A stretch of DNA of 64,000 nucleotides from NCBI RefSeq assembly GCF_000002425.4, contig NC_037259.1:5361481-5425480 (forward strand), written 5' to 3'. Below are positions 1-64,000 of this stretch, in pieces. This DNA comes from Physcomitrium patens. Lineage: Eukaryota; Streptophyta; Bryopsida; Funariales; Funariaceae. Under the pieces are notes generated by a model. That model made no database searches. It saw only the letters and a list, made by a program, of their open reading frames with translations, and was not told the origin of the DNA. A program made the position numbers and the translations under genes. Every line of letters begins with the position of its first letter. Position 1 is the stretch's first letter.

Positions 1-1640
1 TTCAGCATCAAAAATAGCTATGGCATATATAGCAAAAGATAATCCTTCTTTTGTAGCATGCATGAAAGCTTTATATCAAATAGTAAGAATTTGAATGTAC
101 TAGATTTATGTATTTTTACTTGACTAATGGAATTTTATATTAAACTATTAGAAAAATTAAGGTTATAAAAAATCCAATCTATTTAAAGATTATAACTTTC
201 TAACCAAAATAGTCTTAAAATAATCAAATTAGACAAAGATCTTATTATATTAAATATTACGATACTATTATTATCTTTAATTGCTACATCTAAAAGAGTA
301 GTCTCATGCATAACATCTTCAAAATATAGTGAAGAACTATCTATGACTTTTACATATATAGATTTAATTTTCTTGACAGATAATATTTCTTATTTTTCAA
401 TAAAATCTTTGTCTATAAAATAGATTGAAGCTCTTGAATCTAACAAAGGTAAATCTTTGTCCTTTAATTGGTCCTAAATAAACTTCTATTGTAAAATAAG
501 ATGAGGGATCTGAAGAGAGAATAGAATCTTTATAAAGAATTATATAAGATTTCAATTGCACAGTCCCTATTATATCTGAAGAAACTCGTTTTTTGATACA
601 TTGTCATCTTTGGCAACCATGCTTTTTATTTTGTAGTTGCGTTATTCTTTGGTCAATGTTGAGCAATATATTTAGCTTTTCCACAATATAAATATAAGCC
701 TTTTTGATGTTATTGAGTCTTTTCTTGCTCCATGAGGGATTTAAAATATACCGTATCAATTTGCATTGATTCTGGCCTTAATGAATTTATTTTTGAAAAC
801 TTGAGAGCTACCATCATTATTTGACTTGTTCCTCTTCAATAAAATCTTCATTCTTAATGTCTTTTAAATAATCAATTATTACATACAATAACTTAAGTAA
901 TAAATTATTCTAAAGATTTTACCTCTGACATTATCAATAATAAATCTTTGATATTATCCTTCAATCTATATCAAAATTGATTGATAAGGGCTTTATCATT
1001 CTAGTCTACATTGTAAGGGAGGTTTTAAAATTCAGTAATATACATATGTCGTGGACTGTGATCCTTATTGTAAAGATAAGAGCTTCGTCTCTGATTTTCT
1101 TTTTAGACCATTTTCTTTGAATGTGGCTATAAATACTTCTAGGAATAAATTCAAATTATAAAAGAGTCGTGAATCCTTTTCCATTAAAGGTGCAAATCAA
1201 GAGAATGCACTTCTTGATAAAAGTACACTTGTGAATCCGACTTGAATAAATCCATCAAAATATTAGAAGTGATGCAATCTTGAATAAAGCTTAACTTATT
1301 ACAAAAATCTTTGAAATTTTGATCTTATTCTATCAAACTTCTAAGGCATATTAATCCTTGTCCCTATCATACTTGTAGAAAAAAAAACTCCTTAGATTTG
1401 GTTATAAGCTCAATCTACTTCCTTCCTTCAATTACACAATTTTTTGTTATAAATTATAATTTTATTCCATAGGTATAGGAATAATATCTCCATAATTTAT
1501 ATTAGAAATATGTAAGATTTTTATTCTTAGAATATTGAGAAACTCATAAAAATTTGTAATAATTACAAATCTATTTTCACTTCTATTAAGAGTAGTATCC
1601 ATAACCTTTCCTTCCACAAACAACTCAAACAAATTTTAAA
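1..1640 (-). pseudogene. L2 gag-protease fossil
   Basis: The reverse complement of about 600-740 shows the zinc-knuckle neighbourhood (LYLYCGK-like), about 340-480 the aspartic-protease active-site neighbourhood, and about 740-1600 gag. All are recognised by alignment to L5 (27700-28080 and 26877-27600). Position 30-80 corresponds to L5 near 28380, so the window opens just downstream of the L2 protease. Many breaks; no usable reading frame. Confidence 0.7.
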
Positions 1641-1854
1641 AATTAAATTAGAGGAAGGTAATCTGCAACGTCTAATATCAAATGAAAATATTCACAAAAA
1701 AAGACAATCCACTTTCTTTTAGAAAAAGATTAATATTGGAAAATAAAATTATTTATTTAAAGATAGTTTTATAATCTTCAAAATACAACAATAGAAGTGA
1801 GATAATCCACTTCTAAAATAAGACAAAAATAATAAGTTAGTACTCTTATCAAAC

Positions 1855-2280
1855 TATCAAAGATATAAATCTCGAAAGAAGAAATCCTTAATTCACTTTT
1901 AAGTCATTGAAAAGAACTAAAAAGTTATTCAAAGATGATATAATATTGAACTAGAATGGCTATTGCCAAAAATAAGAAGATTAAAAAGTCTTAAAATAAA
2001 ATTAAGGACTAGAAAGGCATTGACAAGAGTGAAGAAGGCTTCACTCTTGCCTCCATATACTCTTAACTAGGAGCTACAAGGAGATATCTTATATGACCTC
2101 TAAAACATATTGACTTTGGAAGACATGTATCTTAACTTGCAAGGCAAGTTTTTTATATGTACACTACATAGTTAAGATGTTTTATAAGCTATCAATAAGA
2201 AGTTAACTTATTGACCAAGATTTTAACCTACTAATCAACTACAAACATATGTAAAGTCAAAACAGTATCTATGAAGCTTC
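1855..2280 (-). repeat. 5' LTR of L2, larger piece
   Basis: Aligns in reverse complement with the 3' part of the L5 LTR (for example the segment around 'aatggctattgccaaaa', near 1960). It is interrupted at 2280 by copia element L3 and resumes at 36452. The five bases before L3 (gcttc, 2276-2280) and after it (gtttc, 36452-36456) are the target-site duplication of L3. Confidence 0.75.
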
Positions 2281-2615
2281 TATTAAAGAAAATAAGTATT
2301 ACCATAGATATGGTAAAATAAGTAAGTATTAGCTTAAATAAGTTGCTAATGGTCAAACGGTAGAAAATGAGTGAAGAGAAGTAACTAAGATGGCAACTAG
2401 GATTTAGGTGGTGGTTAGGTTAAGAAAGAACTTAAGATTTAATTGGATGAAGTAGAAATGGATGTAATATCAAAAAGATGGAAGTTGCCTTGTTGATAAG
2501 CAACCACCACCTATAAGTAAAGAGTATTGGAAGTGAGAGATATCTCATTCTACACTTCTCTTGTGTATAACCTTATTTTATTTATTTATATCATGCTTGT
2601 TGTATTTTTTTAATA
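2281..2615 (+). repeat. 5' LTR of L3 (copia)
   Basis: 335 bp, aligning along its length with 36112-36451. It begins tattaaag and ends ttttaata. I see no clear tRNA-Met primer site directly after it, probably because of decay. Confidence 0.8.
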
Positions 2616-3130
2616 CGTTATGGGCCCACTTATACTTTGTTGTATCATTCAAGTAAGTTAGTATCATTCTCTTATGGTTGTACTTATGTGGAATAGATCT
2701 TATGGTGTTTATTGATGTTAGGATTTTTAAGATTGAAACTTGTGTTTTGGACATGAAGATATACTAACTTTGATCTTATAGATCTCTATCATTGCTTTGT
2801 GGATTCTTATCTCCTAAGATTGAGAGTTTAGGATGTTATAGAAATACTTTGATAGTGTCTTTTGTTTTACTAATGTTGTTTCACTTACCTTGTGTATATA
2901 GTGAAATAGTTGATTCTAAAGAATGAGAGTATATGAAAGTGAGGTTTATTGGAATACACATACTAATTAGAAATTTCAGAGCTTGAGTTGAGAGTGTTTT
3001 GAATAAAAAAAAACACTCATTTGTTCACAAGAAGGTATTTTGAGATTCTGCTAGTATTAAATTGTTTTGGTGATTTGAAGCTCATAGTGACTCATTTTTT
3101 TGATATTTTTTTATAGAGCCCTTCTTAGAC

Positions 3131-3690
3131 ATGGCTTCTAGCAAAAATAAAGGTTTGAGAGTGATTGAGAAGTTTAGATGAGAAAAATTTTACCATTGAA
3201 AGGTCAAAATGGAACTTTTGTTGGTGTCTTTGGATCTTTGGGACATTGTAAATGAAAGTGAAGAGGCTCCACATATACACTCAGATGCTAATGAGAGAAA
3301 AAACTTCAAAAGATATGAAAAGAAAGCTTTTGGCATAATTGCTACCAATTTGGATGAAGTCAATTTTTTTCATATCATCTCTTACAAAAGACCAGTAGAA
3401 GCATAGAAGACTCTTTGCAACATATATGGGAGCAAGAACTTATCCAATATCATCTTAATAAGGAAGAAGTTCTTTACTTATAAGATGGAGAAAGGTGAAG
3501 ATCTCATGGCTCATGTCAAGAAGGTAAAGGCTCTTACAAATCAATTAGCAATTGTTGATAAGCCTTTAGAAGAGGGAGATATTGTCATGACCTTGCTGAT
3601 TAAACATTCTGAGTCCTACAACTACCTCATTGTGGCATTAGAGTCAATTAAGTTGAAGGAACTTACAATAGACTACATGACTATGTCATA
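3131..3690 (+). pseudogene. L3 copia gag fossil
   Basis: Begins at an ATG (MASSKNKG...) in a context typical of plant copia gag (UBN2-type). Readable stretches include MELLLVSLDLWDIVNE at 3209 and KVKALTNQLA near 3520. Gag resumes after the insertion at 5388. Broken in several places. Confidence 0.7.
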
Positions 3691-3695
3691 ATATG

Positions 3696-5387
3696 TGAAG
3701 TCTTGCTTGAGAATGTTTCGGACACCTGGCGATGGAAGATAGAATGGAAATTGCAACAAAAAAATTCTAACTCTAATAGGATACTAACTAACTCTAATTA
3801 GACCATAACAATGTTAGATAAGCTTTAATTAATTCAAAGAAACCTTAAAAGAATTATAAAGAAATAATAAAAAATCTTAAAAATATATTAAAATGATCAC
3901 AAATATATCTCAAATAAATCTCAATTCAATCTTAATTTAATCCTAATTAAAATCCTATTAGACTTCAATCAAACTTTAGGCCAAAAATTAATTAAATTAA
4001 TTAAATTAATTAAATCCTAAATAAATCTTAATCTCTAAATAAAATCCTAATCAAATCTTAAATTCTAAATTAAATCCTAATCAAATCCTAAATCAAATCT
4101 TAATCAAATCCTAATCCTAAATCAAATCCTAATCAAATCCTAACCAAATCCTAACCCTAAATCAAATCCTAATCAAATCTTAATCAAATCTTAAATACTA
4201 AACCAAATCCTAACCAAATCCTAAACAAATCCTAAATCCTAAATAAAATCTTAATCAAATCCTAAATCCTAAGTCAAATCCTAATCAAACCATAAACCTT
4301 AAACCAAATCCTAACCAAACCCTAATCAAAACCTAAATCCTAAATCAAATCTTAATCAATTTCAAGTATTTCCTACAATAGATTTAAACATCAATAACTA
4401 ATGAATGAACTATTGATTTTAATTCAAAATTTATACACTTCTTAATAATTAAGTTGAAAAAAAGTACAAAAAAAATTATAAAGAATCAAAATTACCAAAT
4501 AAATGATAATCTCAAAAACATGCTTGGATATTGGTCGGCTTCCTTCTCTGACCTTGATGCCAATCTCCTAGAGCTAATATCTCTCTTTTTCACCATTCGA
4601 TTGATTTTAAAATTCTTATATATGTAGAAAAAAAAACTTTACTATCTTCACACATAAATTTCACTCCAATCCAAATATTAGATTGCAAGAAATCTTAAAA
4701 ACCTTCACTAGACCTAAAATTCTACTTTTTGAGACCTTAATCCACTTAAACCTCAATAATCCTTAATTCAACTATTAGATCAAGCTAAAATTTATAATAC
4801 AAAATAAGCACAACTATAACCATTAATCCACAAAATTTCATATATATATCTATTAGAAAACTCTTAAAATCACCTAAAATATCAATCCTATTTTATTTCA
4901 CAAAATTCCAAGTCATCTAAAACAAACTTGACTTTGTAAAGCTCTTACAAAGTCATTATAAATCCAAATCATACAAAAGAAATATTGACAAAAATCCTAT
5001 CTAATCTGCTATCAAATTCCACTCTCCGATCGATAGAAAAAGCCCTTGAATCATCATCGAAGCTCGGTTTTGTGCCACAGGGTCTGAATTCGATCTTAAT
5101 TCATAACCAGCCCTTTCTAGGTATTAATATCTAGTTTTTTTAGATAATTTTTACTAGAATTTATTCTTAACTTCTTTCTAAAGATGCTTATATTATTTAT
5201 TTTTCCAATCTAATTTTTTTTGCCTTATTTATGGCCCTACAAAATAAATAGAAGTGACTTTTTTAAAAAAGCAACATTACTACTAAAAAATTTACTACCT
5301 TCTTATCTTTTATCCATATTTTTTTACTTTATCTTTTAACTTAGCTCCTCTATAATAAGATCCATATTATCATCTTTTACCATATAA
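3696..5387 (+). repeat. Probable solo LTR inserted in L3 gag
   Basis: This block of about 1,692 bp interrupts the copia gag. It is flanked by atatg (3691-3695) and ttatg (5388-5392), a plausible 5-bp duplication with one change, and it starts with TG. The length is close to the 1,688-bp LTR of L6, and the first ~50 bases (from 'gcttgagaatg') align loosely with the L6 LTR start ('gctcgagaacg'). Downstream sequence diverges, so it may be a related family rather than gamma itself. It has no coding capacity and is very AT-rich. Confidence 0.5.
3950..4370. repeat. Degenerate short tandem repeat (AAATCCTAATC-like)
   Basis: About 420 bp of irregular short-period repeats built on 'aaatcctaatc' and 'aaatcctaacc', with occasional 'accctaaat' units that contain the plant telomere heptamer CCCTAAA. 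It lies inside the probable solo LTR. The register drifts, so it is a decayed array, not a clean microsatellite. Confidence 0.75.
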
Positions 5388-5392
5388 TTATG

Positions 5393-6842
5393 TTACAGCA
5401 TGACAACAGGAAGACCTACCCATGAAATAACTAAGAGGAAAGACAAAGAGCGTCAAAGTGAAGATTCAGCACTCTACTCATATAAAAGCAAGGCCAACCT
5501 TTCATACTAACGAGGTAATATCAAAACTTGCTTCATTTGTGGAAAATCAAGTCATTTTACAATTGCTAAAAGGTCAAAAAGAGAGATAGAAAAAGTGCCA
5601 ACAATGTACATGAGTAAACTGGAAGAGATTATTTTGCATTCATGGAAAGTGAAGGCAACTCCATAGCTGTTATATCCAAATGGATTGTTGATTCAGATGC
5701 TACTAAGCACATATTATAATAGAGATTGTTGTAAGAGGACAAACAATGAAGATCACATTGAAGGATGTCTTGCATGTACCCAAGATTAAGAAAAACTTCC
5801 TTTCGATGAATAAATTAGTTTCACATGGTTATAAGATGTAATCTAATAAAAATATGTACTTTATAAAAAAATTGGATAGGAATGATGTTGCCAAGGGCTT
5901 TAGAAATAGTAAGCTTTATTTGATCAAGTATAAGATGGTGAATAGAGTTGAAGTGAATGTATTTGCTAAGTTTCCACTTGATCAAGATAAGTTTGACATT
6001 TGGCATCGACACTTTGGTCATTTGAATGCCAAGAGTATGAAGGAACTCCAATCCATGGTAAGTGGCATGGATCTTAGTCAATTTAGTCACAATACCAATA
6101 TACTTGCTTCTGAAGGTTATATTAAAGGAAAATAACAAAAGATCTCATTTCCAAATAGAATAGCAATACGTACCAGCAAGTTGTTGGAGATTGTACATTC
6201 GGATGTTTGTAGACCTATGAAAACACCATTAATAGGAGGAGTATAATATTTTTTCACATTCATTGATGATTTTTCAAAGAAGATGTAGATTAATATCATC
6301 AAATACAAGAGTGAGTGCTTTTCTAGATTCAAAGAATTTAAGGCACTTGTTGAAAAGCAAAATGATTGCAAGATCAAGGTATTATACACAGACAATAGAA
6401 GTGAATACATATTAAAGCATTTTGATGAGTTTTTAAAGATTCAAGGCATTGTAAGATAAAACTCTACTCCATACACTCTACAACAAATTGCAGTTGCTAA
6501 AAGAGCAGATCACACCATTATGGATATGGCAAGGAGTATGCTACATGCATAAAACTTTAGATTTGAATATTGGAGAAAAGCTATAGTAATAATAGTCTAT
6601 ACAAGGAATAAGTGTCTTGTAAGTGCATTTACATCAAAAACTCCAAAAGAAGCTAAGAATAGGAAAAAAAAACCTTGTATTTCATACATGAGGATTTTTA
6701 GATGCATTGCCTATGCAAATGTACCAAATTATATGAGGTCCAAATTTAATACAAAAGATACAAAATGTGTGTTTGTTGGATATTGTGAAGGTACTAAGGC
6801 ATATAGGCTAATGGTTTTGAATACCAAGAAGATTATTAAAAG
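5393..6842 (+). pseudogene. L3 copia gag end, protease and integrase fossil
   Basis: Contains a zinc-knuckle neighbourhood (CFICGKSSHF near 5530) and then a protease-like stretch. The integrase has a zinc-binding H...H region (IWHRHFGHLNAKSM near 6000) and a core region. The last part (CVFVGYCEGTKAYRL near 6765) is the conserved copia segment before the RT. L4 is inserted at its end, and the reading continues after 34121. Broken many times. Confidence 0.8.
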
Positions 6843-6847
6843 TCATG

Positions 6848-7144
6848 TGTCACGGACACAGAAATATAGACTCGAGATCTAACAAGAAGTTCAAGAAGAA
6901 CTAACAAGAACTAGATTAATCAGATGAATACAAAAATAACACCAGAGAAGTGAGCTAGAGCTCCAAGAGATGTGTTGTCGAGACTGAAGAACTCTTCAGC
7001 CTTGATTCTAATATATACTCCTATTTAAGAAGCTTTTTGAGCAACTTCTACCAATTAGGAAGCTTCGAGAAGGTTTTGGAGAATTGCTTCTAGAAGGTTC
7101 TAGAAACTTCTCTCTAGAAGATTCTAAGGACTATGTCCCTAACA
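6848..7144 (-). repeat. 3' LTR of L4
   Basis: Begins tgtcacgg and ends ctaaca. Reverse complement of the L7 LTR family, with the same 'ttctagaaggttctag' heat-shock-element-like blocks. Confidence 0.85.
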
Positions 7145-7194
7145 TCACCACCTCCTTTAGCTTCAAGGTCTCTGAGAAGCAATGTTGTTGTTCA

Positions 7195-7548
7195 TCAGTA
7201 CCAACGTAAGAAAATGAAGATCTGTCGCATAATGTCTGCTATGAACTCCAACTGTTGTTCACAAGGCAAGTGGTTCATCGGCCCTTGAAGCCAACGGTAG
7301 TGGCCCACTCTTTTAACTTCTGACCAAGCATGAACTTCCGTGTCCTCATTGTGAAATTGTCCTGCAAACATGCCTTCTAACTGACCATCGTAAGCAGGCT
7401 TGAACTCAAATACAATCACCAGTGATCGGTTACTCAGTATCCTCTCTCGTCGTCGTGGTGTAGGTGGTTCTTCATCTCGGGGTCGCCTTCGTGAGCTAGT
7501 CGGTTGAGATAATCTGATTGGCATAGTATCTATCTCTTGGCTATCCAT
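7195..7548 (-). CDS. L4 third ORF (family beta ORF3 homologue)
   Basis: 117 residues between pol and the 3' LTR of L4, closely similar to the L7 protein at 17996-18343 and sharing blocks such as DEEPPTPRRR, NRSLVIVFE and GHYRWLQGPMNHLP. The function is not known to me. There is no transmembrane segment or signal peptide, so it does not look like an envelope protein. It is still open although the neighbouring pol is broken. Confidence 0.6.
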   Translation of the reverse strand: MDSQEIDTMPIRLSQPTSSRRRPRDEEPPTPRRRERILSNRSLVIVFEFKPAYDGQLEGMFAGQFHNEDTEVHAWSEVKRVGHYRWLQGPMNHLPCEQQLEFIADIMRQIFIFLRWY

Positions 7549-7690
7549 ATCAGAAGACCAAACTATGGCTACTGAAAAAATTCTACTTTATCTTGGAAAA
7601 AATAACTACATCAATTACGAATTTTGATGATGCTCTCCCCCTGTCTTATATTCTTGAGTGAATAAGCTTTAGAAGGAAGCTATCATCAAA

Positions 7691-10600
7691 TCAGTTTAGG
7701 TTTATGAGGATGTTGTTGATGAAACTCATGTACCTTTTGCGGCGCATTGGCGAGATTTTCAGCTGGCTCCCACGTTCGCTCATTAATGTCATAGTCGCAC
7801 CAATGAACAAGATACTCCAACTTGCCCCACCTTCACCGTGAATCCAGCATCTTTTCAACCTCGTATTCTTCGTGGTTTTCGATCTCAATACTAGGTGGCG
7901 GATATTGCACTCTTCCAGGAAAAGACGATTCTCGATAAGGCTCCAATAGAGAAACATCAAAGACTGGATGCACCTTCATAGAAGCCGATAATTCCAGATG
8001 GTACACCACTAGATTGATTTGCTTCTGGATGATAAATGGTCCCAATCTTCGATAGTCCAACTTATCACATGGTCGCTTGGTCTTGATATTTTGTCGAAGA
8101 AGCCATGCTTTATCTCCAATTTTGAAAGTAGGTGCTTGATTCCGAAATCTATCTGCAGACGCCTTATAGGATTCTTGAGCGGATTGTAATTGAAGCTTCA
8201 ACATATTTTGAAGGTCTAATAGTTGTTTCGCAAATCCTTCAGCTGCTGGATTGTTATTTATTGACGAACTCAATAAATCAAGCTTCGGATGATATCCATA
8301 GTTGGAAAAGAATGGTGTTTGTTGAGTCGACGCATGGAGGGTGTTGTTATATGCAAACTCGGCTAGCGGTAGATATGTCGTCCAATCGTCTTGCTGATAG
8401 TTGATGCTGCATCGTAAGTACTGCTCCAAGACTTGGTTCACCCATTCCGTTTGGCCATCAGTTTGAGGATGAAAAGCTGAAGAAAGCTTGATATCCACCT
8501 TCAATATCCCAAAGAGAGATCTCCAAAACTTTGACACGAACTGGGTACCTCGATCTGATATGATATCATCTGGTAGTCCATGATATCGATACACATTATC
8601 GAGAAAGAGTCTTGCTGTGACTTCACTGGACGATGTCTTCTTACAAGGAACAAAGTGTGCCATCTTCGTAAGCTAATCTACCACGACAAAGATGCTGTCA
8701 AATGAGTTTGATGATGGCAAGTCTGTGATGAAGTCCATAGAAATTGAAGACCATGGTCGACGTGAAATTAGCAATGGCTGTAGAAGTCCTTAAGGGCGAT
8801 GCCGAGGATTCTTAGATCTTGAACAGATGTCACAAGAGAGGACAAAATCTTTCACATCCTTCCACATTTGGGGCCACCAAAAATCTCGAGAAATAAGCTC
8901 CAAGGTCTTGTTGAATCCAAAATGTCCCGCAGTTTGAAAATCGTGGCAAGATTGAAGAACTTGGAGTCGTGCTGGTCCTTTTGGAATATACAATCGCTCC
9001 TCAAAGTATAAAAGATCTCCCTCAACCTTGAACTAGTCGTCATTGGGACGCTGCTTGATATCAATGGATACTGAATCTTCAATGATCACCGCACGTACCT
9101 GATTCAGGAAGTCAGCATCAATTGGCACAATAGTAGTGCAAAGCCGAAATTGCTCTGACTTCAACAATGTCGTACATTGTTAATCAAACGCAGCTTCTCC
9201 AGCCTTGGGTATAAGATACAATCTCCTCGATAAGGCATCAGATAGTCTTTGTTGCTTTCCAGGTCGATAAATGATAACAAAATTGAATCTAGATAGCAAC
9301 ATATTCCATCGAGCTTGACGTCGATTTAGAACTCGAGTCGACATGAAATACTCCAAATTCTTGTGATCTATGTATACAGTCACTGGATGTGCAGCTCCTT
9401 CAAGAAAATGATGCCATTCTTGGAAAGAATCCACTATAGCAAAAAGTTCCTTATCGTCGATCTCATAATTGATTTTAGCAGCAGAGAACTTTCCAGAATA
9501 GAATGCAACCAGATGGAGCTTCTTATCTTCTCCCATTTGTGAAAGTACAGCTCTCAAAGTAAAATCTGAAGCATCAGTTTCTAAATAAAAGGCCTTTGTA
9601 AAGTCTAGATGTACCAAGATTAGAGCCATAGTAAATTGCGGTCTTCAGGTCTTGAAACGCCTTCTCCGCTAGAGGTCCCCATTTCAGCTTATCCTTGCAT
9701 GTCAACCGAGTGAGAGGAGCAGCAACTTGAGAGTAATTCTTAATGAAGATCTGATAGAAATTGGCAAAACCAAGAAAGCATTGTACTTCTCTAATCATCT
9801 TCAGAACCTCCCCAGACATGATTGCTTCCACCTTCTTGTGGTCCATCTTCAAACCTTCCGTAGTCGCAACGAATTCCAAAAACTCCATCTCTATTTGATG
9901 AAATAAACACTTCTCCAACTTGGCATATAGTCCTTGCTTGCGTAGTTTCTTCAAGACCAAACGAATGTGCTTTTCATGCTCTTCCTCATTTTTAGAGAAT
10001 ATCAAAATATCATCTAAATAGATGACAACAAAATCGTCAAGGTGCTCTCAGAAAATGTCATTCATCATATGTTGAAAGACCGCTCGAGCATTGGTAAGAC
10101 CAAAGGGCATGATATTATACTCAAAATGGCCATACCTTGTACGGAACGTTGTCTTCCACTCATCTCCTTCCTTCATTCATACGAGGTTATAAGCTCCCCT
10201 TAGATTAATTTTTGTAAAGATCCTTGCACGTCCAAGTTGTTCTAAGAGACCAGAAATCAAGGGTAACGGATAACGATTCTTCTTTGTTACCTTGTTGAGG
10301 CCTCAATAGTCCACGCACATCCACAATGAGCTAACTTTCTTCTTTACAAATAAGATGGGTGCTCCAGTTGATGATTTTGAATGACGGATGAAGTTCTTGG
10401 CTAGATTCTCGTCAATATACTTTCGCAACTCTGCCAACTCTATCTGCGATAGATTGTAGATTGGGCCAAAAGGTGGTTATGCTCCTTCTAGTAAGTCTAT
10501 GGCGCAATCATATGATCTGTGTTTCGATAGCATGTCGGCATTTTTCTTTTGAAACACGTCTTTAAAATCCTTATATTGCTCAAGTATACTTGCTGTCGAG

Positions 10601-11241
10601 ATCTTCTCCCCGGTAGTTGGAGCTCCATAAATAAAAAATGGTGTGCCTTCCTTGGACGATCTTATAAACGCTCTTGCTCCAATGAATAAGGATTTCTCTA
10701 TTCAGGGTTTTCTACTAGGCTTGCTCTTGGGTGGTTTTGTGGGAAAGGTCATCTTCCGCAACTTCCAATCTATGGATGGGTTATGCTTTTCCAACCAGGA
10801 AAGACCAAGAATAATAAGATTTGATGGGGTTCTAATAATATTGAAAATAATATGACTACTATAGCCCTTAAACGTCACTTCTATAGGTTCTGATTCTTGG
10901 GTGATACTACCAGATAATAAAGGTCGCCCATCTATGACCTCAACGTGAACAGATTTGAATTTTTGTACTTAAGAGATCTTATGACGCTTCAGAAATTCTT
11001 TGTCTAAAAAACAAGCACATGCTTCAAAATCTAATAATGCTAAGGTTCTCAGTTTCTGAGGACCAACAAGCAAAGGGATTGTAAAGCAAAGGACAGGTTG
11101 AGCGGAAAGAAAAGAACCTAGTTGTTGATGCGATATTTCACTGTCCAGTCGCACGGTTCTTATTGTGGCTGGGCATCCTCGTTCTCTTGAACAAACGTGC
11201 CCCTAGTCCTAACAATATGTCGATTTTGCTTCTTGGGGTAG
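7691..11241 (-). pseudogene. L4 pol fossil (protease-RT-RNase H-integrase)
   Basis: Recognisable fragments from right to left are protease (LLDFEACACFLDKEF near 11000), RT region, RNase H (LETDASDFTLRAV near 9560), integrase HHCC region (HDFQTAGHFGFNKTLE near 8930) and integrase core (GLPDDIISDRGTQFVS near 8560). The chromodomain region is weakly preserved. It is cut at 11241, in the zinc-knuckle stretch at the gag-pol boundary, by L5. About ten breaks. Confidence 0.85.
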
Positions 11242-11368
11242 TGTCACGGCCATAATCATGTAAGCTAATAATTACTTATAGAAATACGTAGAAGTAAGTA
11301 AAAATAGATAAAAGTAAGTTAATTTTATAGTATTTAATATGAAAGCTTCCTAAAAACTTCCTAGACAC
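11242..11368 (+). repeat. 5' LTR of L5, left piece
   Basis: First 127 bp of the LTR (tgtcacggccataatc...ctagacac), matching 31936-32062. L6 is inserted directly after gacac. Confidence 0.85.
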
Positions 11369-12655
11369 TGTCGTATTACGTGCTTTCCTGCTCGAGAACG
11401 TGCCGGGTGTCTGGCTGTAGAAGGTAGTATGGAGATTCGCCAATAGTCAAGCAGTCTATCAGTTTTTGACTGCTGGTATATAAACGACTACAAGAATACA
11501 TTGTAAATCTATACAGATGCCCTTCGACTGCTTGTCGAAGTCCTTTTTGCCCTAGCCGGTAGGTCTCTAGACGTTACAGAGAACCCCGAACAACCCAATC
11601 TGCTAATCTCCGATACCGCTTTGTACTTATGATCTTGTATCCACTGACTGTCTTGTTAGATTAACTCAATAAATTTCATTCACTCTGCATACTCAATCCT
11701 ATAGACACCCTTTTAATTCTTCAATCATAGACGTAACTCGATTTCACAAAACAGTCAAGAGTTATCAAACCCGGTTCATTAAAAAATCCCGATTCACCAT
11801 TACAACACTGACTTTAGTAACGATTGCCTCAGTCTTCTCAAAACTCTATGAAGAAGAAAAACCCAATTCTCCGTCTTTTCTTCTCCGACCCGAAGCATGA
11901 AGCTCCTCTCCAATCCCCTTGATCTTCAAAAACTTCCAATGAAACCGAACTAATAACCTTGAAAAGAGCTTGAAGCTAGCTCTTTGATCCAAAACCCCCC
12001 ACCCCCCCCCCCCCGATCTGAAAAAAAAAAAAAAAAAAAACCCCTCAAAACTTATTCTCCCCCTAACCTTATCCTCTGAATTTCTTCAATCTTCCGTCTT
12101 GGATCCGGAATTGGTTCCCATCGTCAGAGCTTAGATCCAAAATTGGCTCCCGCCGTTAATGCTTTCTCCTCCGTTTTTACCTTTAAGAGATCCATTTACC
12201 GAAAACAACCTTCTTTGAAACGGCACAGAGAATAGGACAGCTTGAAACAGAATCGAAACCCCGTATTCGGGTCCACATTGAGTCGCTCGACCAATTCAGG
12301 TCTCATATTGGGTAAGATGCCCCTGGTAACCTAGATGTTCCCGTAATTGGATCAAATTGCTCCTTCGCGTCAGAATGGCTAAGGTCCGTAGTAAGACCTG
12401 GATGTTCCCGTAATTAGACTGTATTGAGTTGCCCGACCAATGCAGGTCTCATATTGGTTAAGATGCCCGTAGTAACCTGGATGTTCCCGTAATTAGACTG
12501 CATTGGGTTGCCGGACCAATGCAGGTCTCATATTGGGTAAGATGCCTATAATAACCTGGATGTTCCCGTAACTAGACTACATTGAGTTGCCCGACCAATG
12601 CATGTCTCATATTGAGTAAGATGCCCGTAATAACCTAGATGTTTTCGTAATCAGA
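11369..12655 (-). repeat. 3' LTR of L6, larger piece
   Basis: Starts tgtcgtattacgtgc and aligns with 25193-26480. It contains a C-run and A-run near 12000-12040 and the 79-bp tandem repeats. L7 is inserted at 12655, duplicating tcaga. Confidence 0.85.
12270..12650. repeat. 79-bp tandem repeats in the L6 3' LTR
   Basis: Units of about 79 bp carrying 'gaccaatgcaggtctcatat' and 'ggatgttcccgtaattagac'. Several units occur here and continue at 18811-18935 after L7. One variant unit has 'ggatcaaattg' instead. Confidence 0.9.
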
Positions 12656-12732
12656 TGTCATGGACATACATTGGAAGATTCTTCGAATATTCTTTTAGAA
12701 TATTCTCTAAAGATTCTCTAAAGATTCCTTTA

Positions 12733-12816
12733 GAAGGTTCTAGAAGATTCTTAGAATATTCCCTAAAGATTCTCTTAGAAGGTTCTAGAATATTCTTAGA
12801 AGGTTCTAGAATATTC
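12733..12816 (+). promoter_or_regulatory. Heat-shock-element arrays in the L7 LTR
   Basis: Perfect alternating nGAAn/nTTCn pentamers: GAAggTTCtaGAAgaTTC at 12733-12750, then GAA...TTC runs at 12778-12795 and 12799-12816, four pentamers each. They lie 105-190 bp upstream of the LTR TATA box, the position of an upstream activator. Plant heat-shock factors bind such trimer or longer arrays. Activity is inferred, not shown. Confidence 0.75.
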
Positions 12817-12920
12817 TGATAGATTCTAGGAAGTTGCTTGAGAAGTTTCCTAATTAGTAGAAGTTGTTGGAGAAGCGTCCTAGTTAGCGGAAGTAGCTCG
12901 AGAAGCTTCCTATTCAGTAG

Positions 12921-12928
12921 TATATATA
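12921..12928 (+). promoter_or_regulatory. TATA box of the L7 5' LTR
   Basis: tatatata, conserved in the 3' LTR (18638-18645) and, as related sequences, in L4 and L5. The predicted RNA start is about 30 bp downstream, at the AGTCTCGACAA 11-mer. Confidence 0.75.
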
Positions 12929-13090
12929 GGAGTCGAGGCTGAAGGGTTCTTCAGTCTCGACAACACATCTCTTGGAGTTCTAGCTCACCTTTCTGGTGTT
13001 GTTCTTGTACTCATCTGTTTAATCTAGTTTTGCCACTTCTTCTTAAACTTCTTCTTAGATTTCAAGTCTCTATTTTGTGTCCGTGACAGT

Positions 13091-13101
13091 TTGTCGAGAC
13101 T
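13091..13101 (+). other. L7 candidate self-priming site
   Basis: TTGTCGAGACT, two bases after the LTR end, is the exact reverse complement of AGTCTCGACAA at 12953-12963, where the transcript should begin. This is the Tf1/sushi-type arrangement, in which the RNA 5' end folds back as primer. A 12-nt match to the plant initiator-tRNA-Met site (TGGTATCAGAGC) follows at 13112-13123, so tRNA priming from an offset site is the alternative. Confidence 0.65.
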
Positions 13102-13111
13102 ACATTTTCAC

Positions 13112-13123
13112 TGGTATCAGAGC
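13112..13123 (+). other. tRNA-iMet-like motif in the L7 leader
   Basis: TGGTATCAGAGC, the usual plant LTR-element primer site, but 23 bases away from the LTR rather than next to it. The core TATCAGAGC is kept at the same place in L4 and L5. Confidence 0.6.
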
Positions 13124-13391
13124 TAGTTCCTTCTTGTTAGAGAGTGGATTACCCCTCTTCTTGAAGGTGTGCTAGTGTTTTAGAGGTTGCGGATTACCCT
13201 CTTCTAAACTGATATCTCTTCTTTCTCAATATTGGAGCCTTATTCTTCTTGGAGAGAGTGGATTACCCCTCATCTTGGAGTCTTAAGGCGTTTTAGAGGT
13301 TGCGGAGTACCCTCCTCTGAACCAATATTGTCCTCTTGTCAAAACTCTTTTTTCTTCTTTTTGAAGGTTAGCCGAAGGTTAAGACGTTAAA

Positions 13392-14393
13392 ATGGCTGTA
13401 AGTTTGGAATCCAAACTAGACGCCATCATAAATGCTCTTGCCTCGTTGTCACATAGGACAACAGAGATCGAAGGAGTCATGGTAGGACTCCATAACAATG
13501 GAGCATCTGGAATAGCGCCATCTAAAGTATATCAGCCTCAAACTTCTGCGCCAGAAGAAGCAGTTCTACCTCCATTTCAACAAGATCGAGTAGTCCTACA
13601 ACGAAAAGAGCCTCGAGTTAGTCTTCCGGATAAGTTTGATGGAACTCGTTCCAAGTTTCGAGGTTTTGTCAACCAAATCAGGTTGATAACAATTTTACAG
13701 CCCGAACGTTATCCGACGGAGGAAGCGCGTGTTGGGCTTGTTGGAACCTTGCTTACAGCACAAGCTCTGTCTTGGTTTACTCCCTTGTTTGAGAAGCGAT
13801 CGCCAATCCTGACCAACTTTGAAACGTTCTTGGAGGCGTTTGCAGAAGCATTTGGCGAGCATGATAAAGTTCGATGGGCTACAACAAAGATCCGATCGCT
13901 ACGACAAGGAACACGCTCTGCATCAGTCTATGCCTCGGATTTCAGACAATTGGCAAGTAACATTAATTGGGGTGAAGAGGCGTTGGTGAGTCAGTTTTAT
14001 TGGGGCTTGAAGGATGATGTGAAGGACTTGCTGTTATCTCTTCCTGATCCTCAAACGCTCAACGAAGCTATTAGCCAAGTTGTAAAGTGTGACAACCGCC
14101 TATTCCAGCGTCGCCAAGACCAACGTCCAAGACACCAAATGACTCGTTACGACATGACTATGTCTGCAAATAGCTTAAACTCACATTCGGAGGCAACAGA
14201 CATGCAAATCGACACTGCGCGTGTCCGATCTCTTACTCCAACAGAGAAGAAACGGCGTATGGAGGAAGGGTTATGTTTGTATTGTGGAGAAGAAGGTCAC
14301 AAGGTTGGAAATTGCCCAAAGAAGCAAAATTGGCACCCTGTCAAGACTAGAAGTGCGATGATTCCGGAAAACGACGATGCCCAGCCACAGTAG
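13392..14393 (+). CDS. L7 gag protein
   Basis: 333 residues. It begins MAVSLESKLDAIINALASLS, a helical N-terminus. The retrotransposon gag domain spans roughly residues 75-240, with EKFDGTRSKF-like text (DKFDGTRSKFRGFVNQIRL). A CCHC zinc knuckle (CLYCGEEGHKVGNC) lies near residues 295-308. It would form the virus-like particle shell and bind element RNA. Pol follows at once in a different frame, and the pol frame is open across the gag end. This start is chosen because the homologous L5 gag starts at the equivalent place. Confidence 0.9.
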   Translation: MAVSLESKLDAIINALASLSHRTTEIEGVMVGLHNNGASGIAPSKVYQPQTSAPEEAVLPPFQQDRVVLQRKEPRVSLPDKFDGTRSKFRGFVNQIRLITILQPERYPTEEARVGLVGTLLTAQALSWFTPLFEKRSPILTNFETFLEAFAEAFGEHDKVRWATTKIRSLRQGTRSASVYASDFRQLASNINWGEEALVSQFYWGLKDDVKDLLLSLPDPQTLNEAISQVVKCDNRLFQRRQDQRPRHQMTRYDMTMSANSLNSHSEATDMQIDTARVRSLTPTEKKRRMEEGLCLYCGEEGHKVGNCPKKQNWHPVKTRSAMIPENDDAQPQ

Positions 14394-14398
14394 GAACC

Positions 14399-17300
14399 GT
14401 GCGGCTGAACAATCTAATATCACGACAACAATCAGGTTCCTCCTTCTCTGTCCAACCTGCCCGTTGTTTTACAATTCCTTTGTTTTTAGGCCCTCAAAAA
14501 CAAAAAACTTTAGCTTTATTGGATTCAGGGGCATCTACTTGTTTTTTAGATGAAGAGTTTGCTAAACGCCACAAGATCCGTTTAGTACAGAAGTCCAAAC
14601 CTGTTCACGTAGAGGTGATAGATGGACGACCCTTATTGTCAGGCAACGTTACCCACGAATCAGAACCTATAGAAGTGGTGTTTAAGGACCATAGTAGTCA
14701 CGTTATTTTTAATATTATTAGAACCCCATCAAGCCCTGTTATCCTTGGTCTTTCTTGGTTAGAAGATCATAATCCGTCCATTGATTGGAGGCTACGAAGG
14801 ATAACATTTCCTGAAAAAAATAATAATAAACCTGTTGGTAGAACCTACATGAAGAAATCCATGTTTATTGGAGCGAGAGCGTTCCTAAGATCGTCCAAGG
14901 AAGGCGCACCATTTGTCATTTATGCAGCTCCAACTAGCGGCGAGAATATCTCAACATCGAATATACCAGAGCAATATAGGGATTTTGAAGACGTGTTTCA
15001 GAAGAAGAACGCCGATATACTGCCGGAACATCGACCATATGATTGCGCCATAGACTTAGAGGAAGGAGCGCAACCACCTTTTGGTCCAATATACAACCTA
15101 TCGCAGACGGAGTTGGCAGAATTGCGGAAGTACATCGATGAGAATCTAGCCAAGAATTTTATTCGACATTCAAAGTCGCCAGCTGGAGCACCAATCCTAT
15201 TCGTGAAGAAAAAAGATGGCTCACTGCGGATGTGCGTGGACTACCGAGGACTCAACAAGGTGACCAAGAAAAATCGCTATCCCTTACCTTTGATCTCCGG
15301 CCTCTTAGATCAACTTGGACGTGCAAGAATTTTTATAAAGATTGATTTAAGAGGAGCCTACAACCTTGTGCGAATCAAAGAAGGAGATGAATGGAAGACA
15401 GCCTTTCGTACAAGGTATGGCCATTTTGAGTACAATGTCATGCCTTTTCGTCTTACCAATGCTCCAGCGGTCTTTCAACATATGATGAACGACATCTTTC
15501 GGGAGTACCTCGATGACTTTGTTGTCATCTATCTGGATGATATTTTGATATTTTCCAAGAATGAAGAAGAACATGAGAAGCACGTTTGTTTGGTTCTTGA
15601 AAAACTACGCGAACGAGGACTCTACGCCAAGTTGGAGAAGTGTCAATTTCACCAGAATGAGATGGAATTTTTGGGCTTCATTGCGACTACAGAGGGCTTG
15701 AAGATGGATCCAAAAAAGGTAGAAGCAATTATATCTTGGGAAGTTCCGAAGACGATTAGAGATGTTCAGTGTTTTCTTGGATTTGCTAACTTCTATCGGA
15801 TCTTCATCAAGAATTATTCTCAAGTTGCTGCACCACTCACGCGTCTAACAAGCAAAGACAAGCTCGAATGGAGATCACAAGCAGCAAAAGCATTTCAAGA
15901 TCTCAAGACGGCATTCACTACGGCTCCAATCTTGGTACACCCTGACTTTACAAAGGCTTTCTATTTAGAGACCGATGCTTCAGATTTTGCTTTGGGAGCT
16001 GTGCTTTCACAGATGGGCATAGACAAGAAGCTTCACCCAGTTGCGTTCTATTCACGAAAGTTCTCTGCTGCTGAGATCAACTACGAGATCCACGACAAAG
16101 AGCTGCTTGCTATAGTGGATGCCTTCCAAGAGTGGCGTCACTTCCTCGAAGGAGCTGCACATCCAGTGACTGTTTATACGGACCATAAGAATTTGGAGTA
16201 CTTCATGACAGCTCGAATTTTGAATCGTCGTCAAGCTCGATGGAATATGTCTCTATCACGATTTGACTTTATTATCACCTACCGCCCTGGAAAACAACAA
16301 GGATTATCTGAGGCATTATCGAGGAGATCGTATCTTGCGCCAAAGGCTGGAGAAGAAGCGTTTGATCAACAATGTACAACATTGTTGAAACCAGAAAAAT
16401 TCAGGATTTTTGCTACTGTTGCAACTATCGATGACGGCTTCCTCAGCGAGGTACGTACTGCGACCATTGAGGATTCTATAGCTCTTGACATCAAACAACG
16501 TGTCGATAATGACAAGTTTAAGGTGGAAGGAGATCTTCTGTATTTTGAGGAGCGGTTGTATATCCCAAAAGGACCAACTCGACTCCGAGTACTTCAATCT
16601 CGGCACGACTTTCCAGCTGCGGGACATTTTGGATTCAACAAGACTTTGGAGCTTATTTCACGAGATTTTTGGTGGCCCCAAATGTGGAAGGATGTGAAAG
16701 AATTTGTCCTTTCTTGTGATGTTTGTTCAAGATCCAAGATCCCTCGACATCGTCCATATGGACTTCTCCAGCCATTGCCTATTCCGCACCGACCATGGTC
16801 TTCAGTTTCTATGGACTTCATTACGGACCTACCGCCATCGAATTCATTTGACAGCATCTTTGTTGTGGTGGATCGATTTACAAAGATGGCGCATTTCGTG
16901 CCTTGCAAGAAAACATCGTCAAGTGAAGACACCGCAAGACTCTTTCTTGATAACATATATCGTTATCATGGCCTACCAGATGATATCGTGTCGGATCGAG
17001 GTACTCAGTTTGTATCCAAGTTTTGGAGGTCCCTCTTTGAGATATTGAAGGTGGATATTAAGCTCTCTTCGGCTTTTCATCCTCAAACTGATGGTCAAAC
17101 GGAGCGGGTGAATCAAGTTTTGGAGCAATATTTAGGATGCACCATCAACTATCAACAAGATGATTGGACTGCATATCTACCACTTGCTGAGTTCGCATAC
17201 AACAACACTCTTCATGCGTCAACTCAACAAACACCATTCTTCTCCAACTACGGATACCACCCCAAGCTCGATTTATTGAGTTCTTCAGTAAATAACAACC

Positions 17301-17869
17301 CAACAGCTGAAGGATTTGTGAAGCAACTATCGGAGCTTCAAGCGATGTTGAAGCTTCAATTGCAATCTGCCCAAGAGAGTTACAAGGCATCTGCAGATAA
17401 ATATCGAAATGAGGTGCCTACTTTTAAAGTTGGAAGTAAAGTATGGCTTCTTCGACGGAATATCAAGACCAAGCGGCCATGTGACAAATTGGACTATCGG
17501 AGATTAGGACCATTTGTTATCGAGAAGCAGATCAATCCGGTGGCATATCGTCTGGAGTTACCAGCTACTATGAAGGTACATCCAGTCTTTCACGTGTCTT
17601 TGTTGGAACCTTATCGAGAGTCAGCTTTTCCCCAAAGAGTACAAAGTCCGCCACCAAGTATCGAAATTGAAAACCATGAGGAATACGAGGTGGAAAAGGT
17701 ACTAGATTCACGGCGTAATAGAAGAAAATTGGAGTATTTAGTGCATTGGAGTGGATACGACATCAATGAACGAACGTGGGAGCGTGCCGAAAATCTTGCC
17801 AATGCGCCAAAAAAGGTACAAGAATTTCATCAACGATATCCTCATAAACCTAAGCCGATTCAACGATAG
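14399..17869 (+). CDS. L7 pol polyprotein with chromodomain
   Basis: About 1,156 residues. In order: retropepsin (LLDSGASTCFLDEEF, near residue 45); reverse transcriptase with the catalytic YLDD (VIYLDDILIFSK, near 375); RNase H (LETDASDFALGAVLSQ, near 522); integrase zinc finger (RHDFPAAGHFGFNK ... CDVCSRSK, near 733-780); integrase core ([41 protein letters not shown]); and a C-terminal chromodomain (KLEYLVHWSGYDINERTWER, near 1105-1130). Chromodomains of this class are thought to steer integration to methylated-histone chromatin. The given start is the first GTG of the open frame; a real initiation codon is not implied, as pol is normally made from gag by recoding. Confidence 0.93.
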   Translation: MRLNNLISRQQSGSSFSVQPARCFTIPLFLGPQKQKTLALLDSGASTCFLDEEFAKRHKIRLVQKSKPVHVEVIDGRPLLSGNVTHESEPIEVVFKDHSSHVIFNIIRTPSSPVILGLSWLEDHNPSIDWRLRRITFPEKNNNKPVGRTYMKKSMFIGARAFLRSSKEGAPFVIYAAPTSGENISTSNIPEQYRDFEDVFQKKNADILPEHRPYDCAIDLEEGAQPPFGPIYNLSQTELAELRKYIDENLAKNFIRHSKSPAGAPILFVKKKDGSLRMCVDYRGLNKVTKKNRYPLPLISGLLDQLGRARIFIKIDLRGAYNLVRIKEGDEWKTAFRTRYGHFEYNVMPFRLTNAPAVFQHMMNDIFREYLDDFVVIYLDDILIFSKNEEEHEKHVCLVLEKLRERGLYAKLEKCQFHQNEMEFLGFIATTEGLKMDPKKVEAIISWEVPKTIRDVQCFLGFANFYRIFIKNYSQVAAPLTRLTSKDKLEWRSQAAKAFQDLKTAFTTAPILVHPDFTKAFYLETDASDFALGAVLSQMGIDKKLHPVAFYSRKFSAAEINYEIHDKELLAIVDAFQEWRHFLEGAAHPVTVYTDHKNLEYFMTARILNRRQARWNMSLSRFDFIITYRPGKQQGLSEALSRRSYLAPKAGEEAFDQQCTTLLKPEKFRIFATVATIDDGFLSEVRTATIEDSIALDIKQRVDNDKFKVEGDLLYFEERLYIPKGPTRLRVLQSRHDFPAAGHFGFNKTLELISRDFWWPQMWKDVKEFVLSCDVCSRSKIPRHRPYGLLQPLPIPHRPWSSVSMDFITDLPPSNSFDSIFVVVDRFTKMAHFVPCKKTSSSEDTARLFLDNIYRYHGLPDDIVSDRGTQFVSKFWRSLFEILKVDIKLSSAFHPQTDGQTERVNQVLEQYLGCTINYQQDDWTAYLPLAEFAYNNTLHASTQQTPFFSNYGYHPKLDLLSSSVNNNPTAEGFVKQLSELQAMLKLQLQSAQESYKASADKYRNEVPTFKVGSKVWLLRRNIKTKRPCDKLDYRRLGPFVIEKQINPVAYRLELPATMKVHPVFHVSLLEPYRESAFPQRVQSPPPSIEIENHEEYEVEKVLDSRRNRRKLEYLVHWSGYDINERTWERAENLANAPKKVQEFHQRYPHKPKPIQR

Positions 17870-17995
17870 CTTCTTGCTGAAGCTTGCTCATCAAGTAGCA
17901 TAAAAAGGGAGGAGGGCACTTCCAAAACCCATAGTTCGATAGTGTAGAACTTTGTTAGCAACTATAGTTTGCTCTCATCATTTTAGCCTTTAGAC

Positions 17996-18343
17996 ATGGA
18001 TAGTCAAGATACTACACTTGTTATGTCATCTCAAGCGACTAGCTCACAAAGACGACCGCGAGATGAAGAACCGCCTACACCACGACGACGTCGGAAGATA
18101 CCGAGCAACAGATCGCTAGTAATTGTATTTGAGGTCGAGCCTGCCTACGACGGTCAGCCAGAAGGTGTGTTTGGAGGACAGTTTCACAATGAAGACACAG
18201 AAGTCCACGCTTGGTCAGAGGTTGAAGGTGTTGGTCACTACCGTTGGCTCCAAGGGCCGATGAATCATTTGCCTCGCGAACAACAATTGGAATTCATAGC
18301 GGATGTGATGCGACAGATTTTCATTTTCTTGCGTTGGTATTGA
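17996..18343 (+). CDS. L7 ORF3, conserved accessory protein of unknown function
   Basis: 115 residues, starting MDSQDTTLVMSSQATSSQRR, lying 126 bp after pol and ending 50 bp before the 3' LTR. The N-terminal third is basic and disordered (RRPRDEEPPTPRRRRK). The rest is a compact domain: NRSLVIVFEVEPAYDGQP, then GHYRWLQGPMNHLPREQQ, then a final helix-like IADVMRQIFIFLRWY. Homologues sit in the same place in L4 (7195-7548), L5 (31472 on) and, decayed, L1 (about 37750 on). It has no signal peptide or membrane segment, so it is not envelope-like. I do not recognise the family. Confidence 0.75.
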   Translation: MDSQDTTLVMSSQATSSQRRPRDEEPPTPRRRRKIPSNRSLVIVFEVEPAYDGQPEGVFGGQFHNEDTEVHAWSEVEGVGHYRWLQGPMNHLPREQQLEFIADVMRQIFIFLRWY

Positions 18344-18393
18344 CTGATAACAACATTGCTTCTCGGAGACCTCGAAGCTAGAAGAGGAGGTGA

Positions 18394-18805
18394 TGTCATG
18401 GACATACATTGGAAGATTCTTCGAATATTCTTCTAGAATATTCTCTAAAGATTCTCTAAAGATTCCTTTAGAAGGTTCTAGAAGATTCTTAGAATATTCC
18501 CTAAAGATTCTTTTAGAAGGTTCTAGAATATTCTGATAGATTCTAGGAAGTTGCTCGAGAAGTTTCCTAATTAGTAGAAGTTGTTGGAGAAGCGTCCTAG
18601 TTAGCGGAAGTAGCTCGAGAAGCTTCCTATTCAGTAGTATATATAGGAGTCGAGGCTGAAGGGTTCTTCACTCTCGACAACACATCTCTTGGAGTTCTAG
18701 CTCACCTTTCTGGTGTTATTCTTGTACTCATCTGTTTAATCTAGTTTTGCCACTTCTTCTTAAACTTCTTCTTAGATTTCAAGTCTCTATTTTGTGTCCG
18801 TGACA
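18394..18805 (+). repeat. 3' LTR of L7
   Basis: 412 bp. Preceded by the purine tract agaagaggaggtga. TATA box at 18638-18645. Heat-shock-type arrays at 18431-18443, 18471-18488 and 18516-18533. Confidence 0.95.
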
Positions 18806-18810
18806 TCAGA

Positions 18811-19211
18811 CTACATTGGGTTGCCCAACCAATGCAGGTCTCACATTAGGTAAGATGCCCGTAGTAACCAGGATGTTCCCGTAATTAGACTGCATTGGAT
18901 TGCGTGACCAATGCAGGTCTCATATTACATAAGAGGACCCGGATTGGATTCTTGAAATTGGATCCAATTGGCTCTTCGAACCAAGCTCACCCGTCGTGTG
19001 AATTGGTCATTTCTCTTCCTGCTGACTCCCGTTATTGGAATCGAATGGAGCATTTCAGTATGCCCCGGCTGACTATAATGGGGTGACTGAACCTGACCAC
19101 TCAGTATTTACACTGGAGTTGGTCGTTGCTCCCAATATTCGAGGTAACTGAACATTAATAAAAGTCCCTTTTCTTTATATTTTCACAAAATACTCGTGTT
19201 ACAACACGACA
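18811..19211 (-). repeat. 3' LTR of L6, smaller piece
   Basis: Continues the 79-bp repeats after L7 and ends gttacaacacgaca at 19211, giving a TG...CA LTR of about 1,688 bp in all. The minus-strand sequence entering it (ggcggtgga) is the likely polypurine tract. Confidence 0.75.
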
Positions 19212-19402
19212 TCCACCGCCACTGAACCTATGCATCCTCCGGTATGCACCAATTTACCCAATTGCTGTTTGATTCAAAATATATCCTCTACGTCTTTGTC
19301 ATGTTCCTCTTCATCACCTTCATTATCCAAATCACTTTCATCTTCTTGCTGCGGAATCTCTATACCTTCATTAAGGTCTTCCATATTCATCTCCGCGTCT
19401 CT

Positions 19403-22400
19403 TCATTTAAATATTTTTACTCGCTTCCCTGCAATTGGTATTTTCAATTTCGTACCATCTAACTCCCGTAATGAGTAAGTCACATTATCATGAACAGTTG
19501 TTACTACATATGGTCTAAACCAACGTTTTAAAAATTTTTGCAAAGTACTATGTTGATTATCCAGACTATTATCATAAACAAGTACCCAGTCACCTTCCTC
19601 GATTACTTTAGGTCTCAATCGATGTTGCTTATCGAATCGCGCCTTGTTTTGTAACCTTGCTCTTTTTAACCTTTTCAATGCTATCTGGACATCTTCCGAT
19701 CTTTGCTCCAATTGTCGAATTCTAATAGCCAGAAGTTCTTCTCTTGTCAATCCATCTTCCCATGGTAGCATACTCCAAGTAAGTACCTTTTCTTCAATCG
19801 GCATAATTGATTTTTCACCTGTCATAAGTTCTACTAGCATATATCATGTCACCGAACTATGTGTTGTTCGATCAGCCCATAATGCAAATGACAAAAGCCG
19901 TGGCCACTCTTTAACTTTCCCATTACAAGCTTTAACTAATGCTTTCACAATTGGTGGGTGACCGCGTTTGCTTTTTACATTCCCTTTCGGATTATAAGCA
20001 GTAGTCAGTGATAGTTTAATTCCACATCTTTCAAAGAACTTACGAGCTTCTTGTGCATTTAATTCTCCATGTTCTGCAGTGATTTTTCCTACGCATCCGT
20101 AGCGGCAAATGACATCTTCAAGCAAAAATCTACAAATCCCCTCTGTAGATTTTGTCCTCATTGATCTTCCTTCTACTTGATTTGATAAATCTTCATGAGC
20201 TAAAATCAAATATCTCATCTGCCATAACCCAACCGGCATACTGACCAAATCAACAACCCATTTAAAATAAATAGCCAGAGAATATGTAGGATGAAGGCCA
20301 TCTCGATGTCGGATATTAGAATACGATTGACAGATTTCACATGACTCTACAAATGAGAGCACATCTCGATACATATTTTTCCACCAATATCGTTCCTTGA
20401 GTTTAGCAAAAGTAGCCCAGATTCCTCTATGCCCTGCCCATAAACTATCATGAAACTCCTTTAATAATTTTAGTCTTTCTTCTTTTTTGCCTATCACTCA
20501 TTGTGGCATCCCAATTCCTTTCTTCGGTCTCTTCCATAAGAATCCATCTTGAAATAAAAATCCATATGCTTTTTTTCATATTTGTTTGAATTTTTCTGTA
20601 GACCAATTCCTCTGCTTAGTCAAGGTATTCAAGTAATGACCAATATCCAATAATTCTCCTTCATAAGATTCTTCAAGAAATAGCTTGTCTTCTCTGTTGA
20701 GATTTGATATTGAATAGAATTTCAATCCGACGTCATCAATGTCTTCTACCATTTCGTCCTCCCTCTCGTATCTTGCTCGAGATAGCATGTCTGCTACTAA
20801 ATTATCCTTCCCAGTAATATGCTTAAATTCTTGATTTAGTGACTTAATATAAGCAATCCATCTCAACATTGCAATATCTGGCGTTGAACAATTAATAATC
20901 ATTCCAAGCAATGGCAAGCAACCTGTTTCAATTACTACTACTGCCACAATCAAATAATCCTTTTCAGCTTTCATAGTCGAAACGACTCTTCAAAGTTCTC
21001 TTTTGACTTGCGAATATGCACGCTGACGAATACTTAAAACTTTAGCCTCAAACCGAACTGCAAATCTATTTCCACTGGAATCATCTTAACCCACAGTCCA
21101 CCCAATGGCAATTGGACTAGCGTCCACAGTAAGAATCACTGGTCTATTGCACTTATAATCAACCTTCCTCAATATTGGAGGTGACATCAATAATTTCTTC
21201 AATCTTTGCATTGCCTGAATATGCCTTTCTTCCCATTTAAATTGGTAACCCTTGCGTAACAGTTCATATAATGGATCCGCTATGTAAGCAAAATGAGGGA
21301 TCCAGATTCGATAAAATATACATGCACCCAAAAACCTGCGAACCTCTGTTAAAGAATCACAATCCTCTTTCATCCTTCCAATTGCATCAACTTTAGTCGG
21401 ATCTGGTTTTCTTCCATAAGATCCACATAAATGTCCAACAATTACAACCTCTCGTACTCCAAATACGGACTTCATATCCGATAATGTAAGATGAACTTCT
21501 CCAAGCCGAGTTAAAATCTTTTCACAATCTTGTATATGATCAACAACATATTTGTGACACCCCCTCGTATCTAAAGTTTCATCCTTCTCTCCTTCTCTGC
21601 ACCCTTTTATAGGAACATCATCCAGAAAAGGCATAGTTTTTTCCGAAATAAAATCTCACAATACCTTATTCATCCCATTCATCATATGCGCAACTGAGTT
21701 GGTCGCGCCTTGAGGAAGAGTGCACATTCTAACCAATCCAAGTGGTGTCCTCATTGTTGTCATATCTCTACTTCCTTCGTCAAGTTGAAATTGATCATAA
21801 CCTGAATACAAGTTACCTATTGAATAGATCGCCCTTCCAGCAAACGCCTCAGCAAATTCATCCACAATAGGTCCAATTCCTGCATTTCTGACAGTCACTA
21901 CATTCACCGGTTGCATATCTTGAATAAACCATAGTGACCCATTCTTCTTAGGTACCGTAAACCATTGACTAGAATACGGCGCAAATGAAGGTTTTAATAT
22001 TTTCATCTTTATCTTTTCTTTTAATAGTTCAACCAATTTAGGTAAATGTACCCTCGGTACTGGAATCGATCTTAGATTCCAAGGTACATGTGGTACAGTG
22101 AAGATAACCATAGGTGTTATAATATTTGGATCCACACACCCAATTTCATGAGATTCGAAGGCAAACGATCTACCTTATTTAGCCAACATCTTTTTGAAGC
22201 AAGTAATTTCCTCTGGCAATAAAGAACCATCAGAATCAATCTTCAATTCTTCAAAAGTCACTCTAGTAAACTGGTGTCCAATACTCATTGGATCTCTTAA
22301 ACTTGCTTCTTTTGATGCTTCTCCCATTTGTTCTTTAGAATCTTCTGGTAATGGTCCGGCAATAGGCTTTACCTTCTTATCTGCCATTTTATATCTCATC

Positions 22401-22513
22401 TCTACAGTGACTTCTGGTGCTTGAAAAGATTCAAGGATGGTATAAACCTCTCTTGAATGAATCTCAACAATCTTATCATTATCTCCTAACCCAATAGATG
22501 TAATCAATTCCAA
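19403..22513 (-). pseudogene. L6 RT, RNase H and integrase fossil
   Basis: RT pieces include VPKKNGSLWFIQDMQPVNVV (near 21930) and RRFLGACIFYRIWIPHFAYI (near 21340). RNase H is near 21150-20580. The integrase zinc region is CEICQSYSNIRHRDG (near 20330), and the core has DLVSMPVGLWQMRYLILAHE (near 20250) and YNPKGN. The C-terminus carries a GPY-like stretch (DELDGTKLKIPIAGKRVK type) and no chromodomain that I can see. Several breaks. Confidence 0.8.
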
Positions 22514-22749
22514 TGAATCTTCCAGTCCATTTTCTTCATAAACACCTAAAATCCTCTCTTCATCTTACAATGTACCTAACTTGCATAATTGTCCTTCAAT
22601 ATCATATAATCTTTTTCTTTCTTTTCTTTTAAAATCATCAACTTTCTTATACATAATATTTCCATTCTCCAATATACCAATAAAACTCGCATCAAAGGCA
22701 CCTTCATCTCGCGAGAGTACCTCCATCTTTATACCTCCATAATCTCGCT

Positions 22750-25100
22750 TTACAGTGGTACCTCCCCAAAATCCTTAAATCCTTCAACAATCTTTGGCAA
22801 TGGTTTCTCCCTCAACCTATCTCGATTCCGTTCATGGTTAGGAGGTACTGTTAGAAATTGTACAGCTTTCCTCCCATCTTCGCTCCGTACCCTTGCATAA
22901 GCAGAACCATCGTCAAGTACTTTTGTTTCCATCCGTGTTGCCATAATATAAGGTTGTCCTAAAATCAACGGATAAGACGTTGTATCTTGAACAAAGAAAT
23001 GTTGCTTCGTCGCAACATCCCCAATCCAAATTTTGACATCTGGACAAGCTCCATATAATTCGCCCCGTGTGTTATTAGCTTCTCGAATTGTCCATCCATG
23101 TTCCATATCAATTGGCCATTTTTGCTTCTTATAAAGATCTTTAGACATGAGATTTATTTCAGAACCATGGTCGACTAAAGTAACAATTGGTTCTTCTATA
23201 TCTCTTACTTTCACCAATACCTCAGTAGTTGCCCTTGCCCAATGCTTTCGAGTGTAATGGCTCAAAGTTTCCATTTCCTTGTCACTAAAATCTTCGAAAT
23301 GTACTCGTTGATTATACCCATTCTTTTCATTTGTTGGTTGCTTGTAACCAATATCAACCTCTTCTTCATCTCTATATATTCTTGCATCATTAGCATGACT
23401 CATTCCAGTTTCGCCCATTAATTACATCTTTAGCTTAATGCTGTCAATGATAACATCATGAAACTCCTTCTTTGCAATTCCCAAGACTTCTTTCAATGTG
23501 AATTCCACCTTAGCGTTTAATATACGTTCTTCCAACACCTCTTTCAAATTTGTTGCTGCTTCAATGTCAGAAAGTAGTTTATAAGCAATTGATTTGCCCT
23601 TATCTTTTGTCTCCTTTGTTTTTTCTCCCAATGATGCTGAGGTATCTTTTATAGGCAATTCTTGTGAAGCTGCCTCTCGAGCCTTGTCTCCTGGAGTTTG
23701 CCTCTTAAAAGAATTTCCTTCTCTAGTATCATCAAAATTTCCTCGTCTCTTTTCTTCCATCAAAGCTTCATGTTGGCTCTTAGCAATATATGCATGAACT
23801 GAAAGAGACTCAACAGGATCCTCCCAACCTGTTCTACCTCGTATTGTAGCTGCAGTCGTCAATAACGCTTCTCGAGGTAATTTCCGTTCTTGCATTGTAG
23901 AAACGGCAGAAGCCCAAAACTCACTAGTTTCCGTACTTCCACCAATTTTATCATCTACTCTAGCACCATAACTTGCACTTTCTCGTGCTGCTGTTTCATG
24001 CTCTTTTAGGTAATCTTGAATCAATGCTCTCATTCCTCCCTTGCCAAAATTGGTTTGAAGAAGATCTTCCCTATTTTTCAATGCTATCTTCCCATCTTTC
24101 TAGCAAATAATTCCCTACCGTATCATATTATTAAATTCATTGCAATCTTTTCTAGTGTGTGAAGCATCATCACACCAAATGCATCTTTGTACGTATCCTT
24201 GTTTTGAAACATTCTTCGAATTGTTTATAGAAGTATTCTCTTCAAGTCTTGCCAATTTGATTTGAAGATCTCGCATTCCTCATATAATTTCTTCCATCTC
24301 CATATCTGCTTTCTTTGATAAGGATGTCGAAGGTTGAACTGTAGGCATTGTTGGTGGTGTTGTACGTACTGGAGCTTTGGGTGCTTGTACTGTTTTCGGA
24401 ATATTGCTCCTATCCTTCTTCCTTTCTCTTTTTGTAAGCAACCCCACTGCATCTTCAACGTTCTTCTACTTTGTTGTCAATCCTTCATCTTCTTCTTTGT
24501 CTTCAAGAAGGAGTTCTAATTTCCCTTGCAATTCTCTATCAGTAGCTTGAAGAAATAGATCAACTTTGTTCGACATCAATGTTAATTTTTCTACCTTCGA
24601 CAATTGAGGATAGTGCCTCTCATATTCCCTTAGTAGCTCTGTTGCTTGCAAATTCTTATTGGGCCATTCAATCCATTCCAGAAACAGCTTCTTAGTAACC
24701 TGATTAGCATCTTCCAAGAAATATTCGTCTTTCAATACATGTGAAAAAACCTCCCATGAATTCCCATAACGATCCGTAATCGATGTAATGTGGTCTCTTA
24801 TCTTCGGTATTGTGGCAAGTCCAAATAGTGCAACCATTTTCTTCTCAAAAACCCGATTTAATTCCATTTCACGACCATAACATCTTAAATACCTTGAAAT
24901 ATTCCTCCCATCAAATTGATCAATTTTATTGACCACTGCTTGCAATGCTTTGGTTGCCAAAGCTTCCTTTCGATCATTGCTTTGCTGTTGCTACATTGAT
25001 AATGAGAAGGCTTGAAACATATTAGCAATAGACGGATCCATGTGCATACCTTGTCCTTTAGAAGAATCCTCACCAGAAACTCCTCCCAAAAATCCTTCAA
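22750..25100 (-). pseudogene. L6 gag and protease fossil
   Basis: A gag-like region (KIDQFDGRNISRYLRCYGRE near 24910) is followed by a charged linker. A retropepsin segment (VTLVDHGSEINLMSKDLYKK near 23180) ends in VILGQPYI-like text. Readable in long pieces, with several breaks. Confidence 0.75.
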
Positions 25101-25170
25101 AATTTATATTTTTGTTTTGCATAAAATAAAGATAAAATCAACCAAAATCCAATACCTTCCACCCTAAGCT

Positions 25171-25188
25171 TTCACGTCCGGTTCACCA
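25171..25188 (-). other. L6 tRNA-type primer-binding site
   Basis: On the minus strand TGGTGAACCGGACGTGAA follows the 5' LTR after four bases. The plus strand reads ttcacgtccggttcacca, shaped like a tRNA 3' end with CCA. I do not assign the tRNA species. This contrasts with the alpha and beta families. Confidence 0.6.
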
Positions 25189-25192
25189 CTTT

Positions 25193-25834
25193 TGTCATAT
25201 TACGTGCTTTTCTGCTCGAGAATGCGCCAAGCGTCTGGCTGTAGAAGGTAGTATGGAGATTCGCCAATAGTCAAGCAGTCTATCAGTTTTTGACTGCTGG
25301 AATATAAACGACTGCAAGAATACACCGTAAATCTATACGGATGCCCTTCGACTGCTTGTCGAAGTCCTTTTTGCCCCAGCCGGTAGGTCTCTAGACGTTA
25401 TAGAGAACCCCGAACAACCCAATCTGCTAATCTCCAATACTGCTTTGTACTTACGATCTTATTTCCATTGACTGTCTTGTTAGATTAACCCAATAAATTT
25501 CATTCACTCCGCATACTCAATCCTATAGACACCCTTTTAACTCTTCATCACAGACGTAACTCGATTTCACAAAATAGTCAAGAGTAATCAAACCCACTTC
25601 ATTAAAAAAATCCCGATTCACCATTACAACACTGACTTCAGCAACGATTGCCTCAGTCTTCCCAAAACTCTATGAAGAAAAAAATCCAATTCTCCATCTT
25701 TTCTTCCCCGACCTGAAGCATGAAGCTTCTCTCCAATCCCCTTGATCTTCAAAAACCTCCAAAAAAAACCGAACTAGTAACCTTGAAAAGAGCTTAAAGC
25801 TAGCTCTTCGATCCAAAAAACCCCCCTCGATCTG

Positions 25835-25865
<31 letters not shown>

Positions 25866-26480
25866 CCAAAACTTATTCTCCCCCTAACCTTATCCTCTAA
25901 ATTTCTTCAATCTTCCGTCTTGGATCCAGAATTGGTTCCCATCGTCAGAGCTTAGATCCGAAATTGGCTCCCGCCGTGAGAGCTTTCTCCTCCGTTTTTA
26001 CCTTTAAGAGATCCATTTACCAAAAACAACCTTCCTTGAAACGGCACAGAGAATAGGACAGCATGAATCAGAATCGAAACCCCGTACTCGGGTCCACATT
26101 GAGTTGCGTGACCAATTCAGGTCTCATATTGGGTAAGATGCCCGTAGTAACCTGGATGTTCCCGTACTTGGATCAAATTGGTCTTTCGCATCAGACTGGC
26201 TGAGGCCCGTAGTAAGACCTAGATTTTCCTGTAATTAGACTGCATTGAGTTGCCCGACCAATTCAGGTCTCATATTGGGTAAGATGCCCGTAATAACCTG
26301 GATGTTCCCGTAATTAGACTGTATTGGGTTGCCCGACCAATCCAGGTCTCATATTGGATAAGATGCCTGTAGTAACCTAGATGTTCCTGTAATTAGACTG
26401 CATTGGGTTGCCGGACCAATGTAGGTCTCATATTGGGTAAGATGCCCATAGTAACCTGGATGTTCCCAAACTTGGATCAA
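25193..26480 (-). repeat. 5' LTR of L6, truncated
   Basis: 1,288 bp aligning with 11369-12655 and beyond. Its far end is missing: at 26480/26481 it joins the tail of the L5 LTR directly. Confidence 0.85.
26093..26480. repeat. 79-bp tandem repeats in the L6 5' LTR
   Basis: Same repeat as at 12270-12650, about five units including the 'ggatcaaattg' variant. The deletion junction falls in the last unit. Confidence 0.9.
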
Positions 26481-26663
26481 ATTGTCAACTCCTTTTTTGC
26501 TTCTAATCTAGTTTCAAGGGTCTTTAGTTTTCTTGTCTTTTGGCAATAGCCATTCCAGTTTCTCTTTCAATATATATACTTGTTTATGTATATTTTGTTA
26601 CCTCTCTTTGAGTGAAAGCTCACTTATCTAAATTGTTTTTTCATTGAGTTCTTGTCCTTGACA
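26481..26663 (+). repeat. 5' LTR of L5, right piece
   Basis: The last ~183 bp of the LTR, matching 32318-32496. About 255 bp of LTR expected between the two pieces (the equivalent of 32063-32317) is missing, lost at the L6 right junction. Confidence 0.85.
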
Positions 26664-26665
26664 GA

Positions 26666-26676
26666 TTGACAAGAGT
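26666..26676 (+). other. L5 candidate self-priming site
   Basis: TTGACAAGAGT, two bases inside the 5' LTR end, is the exact reverse complement of ACTCTTGTCAA at 32311-32321 in the LTR. Position and length match the 11-nt primer-binding site of Tf1-type self-priming elements. A partial tRNA-Met-like motif (atatcagagc) follows about 12 nt later. Confidence 0.65.
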
Positions 26677-26876
26677 ACACCTACAATATCAGAGCTTTGT
26701 CTAATCTTGATTAAGAGTGGATTACCCCTTTTTTCTTGATAAGATATAAGTGTATTAGAAGTTGCGGATTACCCTCTTTTGAACTAATATTGTCCTTAGT
26801 ATTTTCTTTGTCCGCAAGTCCTCTCTTCTATTTGTCTTGAGCGATATTAGACATCTTCTCTCTTCTAAGTGTTATC

Positions 26877-27884
26877 ATGGCAGAACTTCTTGAAATGAAG
26901 AGTGCAATGGCACAAATGCAAGAGCGATTGAGGGAGTTAATGCTTGCAATGCATCAACTCAATTTACCACCACAAGGAGCAAGAAGATTGGCAGGAAGTG
27001 AAGATATAGAAATGGTTGGAGCTGCTTCAACATCTGCACCAAACCATGTCCTTTCTCCTATGGTGGAACGCCCTTCAAATGTTAGAGAACCAAGAATTGC
27101 CCTACCCGAGAAGTTTGATGGCACCAGATCCAAGTTTCGAGGATTTATCAATCAAGTGCAACTTGTGATTGAACTTCAACCCCAAAGCTATCCAACTCCA
27201 GGATCACAAGTTAGATTCATTAATACGCTTCTTTCAGGTTCGGCACTATCGTTGTTTTCATCTTTTCTTGAACAATGAGATCCACTATTGGATAATCTAG
27301 AGGCTTTTTTGGCGAAGTTTTGATCCATGTATGGAGAACATGATGCAATTCGTGTTCCAACCAATAAGATCTGTATTTTATGACATGGCAATCGATCAGT
27401 AACGTTATATGCTTCACAATTTTGCTAACTTGCAACTGATATCAAGTGGGATGATGCTGCACTTATTAGCCAATTTCTCTACGGATTACAATATGAGGTA
27501 AAAAAATTAATGCTCAACTTATTTGATCCTCAAACATTGAGTCAAGCAATTGACTTTGCTGTGAAGTGTGACAATCGTCTTTTTGAATTTTGATCTGAGA
27601 ACCGTACAAGTGGACCTCAACGTTACTATAATTCAATGGCAACACCAACACCTGTTCAACACATACATTCGGAAGTAGAGGATATGCAAATTGATGCAGT
27701 ACGTTTGAAACCTCTTACTGAGCAAGAAAAGACTCGTCGTCGTCAAGAAGGATTATGTTTATATTGTGGAGAACCAAAGCACACTGCTCAACATTATCCA
27801 AAGAAACGACGCAATCACAAAATGAGGAGTATGGCTGTGAAAGAAGATAATATGTCGGAAAACGAGTTTGTCCAGCTACAATAG
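26877..27884 (+). pseudogene. L5 gag fossil
   Basis: Starts MAELLEMKSAMAQMQERL. It contains the retrotransposon gag block EKFDGTRSKFRGFINQVQL and ends with a CCHC zinc knuckle (CLYCGEPKHTAQHYP) followed by the pol start in another frame. Broken a few times. Confidence 0.85.
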
Positions 27885-27889
27885 GGACC

Positions 27890-30800
27890 GTGCGGTTGGA
27901 ACCTTGCACAACATCTAGTAAAGGTCCTATTCTCTCCTCAGAGCCCTCTCCTTGTTTTACATTAAATATTATTTTAGGACCTAAACATTACAAAGTCTCT
28001 GTCTTGTTAGATTCAGGAGCCTCAGCGTGTTTTTTAGATGAAGAATTTACTAAAAGACCTAGCATATCTTTAATAAAGAAAACTAAACCTGTTCATGTAG
28101 AAGTCATAGATGGTCGTCCATTGTCTTCTGGAGATATTACTCACGAAATCCTTCCTATAGAAGAAATAATCAATGGTCATAATAGTTTTGTAGTATTTAA
28201 TATCATTAGATCTCCCTCTAATCCAATCATTTTAGGTTTATCGTGGTTAGAAAAATACAACCCTCAAATAGACTGGATTTCTCGAACTCTTACTTTCTAT
28301 AAAAGTATAACTAATAGTGTAGTTTAGCAAGTAGAGAGTCATAAGTCCAATTCAATTAAACCCGTATTTATAGGTGCAAAAGCTTTCTTGCATGCTGCTA
28401 TGCAAGAATCACCATACATTATTTATGCTACACCCGTTTCTACTGGTGAAAAGACTTCAAGTGGCATTCTAAGTCAATATCAAGAATTTCAAGATGTATT
28501 TGAAAAAAAGAATGCGGATACACTCCCGGAACATCGTCCCTATGATTGCTCAATTGACCTTCAAGAAGGAGCACAACCGCCATTCGGACCAATCTATAGT
28601 TTATCACAAAATGAGTTGGCTGAACTCAAGGAGTATATTGAAGAAAATCTAGCCAAAAATTTCATACGCCATTCTAAATCTCCGGCAGGAGCTCCAATTC
28701 TATTTGTGAAGAAAAAGATGGATCATTGTGGATGTGTGTTGACTATCGAGGACTCAACAAGATTACCATCAAAAACATGTATCCACTACCTTTAATATCC
28801 GGACTTCTTGATCAGCTGAATCAAACAAAGATCTATACAAAAATAGATCTTCGGGAAGCATACAATCTAGTACGCATTAAAAAAAGAGATGAATGGAAGA
28901 CTACGTTTCGAACTAGGTATCGATATTTTGAATACAACGTCATGCCTTTTGGACTTACAAATGCACCAGCAGCTTTTCAACATCTAATGAATGATGTTTT
29001 TTGAGAGTTTTTGGATGATTTTGTGGTCTGTTATCTAGACGACATCTTGATCTATTCCAAGAATCCAAAACAATATGAACTTCATGTTTGTCGTGTATTA
29101 CAAAAATTAAGAGATGCAGGACTCTATGCCAAGATAGAAAAGTGTGTATTCCACACTACTCAAGTCAATTTCTTAGGTTACATCATTTCAAATGATGGAC
29201 TTATGATGGATCCTAAGAAAGTTAAAACTATTATAGACTGGAAGATCCCAAAAACGATAAGAGATGTCCAATATTTTTTGCGATTTGCCAACTACTATTG
29301 GATCTTCATCAAAGACTTCTCTCGAGTTGCAGCTCAACTTACATGTTTGACTTGTAAAGATAAACTCCAATGGAATCAAAAAGCGGAAGTTGCTTTTGAA
29401 TCTTTGAAGACAGCGTTTGTTTCTGCACCAATCTTGTATCGTGTTGATTTTTCCAAAGCATTCTTTATGGAAACAGATGCATCGGACTTTGCTCTGGGTG
29501 CGGTTTTATCACAAATGAGAACAGATGATAAACTTCATCCAGTATCCTTTCATTCAAGAAAATTCTCAGCAGCAGAAATCAATTATGAGATCCACAACAA
29601 AGAACTTCTTGCAATTGTGGATTCTTTTCAAGAATGGCATCATTATCTAGAAGGCGCTTCTAGTCCAGTCACCGTGTATACGGATCACAAGAACCTCGAA
29701 TATTTTATGTCAGCACGCGTATTAAATCGTCGCCAAGCTCGTTGGAGCATATCCTTATCAAGATTCAAATTCATCATCACTTATCGGCCAGAAAAATAAC
29801 AAGGTTTATCCGATGCCTTGTCTAGACGTTCTTATCTTGCACCAAAAGAAGGAGATGCAGCTTTTGAGCAACAAAGAACGGTTTTCTTGAAGCCGGAATA
29901 ATTTTATCTTCGAGCAATAAAATCAACATTGACTATTGATTTAACTTTCCTTAAGCATGTCCAGTTAAGTATGTCTTCAAACCCTCTTATTCATGATATC
30001 AAGAATAATTCTTCTAAATCTCATGATCCATCTAAATTTGAATTCAAGAACAACCTACTCTATTTCGAAGGACGCCTATATGTTCCTAAAGGAGAAGCTC
30101 GTTTACGTGTTCTTCAAGCTCGTCACGACTTCCTAGCAGCATGACATTTTGGATATAATAAGACTTTGGAGCTGATATCTAGGGATTTTTGGTGGCTTCT
30201 AATGTGGAAGGCAGTTAAAGATTTTGTACAATCATGTGATATTTGCTCAAGATCAAAAACTCCTCGTCATCGACCTTTTGGACTTCTTCAGCCATTACCC
30301 ATTCCAGAACAACCATAGTCTTCTGTTTCTATGGACTTCATCACATATCTTCCAAGCTCAAGTTCTTATGACTCTATATTCGTGATAGTAGATCGTTTTA
30401 CCAAGATGGCACATTTTGTACCATGTACAAAATCTATCACAGGTGAAGAAACAACTAAGCTCTTTCTTGACAATATCTATCACTATCATGGATTACCCAA
30501 GGATATTATATCATATAGGGGAACTCAATTTGTATCAAGATTTTGGCGGACTCTTTTCAAGATTCTTAAAGTGGATATAAAACTATCTTCGGCATTCCAT
30601 CCTCAAATTGATGGACAAACAAAGCGTATTAATCAAGTTTTGGAGCAATATTTAAGATATACCATTAATTACTAACAAGATGATTGGACAACTCTTTTAT
30701 CATTGGCAGAGTTTGCTTACAATAACACGGTATACTCTTCTACAAAACAAACACCTTTCTTTGCTAATTATGGTTATCATCCACGACTTGATACTTTTGA

Positions 30801-31377
30801 CTTTTCAAAAGTTGATAATCCTGCTGCGAAAGATTTGGCAATTCATTTATCAGAGCTACATGCAACGATGAAGGTGAAGTTAAAAGAGGCTCAAGAACAA
30901 CAAAAGGCCAATGCGGATGTCTATCGAAAGGAACATCCATCATTCGTCTTGGGTGATAAGATATGGTTACTTTGTCATAATATCAAGACCACTCGTCCTT
31001 GTTACAAGTTGGACTATCGAAGGTTGGGACCATTTTCTATTTCTGCACAAATCAATCCAGTTGCATATCGTTTAGATCTACCAGAGTCAATGAAAATCAA
31101 TCCAGTATTCCACGTGTCTCTTCTTGAACCATACAAGACAGTGGACATACCAAGAAGACAACAAGCTCCACCTCATCCAATAGAAGTGGATAATAATGAA
31201 GAGTTTGAAGTAGAAGAAATCTTACATTCAAGGCGGCGCCGAAATAAATTAGAATATCTTGTCCATTGGCGTGGATATGGTATTAGTGAATGCACATGGG
31301 AGCCAATAAAGAATCTTGCAAATGCAGCAAAGGCGGTGGAGGCTTTTCATCGACGACATCCATCAAAATCAAGATGA
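27890..31377 (+). pseudogene. L5 pol fossil with chromodomain
   Basis: Protease (LLDSGASACFLDEEF), RT (YLDDILIYSKNPKQ), RNase H (METDASDFALGAVLSQ), integrase HHCC and core regions, and a C-terminal chromodomain (KLEYLVHWRGYGISECTWEP). Domain order matches L7 pol at 14399-17869. About eight breaks. Confidence 0.85.
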
Positions 31378-31471
31378 AAACCTTCTTTATAAAAGAAACA
31401 ACATCTAGGCAAGATAACATTCTACTTTCAATTCTTGTTCGTAGCTTCATTGTAGTAGTGGCACTCATGAG

Positions 31472-31895
31472 ATGGAGAACCAACAACCAGTGGATTCAAC
31501 TCAAGAGCCTTCATTTGCTGACCTGCCAGACGAGACATTACGATTGTCACAACCTTCAAGACAATGCAATCGAGATGAAGATCTTCAAGAACGACATGTT
31601 CTTCCTCGAATAGATGGTGAGATACAACACGTTTGGTATCATGATTTGAGAAGGGACTCCCGATGTTTGGTGATTTTGCTAGAGGTAGGAACAACTCCTA
31701 ATGGTGTTCCAAATATTCTATTCGAAGGAAGTTACGAAGGCCTCAACAATGATCAAATAACTGGGTGGTCTTCCCGCCTTGGTATGGGACACTACCGATA
31801 GTTGAGAGGCCTTATCAATCATCTTTGAAGAGAACAGAGATCAGAGTATGTGACAAATACAATTTGTCGCATCATAGATTTCCTCAACATATGAT
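31472..31895 (+). pseudogene. L5 third ORF, fossil
   Basis: Begins MENQQPVDSTQEPSFADLPD. The blocks RCLVILLEVGTTPNGVP and GMGHYR align with L7 ORF3 (NRSLVIVFEVEPAYDGQP and GVGHYR), and similarity continues to the end. It sits between pol and the 3' LTR like its relatives. Broken. Confidence 0.7.
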
Positions 31896-31935
31896 GACCG
31901 CTCCTCGTGGAACTCGTCCCTAGAAGGGGGGATAA

Positions 31936-32496
31936 TGTCATGGCCATAATCATGTAAGCTAATAATTACATATAGAAATACATAGAAGTAAGTAAAAGTA
32001 GATAAAAGTAAGTTAATTCTATAGTATTTAATATGGAAGCTTCTTAGAAACTTCCTAGACACTGCTTTGACTTCATAGGTGTCTTTAATTGACTTTTTGG
32101 ATTAGAAACGTGGTCAACAAGTTGGCTATGTGCCACACATGTTGTTAGCTTGAAGATGAAGCTAACTATGTGGCCCACACGTAGAAAAACTTGCCTTATA
32201 AGTCAAGGCATGTGCCCTACAAAGTCAACACATATTGGAGGTCCTATAGAACGTTGCCACGTAGCCCCTAGTTAGAGAGTATACATAGAGACAAGAGTGA
32301 AGGCTTCTTCACTCTTGTCAACTCCTTTCTTACTTTCAATCTAGTTTCAAGGATCTTTAGTTTTCTTGTCTTTTGGCAATAGCCATTCCAGTTTTTCTTT
32401 TAATATATATACTTGTTTATGTATATTTTGTTACCTCTCTTTGAGTGAAGGCTCACTTATCTAAATTATTTTTTCATCGAGTTCTTGTCCTTGACA
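31936..32496 (+). repeat. 3' LTR of L5
   Basis: 561 bp, TGTCATGG...CCTTGACA, preceded by a G-rich polypurine tract (agaaggggggataa). TATA-like sequence tatacata at 32280-32287. The 11-mer ACTCTTGTCAA lies at 32311-32321, 31 nt downstream of it. Confidence 0.9.
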
Positions 32497-33718
32497 AGTA
32501 GTTTTCAACTTTGTGGCCTTCTTCACCGCAATACAAGTATAGACCTTCCTCCATACGCCACTTTTTTTCTTCAAAAGTAAGGGATTTGACATGTACCGCA
32601 TCAATTTGCATGTCTTCTACCTCTGAATGTGAATTCACGCTGCTTGTCGATATAGTTAGGACGTGATAAATCGTATGTTATCTTGAACGTTGATCTTGGC
32701 GACATTGGAATAGGCGATTATCGCACTTCACATCTTGGCTAATAGCTCCATTGAGCGATCAGGAAGAATTAACACCAAATCTTTCACATTGTCCCTTAAA
32801 TCCCAATAGAATTGACTCATCAACGCTTCTTCGTCTGAATTGATGTCGTATGCTAATTGCCTGAAGTCCGATGCATAGACTGATGTAGAGCGCATCCCTT
32901 GTCATCGTGATCGGATCTTTGTTGTAGCCCATCGAACCTTATCGTGTTCACCAAATACTTTTACAAACGCCTCCAAAAAGGTTTCAAAGTTGTTCAGTAT
33001 GGACGATCGTTTCTCAAACAAAGGAGCAAACCATGATAAAGCTTGCCCTGTAAGTAAGGTTCCAACAAGCCCAACACGTGACTCCTATGTTGGATAGTGT
33101 TCAGGTTGTAAAATTGTTATCAACGTGATTTGGTTGACGAATCCTCGAAACTTGGAACGCGTACCATCGAACTTGTCCGGAAGGCTAACTCGGGACTCTT
33201 TATGCTGTAGAACCAACGGTGCTTATCGAACCTGAGGTAAAATTGCTTCTCTAAGTGCAGAAGTTTGAGGTTGGTGTAACCTAGATTGTGCCATCCCAGA
33301 TGCTCCATCATTATGAAGCCTTGCCATGACTCCTTCAATCTCTGCAGTTCTTTGCGATAACGTAGGGAGGGCATTCATGATAGCATCCAACTTGAACTCC
33401 GAACTTTCCGTCATACTAATATCTTGGCCTCTGGCCATTCTAAGAGAAGGACAAAAATGATTCTACAAGAAGACAATATTAGTTTAGAGGAGGGTACTCC
33501 GCAACCTCTAAAATGCCTTAAAAGCTTCAAGAAAAGGGATAATCCATTCTCTCTAAGAAGAATAAGACTCTAATATTGTAACAAAAGAAGTATCAGTTTA
33601 GAGGAGGGTAATCTGCAACCTCTAAAATGCTAGTACACTTCCAAGTAGAGGGATAATCCACACTCTAACGAGGAAGAAACTAGCTCTGATATCTGAGGTG
33701 AGTGCAGTCTCGACAAAC
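32497..33718 (-). pseudogene. L4 gag fossil and leader
   Basis: The continuation of L4 on the far side of L5. It opens in the zinc-knuckle sequence (reverse complement near 32530) and runs back through gag to a start region near 33438 (RGQDISMTESSEFKLDAIMNAL), matching L7 gag. The leader (33440-33718) repeats the 'gagggtaatctgcaacctct' motif also seen in the L7 leader. Broken. Confidence 0.8.
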
Positions 33719-34116
33719 TGTCATAGATACAGAAATACAGACTCGAGATCTAATAAGAAGTTCAAGAAGAACTGGTAAGAACTAGATTAATCAGATGAAT
33801 ACAAGAACAACACCAAAGAGGTGAGCTAGAGCTCTAAGAGATATGTTGTCGAGACTGAAGAACTCTTTAGCCTCGATTCCAATATATACTCCTATTTAGG
33901 AAGCTTCTCGAGCAACTTCTACCAACTAGAAAGCTTCTAGAAGGTTTCGGAGACTTGCTTCTAGAAGGTTCTAGAAACTTATCTCTAGAAGGTTCTAAGG
34001 ACTACGTCTCTAACATCTTCTACCAACTAAGAAGCTTCTAGAAGATTCCAGAGACTTGCTTCTAGAAGGTTCTAGAAACTTATCTCTAGAAGGTTCTAAG
34101 GACTATGTCCCTAACA
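33719..34116 (-). repeat. 5' LTR of L4, with an internal ~100-bp tandem duplication
   Basis: About 100 bp longer than its partner because one segment is present twice in tandem (about 33917-34017 and 34018-34116). TATA-like sequence lies at 33881-33888 on the minus strand. The 11-mer AGTCTCGACAA, expected near the RNA 5' end, is at 33846-33856 on the minus strand. Its complement lies just outside the LTR at 33706-33716. Confidence 0.85.
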
Positions 34117-34121
34117 TCATG

Positions 34122-36050
34122 ATATAGAATTTTTGGAACATAAGAATGCTTGTGAGCACTTAGAGATGTGTCCAAGTATGAATAATAATGTGTTTGTGGA
34201 CACATCTTTAATTTTAATATAAAAAAATTTAAAAAAATGATGATAATAATAAAGATGGTGTGAATGAAGATGAAGAGATGAAGAAAGAGGCCTCTACAGT
34301 TTCCATGACCAATGATGAAGATGTTTAAGATGTTCAAGATAATGATGATCATTAAGAGTACCAACCTTTGAATGAAAAACGACAAGGTTTAAGAAAAAAG
34401 AAGCTTGGAAGCAAGCATGGAGTGCAACAAGATGAATCTTCTTCAAATCAAAGGAGATATCTTTTGAGAGATAGAAAACAACTTCGTGAATGATAGAAGA
34501 ACCACAACTTTTTTCAAGTAAGTGAAGAACATGTCAATATTACACTTCTTATTGATCCATTGAATTTGTGTAATGCAATGAAATAGAAGAAGGCCATAGA
34601 AGATGAATACAAATCACTCATGGACAATGGAACATAGAAATTGATTCAACTTCTTCGAAATCAATCTTTGATTGGTTATAAGTATGTGTTTAGAACCAAA
34701 AGAGATGCAGTGGATAATGTTGTGAGATATAAGGTAAGATTAGTTGCCAAAGACTACTAACAAGTTGCTAGTATTGATTTCAATGAGACATTTTCTCCTT
34801 TGGCCAAATTCACCACTATTAGAACCTTTGTAGAAATGGGGCAATAATGGACTTGAAGATGCTTGAAATGGATGTAAAGACGGCTTTCTTGAATGAAAAG
34901 TTAGAATAAGATATTTATATGGATCAAGTTTAAGGATTTTTTGAAGATGGCAATAAACACCTTGTTTATAAGTTGAAGAAATCCTTGTATGAATTAAAAC
35001 AATCACCAAAGGCTTGATACCAACGTATTGACACATTCTTTTTGAATGAGGGATTTGTAAGAAGTGACGCTGATCATTTTTTGTATGTGATATAAACAAA
35101 TGAATTCATATTGATTGTCATCCTCAATTTTGATGATTTGATCATATTAAGTAACACCATGAAGAAGATGGATTGATTAAAGGTAAAGTTAGAAGAAGAG
35201 TATGAGATGAATGACTTGGGAGAACTCCACTATTGTTTAGGAGTGGAATTTGTAAGAGATTGTGGTAACAAGACCATTACAATAAGCCAAAGTAAGTATA
35301 TTGAAGAAGTGTTGAAACAATTCAATATAGAAGATTGCAAGCCCATTGGAACATCTTTTGAAACTAATTTGAAGTTGAATAAGCTCACAAATGAAGAATT
35401 TACTGAGCTTGAAGATGAAATGAAAAGTATTCCATACAAGGTAGTAGTAGACTCTTTCATGTATATAATGGTTGGCTCAAGGATAGATCTTGCATATGCG
35501 GTGAGTGTTGTGAGTCAATACATGTCAAAGATTGAACCAATTCATTAGGCAACCATCAAAAGGATCACCAGATACTTAAAAGGCATTATAAACATCAAAT
35601 TGTATCTTGGAGGAAATAATGTTGCATTACATGGTTATTGTGATGTACATTGGACTAGAGATGCAAATGATAAAATATCAACAATAGAATATGTGTTCTT
35701 TGTTGGAATAAGAGCAATTTCATGGAATTGCAAGAGACAATCAATAATTACAAGGTCCATAGTGGATGCAAAATACATGGGAGCAAGTCATAGTGCAATA
35801 GAGGCAATTTGACTAAGACAACTTTTAGAAGACATTAGACTTATGCAAATGGAAGCAACTGCAATAAAGTGAGATAACCAAAGATGTGTTGCTTTTGCAA
35901 AGAAACCAAAGTATCACCCAAGAACCAAACACATTGACATTCAACATCACTTCATAAGAGAGAAGATTGAAATAGAAGTGATTGACATGAAATATTGGGC
36001 AATAGAAGACATGCTTATTGATTTTCTCACAAAAGCATTAGTGAAGTATA
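34122..36050 (+). pseudogene. L3 copia reverse transcriptase / RNase H fossil
   Basis: Picks up directly after the L4 duplication. Copia RT motifs are recognisable (KAIEDEYKSLM-like near 34600, MNDLGELHYCLGVEF at 35207), as are RNase H motifs (YCDVHWTRD near 35638, NCKRQSIITRS near 35730). The stretch ends with copia-typical 'HHFIREKIE'-like text near 35945, just upstream of the 3' LTR. Broken many times. Confidence 0.85.
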
Positions 36051-36111
36051 AACATTAGAAGTTAAAAAATGCACTAAGATTAATAGCCTTTGATCAATAG
36101 CAAAGTGGAAG

Positions 36112-36451
36112 TATTAAAGTAAATAAGTATTATCATAGGTATGATAAAGTAAGTAAGTATTATCTTAAGTAAGTTGTTAATAGTCAAAGGGCAGCAAAAA
36201 GGTGAAGGGAAGTAATTAAGTTGGCGGCTAAGGTTTAAGTGGCGGCTAGATTAAGAAAGAATCTAGAGTTTAGTTGAATGAAGTAAAAATGGATTTAATA
36301 TCAAAAGGATGGAAGTTGCCGTGTTGGTTAACAACGACTACCTATAAGTAAAAGGTGTTGGAAGTGGGAGGTATCTCATTCCACACTTCTCTTGTATGCA
36401 ACCTTGCTGATTTCTACTTACTTGTATCTTGCTTGTTGTATTTTTTCAATA
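36112..36451 (+). repeat. 3' LTR of L3 (copia)
   Basis: 340 bp partner of 2281-2615. It starts after a purine-rich stretch (caaagtggaag), the likely polypurine tract, and ends ttttcaata just before the duplicated gtttc. Confidence 0.8.
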
Positions 36452-36567
36452 GTTTCTATAAAACTTATCTAAAAGGTATTATAAAATTAACCTATTTTTA
36501 TCTATTTTGATCTACTTCTACCTAATGATATAATTATTTATTAGAGTATGTATGAATATCCATGATA
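36452..36567 (-). repeat. 5' LTR of L2, smaller piece
   Basis: Continues the L2 LTR after L3. It matches the reverse complement of the first ~115 bases of the L5 LTR, ending 'tatccatgata' against 'ggccatgaca'. The expected terminal CA is decayed to TA. The following base starts the L1 integrase region. Confidence 0.75.
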
Positions 36568-37139
36568 ATATCAAAACAACTATAATCTTTTGTTTCTATA
36601 GATTTTATTATAATTCTTTGAATCTCAAATTTTTAAAATTTTATATTTATAATATTAAATTATTCCACTATAATAAAATATTTTATATTATATTTAAAAA
36701 ATATCAAAAGTGAAGAAATAACTAGTTTACTTCATGTTCATGTCAAATAGAAAGATTTAATTTGTATGTAGGTTTTGAAAAAATATTTTTAAGATAATGA
36801 ACGTAGACATAAAATTATATTGGTCTTCTATTTTTAATTTAATAAAAATACTAAATAGATAAATCAAGTTATGAAGCAATATTTGGCATGTATAAATAAC
36901 TACCATTAAGATATTTATATCCTTTTTTTGCCATTCACAAAATTTGCCTATAATATTATAATATATTTTTAATTTAAATTTTACTTTTATATATTAATTA
37001 TGGTTATATCCATTAATTTAATACTTTTTACTTTATAAAAATTAATAATCTTGCCATAAAATATTTGGCAAATTTTTTAACAAATCTACATACAAAAATA
37101 AAGATATAATTTAATAAAGCTTAAGAATAAGAAAAGTTA

Positions 37140-37144
<5 letters not shown>

Positions 37145-37192
<48 letters not shown>
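37145..37192. repeat. (AT)n microsatellite inside L1
   Basis: About 48 bp of uninterrupted alternating AT within the decayed integrase region. Confidence 0.95.
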
Positions 37193-37194
<2 letters not shown>

Positions 37195-38210
37195 CAAGGA
37201 AAATCCTTAATTACATATTTGCAACAAAGTATGATTACTTTATTATAATATTAAAAATATTTGCACTTATGATAACTTTGATTATTGTAAAAATAAATAA
37301 GTTTTTATTTATGAATAAACTAATCTAATTTTATATTGATTATATCTACCAAAGTTTATAAAGATTCATCCCATATTCCATGTAACTCTTTTTGAGCCAT
37401 ATAAAACAATAGATATATTGAAAGAAGTCAAATATTACTTTATTTTATAAAAATAGATAATATTTAGGAATTTAAGATAAAAAAAAGTCTTAAATTCAAG
37501 GAATCATTGATATAGATTGAAATATATTAAATAATACCAAAGATATGATATTAATAAATGTACAAAAGATCTATCTAAAAATCTTATAAATGTAGTAAAT
37601 AAAGATGATATTTTTTATTAATAATATGTATAAAAATTAAATTGAAAAGTCAAGCAATTACTTTCTATAAAGAAAAAAAAAATCAATAAAGATTACATTC
37701 TATCTTCTATCATTGTTTGCACTTTCTTTATATTTGTAATAGTAAAGAGATAGAAAAAAAAACAACCATTAGATTCAACTCAAATACTATCATTTATTGA
37801 GTTATTAAGCAAGGCATTGAGATTTTTGTAATCTTTTAGACAACATAATGGAGTTGGAGACCCTCAAGAACATGTTTTTATTAAAATAGATGGTGAAATA
37901 TAATGCATTTGGTATCATGGTTTTAGAAGAAACTTTCAATATTTGGTGATATTATTAAAAGTAGAAACTATTCTTGATAGTGTTGCAAATTTTTTATTTG
38001 AAGGAAGTTAAGACGGTCTCAAAAATAATCAAATAACAAGATAATATTTTAGTACTAATATAAAATATTATCAATGGTTGACAAGACCTATCAACTATCT
38101 TTAAAGAGAACAAAATCAAAGTATGTGGCAAATATAATTTGATACATCTTTGATTTTTTCAACATATAATCACAAGCCCTTGTAGAACTTGTTCATACAA
38201 AGGGAAGTAA

Positions 38211-38733
38211 TTTCATAGACATAATCCACATTTGTAATTATTTATATAAGATAAGTTATATAAAAATAAATAAAAATATATAAATTATATATTATCTTTA
38301 AAAATAAGTTTTATTTGACTTTATATGTCTTTATAGGTGATAGGTAGATTAAACATTTAGCCAACAAATTGACTATGTATTGCACATATTAGCTACTTGT
38401 GGTAGAAGTTGGCCATGTGGCGCACATACAAGAAACATGCTTTATAAATTAATCATATGACTTGCAAGTTGAACATGTGTCAAATGTTGCATAAAACATC
38501 CCTACATAGCTCATACTTAGATAATTAATATCGATATACCATTAAAGCCTTCATCACTCTTGTCAATGTTTTTTTTATTCTTAATCTTATTTCAAGAATA
38601 TCTAGTCTTCTTGTCTATGGTAAGAATCATTATAGTTTTAATATTAATCAATATTTGAGTAAATATATGTTTTTCTTCTAAAGATGCAAGAGTGAATTGA
38701 TTTTTTGATTACTAATAATTTATGTCCTTAGTA
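38211..38733 (+). repeat. 3' LTR of L1 (family alpha, decayed)
   Basis: The start (tttcatagacataat) matches the start of the L5 LTR (tgtcatggccataat). The inner segment with an ACTCTTGTCAA motif and the end (ttatgtcctta) also match the L5 LTR in order. Both ends are blurred by C to T type decay, so the boundaries are good to about 10 bases. Confidence 0.7.
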
Positions 38734-39133
38734 TTTGTAAAATTCTAACAATTTAATATTATAAAATGGTGACTAAACTAGTTATTAAATAATAAGATTT
38801 ATTCAAATAACGTCTTCTCAACTCCACTTATTTTCTTCAAGTAATCACTATAAATCATCTTGATATTTTAAGTGTATTTTGATTACTTTGTCAATTTAAA
38901 AGTAAAACTCTATCTTGACACCATGGTTTCTTAGTCACTAAAACTTGGAATGCAAGAGTAAAAAATATCCTTTCTATAATATTACTTACAATTTTTGAAA
39001 GAACCTTTGCATTCATTTTAGTTTAGTTACAATCTTATTTTATAATTTTTCATTAATACCAAGTATTCTTCACAACAGAAGCTTTTAAAAATACTTTTCT
39101 TAGAATTTTTAATTAAAATTAAATTGCAATAGT

Positions 39134-39172
<39 letters not shown>

Positions 39173-39200
39173 AGGAAATAAAATTATAATTCTTGAAATA
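38734..39200. other. AT-rich flank, unassigned
   Basis: No open frame or recognisable element part. It may be a further, older element into which L1 inserted, but I could not align it to the families in the nest. An (AT)n tract lies at about 39139-39166. Confidence 0.5.
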
Positions 39201-40090
39201 GTTCCATGCATAGACAGGGCAATGTTCTGCTCGTCACACTGTGGACAATTAACCATATGACAACTATCATCCATCCATGCACAAATGAACCTTGTTCTAA
39301 ATGAATATCGCATATGATGTGGTTCCACGCTGTGACGTACGTTCATTCATTCATTCGTCATTTTTTCATCCTTTTCGGCGCTGGCCATGCGGCACCCGAG
39401 GAGGGAGCACGGAGAGAGAGGTGGTGGCGATGCTCAGCCAGCAGCGATGCGGTGGTCCTAGGCAAGCATTGTTGCCCATCGACGAAGTACCGCACAAGGA
39501 AGCGAACACTGGGTCACGTCGACCCCTTATATTCGATAGAAGTGCACTAATATGGGAATTGAGATCCACTTCGGCGTCGGGTGAGGAGGCGACATCTCTA
39601 CTCATCCCGCGCATTTGAATAGTATGTAAGCGTTGGTTTTTAACGACCTTGCCCGAGTCTCATCAATCATCACCTGAAACCAAATAGAGCTGAAGTGGCT
39701 CAGCTTCCTTCATGAGACGATGCCATAACCTCGACGCTAAACGCGATTCGACGATAAAATGTCTCTCAGGATGAGAATTGCGACTAGGCAATCGATGCTT
39801 CTCTCCTGCCTTGTGTTGTCACCGTGCAAAATTCTTTTTTACGGTAAAATTCTCGATTAAAGCAGCTGCTTACATCGTAGCGTTAAAATTCGGTCTAAAC
39901 TGGGAATCTGCAACCAAGAGCCGGGCGTAGAAGCAGTTGAGCAACGCAACAATCACGAGAGGATCGGATCGGAGGGGTCGGTAGGGTGAGGTTACCAATC
40001 CAGGTGTCAAATCCATGTTCCTAAATCTGGATCTCTGGGTCGACGTGCCAGTCCGAGATGAGGTCTCAGTGTGAGGAAACCAAATGAGGT
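39201..40090. other. GC-richer unassigned island next to the nest
   Basis: About 0.9 kb with base composition like host exons, between the AT-rich nest and AT-rich intergenic DNA. Short overlapping open frames exist on both strands (39301-39618 +, 39366-39614 -), but none shows a domain I recognise or convincing splice partners. It could hold an exon, a decayed gene or a non-coding transcript. Confidence 0.35.
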
Positions 40091-40367
40091 GACAATCCTT
40101 CTATTGCGTACGATTTGAAGTATAATGTGAAGTCGAGGGGACACGGTGATTTGTTTTCTTCAAGAGATTGGAGGTAGTCATTTCGATTTGAAGAAAGAAT
40201 GAAAAAAAGGAAACGAGGTACCCTAGTTTGGATTTTTGTTTCACAAACCAAAACATTACAAGAACATGCAAGTTACACAAAGTTGCTAATAACAATTCAT
40301 TCACAAAAAAACATGACAAAAGTAATGGTATTTTTTAAATTAATCGTGTGTGTGTGTGTGTGTGTGA

Positions 40368-40407
<40 letters not shown>

Positions 40408-41380
40408 CATTTTTAATAATAAGCATAACACAGTTTTTGAAGAAAAGATGTTTACATGGATTATATCAATTTAAAACTAGTTTTTTTGCACTCATAACAC
40501 TGGATATCAATATTACAGTTTCAAAAAGTACGGTGGATAAATTGAAATTCTTTGCAATCATATTGCTATAAATGTTTTAAAGAAGAGATCAATAAGGAAT
40601 TTTGATGGAAATGATAAATATTCGGCAATGCAAGATACAAAATTTGTCTTTAAATTGAAGAAACATGTAAGGATTTGATCATATAAAGATACATCGACAA
40701 ACAAAAACTATTAAAAAAATAAAAATAAAAATAAAAATTGGTGTTGCAATCATTAAATATTGAAAACACATGTAATTATTACTTATCAAGATTAATTAAC
40801 TGACTTGAACACAAATCTACAATGTGCAGAAAAGGTGTGATGCACTAGAACTATACACACTAAGCAGAAAATTTAGAAAAACACTTATTTGAAAAGAGAA
40901 GTATAAAAGTAAAAACAAAACTTACATTTTATTTATTTATTTATTTATTTATCCCATAGTCATGTCGAGCACTAAAATTTGCTAAAAGTGCACATCACAT
41001 ATTATTGAATTTTTTTGGGAAAAATAGATTTGATCTAAAATATAAATGATACTATTTTATGATTTAATGTTATTATTGGTAACTATAAAAACATCAAACA
41101 ATATACAAAACGGAAAGATTAAAATAAAGTGTATAGATCCAAGGACCATTCGTGTTTTGTAAAAGTTCTTTTAAGTGTTCATTGTAAATAGAATAATACA
41201 CTGATTTGTTTGACACAGTAAAGCTTCCAGAATTTGTTTTTTTAGACCTATCATACGGAGTGGCGGGTTATTCCTTTTAGTTAATTATACTTTCCTTCTC
41301 CCATGTCCCATGAAGCTGCCCGAATTTACTGCTGCCCGGTGGGAACAACAAGAGAAGGATTGACCGCGGGCATCTGACGT
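40091..41380. repeat. AT-rich intergenic DNA with microsatellites
   Basis: No gene seen. A (GT)n tract at about 40347-40366 runs straight into an (AT)n tract at about 40372-40404, a common compound microsatellite. An (ATTT)n tract lies at about 40930-40952. The last part is the promoter side of the beta-COP gene. Confidence 0.7.
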
Positions 41381-41922
41381 GGAACGTGAACCTTGGGATC
41401 AAACCGACCCAGCAGCAAATTGACCGAGGAGGTCACGCCGTATCAGGAATTGCCACGTGTCATCTACTGTACACGGTTATAGATCCACACACGGCCATGA
41501 GACCCCATCCCGAGCGACGAACAACCCTAGAGAGAGTGTGTGTGTTTTTCGCTCATGCTCAGAGTGGTCCGTCATTGCTTTCCCCCCCTCGACCTCCGAT
41601 CGCACGCTGCCCTTGCCACATTATCACATTCAGGTTTGTCGATCGGTAGTTATTCCATGCGTTTCGTTGGTTGTGCCAGATTCCGTCGGAGCTGTTTCTT
41701 TCTCGGTGCATTTCGGTATCGATCTCATTTTGTATGGTTTTGAACTTTGTCGGGGTTGAGAGTTAGATCTGATGTGTGCATTGTGGTGCAATTGGCGTGT
41801 CGCAGGTTGTCTGTGATGGATGTTTGAAGGAGTGGTGGTAGGTGAGGGAGGGTGTTGATTTTAAGTGAGTGAGAGGTTGGAAAAAGGGAGGGCGGGGTAG
41901 GGCGTGGAAAGAGGTTTTCGAG

Positions 41923-44900
41923 ATGGAGAAGACTTGCACCTTGCTGGTGCATTTCGACAAGGGGACACCGGCACTAGCGAATGAGATCAAAGAGCAGCTG
42001 GAAGGTCATGACACGGAGCTGAAAGTAGATGCGATGAAGAAAGCAGTGATGCTTCTTCTGAATGGTGAAACTCTGCCCACACTGTTCATAACTATTGTGA
42101 GATACGTGTTGCCCTCGGAGGATCACACTGTGCAAAAGCTTCTGCTTCTGTACTTGGAGATCATAGACAAGACCGATGCTAAAGGGAAAATCCTCCCGGA
42201 GATGATCCTCATTTGCCAGAACCTCCGCAACAACTTACAACACCCGAACGAGTACATTCGGGGAGTGACATTGCGTTTTCTTGCGAGATTGAAGGAAGCC
42301 GAGCTCATTGAGCCCTTGATCCCGTCCATTTTGACCAATTTGGAGCACCGCCATGCTTTTGTGAGACGAAATGCCATTTTAGCGATGAGCGCGATTTACA
42401 GTCTCCCTCAAGGAGACCAACTCCTTGTTGATGCGCCGGAAATGATCGAGAAATTGCTTGCCAGTGAGCAGGATCTGTCTGCACGTCGGAACGCCTTTTT
42501 GATGCTGTATACATGCGCGCAGGATAGGGCAGTGAATTATCTCCTGAATCATTTGGAAAATGTGTCTTCGTGGGGCGATATTCTGCAGATGGTAGTTTTG
42601 GATCTTGTGAGGAAGGTGTGCCGTTTGAACCCAGATGAGAAAGGAAAATACATGAAGATCGTGATCTTGTTGCTGTCTTCCACATCTGCCGCTGTTTCAT
42701 ATGAGAGTGCAGGCGCTCTGGTGTCTCTATCCTCTGCTCCTACTGCCATAAGAGCGGCTGGAAACTGTTATTGCCAACTCCTGCTGTCACAGAGTGATAA
42801 CAATGTCAAACTTATTATTCTTGACCGGCTGACTGAGCTCAAGGCTGCTCACAGGGAAATAATGGTGGAGATGGTAATGGACGTTCTTCGTGCTCTTTCA
42901 AGCCCTAATCTTGATATTCGGCGAAAGACACTGGATATTGCTCTGGATCTCATCACGCCTCGAAACATTGACGAGGTCGTGATGACTCTCAAAAAAGAGG
43001 TCGTTAAGACCCAGACCATGGAACTTGAGAAGTGCGGAGAGTATAGGCAAATGTTGGTGCAAGCTATCCATGCCTGCGCATTGAAGTTCCCAGAGGTTGC
43101 AAGCACAGTTGTGCATCTCCTCATGGACTTCCTAGGGGATTCGAACGTTGCTTCCGCACTTGATGTGGTCTTCTTTGTGAGGGAAATCACTGAGACAAAT
43201 CCAAAGCTCAGAGAGTCTATTATGTCCAGGCTTTCGGACACATTCTATCAGATTAGGTCATCTAGAGTTTGCACTTGTGCGCTGTGGATTATTGGCGAGT
43301 ACTCTCACTCTCTGCAGGAAATTGAGAGTAGCATTGCTTTAATTAAGCAATCTTTAGGAGACATGCCTTTCTTTTCAGCAGCTGACGAAAATGATGGTAG
43401 TGTAGCTGGTGACAACAAATCTTCATCTGGCAACAAGGCACCTCCGCCAATCAACGTATCTAGCGCTTCGTCAAAACGGCCTGCCGTTTTAGCTGACGGA
43501 ACATATGCAACACAAAGTGCCGTGGTTGACAATGTTCATATCTCAGGAACTTCCGCAACCTCAAATTCAGCTGCAAATCTGAGAGCTATCCTCCTAACTG
43601 GGGACTTTTTTCTGGGAGCTGTGGTTTCTGCTACTCTGACCAAACTCGTGATGCGCCTGGAAGAGGTTCAGACTTCCGGAGTTGCCTTGAACAAAATCAA
43701 GGCTGAAATTATGCTGATTTTGGTGTCGATGCTAAGACTTGGTGAATCATCTGTCCTGCCCCACCCCATAGACAGGGATTCTTATGATAGAATTTCTCTT
43801 TGCATTAGACTTCTTTCAAGCCCGGATGATGTGATCCGAAGCGTATGGTTGAAGTCTTGCCACGACAGTTTCGTAGTTATGCTCAAGGAGAAACAGGATC
43901 GTGAAAATGAGGACTTGAAGGCCAAGGCTATGGTGTCATATGCACAGCCAGACGACCTTATTGATTTCTATCATCTCAAAAGCAGAAAGGTAAGAATCAT
44001 TTGCGTTTGTGCATTGGAAAGCCTTACCGATGTTAGTAGACCTAAAATTTGTTTAAACATGGGCAGTTCTTTACCACCCTATCTACAGCTGTTCAAGTCA
44101 TGTACTGAACCTCTTTGTATATGGGGTTTAGTTTACTGTGTGGTTTAGTTAGGTTCTGAGGTCCTGGTTTTTGTACCTGAGTTGTCAGGGTATGAGCCAG
44201 CTGGAACTCGAAGATGAAGTTCAGACAGATCTCAAGCGCGCAACAGGAGAAATTAGCAAAGACGGCGAAACCGATAGGAACCTGAACAGAGTTTTGCAGC
44301 TCACAGGTTTCAGTGACCCAGTGTACGCAGAAGCGTACGTGACTGTTCATCAGTATGATATAGTGTTAGATGTGACGGTTGTAAACCGCACTTCTGAGAC
44401 GCTACAGAACCTATGCTTGGAGTTGGCAACCATGGGAGATCTGAAGTTAGTGGAACGCCCACAGAATTATGCTTTGGCACCCCAAACCAGCAAGCAAATC
44501 AAGGCCAATATCAAGGTGTCTTCAACAGAAACAGGAGTCATCTTCGGGAACATTGTATATGAGACTACTAGTGCGTTGGACCGTAATGTCGTTGTATTGA
44601 ATGACATACATATCGACATCATGGATTACATCTCACCTGCATCTTGTGCAGATGTCGTCTTCAGAAACATGTGGGCTGAATTTGAATGGGAAAACAAGGT
44701 AACCTCACAATCTCTTTTTTACATTTCCCCTTTTTTTTAAATGATTCGATTTCGGGTTTTTATAAATTTTATCTTCAGAACCTGTAGAAGAACTATGTGC
44801 TGTAAAAGAATTGAGTTTGATCTTCAGGTAAAGGTAAAGGTTAGATGAGCATGTAACGAGTTTATGCATTATTTAACTTCCGAGTTTTTAAACCTACAGT

Positions 44901-45464
44901 GTCATCCTAAATTGCTGTCTTTCAGCTTTTCGCAACTTGTCAGAGGCTCTCGTTGGATCGCATGCAGTAGACGTAGCCATACATTGTTGATCATAACGCA
45001 ACAGCTGAACTACGGTTTGTATGCGTTTGTAGGTTGCTGTTAACACCAATATTCAAGACGTTCAAGAATTTCTGAACCATGTTGTTGCCTCAACTAATAT
45101 GAAGTGCCTCACTCCTCCGTAAGTCTTTGTTTACACCTGCAAGTAATATCTGGTCTTTTATCTTTTCGCCTTTTTTTCATAATATCATGTTATAATGGAA
45201 GATGTATCGGGTGACCTACTTCATTCCGTTAATCTAATTTTTCGCTTTATTGTCGTCATGAGCAGGTCTGCATTGGAGGGAGACTGTGGTTTTCTTGCTG
45301 CTAATCTTTATGCTAAGAGTGTTTTTGGAGAGGATGCTTTGGTCAATGTTAGCATTGAGAAACAACCGGATGGTAAGCTGGGCGGTTACATTCGAATCAG
45401 AAGTAAGACTCAAGGAATTGCTCTAAGTCTAGGGGACAAGATCACTTTGAAACAGAAAGGCTAA
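41923..45464 (+). CDS. COPB1: Coatomer subunit beta (beta-COP)
   Basis: A COPI coat subunit, cytosolic and Golgi-associated, acting in retrograde Golgi-to-ER vesicle traffic. The coding exons 41923-43989, 44189-44698, 45033-45118 and 45266-45464 have GT/AG borders and keep phase, giving 953 residues, close to the plant norm of about 948. The adaptin-like HEAT-repeat N-domain covers about residues 1-480. A Ser/Asn-rich linker lies near 485-545, and the coatomer beta C-terminal and appendage domains run from about 675 to the end ([36 protein letters not shown]). The start [20 protein letters not shown] is the conserved plant N-terminus; an in-frame ATG 54 bases upstream adds an unconserved, basic extension and is not preferred. 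A leader intron is likely between about 41635 and 41805. LARP1 follows on the same strand about 3 kb on. Confidence 0.96.
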
Positions 45465-47540
45465 GTTTTGCAGATCCTTGCAGATCCTTGCAGATCTTTC
45501 ATGGTACTGCAGCTCCTCTCCAACTGAGTTCTTCAAGTATAACAGGCACTGAATCATCTAGTATTTAGGCATTATGCATGTAGTAGTGTACATGCATGAA
45601 TGTTTCTTCACAGATGGACCTCCATCTATCTCATTCAGAGAGAGCTCAGATTCTTCGAGTTCGACCTCTTTTCCCCCATTCTGCCTTTTTTTATCACCTA
45701 TTATGCATTCTAGTTCGTGTATTTTCATGTTTTTCAGAAAGAACAGTCACATTGAAGAACAGAGTTTGTATACAATGGCCCACCCATAGTTCAGTGGAAA
45801 AGTTGAGTCCAGATTTCAAATCTAGCCTCTTATTTAAGAAGAGCATCGTTTTTTACAGCGATTGAATAAGCTTCAAGACTCAACTGGATAAGGGGAAGTT
45901 CACATGCCACTGTTCTGCCTTATGGGTGTTTGCGTCCACAGAATTGTCTCGATAATTCAACTGTGGGTAGAGCCGACAGTTCCAAGTATGGAATCAAATA
46001 TTCGTTTTATGTTTCTATCTTTTGAATAAAATTTTCATGACATTAAATGATGATCTAGTGGGAATTGAATTCTACAGTATTACTGGTGAACTGAATCAAC
46101 AGTAATAACGGGAGGGGATGTGAAAACTACGACTTAGACCAAAATGACAGATTTATCGAGAACAGTACCTTGCTGTTCATATATATTAAACATCTTTTTT
46201 CTTTTTCATGCGAAGTGGGGAAATAAGTCCTTGGATAGTAAATGGCACTGATATGGGTGTTCAAACATTGCAAAACATAGTTTAACTTTATTCATACTTG
46301 TTAAGGAGTGTGTTCAATAAACCTACAGTCACTAATTAAATCTTGTGAAAAATAAGGTAGCTTTGAAAGAGGGCTCATTGTTTGGATGTGAGTTTGTGGT
46401 CTTTGGTACAACACAAAATGTTAACTTAGTAGAACTATAAAAAATGTAAAAACATGAACACTAAGGTCATGCATTCAAAACAATAACCCTGATGTATCAA
46501 TGTTTGTTATTTATGTAATGTCAAACCATTTTATTCTTAAATTGGTGCAATTTCAAAGCAGATTTATTTGATTAATAAAATCATAAATTGATAGAAGGAA
46601 AAAAAATATCATTATTTCACTTGCAAAAGTCAAATGAAATCATAATTTTGTAGGGAAGAGAAGCATGTCTTTTTGATTCTTGGCTCTACCAATGAAATTG
46701 TTTATGCTTCATAGTATGAAAGCTTTGCCACTTGAAACAAATAATTGTGATGTGTAAGTCTATGTTCAACCACATTAATTGCATTTAAATCTTTTGAATC
46801 TCAGAAATTCCACAAAAATATTTATAAACAGGAACTAAGCTAAAAATAAAATATGCTTCTGATTAATATCATTATCAGATACAAGAACAACTATAATAAG
46901 AGTGGATTTGTAATTGTGAAGCACTGGAAGTTATTGATGAGGATGAATGTTGTAGAGAAACAAAACATATATGTTACTAAAAAGTTCACCAATTAGTATA
47001 TGACAACAAAACCTTGTAGAAATAAAGAAGGGGTATGAAATTGTGAAGCGCTTTAGTTGTTGCACAATCATAAAGAATAAAGATCTTGAGTGAGTTCTAA
47101 TTTTGCAATGGTTATTGGAAATCAAATACTTCTTTGCAACGTGCACAAAACAAGTCAATTACTATTGACAATTTTCATTTTGTTTCTCTACGTGTATTGA
47201 ATGAAAAAGTACAATTTTTTATAACAAAAAAAGAGCAACCAATGCAACCCAAAAAATGATAGTTTGCAACGTCTTTACAATTTTGTCATTATTGTAAATT
47301 TTAAATTTTTACTTTCTTTTACCATTGTAAGTAATTTGAGTTTGCTAACTTCAATAGGCTCAGCTCATTTGACAAAAAAAGAAAAAAGTGAAAAGTCCTT
47401 TTTTAAAAAGTTCGTTTTTACAAAACTGTAGCCCAAAGTCCTCGTTCATCCATCATCAATTCTAACACATAAATCAGCTACGGCCCCTGCCGATTCATCC
47501 ATCAACCAATCACCCCATCATCCATCCACTACCACTCGCC
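45465..47540. other. beta-COP 3' flank and AT-rich intergenic DNA
   Basis: 45465-46060 is probably 3' UTR. It opens with three tandem copies of an 11-base 'ttgcagatcct' unit (about 45471-45499). Beyond it the DNA is AT-rich without a credible gene on either strand. Confidence 0.5.
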
Positions 47541-47544
47541 CATC

Positions 47545-48030
47545 CGTCACCTCACCGTTCATCCTCAAACACGATATCATCCACAGTCACATCACACATC
47601 CACACGTTCATCCTCAAACACGATATCATCCACAGTCACATCACACATCCACACGTTCATCCTCAAACACGATATCATCCACAGTCACATCACACATCCA
47701 CACGTTCATCCTCAAACACGATATCATCCACAGTCACATCACATCCACACGTTCATCCTCAAACACGATATCATCCACAGTCACATCACACATCCACACG
47801 TTCATCCTCAAACACGATATCATCCACAGTCACATCACACATCCACACGTTCATCCATAAATCAGATATCATCCACAATCACATCACACATCCACACGTT
47901 CATCCATAAATCAGATATCATCCACAATCACATCACACATCCACACGTTCATCCATAAATCAGATATCATCCACAATCACATCACACATCCACATGTTCA
48001 TCCATAAATCAGATATCATCCATCACGCAG
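47545..48030. repeat. 49-bp minisatellite
   Basis: About ten direct repeats with a 49-bp period ('acgttcatcc...gatatcatccac...tcacatcacacatccac'). The left six units share one version ('ctcaaacacgat') and the right four another ('ataaatcagat'). One unit lacks four bases. It lies about 0.6 kb upstream of the LARP1 start. Confidence 0.95.
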
Positions 48031-48662
48031 GTTCGGCTAGCAGTTCATTCATCCGCCCGCGGGGGAGGAGGGAGGGCGATGGGACCCAGGTAGCAATGTC
48101 GCAGATCAAGATCGCAAAGGGAAGGGGGGGGTGGTTTTTTTTTTTTTTTTTTGATGATCAACTCTCGCAGGTACTGTAGAGACAGGAACTACTACCCCCT
48201 TCCCCGTCCCCCAAACCCTAAAGCCCTCGACCAGGGGGAGTTGCGCAATGTGCTGCTTCCCCTCATCGCATTGCAGCAGGCCCTACCTTACGACAGATCA
48301 TCGATCATCCCCCCTCTCTCGCCCTCTCCCTCCTTCTATTTCTCTCCTCTGGTTTAATTGCGGGGTTCTTTCTCAGTGGCCTCCTTTGGCTTCATCGTCA
48401 CTTAGGGTTTTTCTCATCTCAACTCTATCATGGCCTTGCCGCTGCCGCTGCGTTGCCTACCTGCATCATGACCTGTGCCTCTTGCCCCTCAATCTCGCAG
48501 TGTTGGTTTTTGCTACTTCTCTTGTGAACATTCCCGTGTCTCCACTTTCGAGTGCCTGTTCGGGAATTGCATCCTCTCTCCCACTGGATATCCTTCTTCT
48601 TGACGCCAGTGTGCGTTGCGGTCGCTGGGCGCCAGACTATAGGGTCTGGGCGGGGGCCAGGC
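48031..48662 (+). promoter_or_regulatory. LARP1 promoter / 5' leader region
   Basis: GC-rich, with a long T tract (about 48137-48152) and a 45-base pyrimidine-rich stretch at 48308-48352 (for example ctctcgccctctccctcctt). Upstream ATGs exist at 48248 (opening a frame that overlaps the LARP1 start) and at 48431 (a 13-codon upstream ORF). Whether they are in the mature leader depends on the unknown start site and leader introns. Confidence 0.45.
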
Positions 48663-51600
48663 ATGGCAGTGGTCTCGGACACGGCCCCTGTGCCCTCTGC
48701 CGCTGCAGCTGCGCAGCCTGCGCCAGGTAACAATGCTTCTGCTGGAGTTGCTAAGAGTGCGTGGTCGCAGGTTGTGCGCGGCGAGGTGGCACCAGCGGCT
48801 GCAGCCGATGCGATGCCTAATGGCGGCAGTAGCAGCAGTGGCAGCAGCAGAAGCGAGACAGTTCCTGCTGCGGTAGAGTCTAGCTCTGTGACCGCATCGA
48901 AATTTAATTCTGAAATGTTTGGGCGAGGGGTGCAATGCCCGGTAGAGGAGGTGTCTGCATCTGTTGCACCAATCCCCTCTAGCTCGAGAACCATGGAAGA
49001 AATCTCATCTTCCAAAATTGAGAAACATTCTAAAGGAGAGCAGAAACAAACAGAGGTTGACACTCTGAAAGGCGAGCCGGGACAAAGTTCGGTTACGGTA
49101 GTCGCAAGTGGAGGCAGCAGTGGCGGCGATGTTTTGAAGCCTGCCAAACCAGCTTGGAAGAGCGCTAGTAGTACTCTTGGTAAAAACCCTGCAACAGGAC
49201 CTGTGATGGGCGCTGTAGCATGGCCGGCTTTGGGTGATGCAAAGCCTTCTAAGGCGGCTCTCTCCGAGCAATCCCTTAAAAATTCCACTGCAGGAGTGCC
49301 TTCTGGCAATTCAACCTCTCAACAGGTTTGCACATGGGCATGACTAGCTGACAATCCGTACTTGGTTTATGATACGCAGTCAGTAAATTCTTTAAACGAG
49401 TGTCCGAGTTTGGGCGTTTCTCGGCACCGCATTAGTATGGAGTGTTGGACGTGGATGTATCTGCGTTATTCTCTTGATGCAGTGGTAACGTAGGTTGTTT
49501 ACTTTCCAGACAGTGCAGTGCTCTTCCGTTGTCTTGCAGCGAAGCTCAAAAGTGAGTAGGGTTTTAGGAGGCAACCTATTTTTTTTAGGGAATTTAAGTC
49601 TACTGGATGTGTGTTTAATAGAACATGGATATGCCCCTCGGACAGTACACTTAAGTTGTATACTAGTGCCATGATCCTATTATGAAGCAATGGCCTCGGT
49701 AGATAATACTTTCGTGGGCTTTCCTTATCTAGATGGGGTTTAGCTAATGTTTGATTTTGTCTGAAATTCCGCCGATTTACCTAGGTTTCTTGTTGAGTTA
49801 CACTTTGTAGGTGCATCATCTTGCAGGCAGTTTCGGGAGTGCGAAGGGGACCAACTACGACCAATGTCGATCCAGGCACTGCTCAGGGCATGAAGCCAAA
49901 GGGTAACCGAAAACCGCATCATGTCGATCATTTTTCACAGAGGACCGGTTCGGGTAAACCGAGCTCCTCTTTAGATGTTGCAGCATCTGAAGAGGCTGGT
50001 GTCACGACGAATGTCGAGTCGTCAGCTCTGACGAATGGGAGCGGGGCTGGTGCCAAGAATGTGCATGGAAATGGAGGTGGTAACGAAAAGAACCGAGGTC
50101 AGTACTGGAGGGGGCAGGATAATTATGGGTTTGGTGGTGCTGCGCGACCGAGGTCAAGGGACCAGGGTCGGTCCAATAACCATAACTGGAATAACCAGCG
50201 AGGATTTCGTATGAACAATGGCCCATCAGTATCTCTACGAGGTGGTTCAAGGAATTATAACAACAGGGGTGCGGTGAACAACAACAATTTGCATGATTTT
50301 GGAAACACACCAGGTTTGATAAGTGCTTCACTGAGATTATGTTTCAGGTCTTCACAGACTCCCGACTTCATGTTGTGAAATGACAAGTCAAAGAGTATAG
50401 TATGTTGCTGAAAGAATTTGACTTGATACCATGTCGTTGTTTTCTATCGCTCGCGCGCCCAATAGCCTCATGAGTGTAATTTTCGTGGGATTCTTGTGTT
50501 TTCCGCACGGTGATTTATTTATTTATTTAATATTTATATATATTGTAATTTTTTTTGAGTTGTTGATTGTTTATTATTATTATTATTATTATTATTGTAT
50601 TTATCATTCTGAAAATTCCTCAAACTGGGTGTTCGGAATGCCCACTTGTATATCCAGATCGTAGTGTTTTCCCGTTTAATGTGTCTCTCTATAGGAAACC
50701 TGTTGGGGCTCTAGTATTGTAGATGAAATAACTCGAGTTTTTATGAATGTACTAGCAGGTAGTTCAAGTGCTGGTCCTGTTTTTTTCCCGACTGGAGCGT
50801 CTGGTGGTGCTGGCCAAAGTTCAGCCCCGCCACTTCGTGCTATGTTGGTGAAGCAAATTGAATACTATTTTAGGTGAGCGTGAATGGTGCGTTCTTATCT
50901 GGTTCACCTGATACGATATCCGAAGCAAGCTATCGTCTCCTCCGTCTACCGCCAATTTCACTCTCTATCTTGTTTTTTTTTCGTCATTGGTTTTTGGCTT
51001 GCATTTTCTTTTTTGACTTGCTAATGTTGATGGTGCAGTATGGACAATCTCTGCAAGGACATTTTTTTGCGTTCGAAAATGGACAGCGATGGTTTCATTC
51101 CTATAAATGTTATAGCGAATTTTAATAGGGTAAGCTCTTTGATCCCATAGATTTTTCTCTCGATATGTTTGACTTGCTGGAAGTTTATATTAGTGAACCC
51201 GGACATCATTGCGTAAAGTGGGTATGAGGGAAGACGATGGTCCCCTTAGCCTCCTCCTGGCCTCATGCGTCCAGGAGTTTTGTGTACACAACTTAGCTTG
51301 TGCTCCCATGCACACTGACAAGGAGTCTTGAGTTCATATTATCCCTGCCTTTGGGTTAGCACTGCTTGTGTCAAAGAGCCATATGGTTTTAGGCATTACT
51401 CACTCAATTATGAAAACAAGGCCTTCGTCGTGTTGATACACCACACCTGTATCGATAGTTTTCTTTGACTTCATTGTTATATGTGCATGCTCTTTAGATC
51501 AGGGTCTATGGTTATCTGTAGGACAATGATTTTTCTAATCTAATAGATTGTTGAGGAATTTTGAAATTTTCAGGTGCGGCAGCTGACTGAAGATGCATCC

Positions 51601-54600
51601 CTCATTTTGGATGCACTTCAGAATTCTTCCTTGGTTGAAGTCAAGGTTGGTCTAGACCATCATGCATTCCATCCCGCTCTAAATGATCCACTTATGCCTT
51701 GACTTGGCTACGATTGGTTTTTAGGCTCGGCATATTCTAAAAGCCATTTGGATTCTCTTCTGATTAGCTTTACTTTGCACAGGGTGACAAGTTGCGCAAA
51801 CGCGATGATTGGGCCACTTGGCTCCTTCCTCCTGCTTCATCCCAGTTCACATCAGCTGCTGTCACTACAGTTGATTCCGTTAAAGGAGACGCTTTGAATA
51901 GTGAATTCCCGCAACAGGTTTTGCCAAAAACCACCAATAAGAATGCAACTGAAACTAAGACTGGGGATGATAGTTTGGATATTACGGAAAAACCGCCTGG
52001 GTCATCGACAGAAAAATCAGAAGGTGTAGCAGCGGGGGAAAAGTCTTCTAAAGGTAGGATGGGTACATCTGATGAAGATTTAGGGTTCGAGAGCTAGATC
52101 GCGTGCTTCAGAAATTAGAAGCAAGTGCTAAGATGCCAGTTAGGAATCCTTGCCGGAATTATTTATAATTTCATGAACCTGTGAGGATCTTTTTCCTTTT
52201 TTGGTTATATTTTAAGTGTTTCTTTTCTTCCAATAGTTGCTTTACGAGTTCAAATTGTTCTTTGGTATTTTTTTAGTTAATATACAATTTTATGATGCAT
52301 GATTATGAAGATACCTCGAAGTCATCCACAGCCTTCGAAGGCAGCCCGTTGCCGGCTGAGAGAGTTGGAAGGGTTTGTGGTTTTCCTCCCCCGCCTGTTG
52401 GTCTTGCTACCGTTATAGATGTTGGAGCTTCTGTGGAAAACAATGTTGTGCACACCGCTTCAGGAATTGGCCTGGGAGTATCTTCGATTGATCTGAATAC
52501 AGGAAGTGAAGAAAAGGCTGTTACAAAACAAATGAAGTCGAAAAAACTAGAGTCAAAGGATTCTGATGGGCAGTGCATGGCTAAAACTGATGGACAGATA
52601 GCGAACGCTGGTTCGATGTCTGATCCTGAACATGTAGACCACCCTGGAGACTGGTTAACTCACACTGGAAAACGTCGGGCTTCTAGCAACAAGCGACCAC
52701 CCACATCACGGCTTGCAGGAGGATTATCGGCGGCTTTTACTGCCAAGGAAAATCCCGATGAGGATACATTTCAGCTTGACGAAGAACTTGAGACTTCCGA
52801 TCGTCCAAATCTGAAGAGCCATCAACCTTCATCAAAAAGGTTTGTTTTGATGTACTTGGTTCGAGTGGTTCAATCGTCTGAAGTGAATTCGATGTTGTGG
52901 AGTGATTGCTTCTCGAGTTATATGGAATTTTGTTACGTTTACCATTTGGTAGTGTTTGCACTATCTCTACATTCCGAGTAATGTGTCATTTACAGTTGAA
53001 GTACAATATGATGCAGTGTGCATGATGAGGAGGAGGAAGAAGCAGATATCAATGATCGTGATTTGCAGCGACTCATCATTGTGACCCAGGTCCGTGTCAT
53101 AGTCAGTGACAAACTTTTGACGAGGACATTGTCTTCCCTATTCACATTGTTCTTGTAAATTCATTACACTTGTGCAGACGTAAATTTCATTTGTACTATT
53201 TGAATTGAAAGTAAAATTATCGGCATAATTGTGCAGAGTAAAAAGATGGTCGGAAAGGTCGGGGAGAGGAAAGTTCCTGAAGCGCGAGATCAGGGTCCGA
53301 AGATCATCCCAGATGACCTTGTCTCCGTAATAAATGATGGTCTTTATTTCTACGAACAGGTAAAATTCTGGATGATGAACCCGTGGAATTCATGTGCTTA
53401 ATAGATTTATGCCATTTTAGATGAATGACAGTGAATAGGTTTGGAGGTAGTGATGGAGCTGTTTCCTGAGATTGAATTTTGATTTCGGAGGTTCTAAAAG
53501 TCCTTTCTAGACTTGTGGCGTTATGGAGTTATATCTGTAGCAACCGTAAGATTCTGTGTATTGGAAGCAGGTTTAGATTTAGTTTACTTTGTGGGGCTAC
53601 ATATGGAAATTATGTCCATCTATTTTCATCTTTCACCTTTCAGCTTTACTCTAGGAAATAATTTGGTTCGCGTGTCTGCTTGATTGTTATTCATGTTGTG
53701 TAGGAGCTATTGTCGGGCAAAGCAAAGCCGCGTACAGCTGTTCCGCCCGTTAAAGGCGCAGCAGGTGAATCTAGTAGACCTAGTAGTTTTGGGGAAACTA
53801 CTGGTCGTTTTCATGGTGGGGGCAGCGTAGGGGTCACTGGCTCAGATGGTCCCTTAAGGCCGCCCAGAGGGCAAATGAGATCTGCTCGTGGTAGCTTCCA
53901 GCAACGTCTTTTCCCTAGTTCGCGATCTAGGCTTACAGCTGAGAGTCCTCCTAGTGACTCTGTTGGTTTCTTCTTTGGACTAACTCCTCCTGATAATCAC
54001 AGGTCAGTTCTAGCATCCAGCTATGCATATTCTCAATTGAAATCATCTCCATCTATCCTTGAGGATTATGTCAGGATGACTAATGTTCTTCTATAGCACA
54101 CAGCACACACTCCATTCACGTCCATACTATTGGTGTCCTTGTAAAGTAAAAAAATTGAATTGCTTCTTCAACCAATATTTATAATCAAAAGTCTTACTCT
54201 CTTAGTTGCGTCAGATACCCTTTCTGATTTTTAGTCAAATGTTTCTTTGTGATAGATGTCATGGTGTATGCATTGATTTTCTCCTTTTTGCTCGAACCCT
54301 CAAATTGGTTTTAGGTGCTCAGCCGTTCTCTCGGTACACTCATTCTTTTAGATCTGTACTGGTTTTGTGCTTACCCTTAGAAGGGTGGTAGTCGTGATTT
54401 TTTTTTCTAATAATAATATATATAATATTATATTGATTTGTTTTCTCTCCTCTCGAAATCTTGTCCATTTGGATGCAGTATGTCTTTATCATCATCGTAC
54501 GGTTCAACGCGCATGGGATCATCACCTTACGGTACTTCACCTGGCGGTAGTTTCATGCCGGGCAGTAGCCCACCGGTGGGATCAGTACCCAAGTCATTTC

Positions 54601-56107
54601 CCCATTTCCAGCATCCAAGTCATGCCCTTCTCGAAGACAATGGCTTCAAGCAGCAAAAGTTCGTCTCTTGCTCCTGACATGAGTCTTTGTGGAGCACTGG
54701 CTTTGTGAACTAATATAGGATGAGAATTATTTTACTGACGTGCGTTATTGCTAGTTGGATGGACGTTATTTGGAATGTCTAAGGTGTTAGTTACTTAGTA
54801 GACTTAGTTTATTTCTAAATCTTAAATCTTCGAAAATTTAATCAATTGTTGAACGCAGTTTTCGGGTGTTTGTTTTCAACCGAAGAACTGCATTTAATAT
54901 TTCAGCTCTTCCCTGTTGCATCTGATGTGCAGGTATGCTAAATACTACAAGCGCTGTTTGGTTGAACGGAAACGAGTCGGTATTGGTTGTAGTGAGGTAA
55001 GGCCCTTAATTTTGTGCTTGAATGGCAGTTGTTTCGTTCTGCCGTCAATATAGAATCAATTTATATGCGTACGATTCACTCATTTCTTTGAGTGGCTCCA
55101 ATAATACCAACGTATATTTTTTGTGTTGTAATTCGTTCATTAGGTTACGTTCAGCTTGGTTAGTCTTGGATTTTATACTACATAGGATTTCTGAACTTCA
55201 ACATAAGTTGATTCATTGTCCATGTGATGAGAACGATATCATCTTGTTTGTGCAGGAAATGAACACTTTATTCAGGTTTTGGTCTTATTTTTTGCGGACG
55301 AACTTCAACACATCCATGTATCAGGAGTTTATAAAGCTAGCTGAAGAAGATGCAGCGGCCAAGTATAATTATGGAATGGAATGTCTTTTTAGGTTTTACA
55401 GGTACAAGCACATGGCTTGCATTGCTGTTAAGAATATTCAGTGGACATGAGTATGATTCTTGTTTCATATTTCGTTTAATGTTTCTGGAGTCCTTAACTT
55501 TTCCTTCCTCCCGACGTACTCGAAGATGACGGATCAACACTGCATTTGAGTTCATCTATATTTGACAATTTTACGTGAATACAAAAACACTTTTCGTCTG
55601 ATTTTTGGGTGTTTCTCTTTGTGCAGCTACGGCCTGGAACAAAAGTTCAGGCAGGATATGTATGAAGATTTTGAGAGGCTTACGCTAGATACTTATAAGA
55701 AAGGCAACCTTTACGGCCTAGAGAAATATTGGTACTTTCTAATGTCCTCTGTGCGATGTGCTATGTATTCTACTGCGTTTTATATGCCCTTTTATTTTCT
55801 TATACGTCAGTTTTAAATAGTGATCCTGGATTCGCATGGAGATATATTTTTTTTTGATTCAGATAGCTGAACTAGATGAGCCATTGATTGTCTCAGGGCA
55901 TTCCATCATTACCGCAAGGATAAAAGCAAGAAGGAAGTCCCTAAACACCCAGAGCTGGAAAGGCTGCTTAGCGAAGAATTCAGTACCATGGCTGATTTTC
56001 GCAAAGCTAAGGAAAGGTTAGCTCAGGAGGCTAAAGAAAAGGAAAGTAATTCCGTCGAAGATTCATCTTCAGAGAACGGCCCAATTGCAGCACCTGTTTC
56101 ATCCTAG
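48663..56107 (+). CDS. LARP1: La-related protein 1 (LARP1)
   Basis: A cytoplasmic RNA-binding protein controlling stability and translation of mRNAs, in plants including heat-triggered mRNA decay. My model has 15 coding exons: 48663-49325, 49827-50313, 50759-50873, 51039-51129, 51574-51645, 51783-52053, 52311-52839, 53017-53089, 53237-53359, 53704-54002, 54479-54658, 54933-54996, 55256-55401, 55627-55731 and 55897-56107. Phase holds throughout, giving 1,142 residues. The N-terminal half is low-complexity, Ser/Ala/Gly-rich, with plant LARP1 blocks KPAWKSAS and [12 protein letters not shown]. The La motif is about residues 405-490 ([40 protein letters not shown]). The DM15 cap/RNA-binding repeats are about 955-1080 ([64 protein letters not shown]). 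The exon 6/7 junction is the least certain. An upstream in-frame ATG at 48552 is judged leader. Confidence 0.93.
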
Positions 56108-57044
56108 CAAATGAGAATAGTAGGTGGATCCGTCTCGTGTCTCCTATGGCCTTAGTCTAGTTCTGACTTGGCTTGCTGTTGATTGTCTGGACCTGTAACT
56201 TTTGCAAAGTGATGCACCCGAGGTGTTTTGGGGCTCCATTCCTGAAATCGATCCATCATGCTGCAAACATCAGCGTGTTGGCAACTACAAGTTTGGGCTG
56301 TGAAGGGGTTGGAAGCAACCCGATTAGTAGTGGTAGTTATTGATACCATTGTTTAACAGTAGTTGCATTTTGAAGAGGTTAAGTTTTCTTTAGTAACTTT
56401 TAAATTTTTGATTAGTAAGGATCGTTAAGGTTTGGTGCTATTTCATTGCTACCTACGAAATCCTTTTGTGGTATATTTTAGATGCTGCCAGCTTCACGTT
56501 GAACATCTTCTGGACATCTCTTACCATCCTGCTGTTAAAGCAGTTCAGCAGTTTTTTCTCAACTTTTACTTAAATTCTAATTTTGTTTCTTGTTTTTTCA
56601 AAATGTAATTGTGAATATTTCAAATTTAATGATCTTGATATTGCTGTCCAGTTTAGATGAATGTGCACGTTCGGGGTGCAGTTGCAGACGTAATTCAGGT
56701 CAACTGCAACTGCACCCCCATGTGTGCTTTGAAGTACGTCTACATTAGCAAATGAAAGGACAACTTGGTTTAAGATTTGTATATCGGCAGTTTATTACGG
56801 TCTCGGAACTTCTGGGGTGAAATCGCCTTCACCCTACTGATATTTTCGTAGTCTTCAGGATTTGGACTTCGCTTTCTGAGTTCATATCCTGGTTCAATGG
56901 AAAGAAGGTTTCAACCCTTAAATAGTCTAGATAAGTTTACTTAGTGATGGACAGGCGATGCATCTTAACATGCGTATGTGCCAGACGTTTGTGCCAGACA
57001 TATGGAATCTGCAGACGTGCGGATTCCATATATATACATAGATA
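56108..57044. other. LARP1 3' flank
   Basis: Probable 3' UTR, then intergenic DNA. No coding signal. Holds the hairpin at 56673-56718. Confidence 0.5.
56673..56718. repeat. Perfect 15-bp inverted repeat
   Basis: GGGGTGCAGTTGCAG (56673-56687) and its exact reverse complement (56704-56718), separated by 16 bases, giving a strong stem-loop. It could be a terminator-like, small-RNA or transposon-end structure; nothing in the sequence decides between these. Confidence 0.8.
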
Positions 57045-57208
57045 GGGAATTGTTTAATTGACCCATGCATTCAGTAAATCAACCCACCCATGCGAAGGAT
57101 CCAATCATTTTTTCATTGGTTTTCAACCAATATGGATCCAACAATAGAGAATTTTCTGACGATGGTCAGGTTGATTTAGTAAATGCTTGGGTTAATTTAA
57201 CAATTCCC
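57045..57208. mobile_element. MITE-like fold-back element
   Basis: 164 bp with imperfect terminal inverted repeats of about 42 bp, starting gggaattgtttaatt and ending aatttaacaattccc. Both ends are bordered by TA (57043-57044 and 57209-57210), consistent with a Tc1/mariner-type TA duplication, though the flanks are TA-rich anyway. No coding capacity. Confidence 0.6.
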
Positions 57209-57732
57209 TATATATATATATATATATACTATATACTGTTGTGCTATGTTCCAAGTTGTGGAAATGAATTACTTTTGCATTTCTTAAGTTCTATCTTTCA
57301 ATAATTTCTACTTTGTGGATAAGTAGAAGTAAAGAAATTCAAGAAACCATCAAGAGTAGATTGTTATGTATATGTAGGATAGATTGGCAATCCTTGCCTT
57401 AAACTCACAAGCAGTAAGGCAAACCTTGCCTTACACTCAATGTAAAGATGAGAGTGGTAATATTTACTTGAGATTTCTAAATTATCAACTTCCTCTAGTA
57501 TTTCATTGATTTTTCTGAGTAAAAACTAGTTTCATTTTCTAATTTGATACCAAATGTTTTAATTACACATTAAATCTTTAAAATAGACTATGAAGACAGC
57601 TGATCACCTTACAAATAATAGTAGTTTCATCCTACAAACCTAAATTTATCATTATTCAAAACTATGCAACAATCTTGAGATTTAATCAAGCCACACAACA
57701 TCTTTAATTTTTTTGGTTCATATATAAACTTA
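57209..57732. other. Intergenic DNA between MITE and kelch-like gene
   Basis: Starts with an (AT)n tract (57209-57230). It is AT-rich and holds the likely 3' UTR of the minus-strand gene. A short inverted pair (ttgcctta / taaggcaa, near 57393-57420) is present. No gene seen. Confidence 0.5.
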
Positions 57733-58261
57733 TTACTCATCAAGTTCTTGAACAATACGGGTTGGTCGACGAGGGGGTCCTAAGTTATCTCTTTCATCCT
57801 TAACTAACCAATTTGAAGGCAATGTAGGTGCAATATAACTTAATTTTGGAACATACCCACTTGGCACTACAAGCATGGAGTCATGTGCGCAAGAATAGAG
57901 TGATTTGCCTCTCACACTTTGTCGATGGCCATTGGCAACATCCACCATGGCCTTCACATGCAATTCATGTGATGTCAATGACAATGGCTTCCTTGAAAGT
58001 AGAGGTGGGGACCCCAATACACTCATGTCTTGAAGATGAGAAAGAGGATCTTTGTCACAACATCTTGAATATTCGTCATCATAAGATAATTCTTCACTTG
58101 ACAATTCCTTTTCATGAGGTTGGGAAAGCTTAGGAAAGGATTCTCCAAGGCCTCTCATTGATTCATGATTTTTGCAAGGTTGGTATTTTGGATTAGCATA
58201 GAAATTTGGTGTGTATTCACAATCTGCAAGACTGAGTAAACTGTAACACAAAAAGTTTAAT

Positions 58262-58297
<36 letters not shown>

Positions 58298-60868
58298 TTA
58301 ATGTTGAATTGTCATGCTAACAGTAGTTCTATCAGTGATTCTACTTTTATTTATTTTTCTCAAGAAAAAATAATAATAATAACAATTATTATTAAATGCA
58401 TAGTCTAATTTTAAATCAATTAATTATTTTAACAAAAAAAAAACAACAATTATGTAAAAACAATTGTAATTACGTTGGTACACTTGGTAAAATATTTTGA
58501 GTGGATTCAAGAGTTCTCCATTGATCTGCCTCGGGCATGAATATCACAAAGGCCATTTGTAAATGGCCAAAGAAACATATATCCCCCATGCCCGCACGAA
58601 CATCATATTTGCATTTAGCTAGGTCAGTTTGATTTGATCCAAAAAGATAGCTTTGAACATTTATGGGCATAGTTGAGAGTGAGTGTGTGTGGATTGGATC
58701 TGCAATATTGAAAAGTCGGAACACGCATGGAGCACACACATAATACGTTGGATCTGATTTTTGTGCCATCTTGAATTCTTTTTTGCTTCTTGTCTACAAA
58801 AACACAAATCCTTTTTAGCCAATGTCAAATTAAATCAATTACATATACCTGGTATCCTGGAATGAAACTTGCACAATGTGCAAATATTCAATACAAAATA
58901 CTATATATATGTATATATATATATATATATATATGTCTGAAAATATTGTGAACATTTGAAGGTATATGACTTCTGTTTATAATGTTCATAAGACTGTAAT
59001 TGTTAGAATGTTAAAAATTAAATTTTGATGCACTAAATCAAACTCATGAGTTTTTGAGTATTAATGTACACAAGTAGAAATATAAACATCTACAAAATCA
59101 AAAATAAAATCTAGGCAAAATTTAAAGTTATATAGTGTTAATACTTGGCGGGTGACTAGGTAAGGCATGCCATAGCAACAAAGGATCCTAGGTGATTCCC
59201 AAATGTCATCATTTCCAAGGTCACCAAATTTTTCATCAAAAGAAAATTTAAGGAACCGAAACTTTTTATGTAATAAGTCATATGAAACAACTCCATTTTC
59301 AAATTCGAGACCATTATCACCTGGTTGATAATGTTTTGATTTCACATAGGTGATTCTCTTCCTTTTGCCAATTTAATTGATTCCTCCCCAAATCATTTGT
59401 CCATGTATTATTCCTAAACTAGAGACTCCCAAAGGAGATGGCCTAATTTTGCATGTATTTACATCCACTATCATGTTTGATCTAGAATCATATATAGTAA
59501 CCTATGCCATAAGTAGGAAACCAAAATTAGAACCTTATTAATAGTTAATTCTAATAGAGTGTTGTTGTATTCAATTTAATTGGCTTTACATGTTTGTTTT
59601 TTTGTTTTGTTTTGTTTTTTTTGTTTTTTTTGTCATTTATTCAAGAAATAAGTTCTTTGTGATATATCAATTTACATGAATACAAATCAATTCCAACATT
59701 GTATATATGTTTATGTGTAGATATGTATGTATGTATGTATGTATATTATACCAAGCTTCCAGTGTATGAACATTGTATCCCTCCTTCCATGAAAGTTCCC
59801 GACCGTTCTCCAACCATGTAGAGCTTGTAATAGGATTGGCCAAGCCCAAGAAACTCTTCTACTTGAAGTTTCCCTATTTTGAATTCTTGAGCATACATTA
59901 GATTGTCAAGTGGGGGCACAATTTGGAGCATGGCAACCAATGGATTAACCACCACGGTGATGGATTGTGAAGGCCATTTTGTCCGCCAAAACTCTTGGTG
60001 AGGCAATGTCAAATACTCTCCTCCATCAAACACAACCAAACCCTTCTCGCCTGCAATGCATGTGAAAACATCTGGAGGGAGGAAGTTGACCATCGCAATT
60101 GACAACCACGGCCATGGACATTTCTTAGTTTTAGGTTTTCGATTATACCCACTTATCCAATTTTGAGCCTCATTTACATGTATGACCATGGGGAAGTATT
60201 CATTATTCTCTTTGAGGAAACTTGGATTCCATGAGAGGTTTTCCATTGCTTGCTTGTTGTATCTTGCCCATGCATCACAACGTTCTTTGTCTATATCATA
60301 GGTTGGAAATATAAGAATGTAAGTTATATTAGAGATAGTTTTACTTTTTTCTTGATAGTTATTGCAACATAATTGCAAATATATAGAAATAAAAGTAGAA
60401 GAAGAAATTCTTGATGATTTGATTTTAAGAACTTTATTTAGATGTATGAATTGAGTTGATGATGGCTAACATTTTTTTTTAACAAGACAACAATTTTTTC
60501 TTTATAAAAAGAAAAAATCTAAAACAATGTTGAGGTATTTTTCCCCATTCCCCTATGGTTTCACAATTGTAATTACCTGTCAATTTACTAGAAGGTAGAT
60601 AGTAAGTAATAGAATTTCTGTCACAAGTCCGCCAATCCGGAGGAGGTGCAAGATAATTTGGGTAAATTTTTGGTTTAGGTGGCCAAAGGTTCAATTTTTC
60701 AGTGGTGTTGCCACAGTGAATTTCAAACGGGAATGGGGTTCCTAACTCATGGGGGGCCAGGCAGTGGTCAGGAACAAAGCGCAAAACATTGGCTACATAA
60801 TGTTTCCCCTCTGCCCATTTTAATCCCTTCTCAAAAGGAACAAAATGTTTTCCTTTAGCCAATTCCTC
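57733..60868 (-). CDS. Kelch / F-box-associated-like protein, 5' end not found, one in-frame stop
   Basis: Five minus-strand exons fit with GT/AG borders and unbroken phase: 60868-60577, 60290-59752, 59501-59145, 58793-58474 and 58240-57733, about 670 codons in all. The middle reads like the beta-propeller part of plant F-box/kelch proteins: MVNFLPPDVF, GLVVFDGGEYLTLP, VVVNPLVAMLQIVPPL, YYKLYMVGE, TIYDSRSNM, VVSYDLLHKKFRFLKF. The C-terminal exon is polar and unlike known domains. No F-box is visible, and the first exon(s) would lie upstream of the acceptor at 60869. One TAA (59375-59373) falls in frame inside the third exon, in otherwise continuous coding text. The gene may therefore be a recent pseudogene, or the stop may be an allele or a sequence error. 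Family assignment is by pattern only. Confidence 0.55.
58266..58294. repeat. (AT)n microsatellite in an intron
   Basis: Alternating AT tract in the last intron of the kelch-like gene. A second one lies at about 58902-58934 in the preceding intron. Confidence 0.9.
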
Positions 60869-60877
60869 CTGAATAAT

Positions 60878-61068
60878 CAATCCCACACCTCAAACATTTA
60901 ACGTCATAAAATATTTCCTAAGTCAAAACAACAATAAAACTAAAAACTAAAAACTAAAAAATACAAATACCCACACTATTTTGAAATGACTTTAGCATAT
61001 GAAATCAACAAAGTTATGCTAAAATAGAAGTCTAACGAATAGGATGGGTCGATCCAAACATCCCCTAT
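60878..61068. other. AT-rich gap between two minus-strand genes
   Basis: No coding signal; includes a short 'aaaactaaaa' repeat (about 60938-60960). The missing first exon of the kelch-like gene is not here. Confidence 0.5.
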
Positions 61069-61740
61069 TTAGAAATCGGACAGATAATTTGTTTTAAAAG
61101 GGGCAGCCACCAGCAAGGGAGGTCGGGGCACGGGCACCTTATCGTGATGTCGCCGGTGACCGGTCGCCGCGAGGGGGTGAAGCCGACTACCGACAAACGT
61201 TGACTGCCGGTGAGTCTCGTCCCAGTCCTCCGGAGCCAGCAGGTCCTGGTCGTGCTTGAAATGTCGGTAGCGGTGCGGCGGCAACAGCAGCTCTGGGCGC
61301 AGCTCCTGCTCTGTGGTCTCTCGCACTGCCGAGTCGCGCGCCCGTCCCGTTTCGTTGCCTCCTCGCGCACAGGTGGGCCATCGCTTGGGCGTGGCCAAAT
61401 CGTTCAACGCGCTCTCCGTGTCTTCGATCTCCTGGTTCCAACGGCGCATGTCAGCCACCAACTCTGCGTCTAGTCTCCGCTCGTTCTCGTCGAGGTGGTG
61501 GATGAACGTCGCCCGTGGGGATATCCACTCCGTATCCAGGTAGTGCTCGGCGGGGTTGTAGGGGATCGCGGATACCATGCGTGACAGCGAGCGCTCGCGA
61601 ACACGGGATTCTTTAGGCTGAGGTTCGATTGGAATGGAGGTGTCGGTGGGATGTCGTTTTGGCAGCCACTCCTCCTGCACCTCAAGCTCCGAATTCGTTG
61701 TTTGGGAATCGACATTCGCCGAGTGTGCTGGTGTTGCCAT
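61069..61740 (-). CDS. Hypothetical GC-rich ORF
   Basis: 223 residues from MATPAHSANVDSQTTNSELE. The alternative ATG at 61794 adds 18 residues (MFDTFRRVQTFSSPIQKT). Charged, with a possible helical middle (IHHLDENERRLDAELVADMR) and a Pro/His/Arg-rich C-terminal part that may be non-genuine, for example intron read-through. I recognise no domain. Its composition is much more GC-rich than the flanking DNA. It could be a separate gene or contain the missing 5' exon of the neighbour to the left. Confidence 0.4.
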   Translation of the reverse strand: MATPAHSANVDSQTTNSELEVQEEWLPKRHPTDTSIPIEPQPKESRVRERSLSRMVSAIPYNPAEHYLDTEWISPRATFIHHLDENERRLDAELVADMRRWNQEIEDTESALNDLATPKRWPTCARGGNETGRARDSAVRETTEQELRPELLLPPHRYRHFKHDQDLLAPEDWDETHRQSTFVGSRLHPLAATGHRRHHDKVPVPRPPLLVAAPFKTNYLSDF

Positions 61741-61794
61741 GGTTTTTTGTATCGGTGATGAGAACGTCTGTACTCTCCTGAACGTGTCGAACAT

Positions 61795-63707
61795 TGGTAG
61801 GATATCAGCCTAACAAGATGGGGATGAAGACAAAAGACACGATGAGCTTAACCTATATTGTTTATGCAGATGCGGTGCTGAGTATGTGTTTATGTGATGT
61901 TCGACGCAATCTGGTGTAGGTCAAGTGCTGTATGTTGCTGTAATTTAATGTTGTCTTCGCAGAGGTTAATTTACAGATTTTTCGAATAAAAGTCATTAGT
62001 AAATAGAATTTACACGTTTTGCTGGCATCACAAGAAGGTCTCTGAGTGTGTTCAAACTCATCTCTGAATCGAAGGTTAGGTCCTAAATTTTTGGATTTTG
62101 TACCCCTCGGTTAGAGTATGATGCGGCTCGGAGCAAGGTTTCCGAACTGAAACTGTTCCTACGTGGAATAATGGTGCTCAATCATCGGGTTCATCTGCCT
62201 TATTTGTTGTTGGTGATGGTGCGTGGCACTGCAATAACTTTTTCAAAGTTCTGCACTTGGCCTGACTGGAAGGTCGAACCCAGCCATCACATGATGATAT
62301 CCTGTCCTCCTCTCCAGCATGGGACTTATCCAATTTTGCAGCAGGTTTGGTGGAATCTATGGTTTGTTTGGAACCAAACAAACGTTCTTCACTTCCTTCT
62401 ACTGACTTATCCATTGAAACTTCACTTTCTCGACCTTAACTAGGTCGCCGACACTGATAAACCTCCTTGGTTACCGATGTGCCTACCCATGATCCAGTTT
62501 GGCCAATCTAACTATTCTGATTTTAAATTATCGCGAAGCTACGCTGTAGATGCAAAATATGGTTAATGTGTTTCCCTTTCCCTCTCACAGGCAGCCTGCT
62601 GTACAAATTCACAGCCACCACAGCAGGAAGAGCCTTCCGTATCAGCAGGGCCACACCGGTGCTGAGAAAATCAGGGCACAATAAATCCTTTCATTGAAGT
62701 AGAAGCAAGCTTTGGGGCCTGAAAGGACGCATCCTTTCAAGGACCACCCAACTATCACATTTATGAGTGTCCAACTCAGCAAGGACAAGATGATGCAGGT
62801 TTTCCAGCAGTTTCCAGTTGTCAGAAGAGCTGAAGGTGAGCAATAATTTGCATTCGCACTTGAGTATGAGAGCGCGGTTCAGTGTGAGCTAAAGAATAAG
62901 TTAAAATTGCTATTGACCGAAAATAAAACCATTAATACCTAGGTATGCAGACGGCCCTTAAGTAGATGAGAATTGGTTGTAGGATGAAATTGTAAGGAAG
63001 AATTAGTTTTATGGTGATCTTCATGATTAACTTGATATAATTGCGACTTTCCTGATCTGCAAAGATGGTTTTCACGAGCACCCACATATTATTCTTGCTC
63101 AACTTGCAGGTCCACAATTTAGCCACCAAAATTAATGAATTAGTTTTTGTGCGTTCAGAAAAGTAGTCTCTGATCAAACGTTATGACCCTCGACGACAAT
63201 AGTGATATCCACATGGTGACGTACAAGAATTGGACAAGGTCTAATTTTGTGTACAGAATTCCAGAAAACCCTGTGCATGCAAGGTATGACCTGTGACTCA
63301 TTTTTGCTCAAGAACTCCTTGACTTCAAGGGATTATGAGTTTGGACCCAGATCGGCGAAAGGACGGTATGTATCAATTCGAAGGAAGACTCATTCCAAAG
63401 AGTAGAAAACCCAAAAAACAGATTGAGAAAGAAACAAGAAAAAAGACTTTTAGAGACGTCATTTCAATGTAACAAAATGTGAAACATGAGTGAAACCTTG
63501 AGCTTCAAACCTGCAACTACAGTGAGTTGCCTCGATCATTTTTCCATCACTAACAGCACTGAAGTGTACATAACAAGAAAGAAAAAGAAAAAAACCTTCT
63601 ATTGAAGTCAGAGGCTACAATCTCAGCAGGCGTAGGCTCAAAAGTCGAACGTGTTTGACATTACATATGAGGGTTTGTTGTGGGAATTGGGTGAGAATCG
63701 AAGTTGA
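61795..63707. other. Intergenic DNA with no convincing gene
   Basis: Open stretches on both strands at about 62170-62440 cannot be joined to anything. The right part (about 63000-63707) is likely cyclophilin 3' UTR and flank. Confidence 0.4.
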
Positions 63708-63988
63708 CTACAGTTCCCCACAACTGTGGATAGTAACTTTGCTTTTGGTACTCCCGGCTGTAGTGCCCAAGTCATTCAAAGCCTCCAAAACTTCTTTTCC
63801 TGAGCACAACCACATGAGTTGCTTAGAGACATTGACATGTAAACCACGTAGCCTAATATTTCTAGCAATGACTGCTCGAAAAACAAATAGCATGTAAAGA
63901 ATAGGGATACCTTCAACAACTTTTCCAAACACCACATTCTTTCCGTCCAACTCAGAGCAGTCACCCAGCGAGATGAAGAATTGGGTGC
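63708..63988 (-). CDS. Cyclophilin-type peptidyl-prolyl isomerase, 3' end only
   Basis: Two minus-strand exons, 63988-63911 and 63799-63708, with GT/AG borders and matching phase. They encode the C-terminal part of a cyclophilin: TQFFISLGDCSELDGKNVVF, then GKVVEGKEVLEALNDLGTTA, ending KVTIHSCGEL. The TQFFI...LDGKNVVFGKVVEG core is the family signature and includes active-site-side residues. The enzyme class catalyses proline cis-trans isomerisation. The acceptor at 63989-63991 shows that further 5' exons lie right of the window. The LGDCSEL spelling and SCGEL end suggest a divergent cyclophilin rather than the abundant CYPA type. Confidence 0.88.
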
Positions 63989-64000
63989 CTGACACAAAAA

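Follow-up and report, generated by a model that had tools for sequence, protein, structure and literature searches.

The self-primer of Tf1 is 11 nt long. In Tf1 and Tf2 of Schizosaccharomyces pombe, the self-primer lies at the RNA start, its binding site is located just past the 5′ LTR and the integrase carries a chromodomain, as described in the part of PMC10085805 drawn on here. Among plant elements, the majority of the Tcn1-clade chromoviruses of mosses and clubmosses were predicted to be self-priming, based on a stretch of at least 10 bp that is complementary to the LTR and starts 0–5 bp after it (Neumann et al. 2019, PMC6317226, cited from excerpts). Self-priming in moss and clubmoss Tcn1 chromoviruses is thus not new, and the original prediction for the DNA studied here was wrong to regard it as not described for moss chromoviruses. 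For Physcomitrium patens, the sections of PMC7466625 used here report RLG1, a very abundant chromodomain gypsy element, and RLG2, a heat-stress-induced gypsy element; they contain nothing on a primer-binding site, TATA box or transcription start. As RLG1 is transcribed in Physcomitrium patens, according to excerpts of the published record, a direct test of plant self-priming is feasible in this laboratory model.

Complementary 11-mers at the LTR border

The window is the whole stretch of Physcomitrium patens DNA that was analysed (64,000 nucleotides). It includes the elements L7, L5 and L4, and L1, an old copy of the L5 lineage. Their features are as follows.

12656..13088, + strand: L7 5′ LTR (TG..CA), with a 5-bp target duplication, TCAGA, at 12651-12655 and 18806-18810
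12921..12926, + strand: L7 TATATA box, 32 nt before the predicted RNA start
12932..12961, + strand: L7 U3/R palindrome, 13-bp stem and 4-nt loop
12953..12963, + strand: L7 self-primer AGTCTCGACAA, predicted RNA 5′ end
13091..13101, + strand: L7 primer-binding site TTGTCGAGACT, 2 nt (GT) past the 5′ LTR
13102..13102, + strand: L7 first base past the 11-bp duplex, the most changeable column
13112..13123, + strand: L7 tRNA-site-like box TGGTATCAGAGC, first base 24 nt beyond the LTR end, of which L4 and L5 have only TATCAGAGC
13383..14393, + strand: L7 gag reading frame (Pfam Retrotrans_gag)
14351..17869, + strand: L7 pol, with protease, RT, RNase H, integrase, Tf2-1-like SH3 and chromodomain
18394..18805, + strand: L7 3′ LTR, with a self-primer copy at 18670-18680 (one change)
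26666..26676, + strand: L5 primer-binding site TTGACAAGAGT, 2 nt (GA) past the 5′ LTR remnant ending at 26663
start near 11242-11369, end 26482-26663: L5 5′ LTR, split, primer start lost
31936..32496, + strand: L5 3′ LTR
32290..32319, + strand: L5 U3/R palindrome in the 3′ LTR, 13 bp, perfect
32311..32321, + strand: L5 self-primer ACTCTTGTCAA, 3′ LTR copy
33719..34116, - strand: L4 5′ LTR, with target duplication CATGA
6848-7144, - strand: L4 3′ LTR
33846..33856, - strand: L4 self-primer AGTCTCGACAA, with a second copy at 6975-6985 (3′ LTR)
33706..33716, - strand: L4 primer-binding site TTGTCGAGACT
1842..2051, - strand: L1, with a palindrome at 2051-2022 and an exact self-primer at 2030-2020
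1852-1842, - strand: L1 primer-binding site, one change, no TATCAGAGC box

In L7, AGTCTCGACAA (12953-12963) and TTGTCGAGACT (13091-13101) are exact complements over 11 nt. The 5′ LTR ends in ..GTGACA at 13088 and is separated from the primer-binding site by GT, and the TATATA at 12921 is 32 nt upstream of the predicted RNA start. The same 11-mers occur in L4 on the minus strand, as predicted RNA start (33856-33846) and primer-binding site (33716-33706), again with a GT gap and a TATA 32 nt upstream. In L5, TTGACAAGAGT (26666-26676) exactly complements ACTCTTGTCAA (32311-32321), the gap to the LTR is GA and a TATA-like box lies 31 nt upstream of the self-primer. This partner was taken from the 3′ LTR because the L5 5′ LTR, which lacks the site, resumes only at 26482, past the start of the 11-mer. 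The original prediction had described these pairs, the 2-nt gap of L4 and the TATA distances; every coordinate for L7 and L4 was verified, and those for L5 are right, with the pair spanning the leader and the 3′ LTR.

The complementarity within the RNA is exactly 11 nt, with RNA base 12 unpaired in L7 and L5. A single mismatch affects the primer copy of the L7 3′ LTR (ACTCTCGACAA, 18670), and the 11-mers of L7 and L5 differ at 3 of 11 positions. When LTRs were shuffled preserving dinucleotides, the best complement to the bases directly following the LTR was as long as 11 nt in 4 of 5000 shuffles for L7 and 1 of 5000 for L5. In the genome AGTCTCGACAA occurs 7277 times, versus 85 for the reversed control. 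L7, L4 and L5 thus have a stretch of at least 10 nt complementary to the LTR within 0–5 nt of the 5′ LTR (11 nt after a gap of 2 nt). The sequence following the LTR is GT or GA plus TTG..., and the TGG... of a tRNA 3′-end complement is absent 0–5 nt after the LTR in all three.

We put at roughly 85% the probability that L7, L4 and L5 belong to the chromodomain Ty3/gypsy elements and, like Tf1, use the 5′ end of the element RNA as primer for reverse transcription. The LTR stretch complementary to the leader is the predicted RNA 5′ end, a placement with which the TATA and initiator spacing fit. Transcription would begin at an A 31–32 nt past the TATA box, and RNA nt 1–11 would pair with the 11 nt located 2 nt beyond the 5′ LTR, to which they are complementary. 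By analogy with Tf1, RNase H may cut after RNA nt 11. The freed 3′ end would then be extended across GT or GA into the LTR, and integrase would probably trim the two extra bases.

Alternatively, the initiator tRNA could prime at TGGTATCAGAGC (13112-13123), with the 11-mer serving another role. This box matches, over 12 nt, the sequence expected to pair with the 3′ terminus of the initiator tRNA of plants, and within the window the leaders of L7, L4 and L5 all contain TATCAGAGC. However, the box begins 24 nt beyond the LTR end, so the intervening bases would enter the LTR, and L1 lacks it altogether. The TGG required for the tRNA CCA end is also absent from 30 L5-type leaders and from 22 type-2 and 34 type-3 leaders of the L7 family, in which 10 of 86 leaders are untyped and at least one of these has TGG. 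We consider tRNA priming very improbable.

Persistence and change among genome copies

Pattern searches for the L7 and L5 lineages gave 1319 and 2633 matches in the genome, respectively. For the L7 type, a search in which the site was left free listed 100 places; 90 of these were taken, and the 86 in which the flanks of the RNA start were present make up the sample. The L5-type sample comprises the 30 loci returned by its search. All 11 pairs are kept in 51 of the 86 L7-type and 19 of the 30 L5-type copies, and at least 10 in 77 and 27, respectively. The distance from the TATA box to the site is 32 nt in 82/86 L7-type copies and 31 nt in 29/30 L5-type copies, and the predicted start is C|A in 82/86 and 30/30. 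The self-priming layout is therefore backed by exact 11-nt pairing, by position at the LTR end, by TATA/initiator spacing and by persistence in the sampled copies.

The original prediction also read the two 11-mers as covarying and proposed to examine this across family copies. This is supported between the two lineages, where the L7 and L5 families show three compensated pairs, but not within families. Doubly changed copies are compensated in only 1 of 7 L7-type and 0 of 3 L5-type cases, and the two sides change independently within lineages (Fisher p = 0.39 and 0.31), so within-family covariation was rejected. Most L7-type changes in the 11-mers are C>T or G>A (44/49), and 34/49 fall at the CpG; in the L5 type, 7/15 are C>T or G>A. 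Self-priming would itself copy the primer into the primer-binding site, which bears on the compensation seen between lineages.

Base 12 (13102 in L7) is the most changeable of 460 columns in the 86 L7-type copies, a ranking in which 11 columns are fixed by the search pattern. It shows 17 changes (column mean 2.6) and 8 transversions (mean 0.67), ranking first on both; this variability was noticed in 30 of the 86 copies and then tested on all 86. Among disjoint nearest L7-type pairs at distance ≤0.03, base 12 differs in 4 of 18 (rank 1), and over all pairs in 11 of 43 (rank 3; top column 17). In the L5 type, base 12 is A in 99 of the 100 sites listed and is not hypervariable. We dropped the idea that base 12 is a footprint left by self-priming in general, through untemplated addition at the end of plus-strand strong stop; its variability is an oddity of the L7 lineage only.

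Among the first places listed with patterns demanding GAAG-4 nt-CTTC (one also a final CAA), no recurrent third 11-mer was found. The pattern with the final CAA recovered a recurrent RNA-start variant, ACTATTGTCAA. Two seemingly new primer-binding sites were rejected, as by eye the six fetched loci (L137-L142) code for integrase where the box TATCAGAGC occurs. Two loci (L143-L144) belong to the L7 lineage and add a fourth type to its leaders. A scan of viral contigs with the L7 RT detected no relatives.

A hairpin across the U3/R border

A 13-bp hairpin spans the U3/R border, and one of its arms includes the first nine primer nucleotides. In L7 (12932-12961) it has a 13-bp stem and a 4-nt loop, with primer nt 1–9 in the 3′ arm, and in the L5 3′ LTR (32290-32319) the 13-bp palindrome is perfect. 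At least 12 of 13 pairs are present in 71/86 L7-type and 29/30 L5-type copies, and just 11 of 13 in each LTR of L4. In a 30-copy subfamily of the L5 lineage the hairpin arm is changed, mostly without compensation, and R position 2 is an unpaired C in 24/30. The families differ at the same three positions in the U3 arm, the RNA start and the primer-binding site, all compensated.

This palindrome raises the question of whether the 11-mer at the RNA start simply serves as one half of a palindrome that acts in the promoter or the RNA, the post-LTR match being a by-product with no role in priming. A 13-bp palindrome does lie between the TATA box and the RNA start, and the arm upstream is similar to the primer-binding site. 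However, the post-LTR match sits exactly where a primer must bind, its 11 nt equal the Tf1 length, it continues beyond the palindrome, whose stem does not include the last two primer bases (AA), and no TGG occurs 0–5 nt after the LTR of L7, L4 or L5. We find a by-product very unlikely and favor self-priming.

The median stability of the hairpin is -18.9 (L7-type) and -19.8 (L5-type) kcal/mol, compared with -16.2 and -14.4 for the primer duplex. Under self-priming, the U3 bases of the hairpin would, less certainly, be present only at the RNA 3′ end, where the hairpin could keep the 3′ primer copy off the primer-binding site. It is possible, though we think it unlikely, that the hairpin is a built-in lock against mispriming. 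Exceeding the primer duplex in strength, it would mask the primer copy at the 3′ end, and the capped copy at the 5′ end would then be the sole one able to bind the primer-binding site. The hairpin makes it possible to test concretely how an element of this kind distinguishes its two primer copies. A second hairpin at the primer site was not found in the searchable literature.

Comparison with described elements

A U3/R palindrome around the primer is not mentioned for Tf1/Tf2 in the part of PMC10085805 drawn on here. For the two extra "pretzel" duplexes of Tf1/Tf2, which join LTR sequence to sequence adjacent to the primer-binding site, the L7 type offers one candidate (53 of 63 copies with the box), and none was found in the L5 type (0/24). 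The best helix in the leaders scores 8.13 versus 7.15 (sd 1.03) when shuffled for L7, and 7.37 versus 7.46 for L5. The L7 U3 is rich in heat-shock-element-like repeats, a point of likeness to RLG2, which is heat-induced according to the available sections on it. The post-LTR TGG... site at 0–5 nt of the tRNA-primed chromoviruses (Tekay, CRM, Reina and Galadriel) is missing here.

The moss elements share with Tf1/Tf2 (Tf1/sushi), as far as the cited part describes them, the position of the primer-binding site, the predicted position of the primer and, in L7 and L5, a chromodomain integrase; the C-terminal chromodomain was recovered with Pfam Chromo at 2e-16 (L7) and 2.5e-17 (L5), both with SH3_Tf2-1. 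In their 11-nt match 2 nt past the LTR, L7, L4 and L5 resemble the Tcn1 chromoviruses as defined in the excerpts of PMC6317226. There the prediction was made at the level of the clade; here, counts for two specific families, taken over genome copies, back a mechanism that for land plants was only predicted in the literature we found.

Predicted self-primer pairing in the nested LTR elements

The self-primer/PBS pairs of the original prediction, in L7, L5 and L4, are exact complements at the coordinates claimed. Each joins an 11-mer at the predicted RNA 5′ end in the LTR (the self-primer) to a primer-binding site (PBS) 2 nt past the 5′ LTR. The LTR elements concerned (L4, L5, L7 and one that separates the last two) are nested as follows:

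33719-34116 and 6848-7144, minus strand: LTRs of L4, target duplication CATGA
31936-32496: 3′ LTR of L5, which is inserted within L4
near 11369-12643 and 25193-26464: LTRs (~1.28 kb) of the element between L5 and L7, which splits the L5 5′ LTR
12656-18805: L7, inserted in the element that splits the L5 5′ LTR, target duplication TCAGA
12953-12963 and 13091-13101: self-primer and PBS of L7
32311-32321 and 26666-26676: self-primer and PBS of L5
13115-13123 (L7), 26687-26695 (L5) and 33691-33683, minus strand (L4): TATCAGAGC, 10-14 nt past the PBS

The pairing partner of L5 lies in its 3′ LTR because the 5′ LTR resumes only at 26482. RNA complementarity ends after 11 nt, and dinucleotide shuffles of the LTR gave an 11-nt complement by chance in 4 of 5000 (L7) and 1 of 5000 (L5). 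The gag and pol frames of L7 include a chromodomain and a Tf2-1-like SH3; the L5 frames are shorter, and the two tested correspond to RT/RNase H and SH3/chromodomain. L1, an old copy whose neighbouring stretch 55-766 has 70% identity to L5, has an RNA start identical to that of the L5 lineage and a PBS with one change.

Priming by a tRNA at the TGGTATCAGAGC/TATCAGAGC box would be the alternative. In L7, TGGTATCAGAGC resembles an initiator-tRNA site, and TATCAGAGC recurs in the leaders of all three elements and in a fourth type of leader, though not in L1. However, TGGTATCAGAGC begins 24 nt beyond the LTR end, and its TGG is missing from leader types 2 and 3 and from L5-type leaders, so tRNA priming is unlikely. 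The complementarity is genuine, and its reading as self-priming of the Tf1 type is well supported.

Several repeats were also noted. A 79-nt tandem repeat lies inside the LTRs of the L5-splitting element (12275-12655, 26097-26467), and the L4 5′ LTR carries a 101-bp tandem duplication (33916-34118), the 3′ LTR being ~101 nt shorter. A tandem array with a 49-bp unit (9.6 copies, 97% matches) occupies 47556-48022. The U3 of L7 (12656-12920, 265 nt) contains 12 GAAnnTTC motifs, against a window average of 0.25 per 265 nt, and L4 contains seven (33890-34120). By their sequence, these arrays resemble heat-shock elements; in the text available of PMC7466625, the P. patens RLG2 family is heat-induced.

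Pairing in genome copies

We searched the 470.4-Mb assembly (101 contigs). AGTCTCGACAA had 3629 + 3648 matches, versus 47 + 38 for the reversed control. The L7-lineage pattern CGTGACAGT N12 CA, which leaves the PBS itself free, had 653 + 666 (control 42 + 33), and the L5-lineage pattern CCTTGACAGA N11 AC had 1356 + 1277 (control 7 + 10). The L7-type sample comprised 90 of the 100 matches listed (30 loci and 60 stretches, nearly all on contig C1). RNA starts were placed by their flanks, the 11-mer itself not being used; four places where the flanks were not found were dropped, and 86 were scored. L5-type pairing was scored in 30 loci among the matches listed.

RNA start and PBS paired fully in 51 L7-type copies, with one mismatch in 26, two in six and three in three; the corresponding L5-type numbers were 19 full, eight with one mismatch and three with two. 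By these numbers and L1, each lineage keeps one 11-mer. Single changes in L7-type copies numbered 49, of which 44 were C>T or G>A; the CpG accounted for 34. Both sides were modal in 50 copies, one side was changed in 13 and 16, and both in seven; the states of the two sides were independent (Fisher p 0.39, n = 86). The L7-type mismatches thus look like post-insertion decay rather than covariation.

Covariation had been claimed from the two families in the window. Between lineages it holds, as PBS positions 4, 6 and 10 differ and all three are compensated; within lineages it does not, since only 1 of 7 (L7-type) and 0 of 3 (L5-type) doubly changed copies are compensated. The three between-lineage positions are the entire covariation evidence. 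Self-priming, as in Tf1, would itself write the primer sequence into the PBS at every round, so that RNA start and PBS would agree without need for selection.

The TATA box lies 32 nt upstream of the RNA start in 82 of 86 L7-type copies; for L5-type copies the distance is 31 nt, seen in 29 of 30. The RNA start reads C|A in 82 of the L7-type copies and in all 30 of the L5-type. This fits TATA-driven transcription with a predicted start at base 1 of the 11-mer.

A hairpin across the U3/R border

An addition to the original prediction is a hairpin between the TATA box and the RNA start, GTCGAGGCTGAAG-ggtt-CTTCAGTCTCGAC in L7 and GACAAGAGTGAAG-gctt-CTTCACTCTTGTC in L5, whose 3′ arm takes in nt 1-9 of the primer. 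Of the 13 standard pairs, 12 or more are preserved in 71 of 86 L7-type copies (all 13 in 22) and in 29 of 30 L5-type copies (all 13 in 25). Mean pairs are 11.95 and 12.77, respectively, falling to 3-7 when one arm is slid by 1-6 nt (exceptions at −6, 9.53 for L7 and 7.27 for L5). On the plus strand of the window, AT repeats excluded, a cut-off of 12 or more pairs with 11 Watson-Crick among them is reached by stems at 2022, 12932, 18649 and 32290, all four being primer sites, and by stems at 49966 and 57001; the two L4 LTRs, with 11 of 13 pairs, fall below this cut-off. Between lineages, the three positions that distinguish the PBSs also distinguish the arms, all compensated; one further arm position changes from G-U to A-U. 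Median hairpin energies (−18.9 kcal/mol for L7-type, −19.8 for L5-type) are stronger than those of the primer duplex (−16.2 and −14.4).

U3 is presumably absent from the RNA 5′ end, which would restrict the hairpin to the 3′ copy, where we infer that it is a putative mask of the primer. Two sets of copies count against such a mask. Thirty L5-lineage copies carry GCAAGAAAGAAG as their U3 arm; at R position 2 they have C (unpaired) in 24 cases and T (pairing) in six, and at R position 1 A (unpaired) persists in 29. In the first 40 matches listed with a changed R position 4, a set selected for that change and including some chance matches, the pair with the arm is never Watson-Crick: it is G-U in 20 and missing from the other 20. 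The hairpin may equally well act at the DNA level, in the promoter.

The variable base and comparison with known elements

Base 12, the first beyond the duplex (13102 in L7), varies partly with leader type and also among close L7-type copies. It is T in 34, A in 26, G in 22 and C in four of the 86. On a tree of these copies built without it, base 12 tops 460 columns both in changes (17) and in transversions (eight); it differs in 4 of the 18 closest pairs (rank 1) and ranks third over all 43 pairs. Of the 100 L5-type sites listed, 99 have A there. An untemplated base, added as plus-strand synthesis runs off a capped primer, would explain the L7-type variability but not the L5-type state.

The layout was thought to be undescribed in moss chromoviruses, but self-priming had already been predicted for the majority of moss and clubmoss Tcn1-clade chromoviruses, according to the available text of Neumann et al. 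2019 (PMC6317226). The present analysis contributes the genome-copy counts, the U3/R hairpin and the variable base confined to L7-type copies. In the literature searched, partly excerpts and with two original Tf1 papers outside it, no hairpin enclosing a self-primer at the U3/R border came up. For SM-Tcn1 of Selaginella, neither tRNA priming nor self-priming was found, as far as the accessible part of Novikova et al. 2010 states. The Tf1 "pretzel" consists of three duplexes, as described in the portion consulted of PMC10085805, whereas in the moss elements it is the primer duplex alone that is established.
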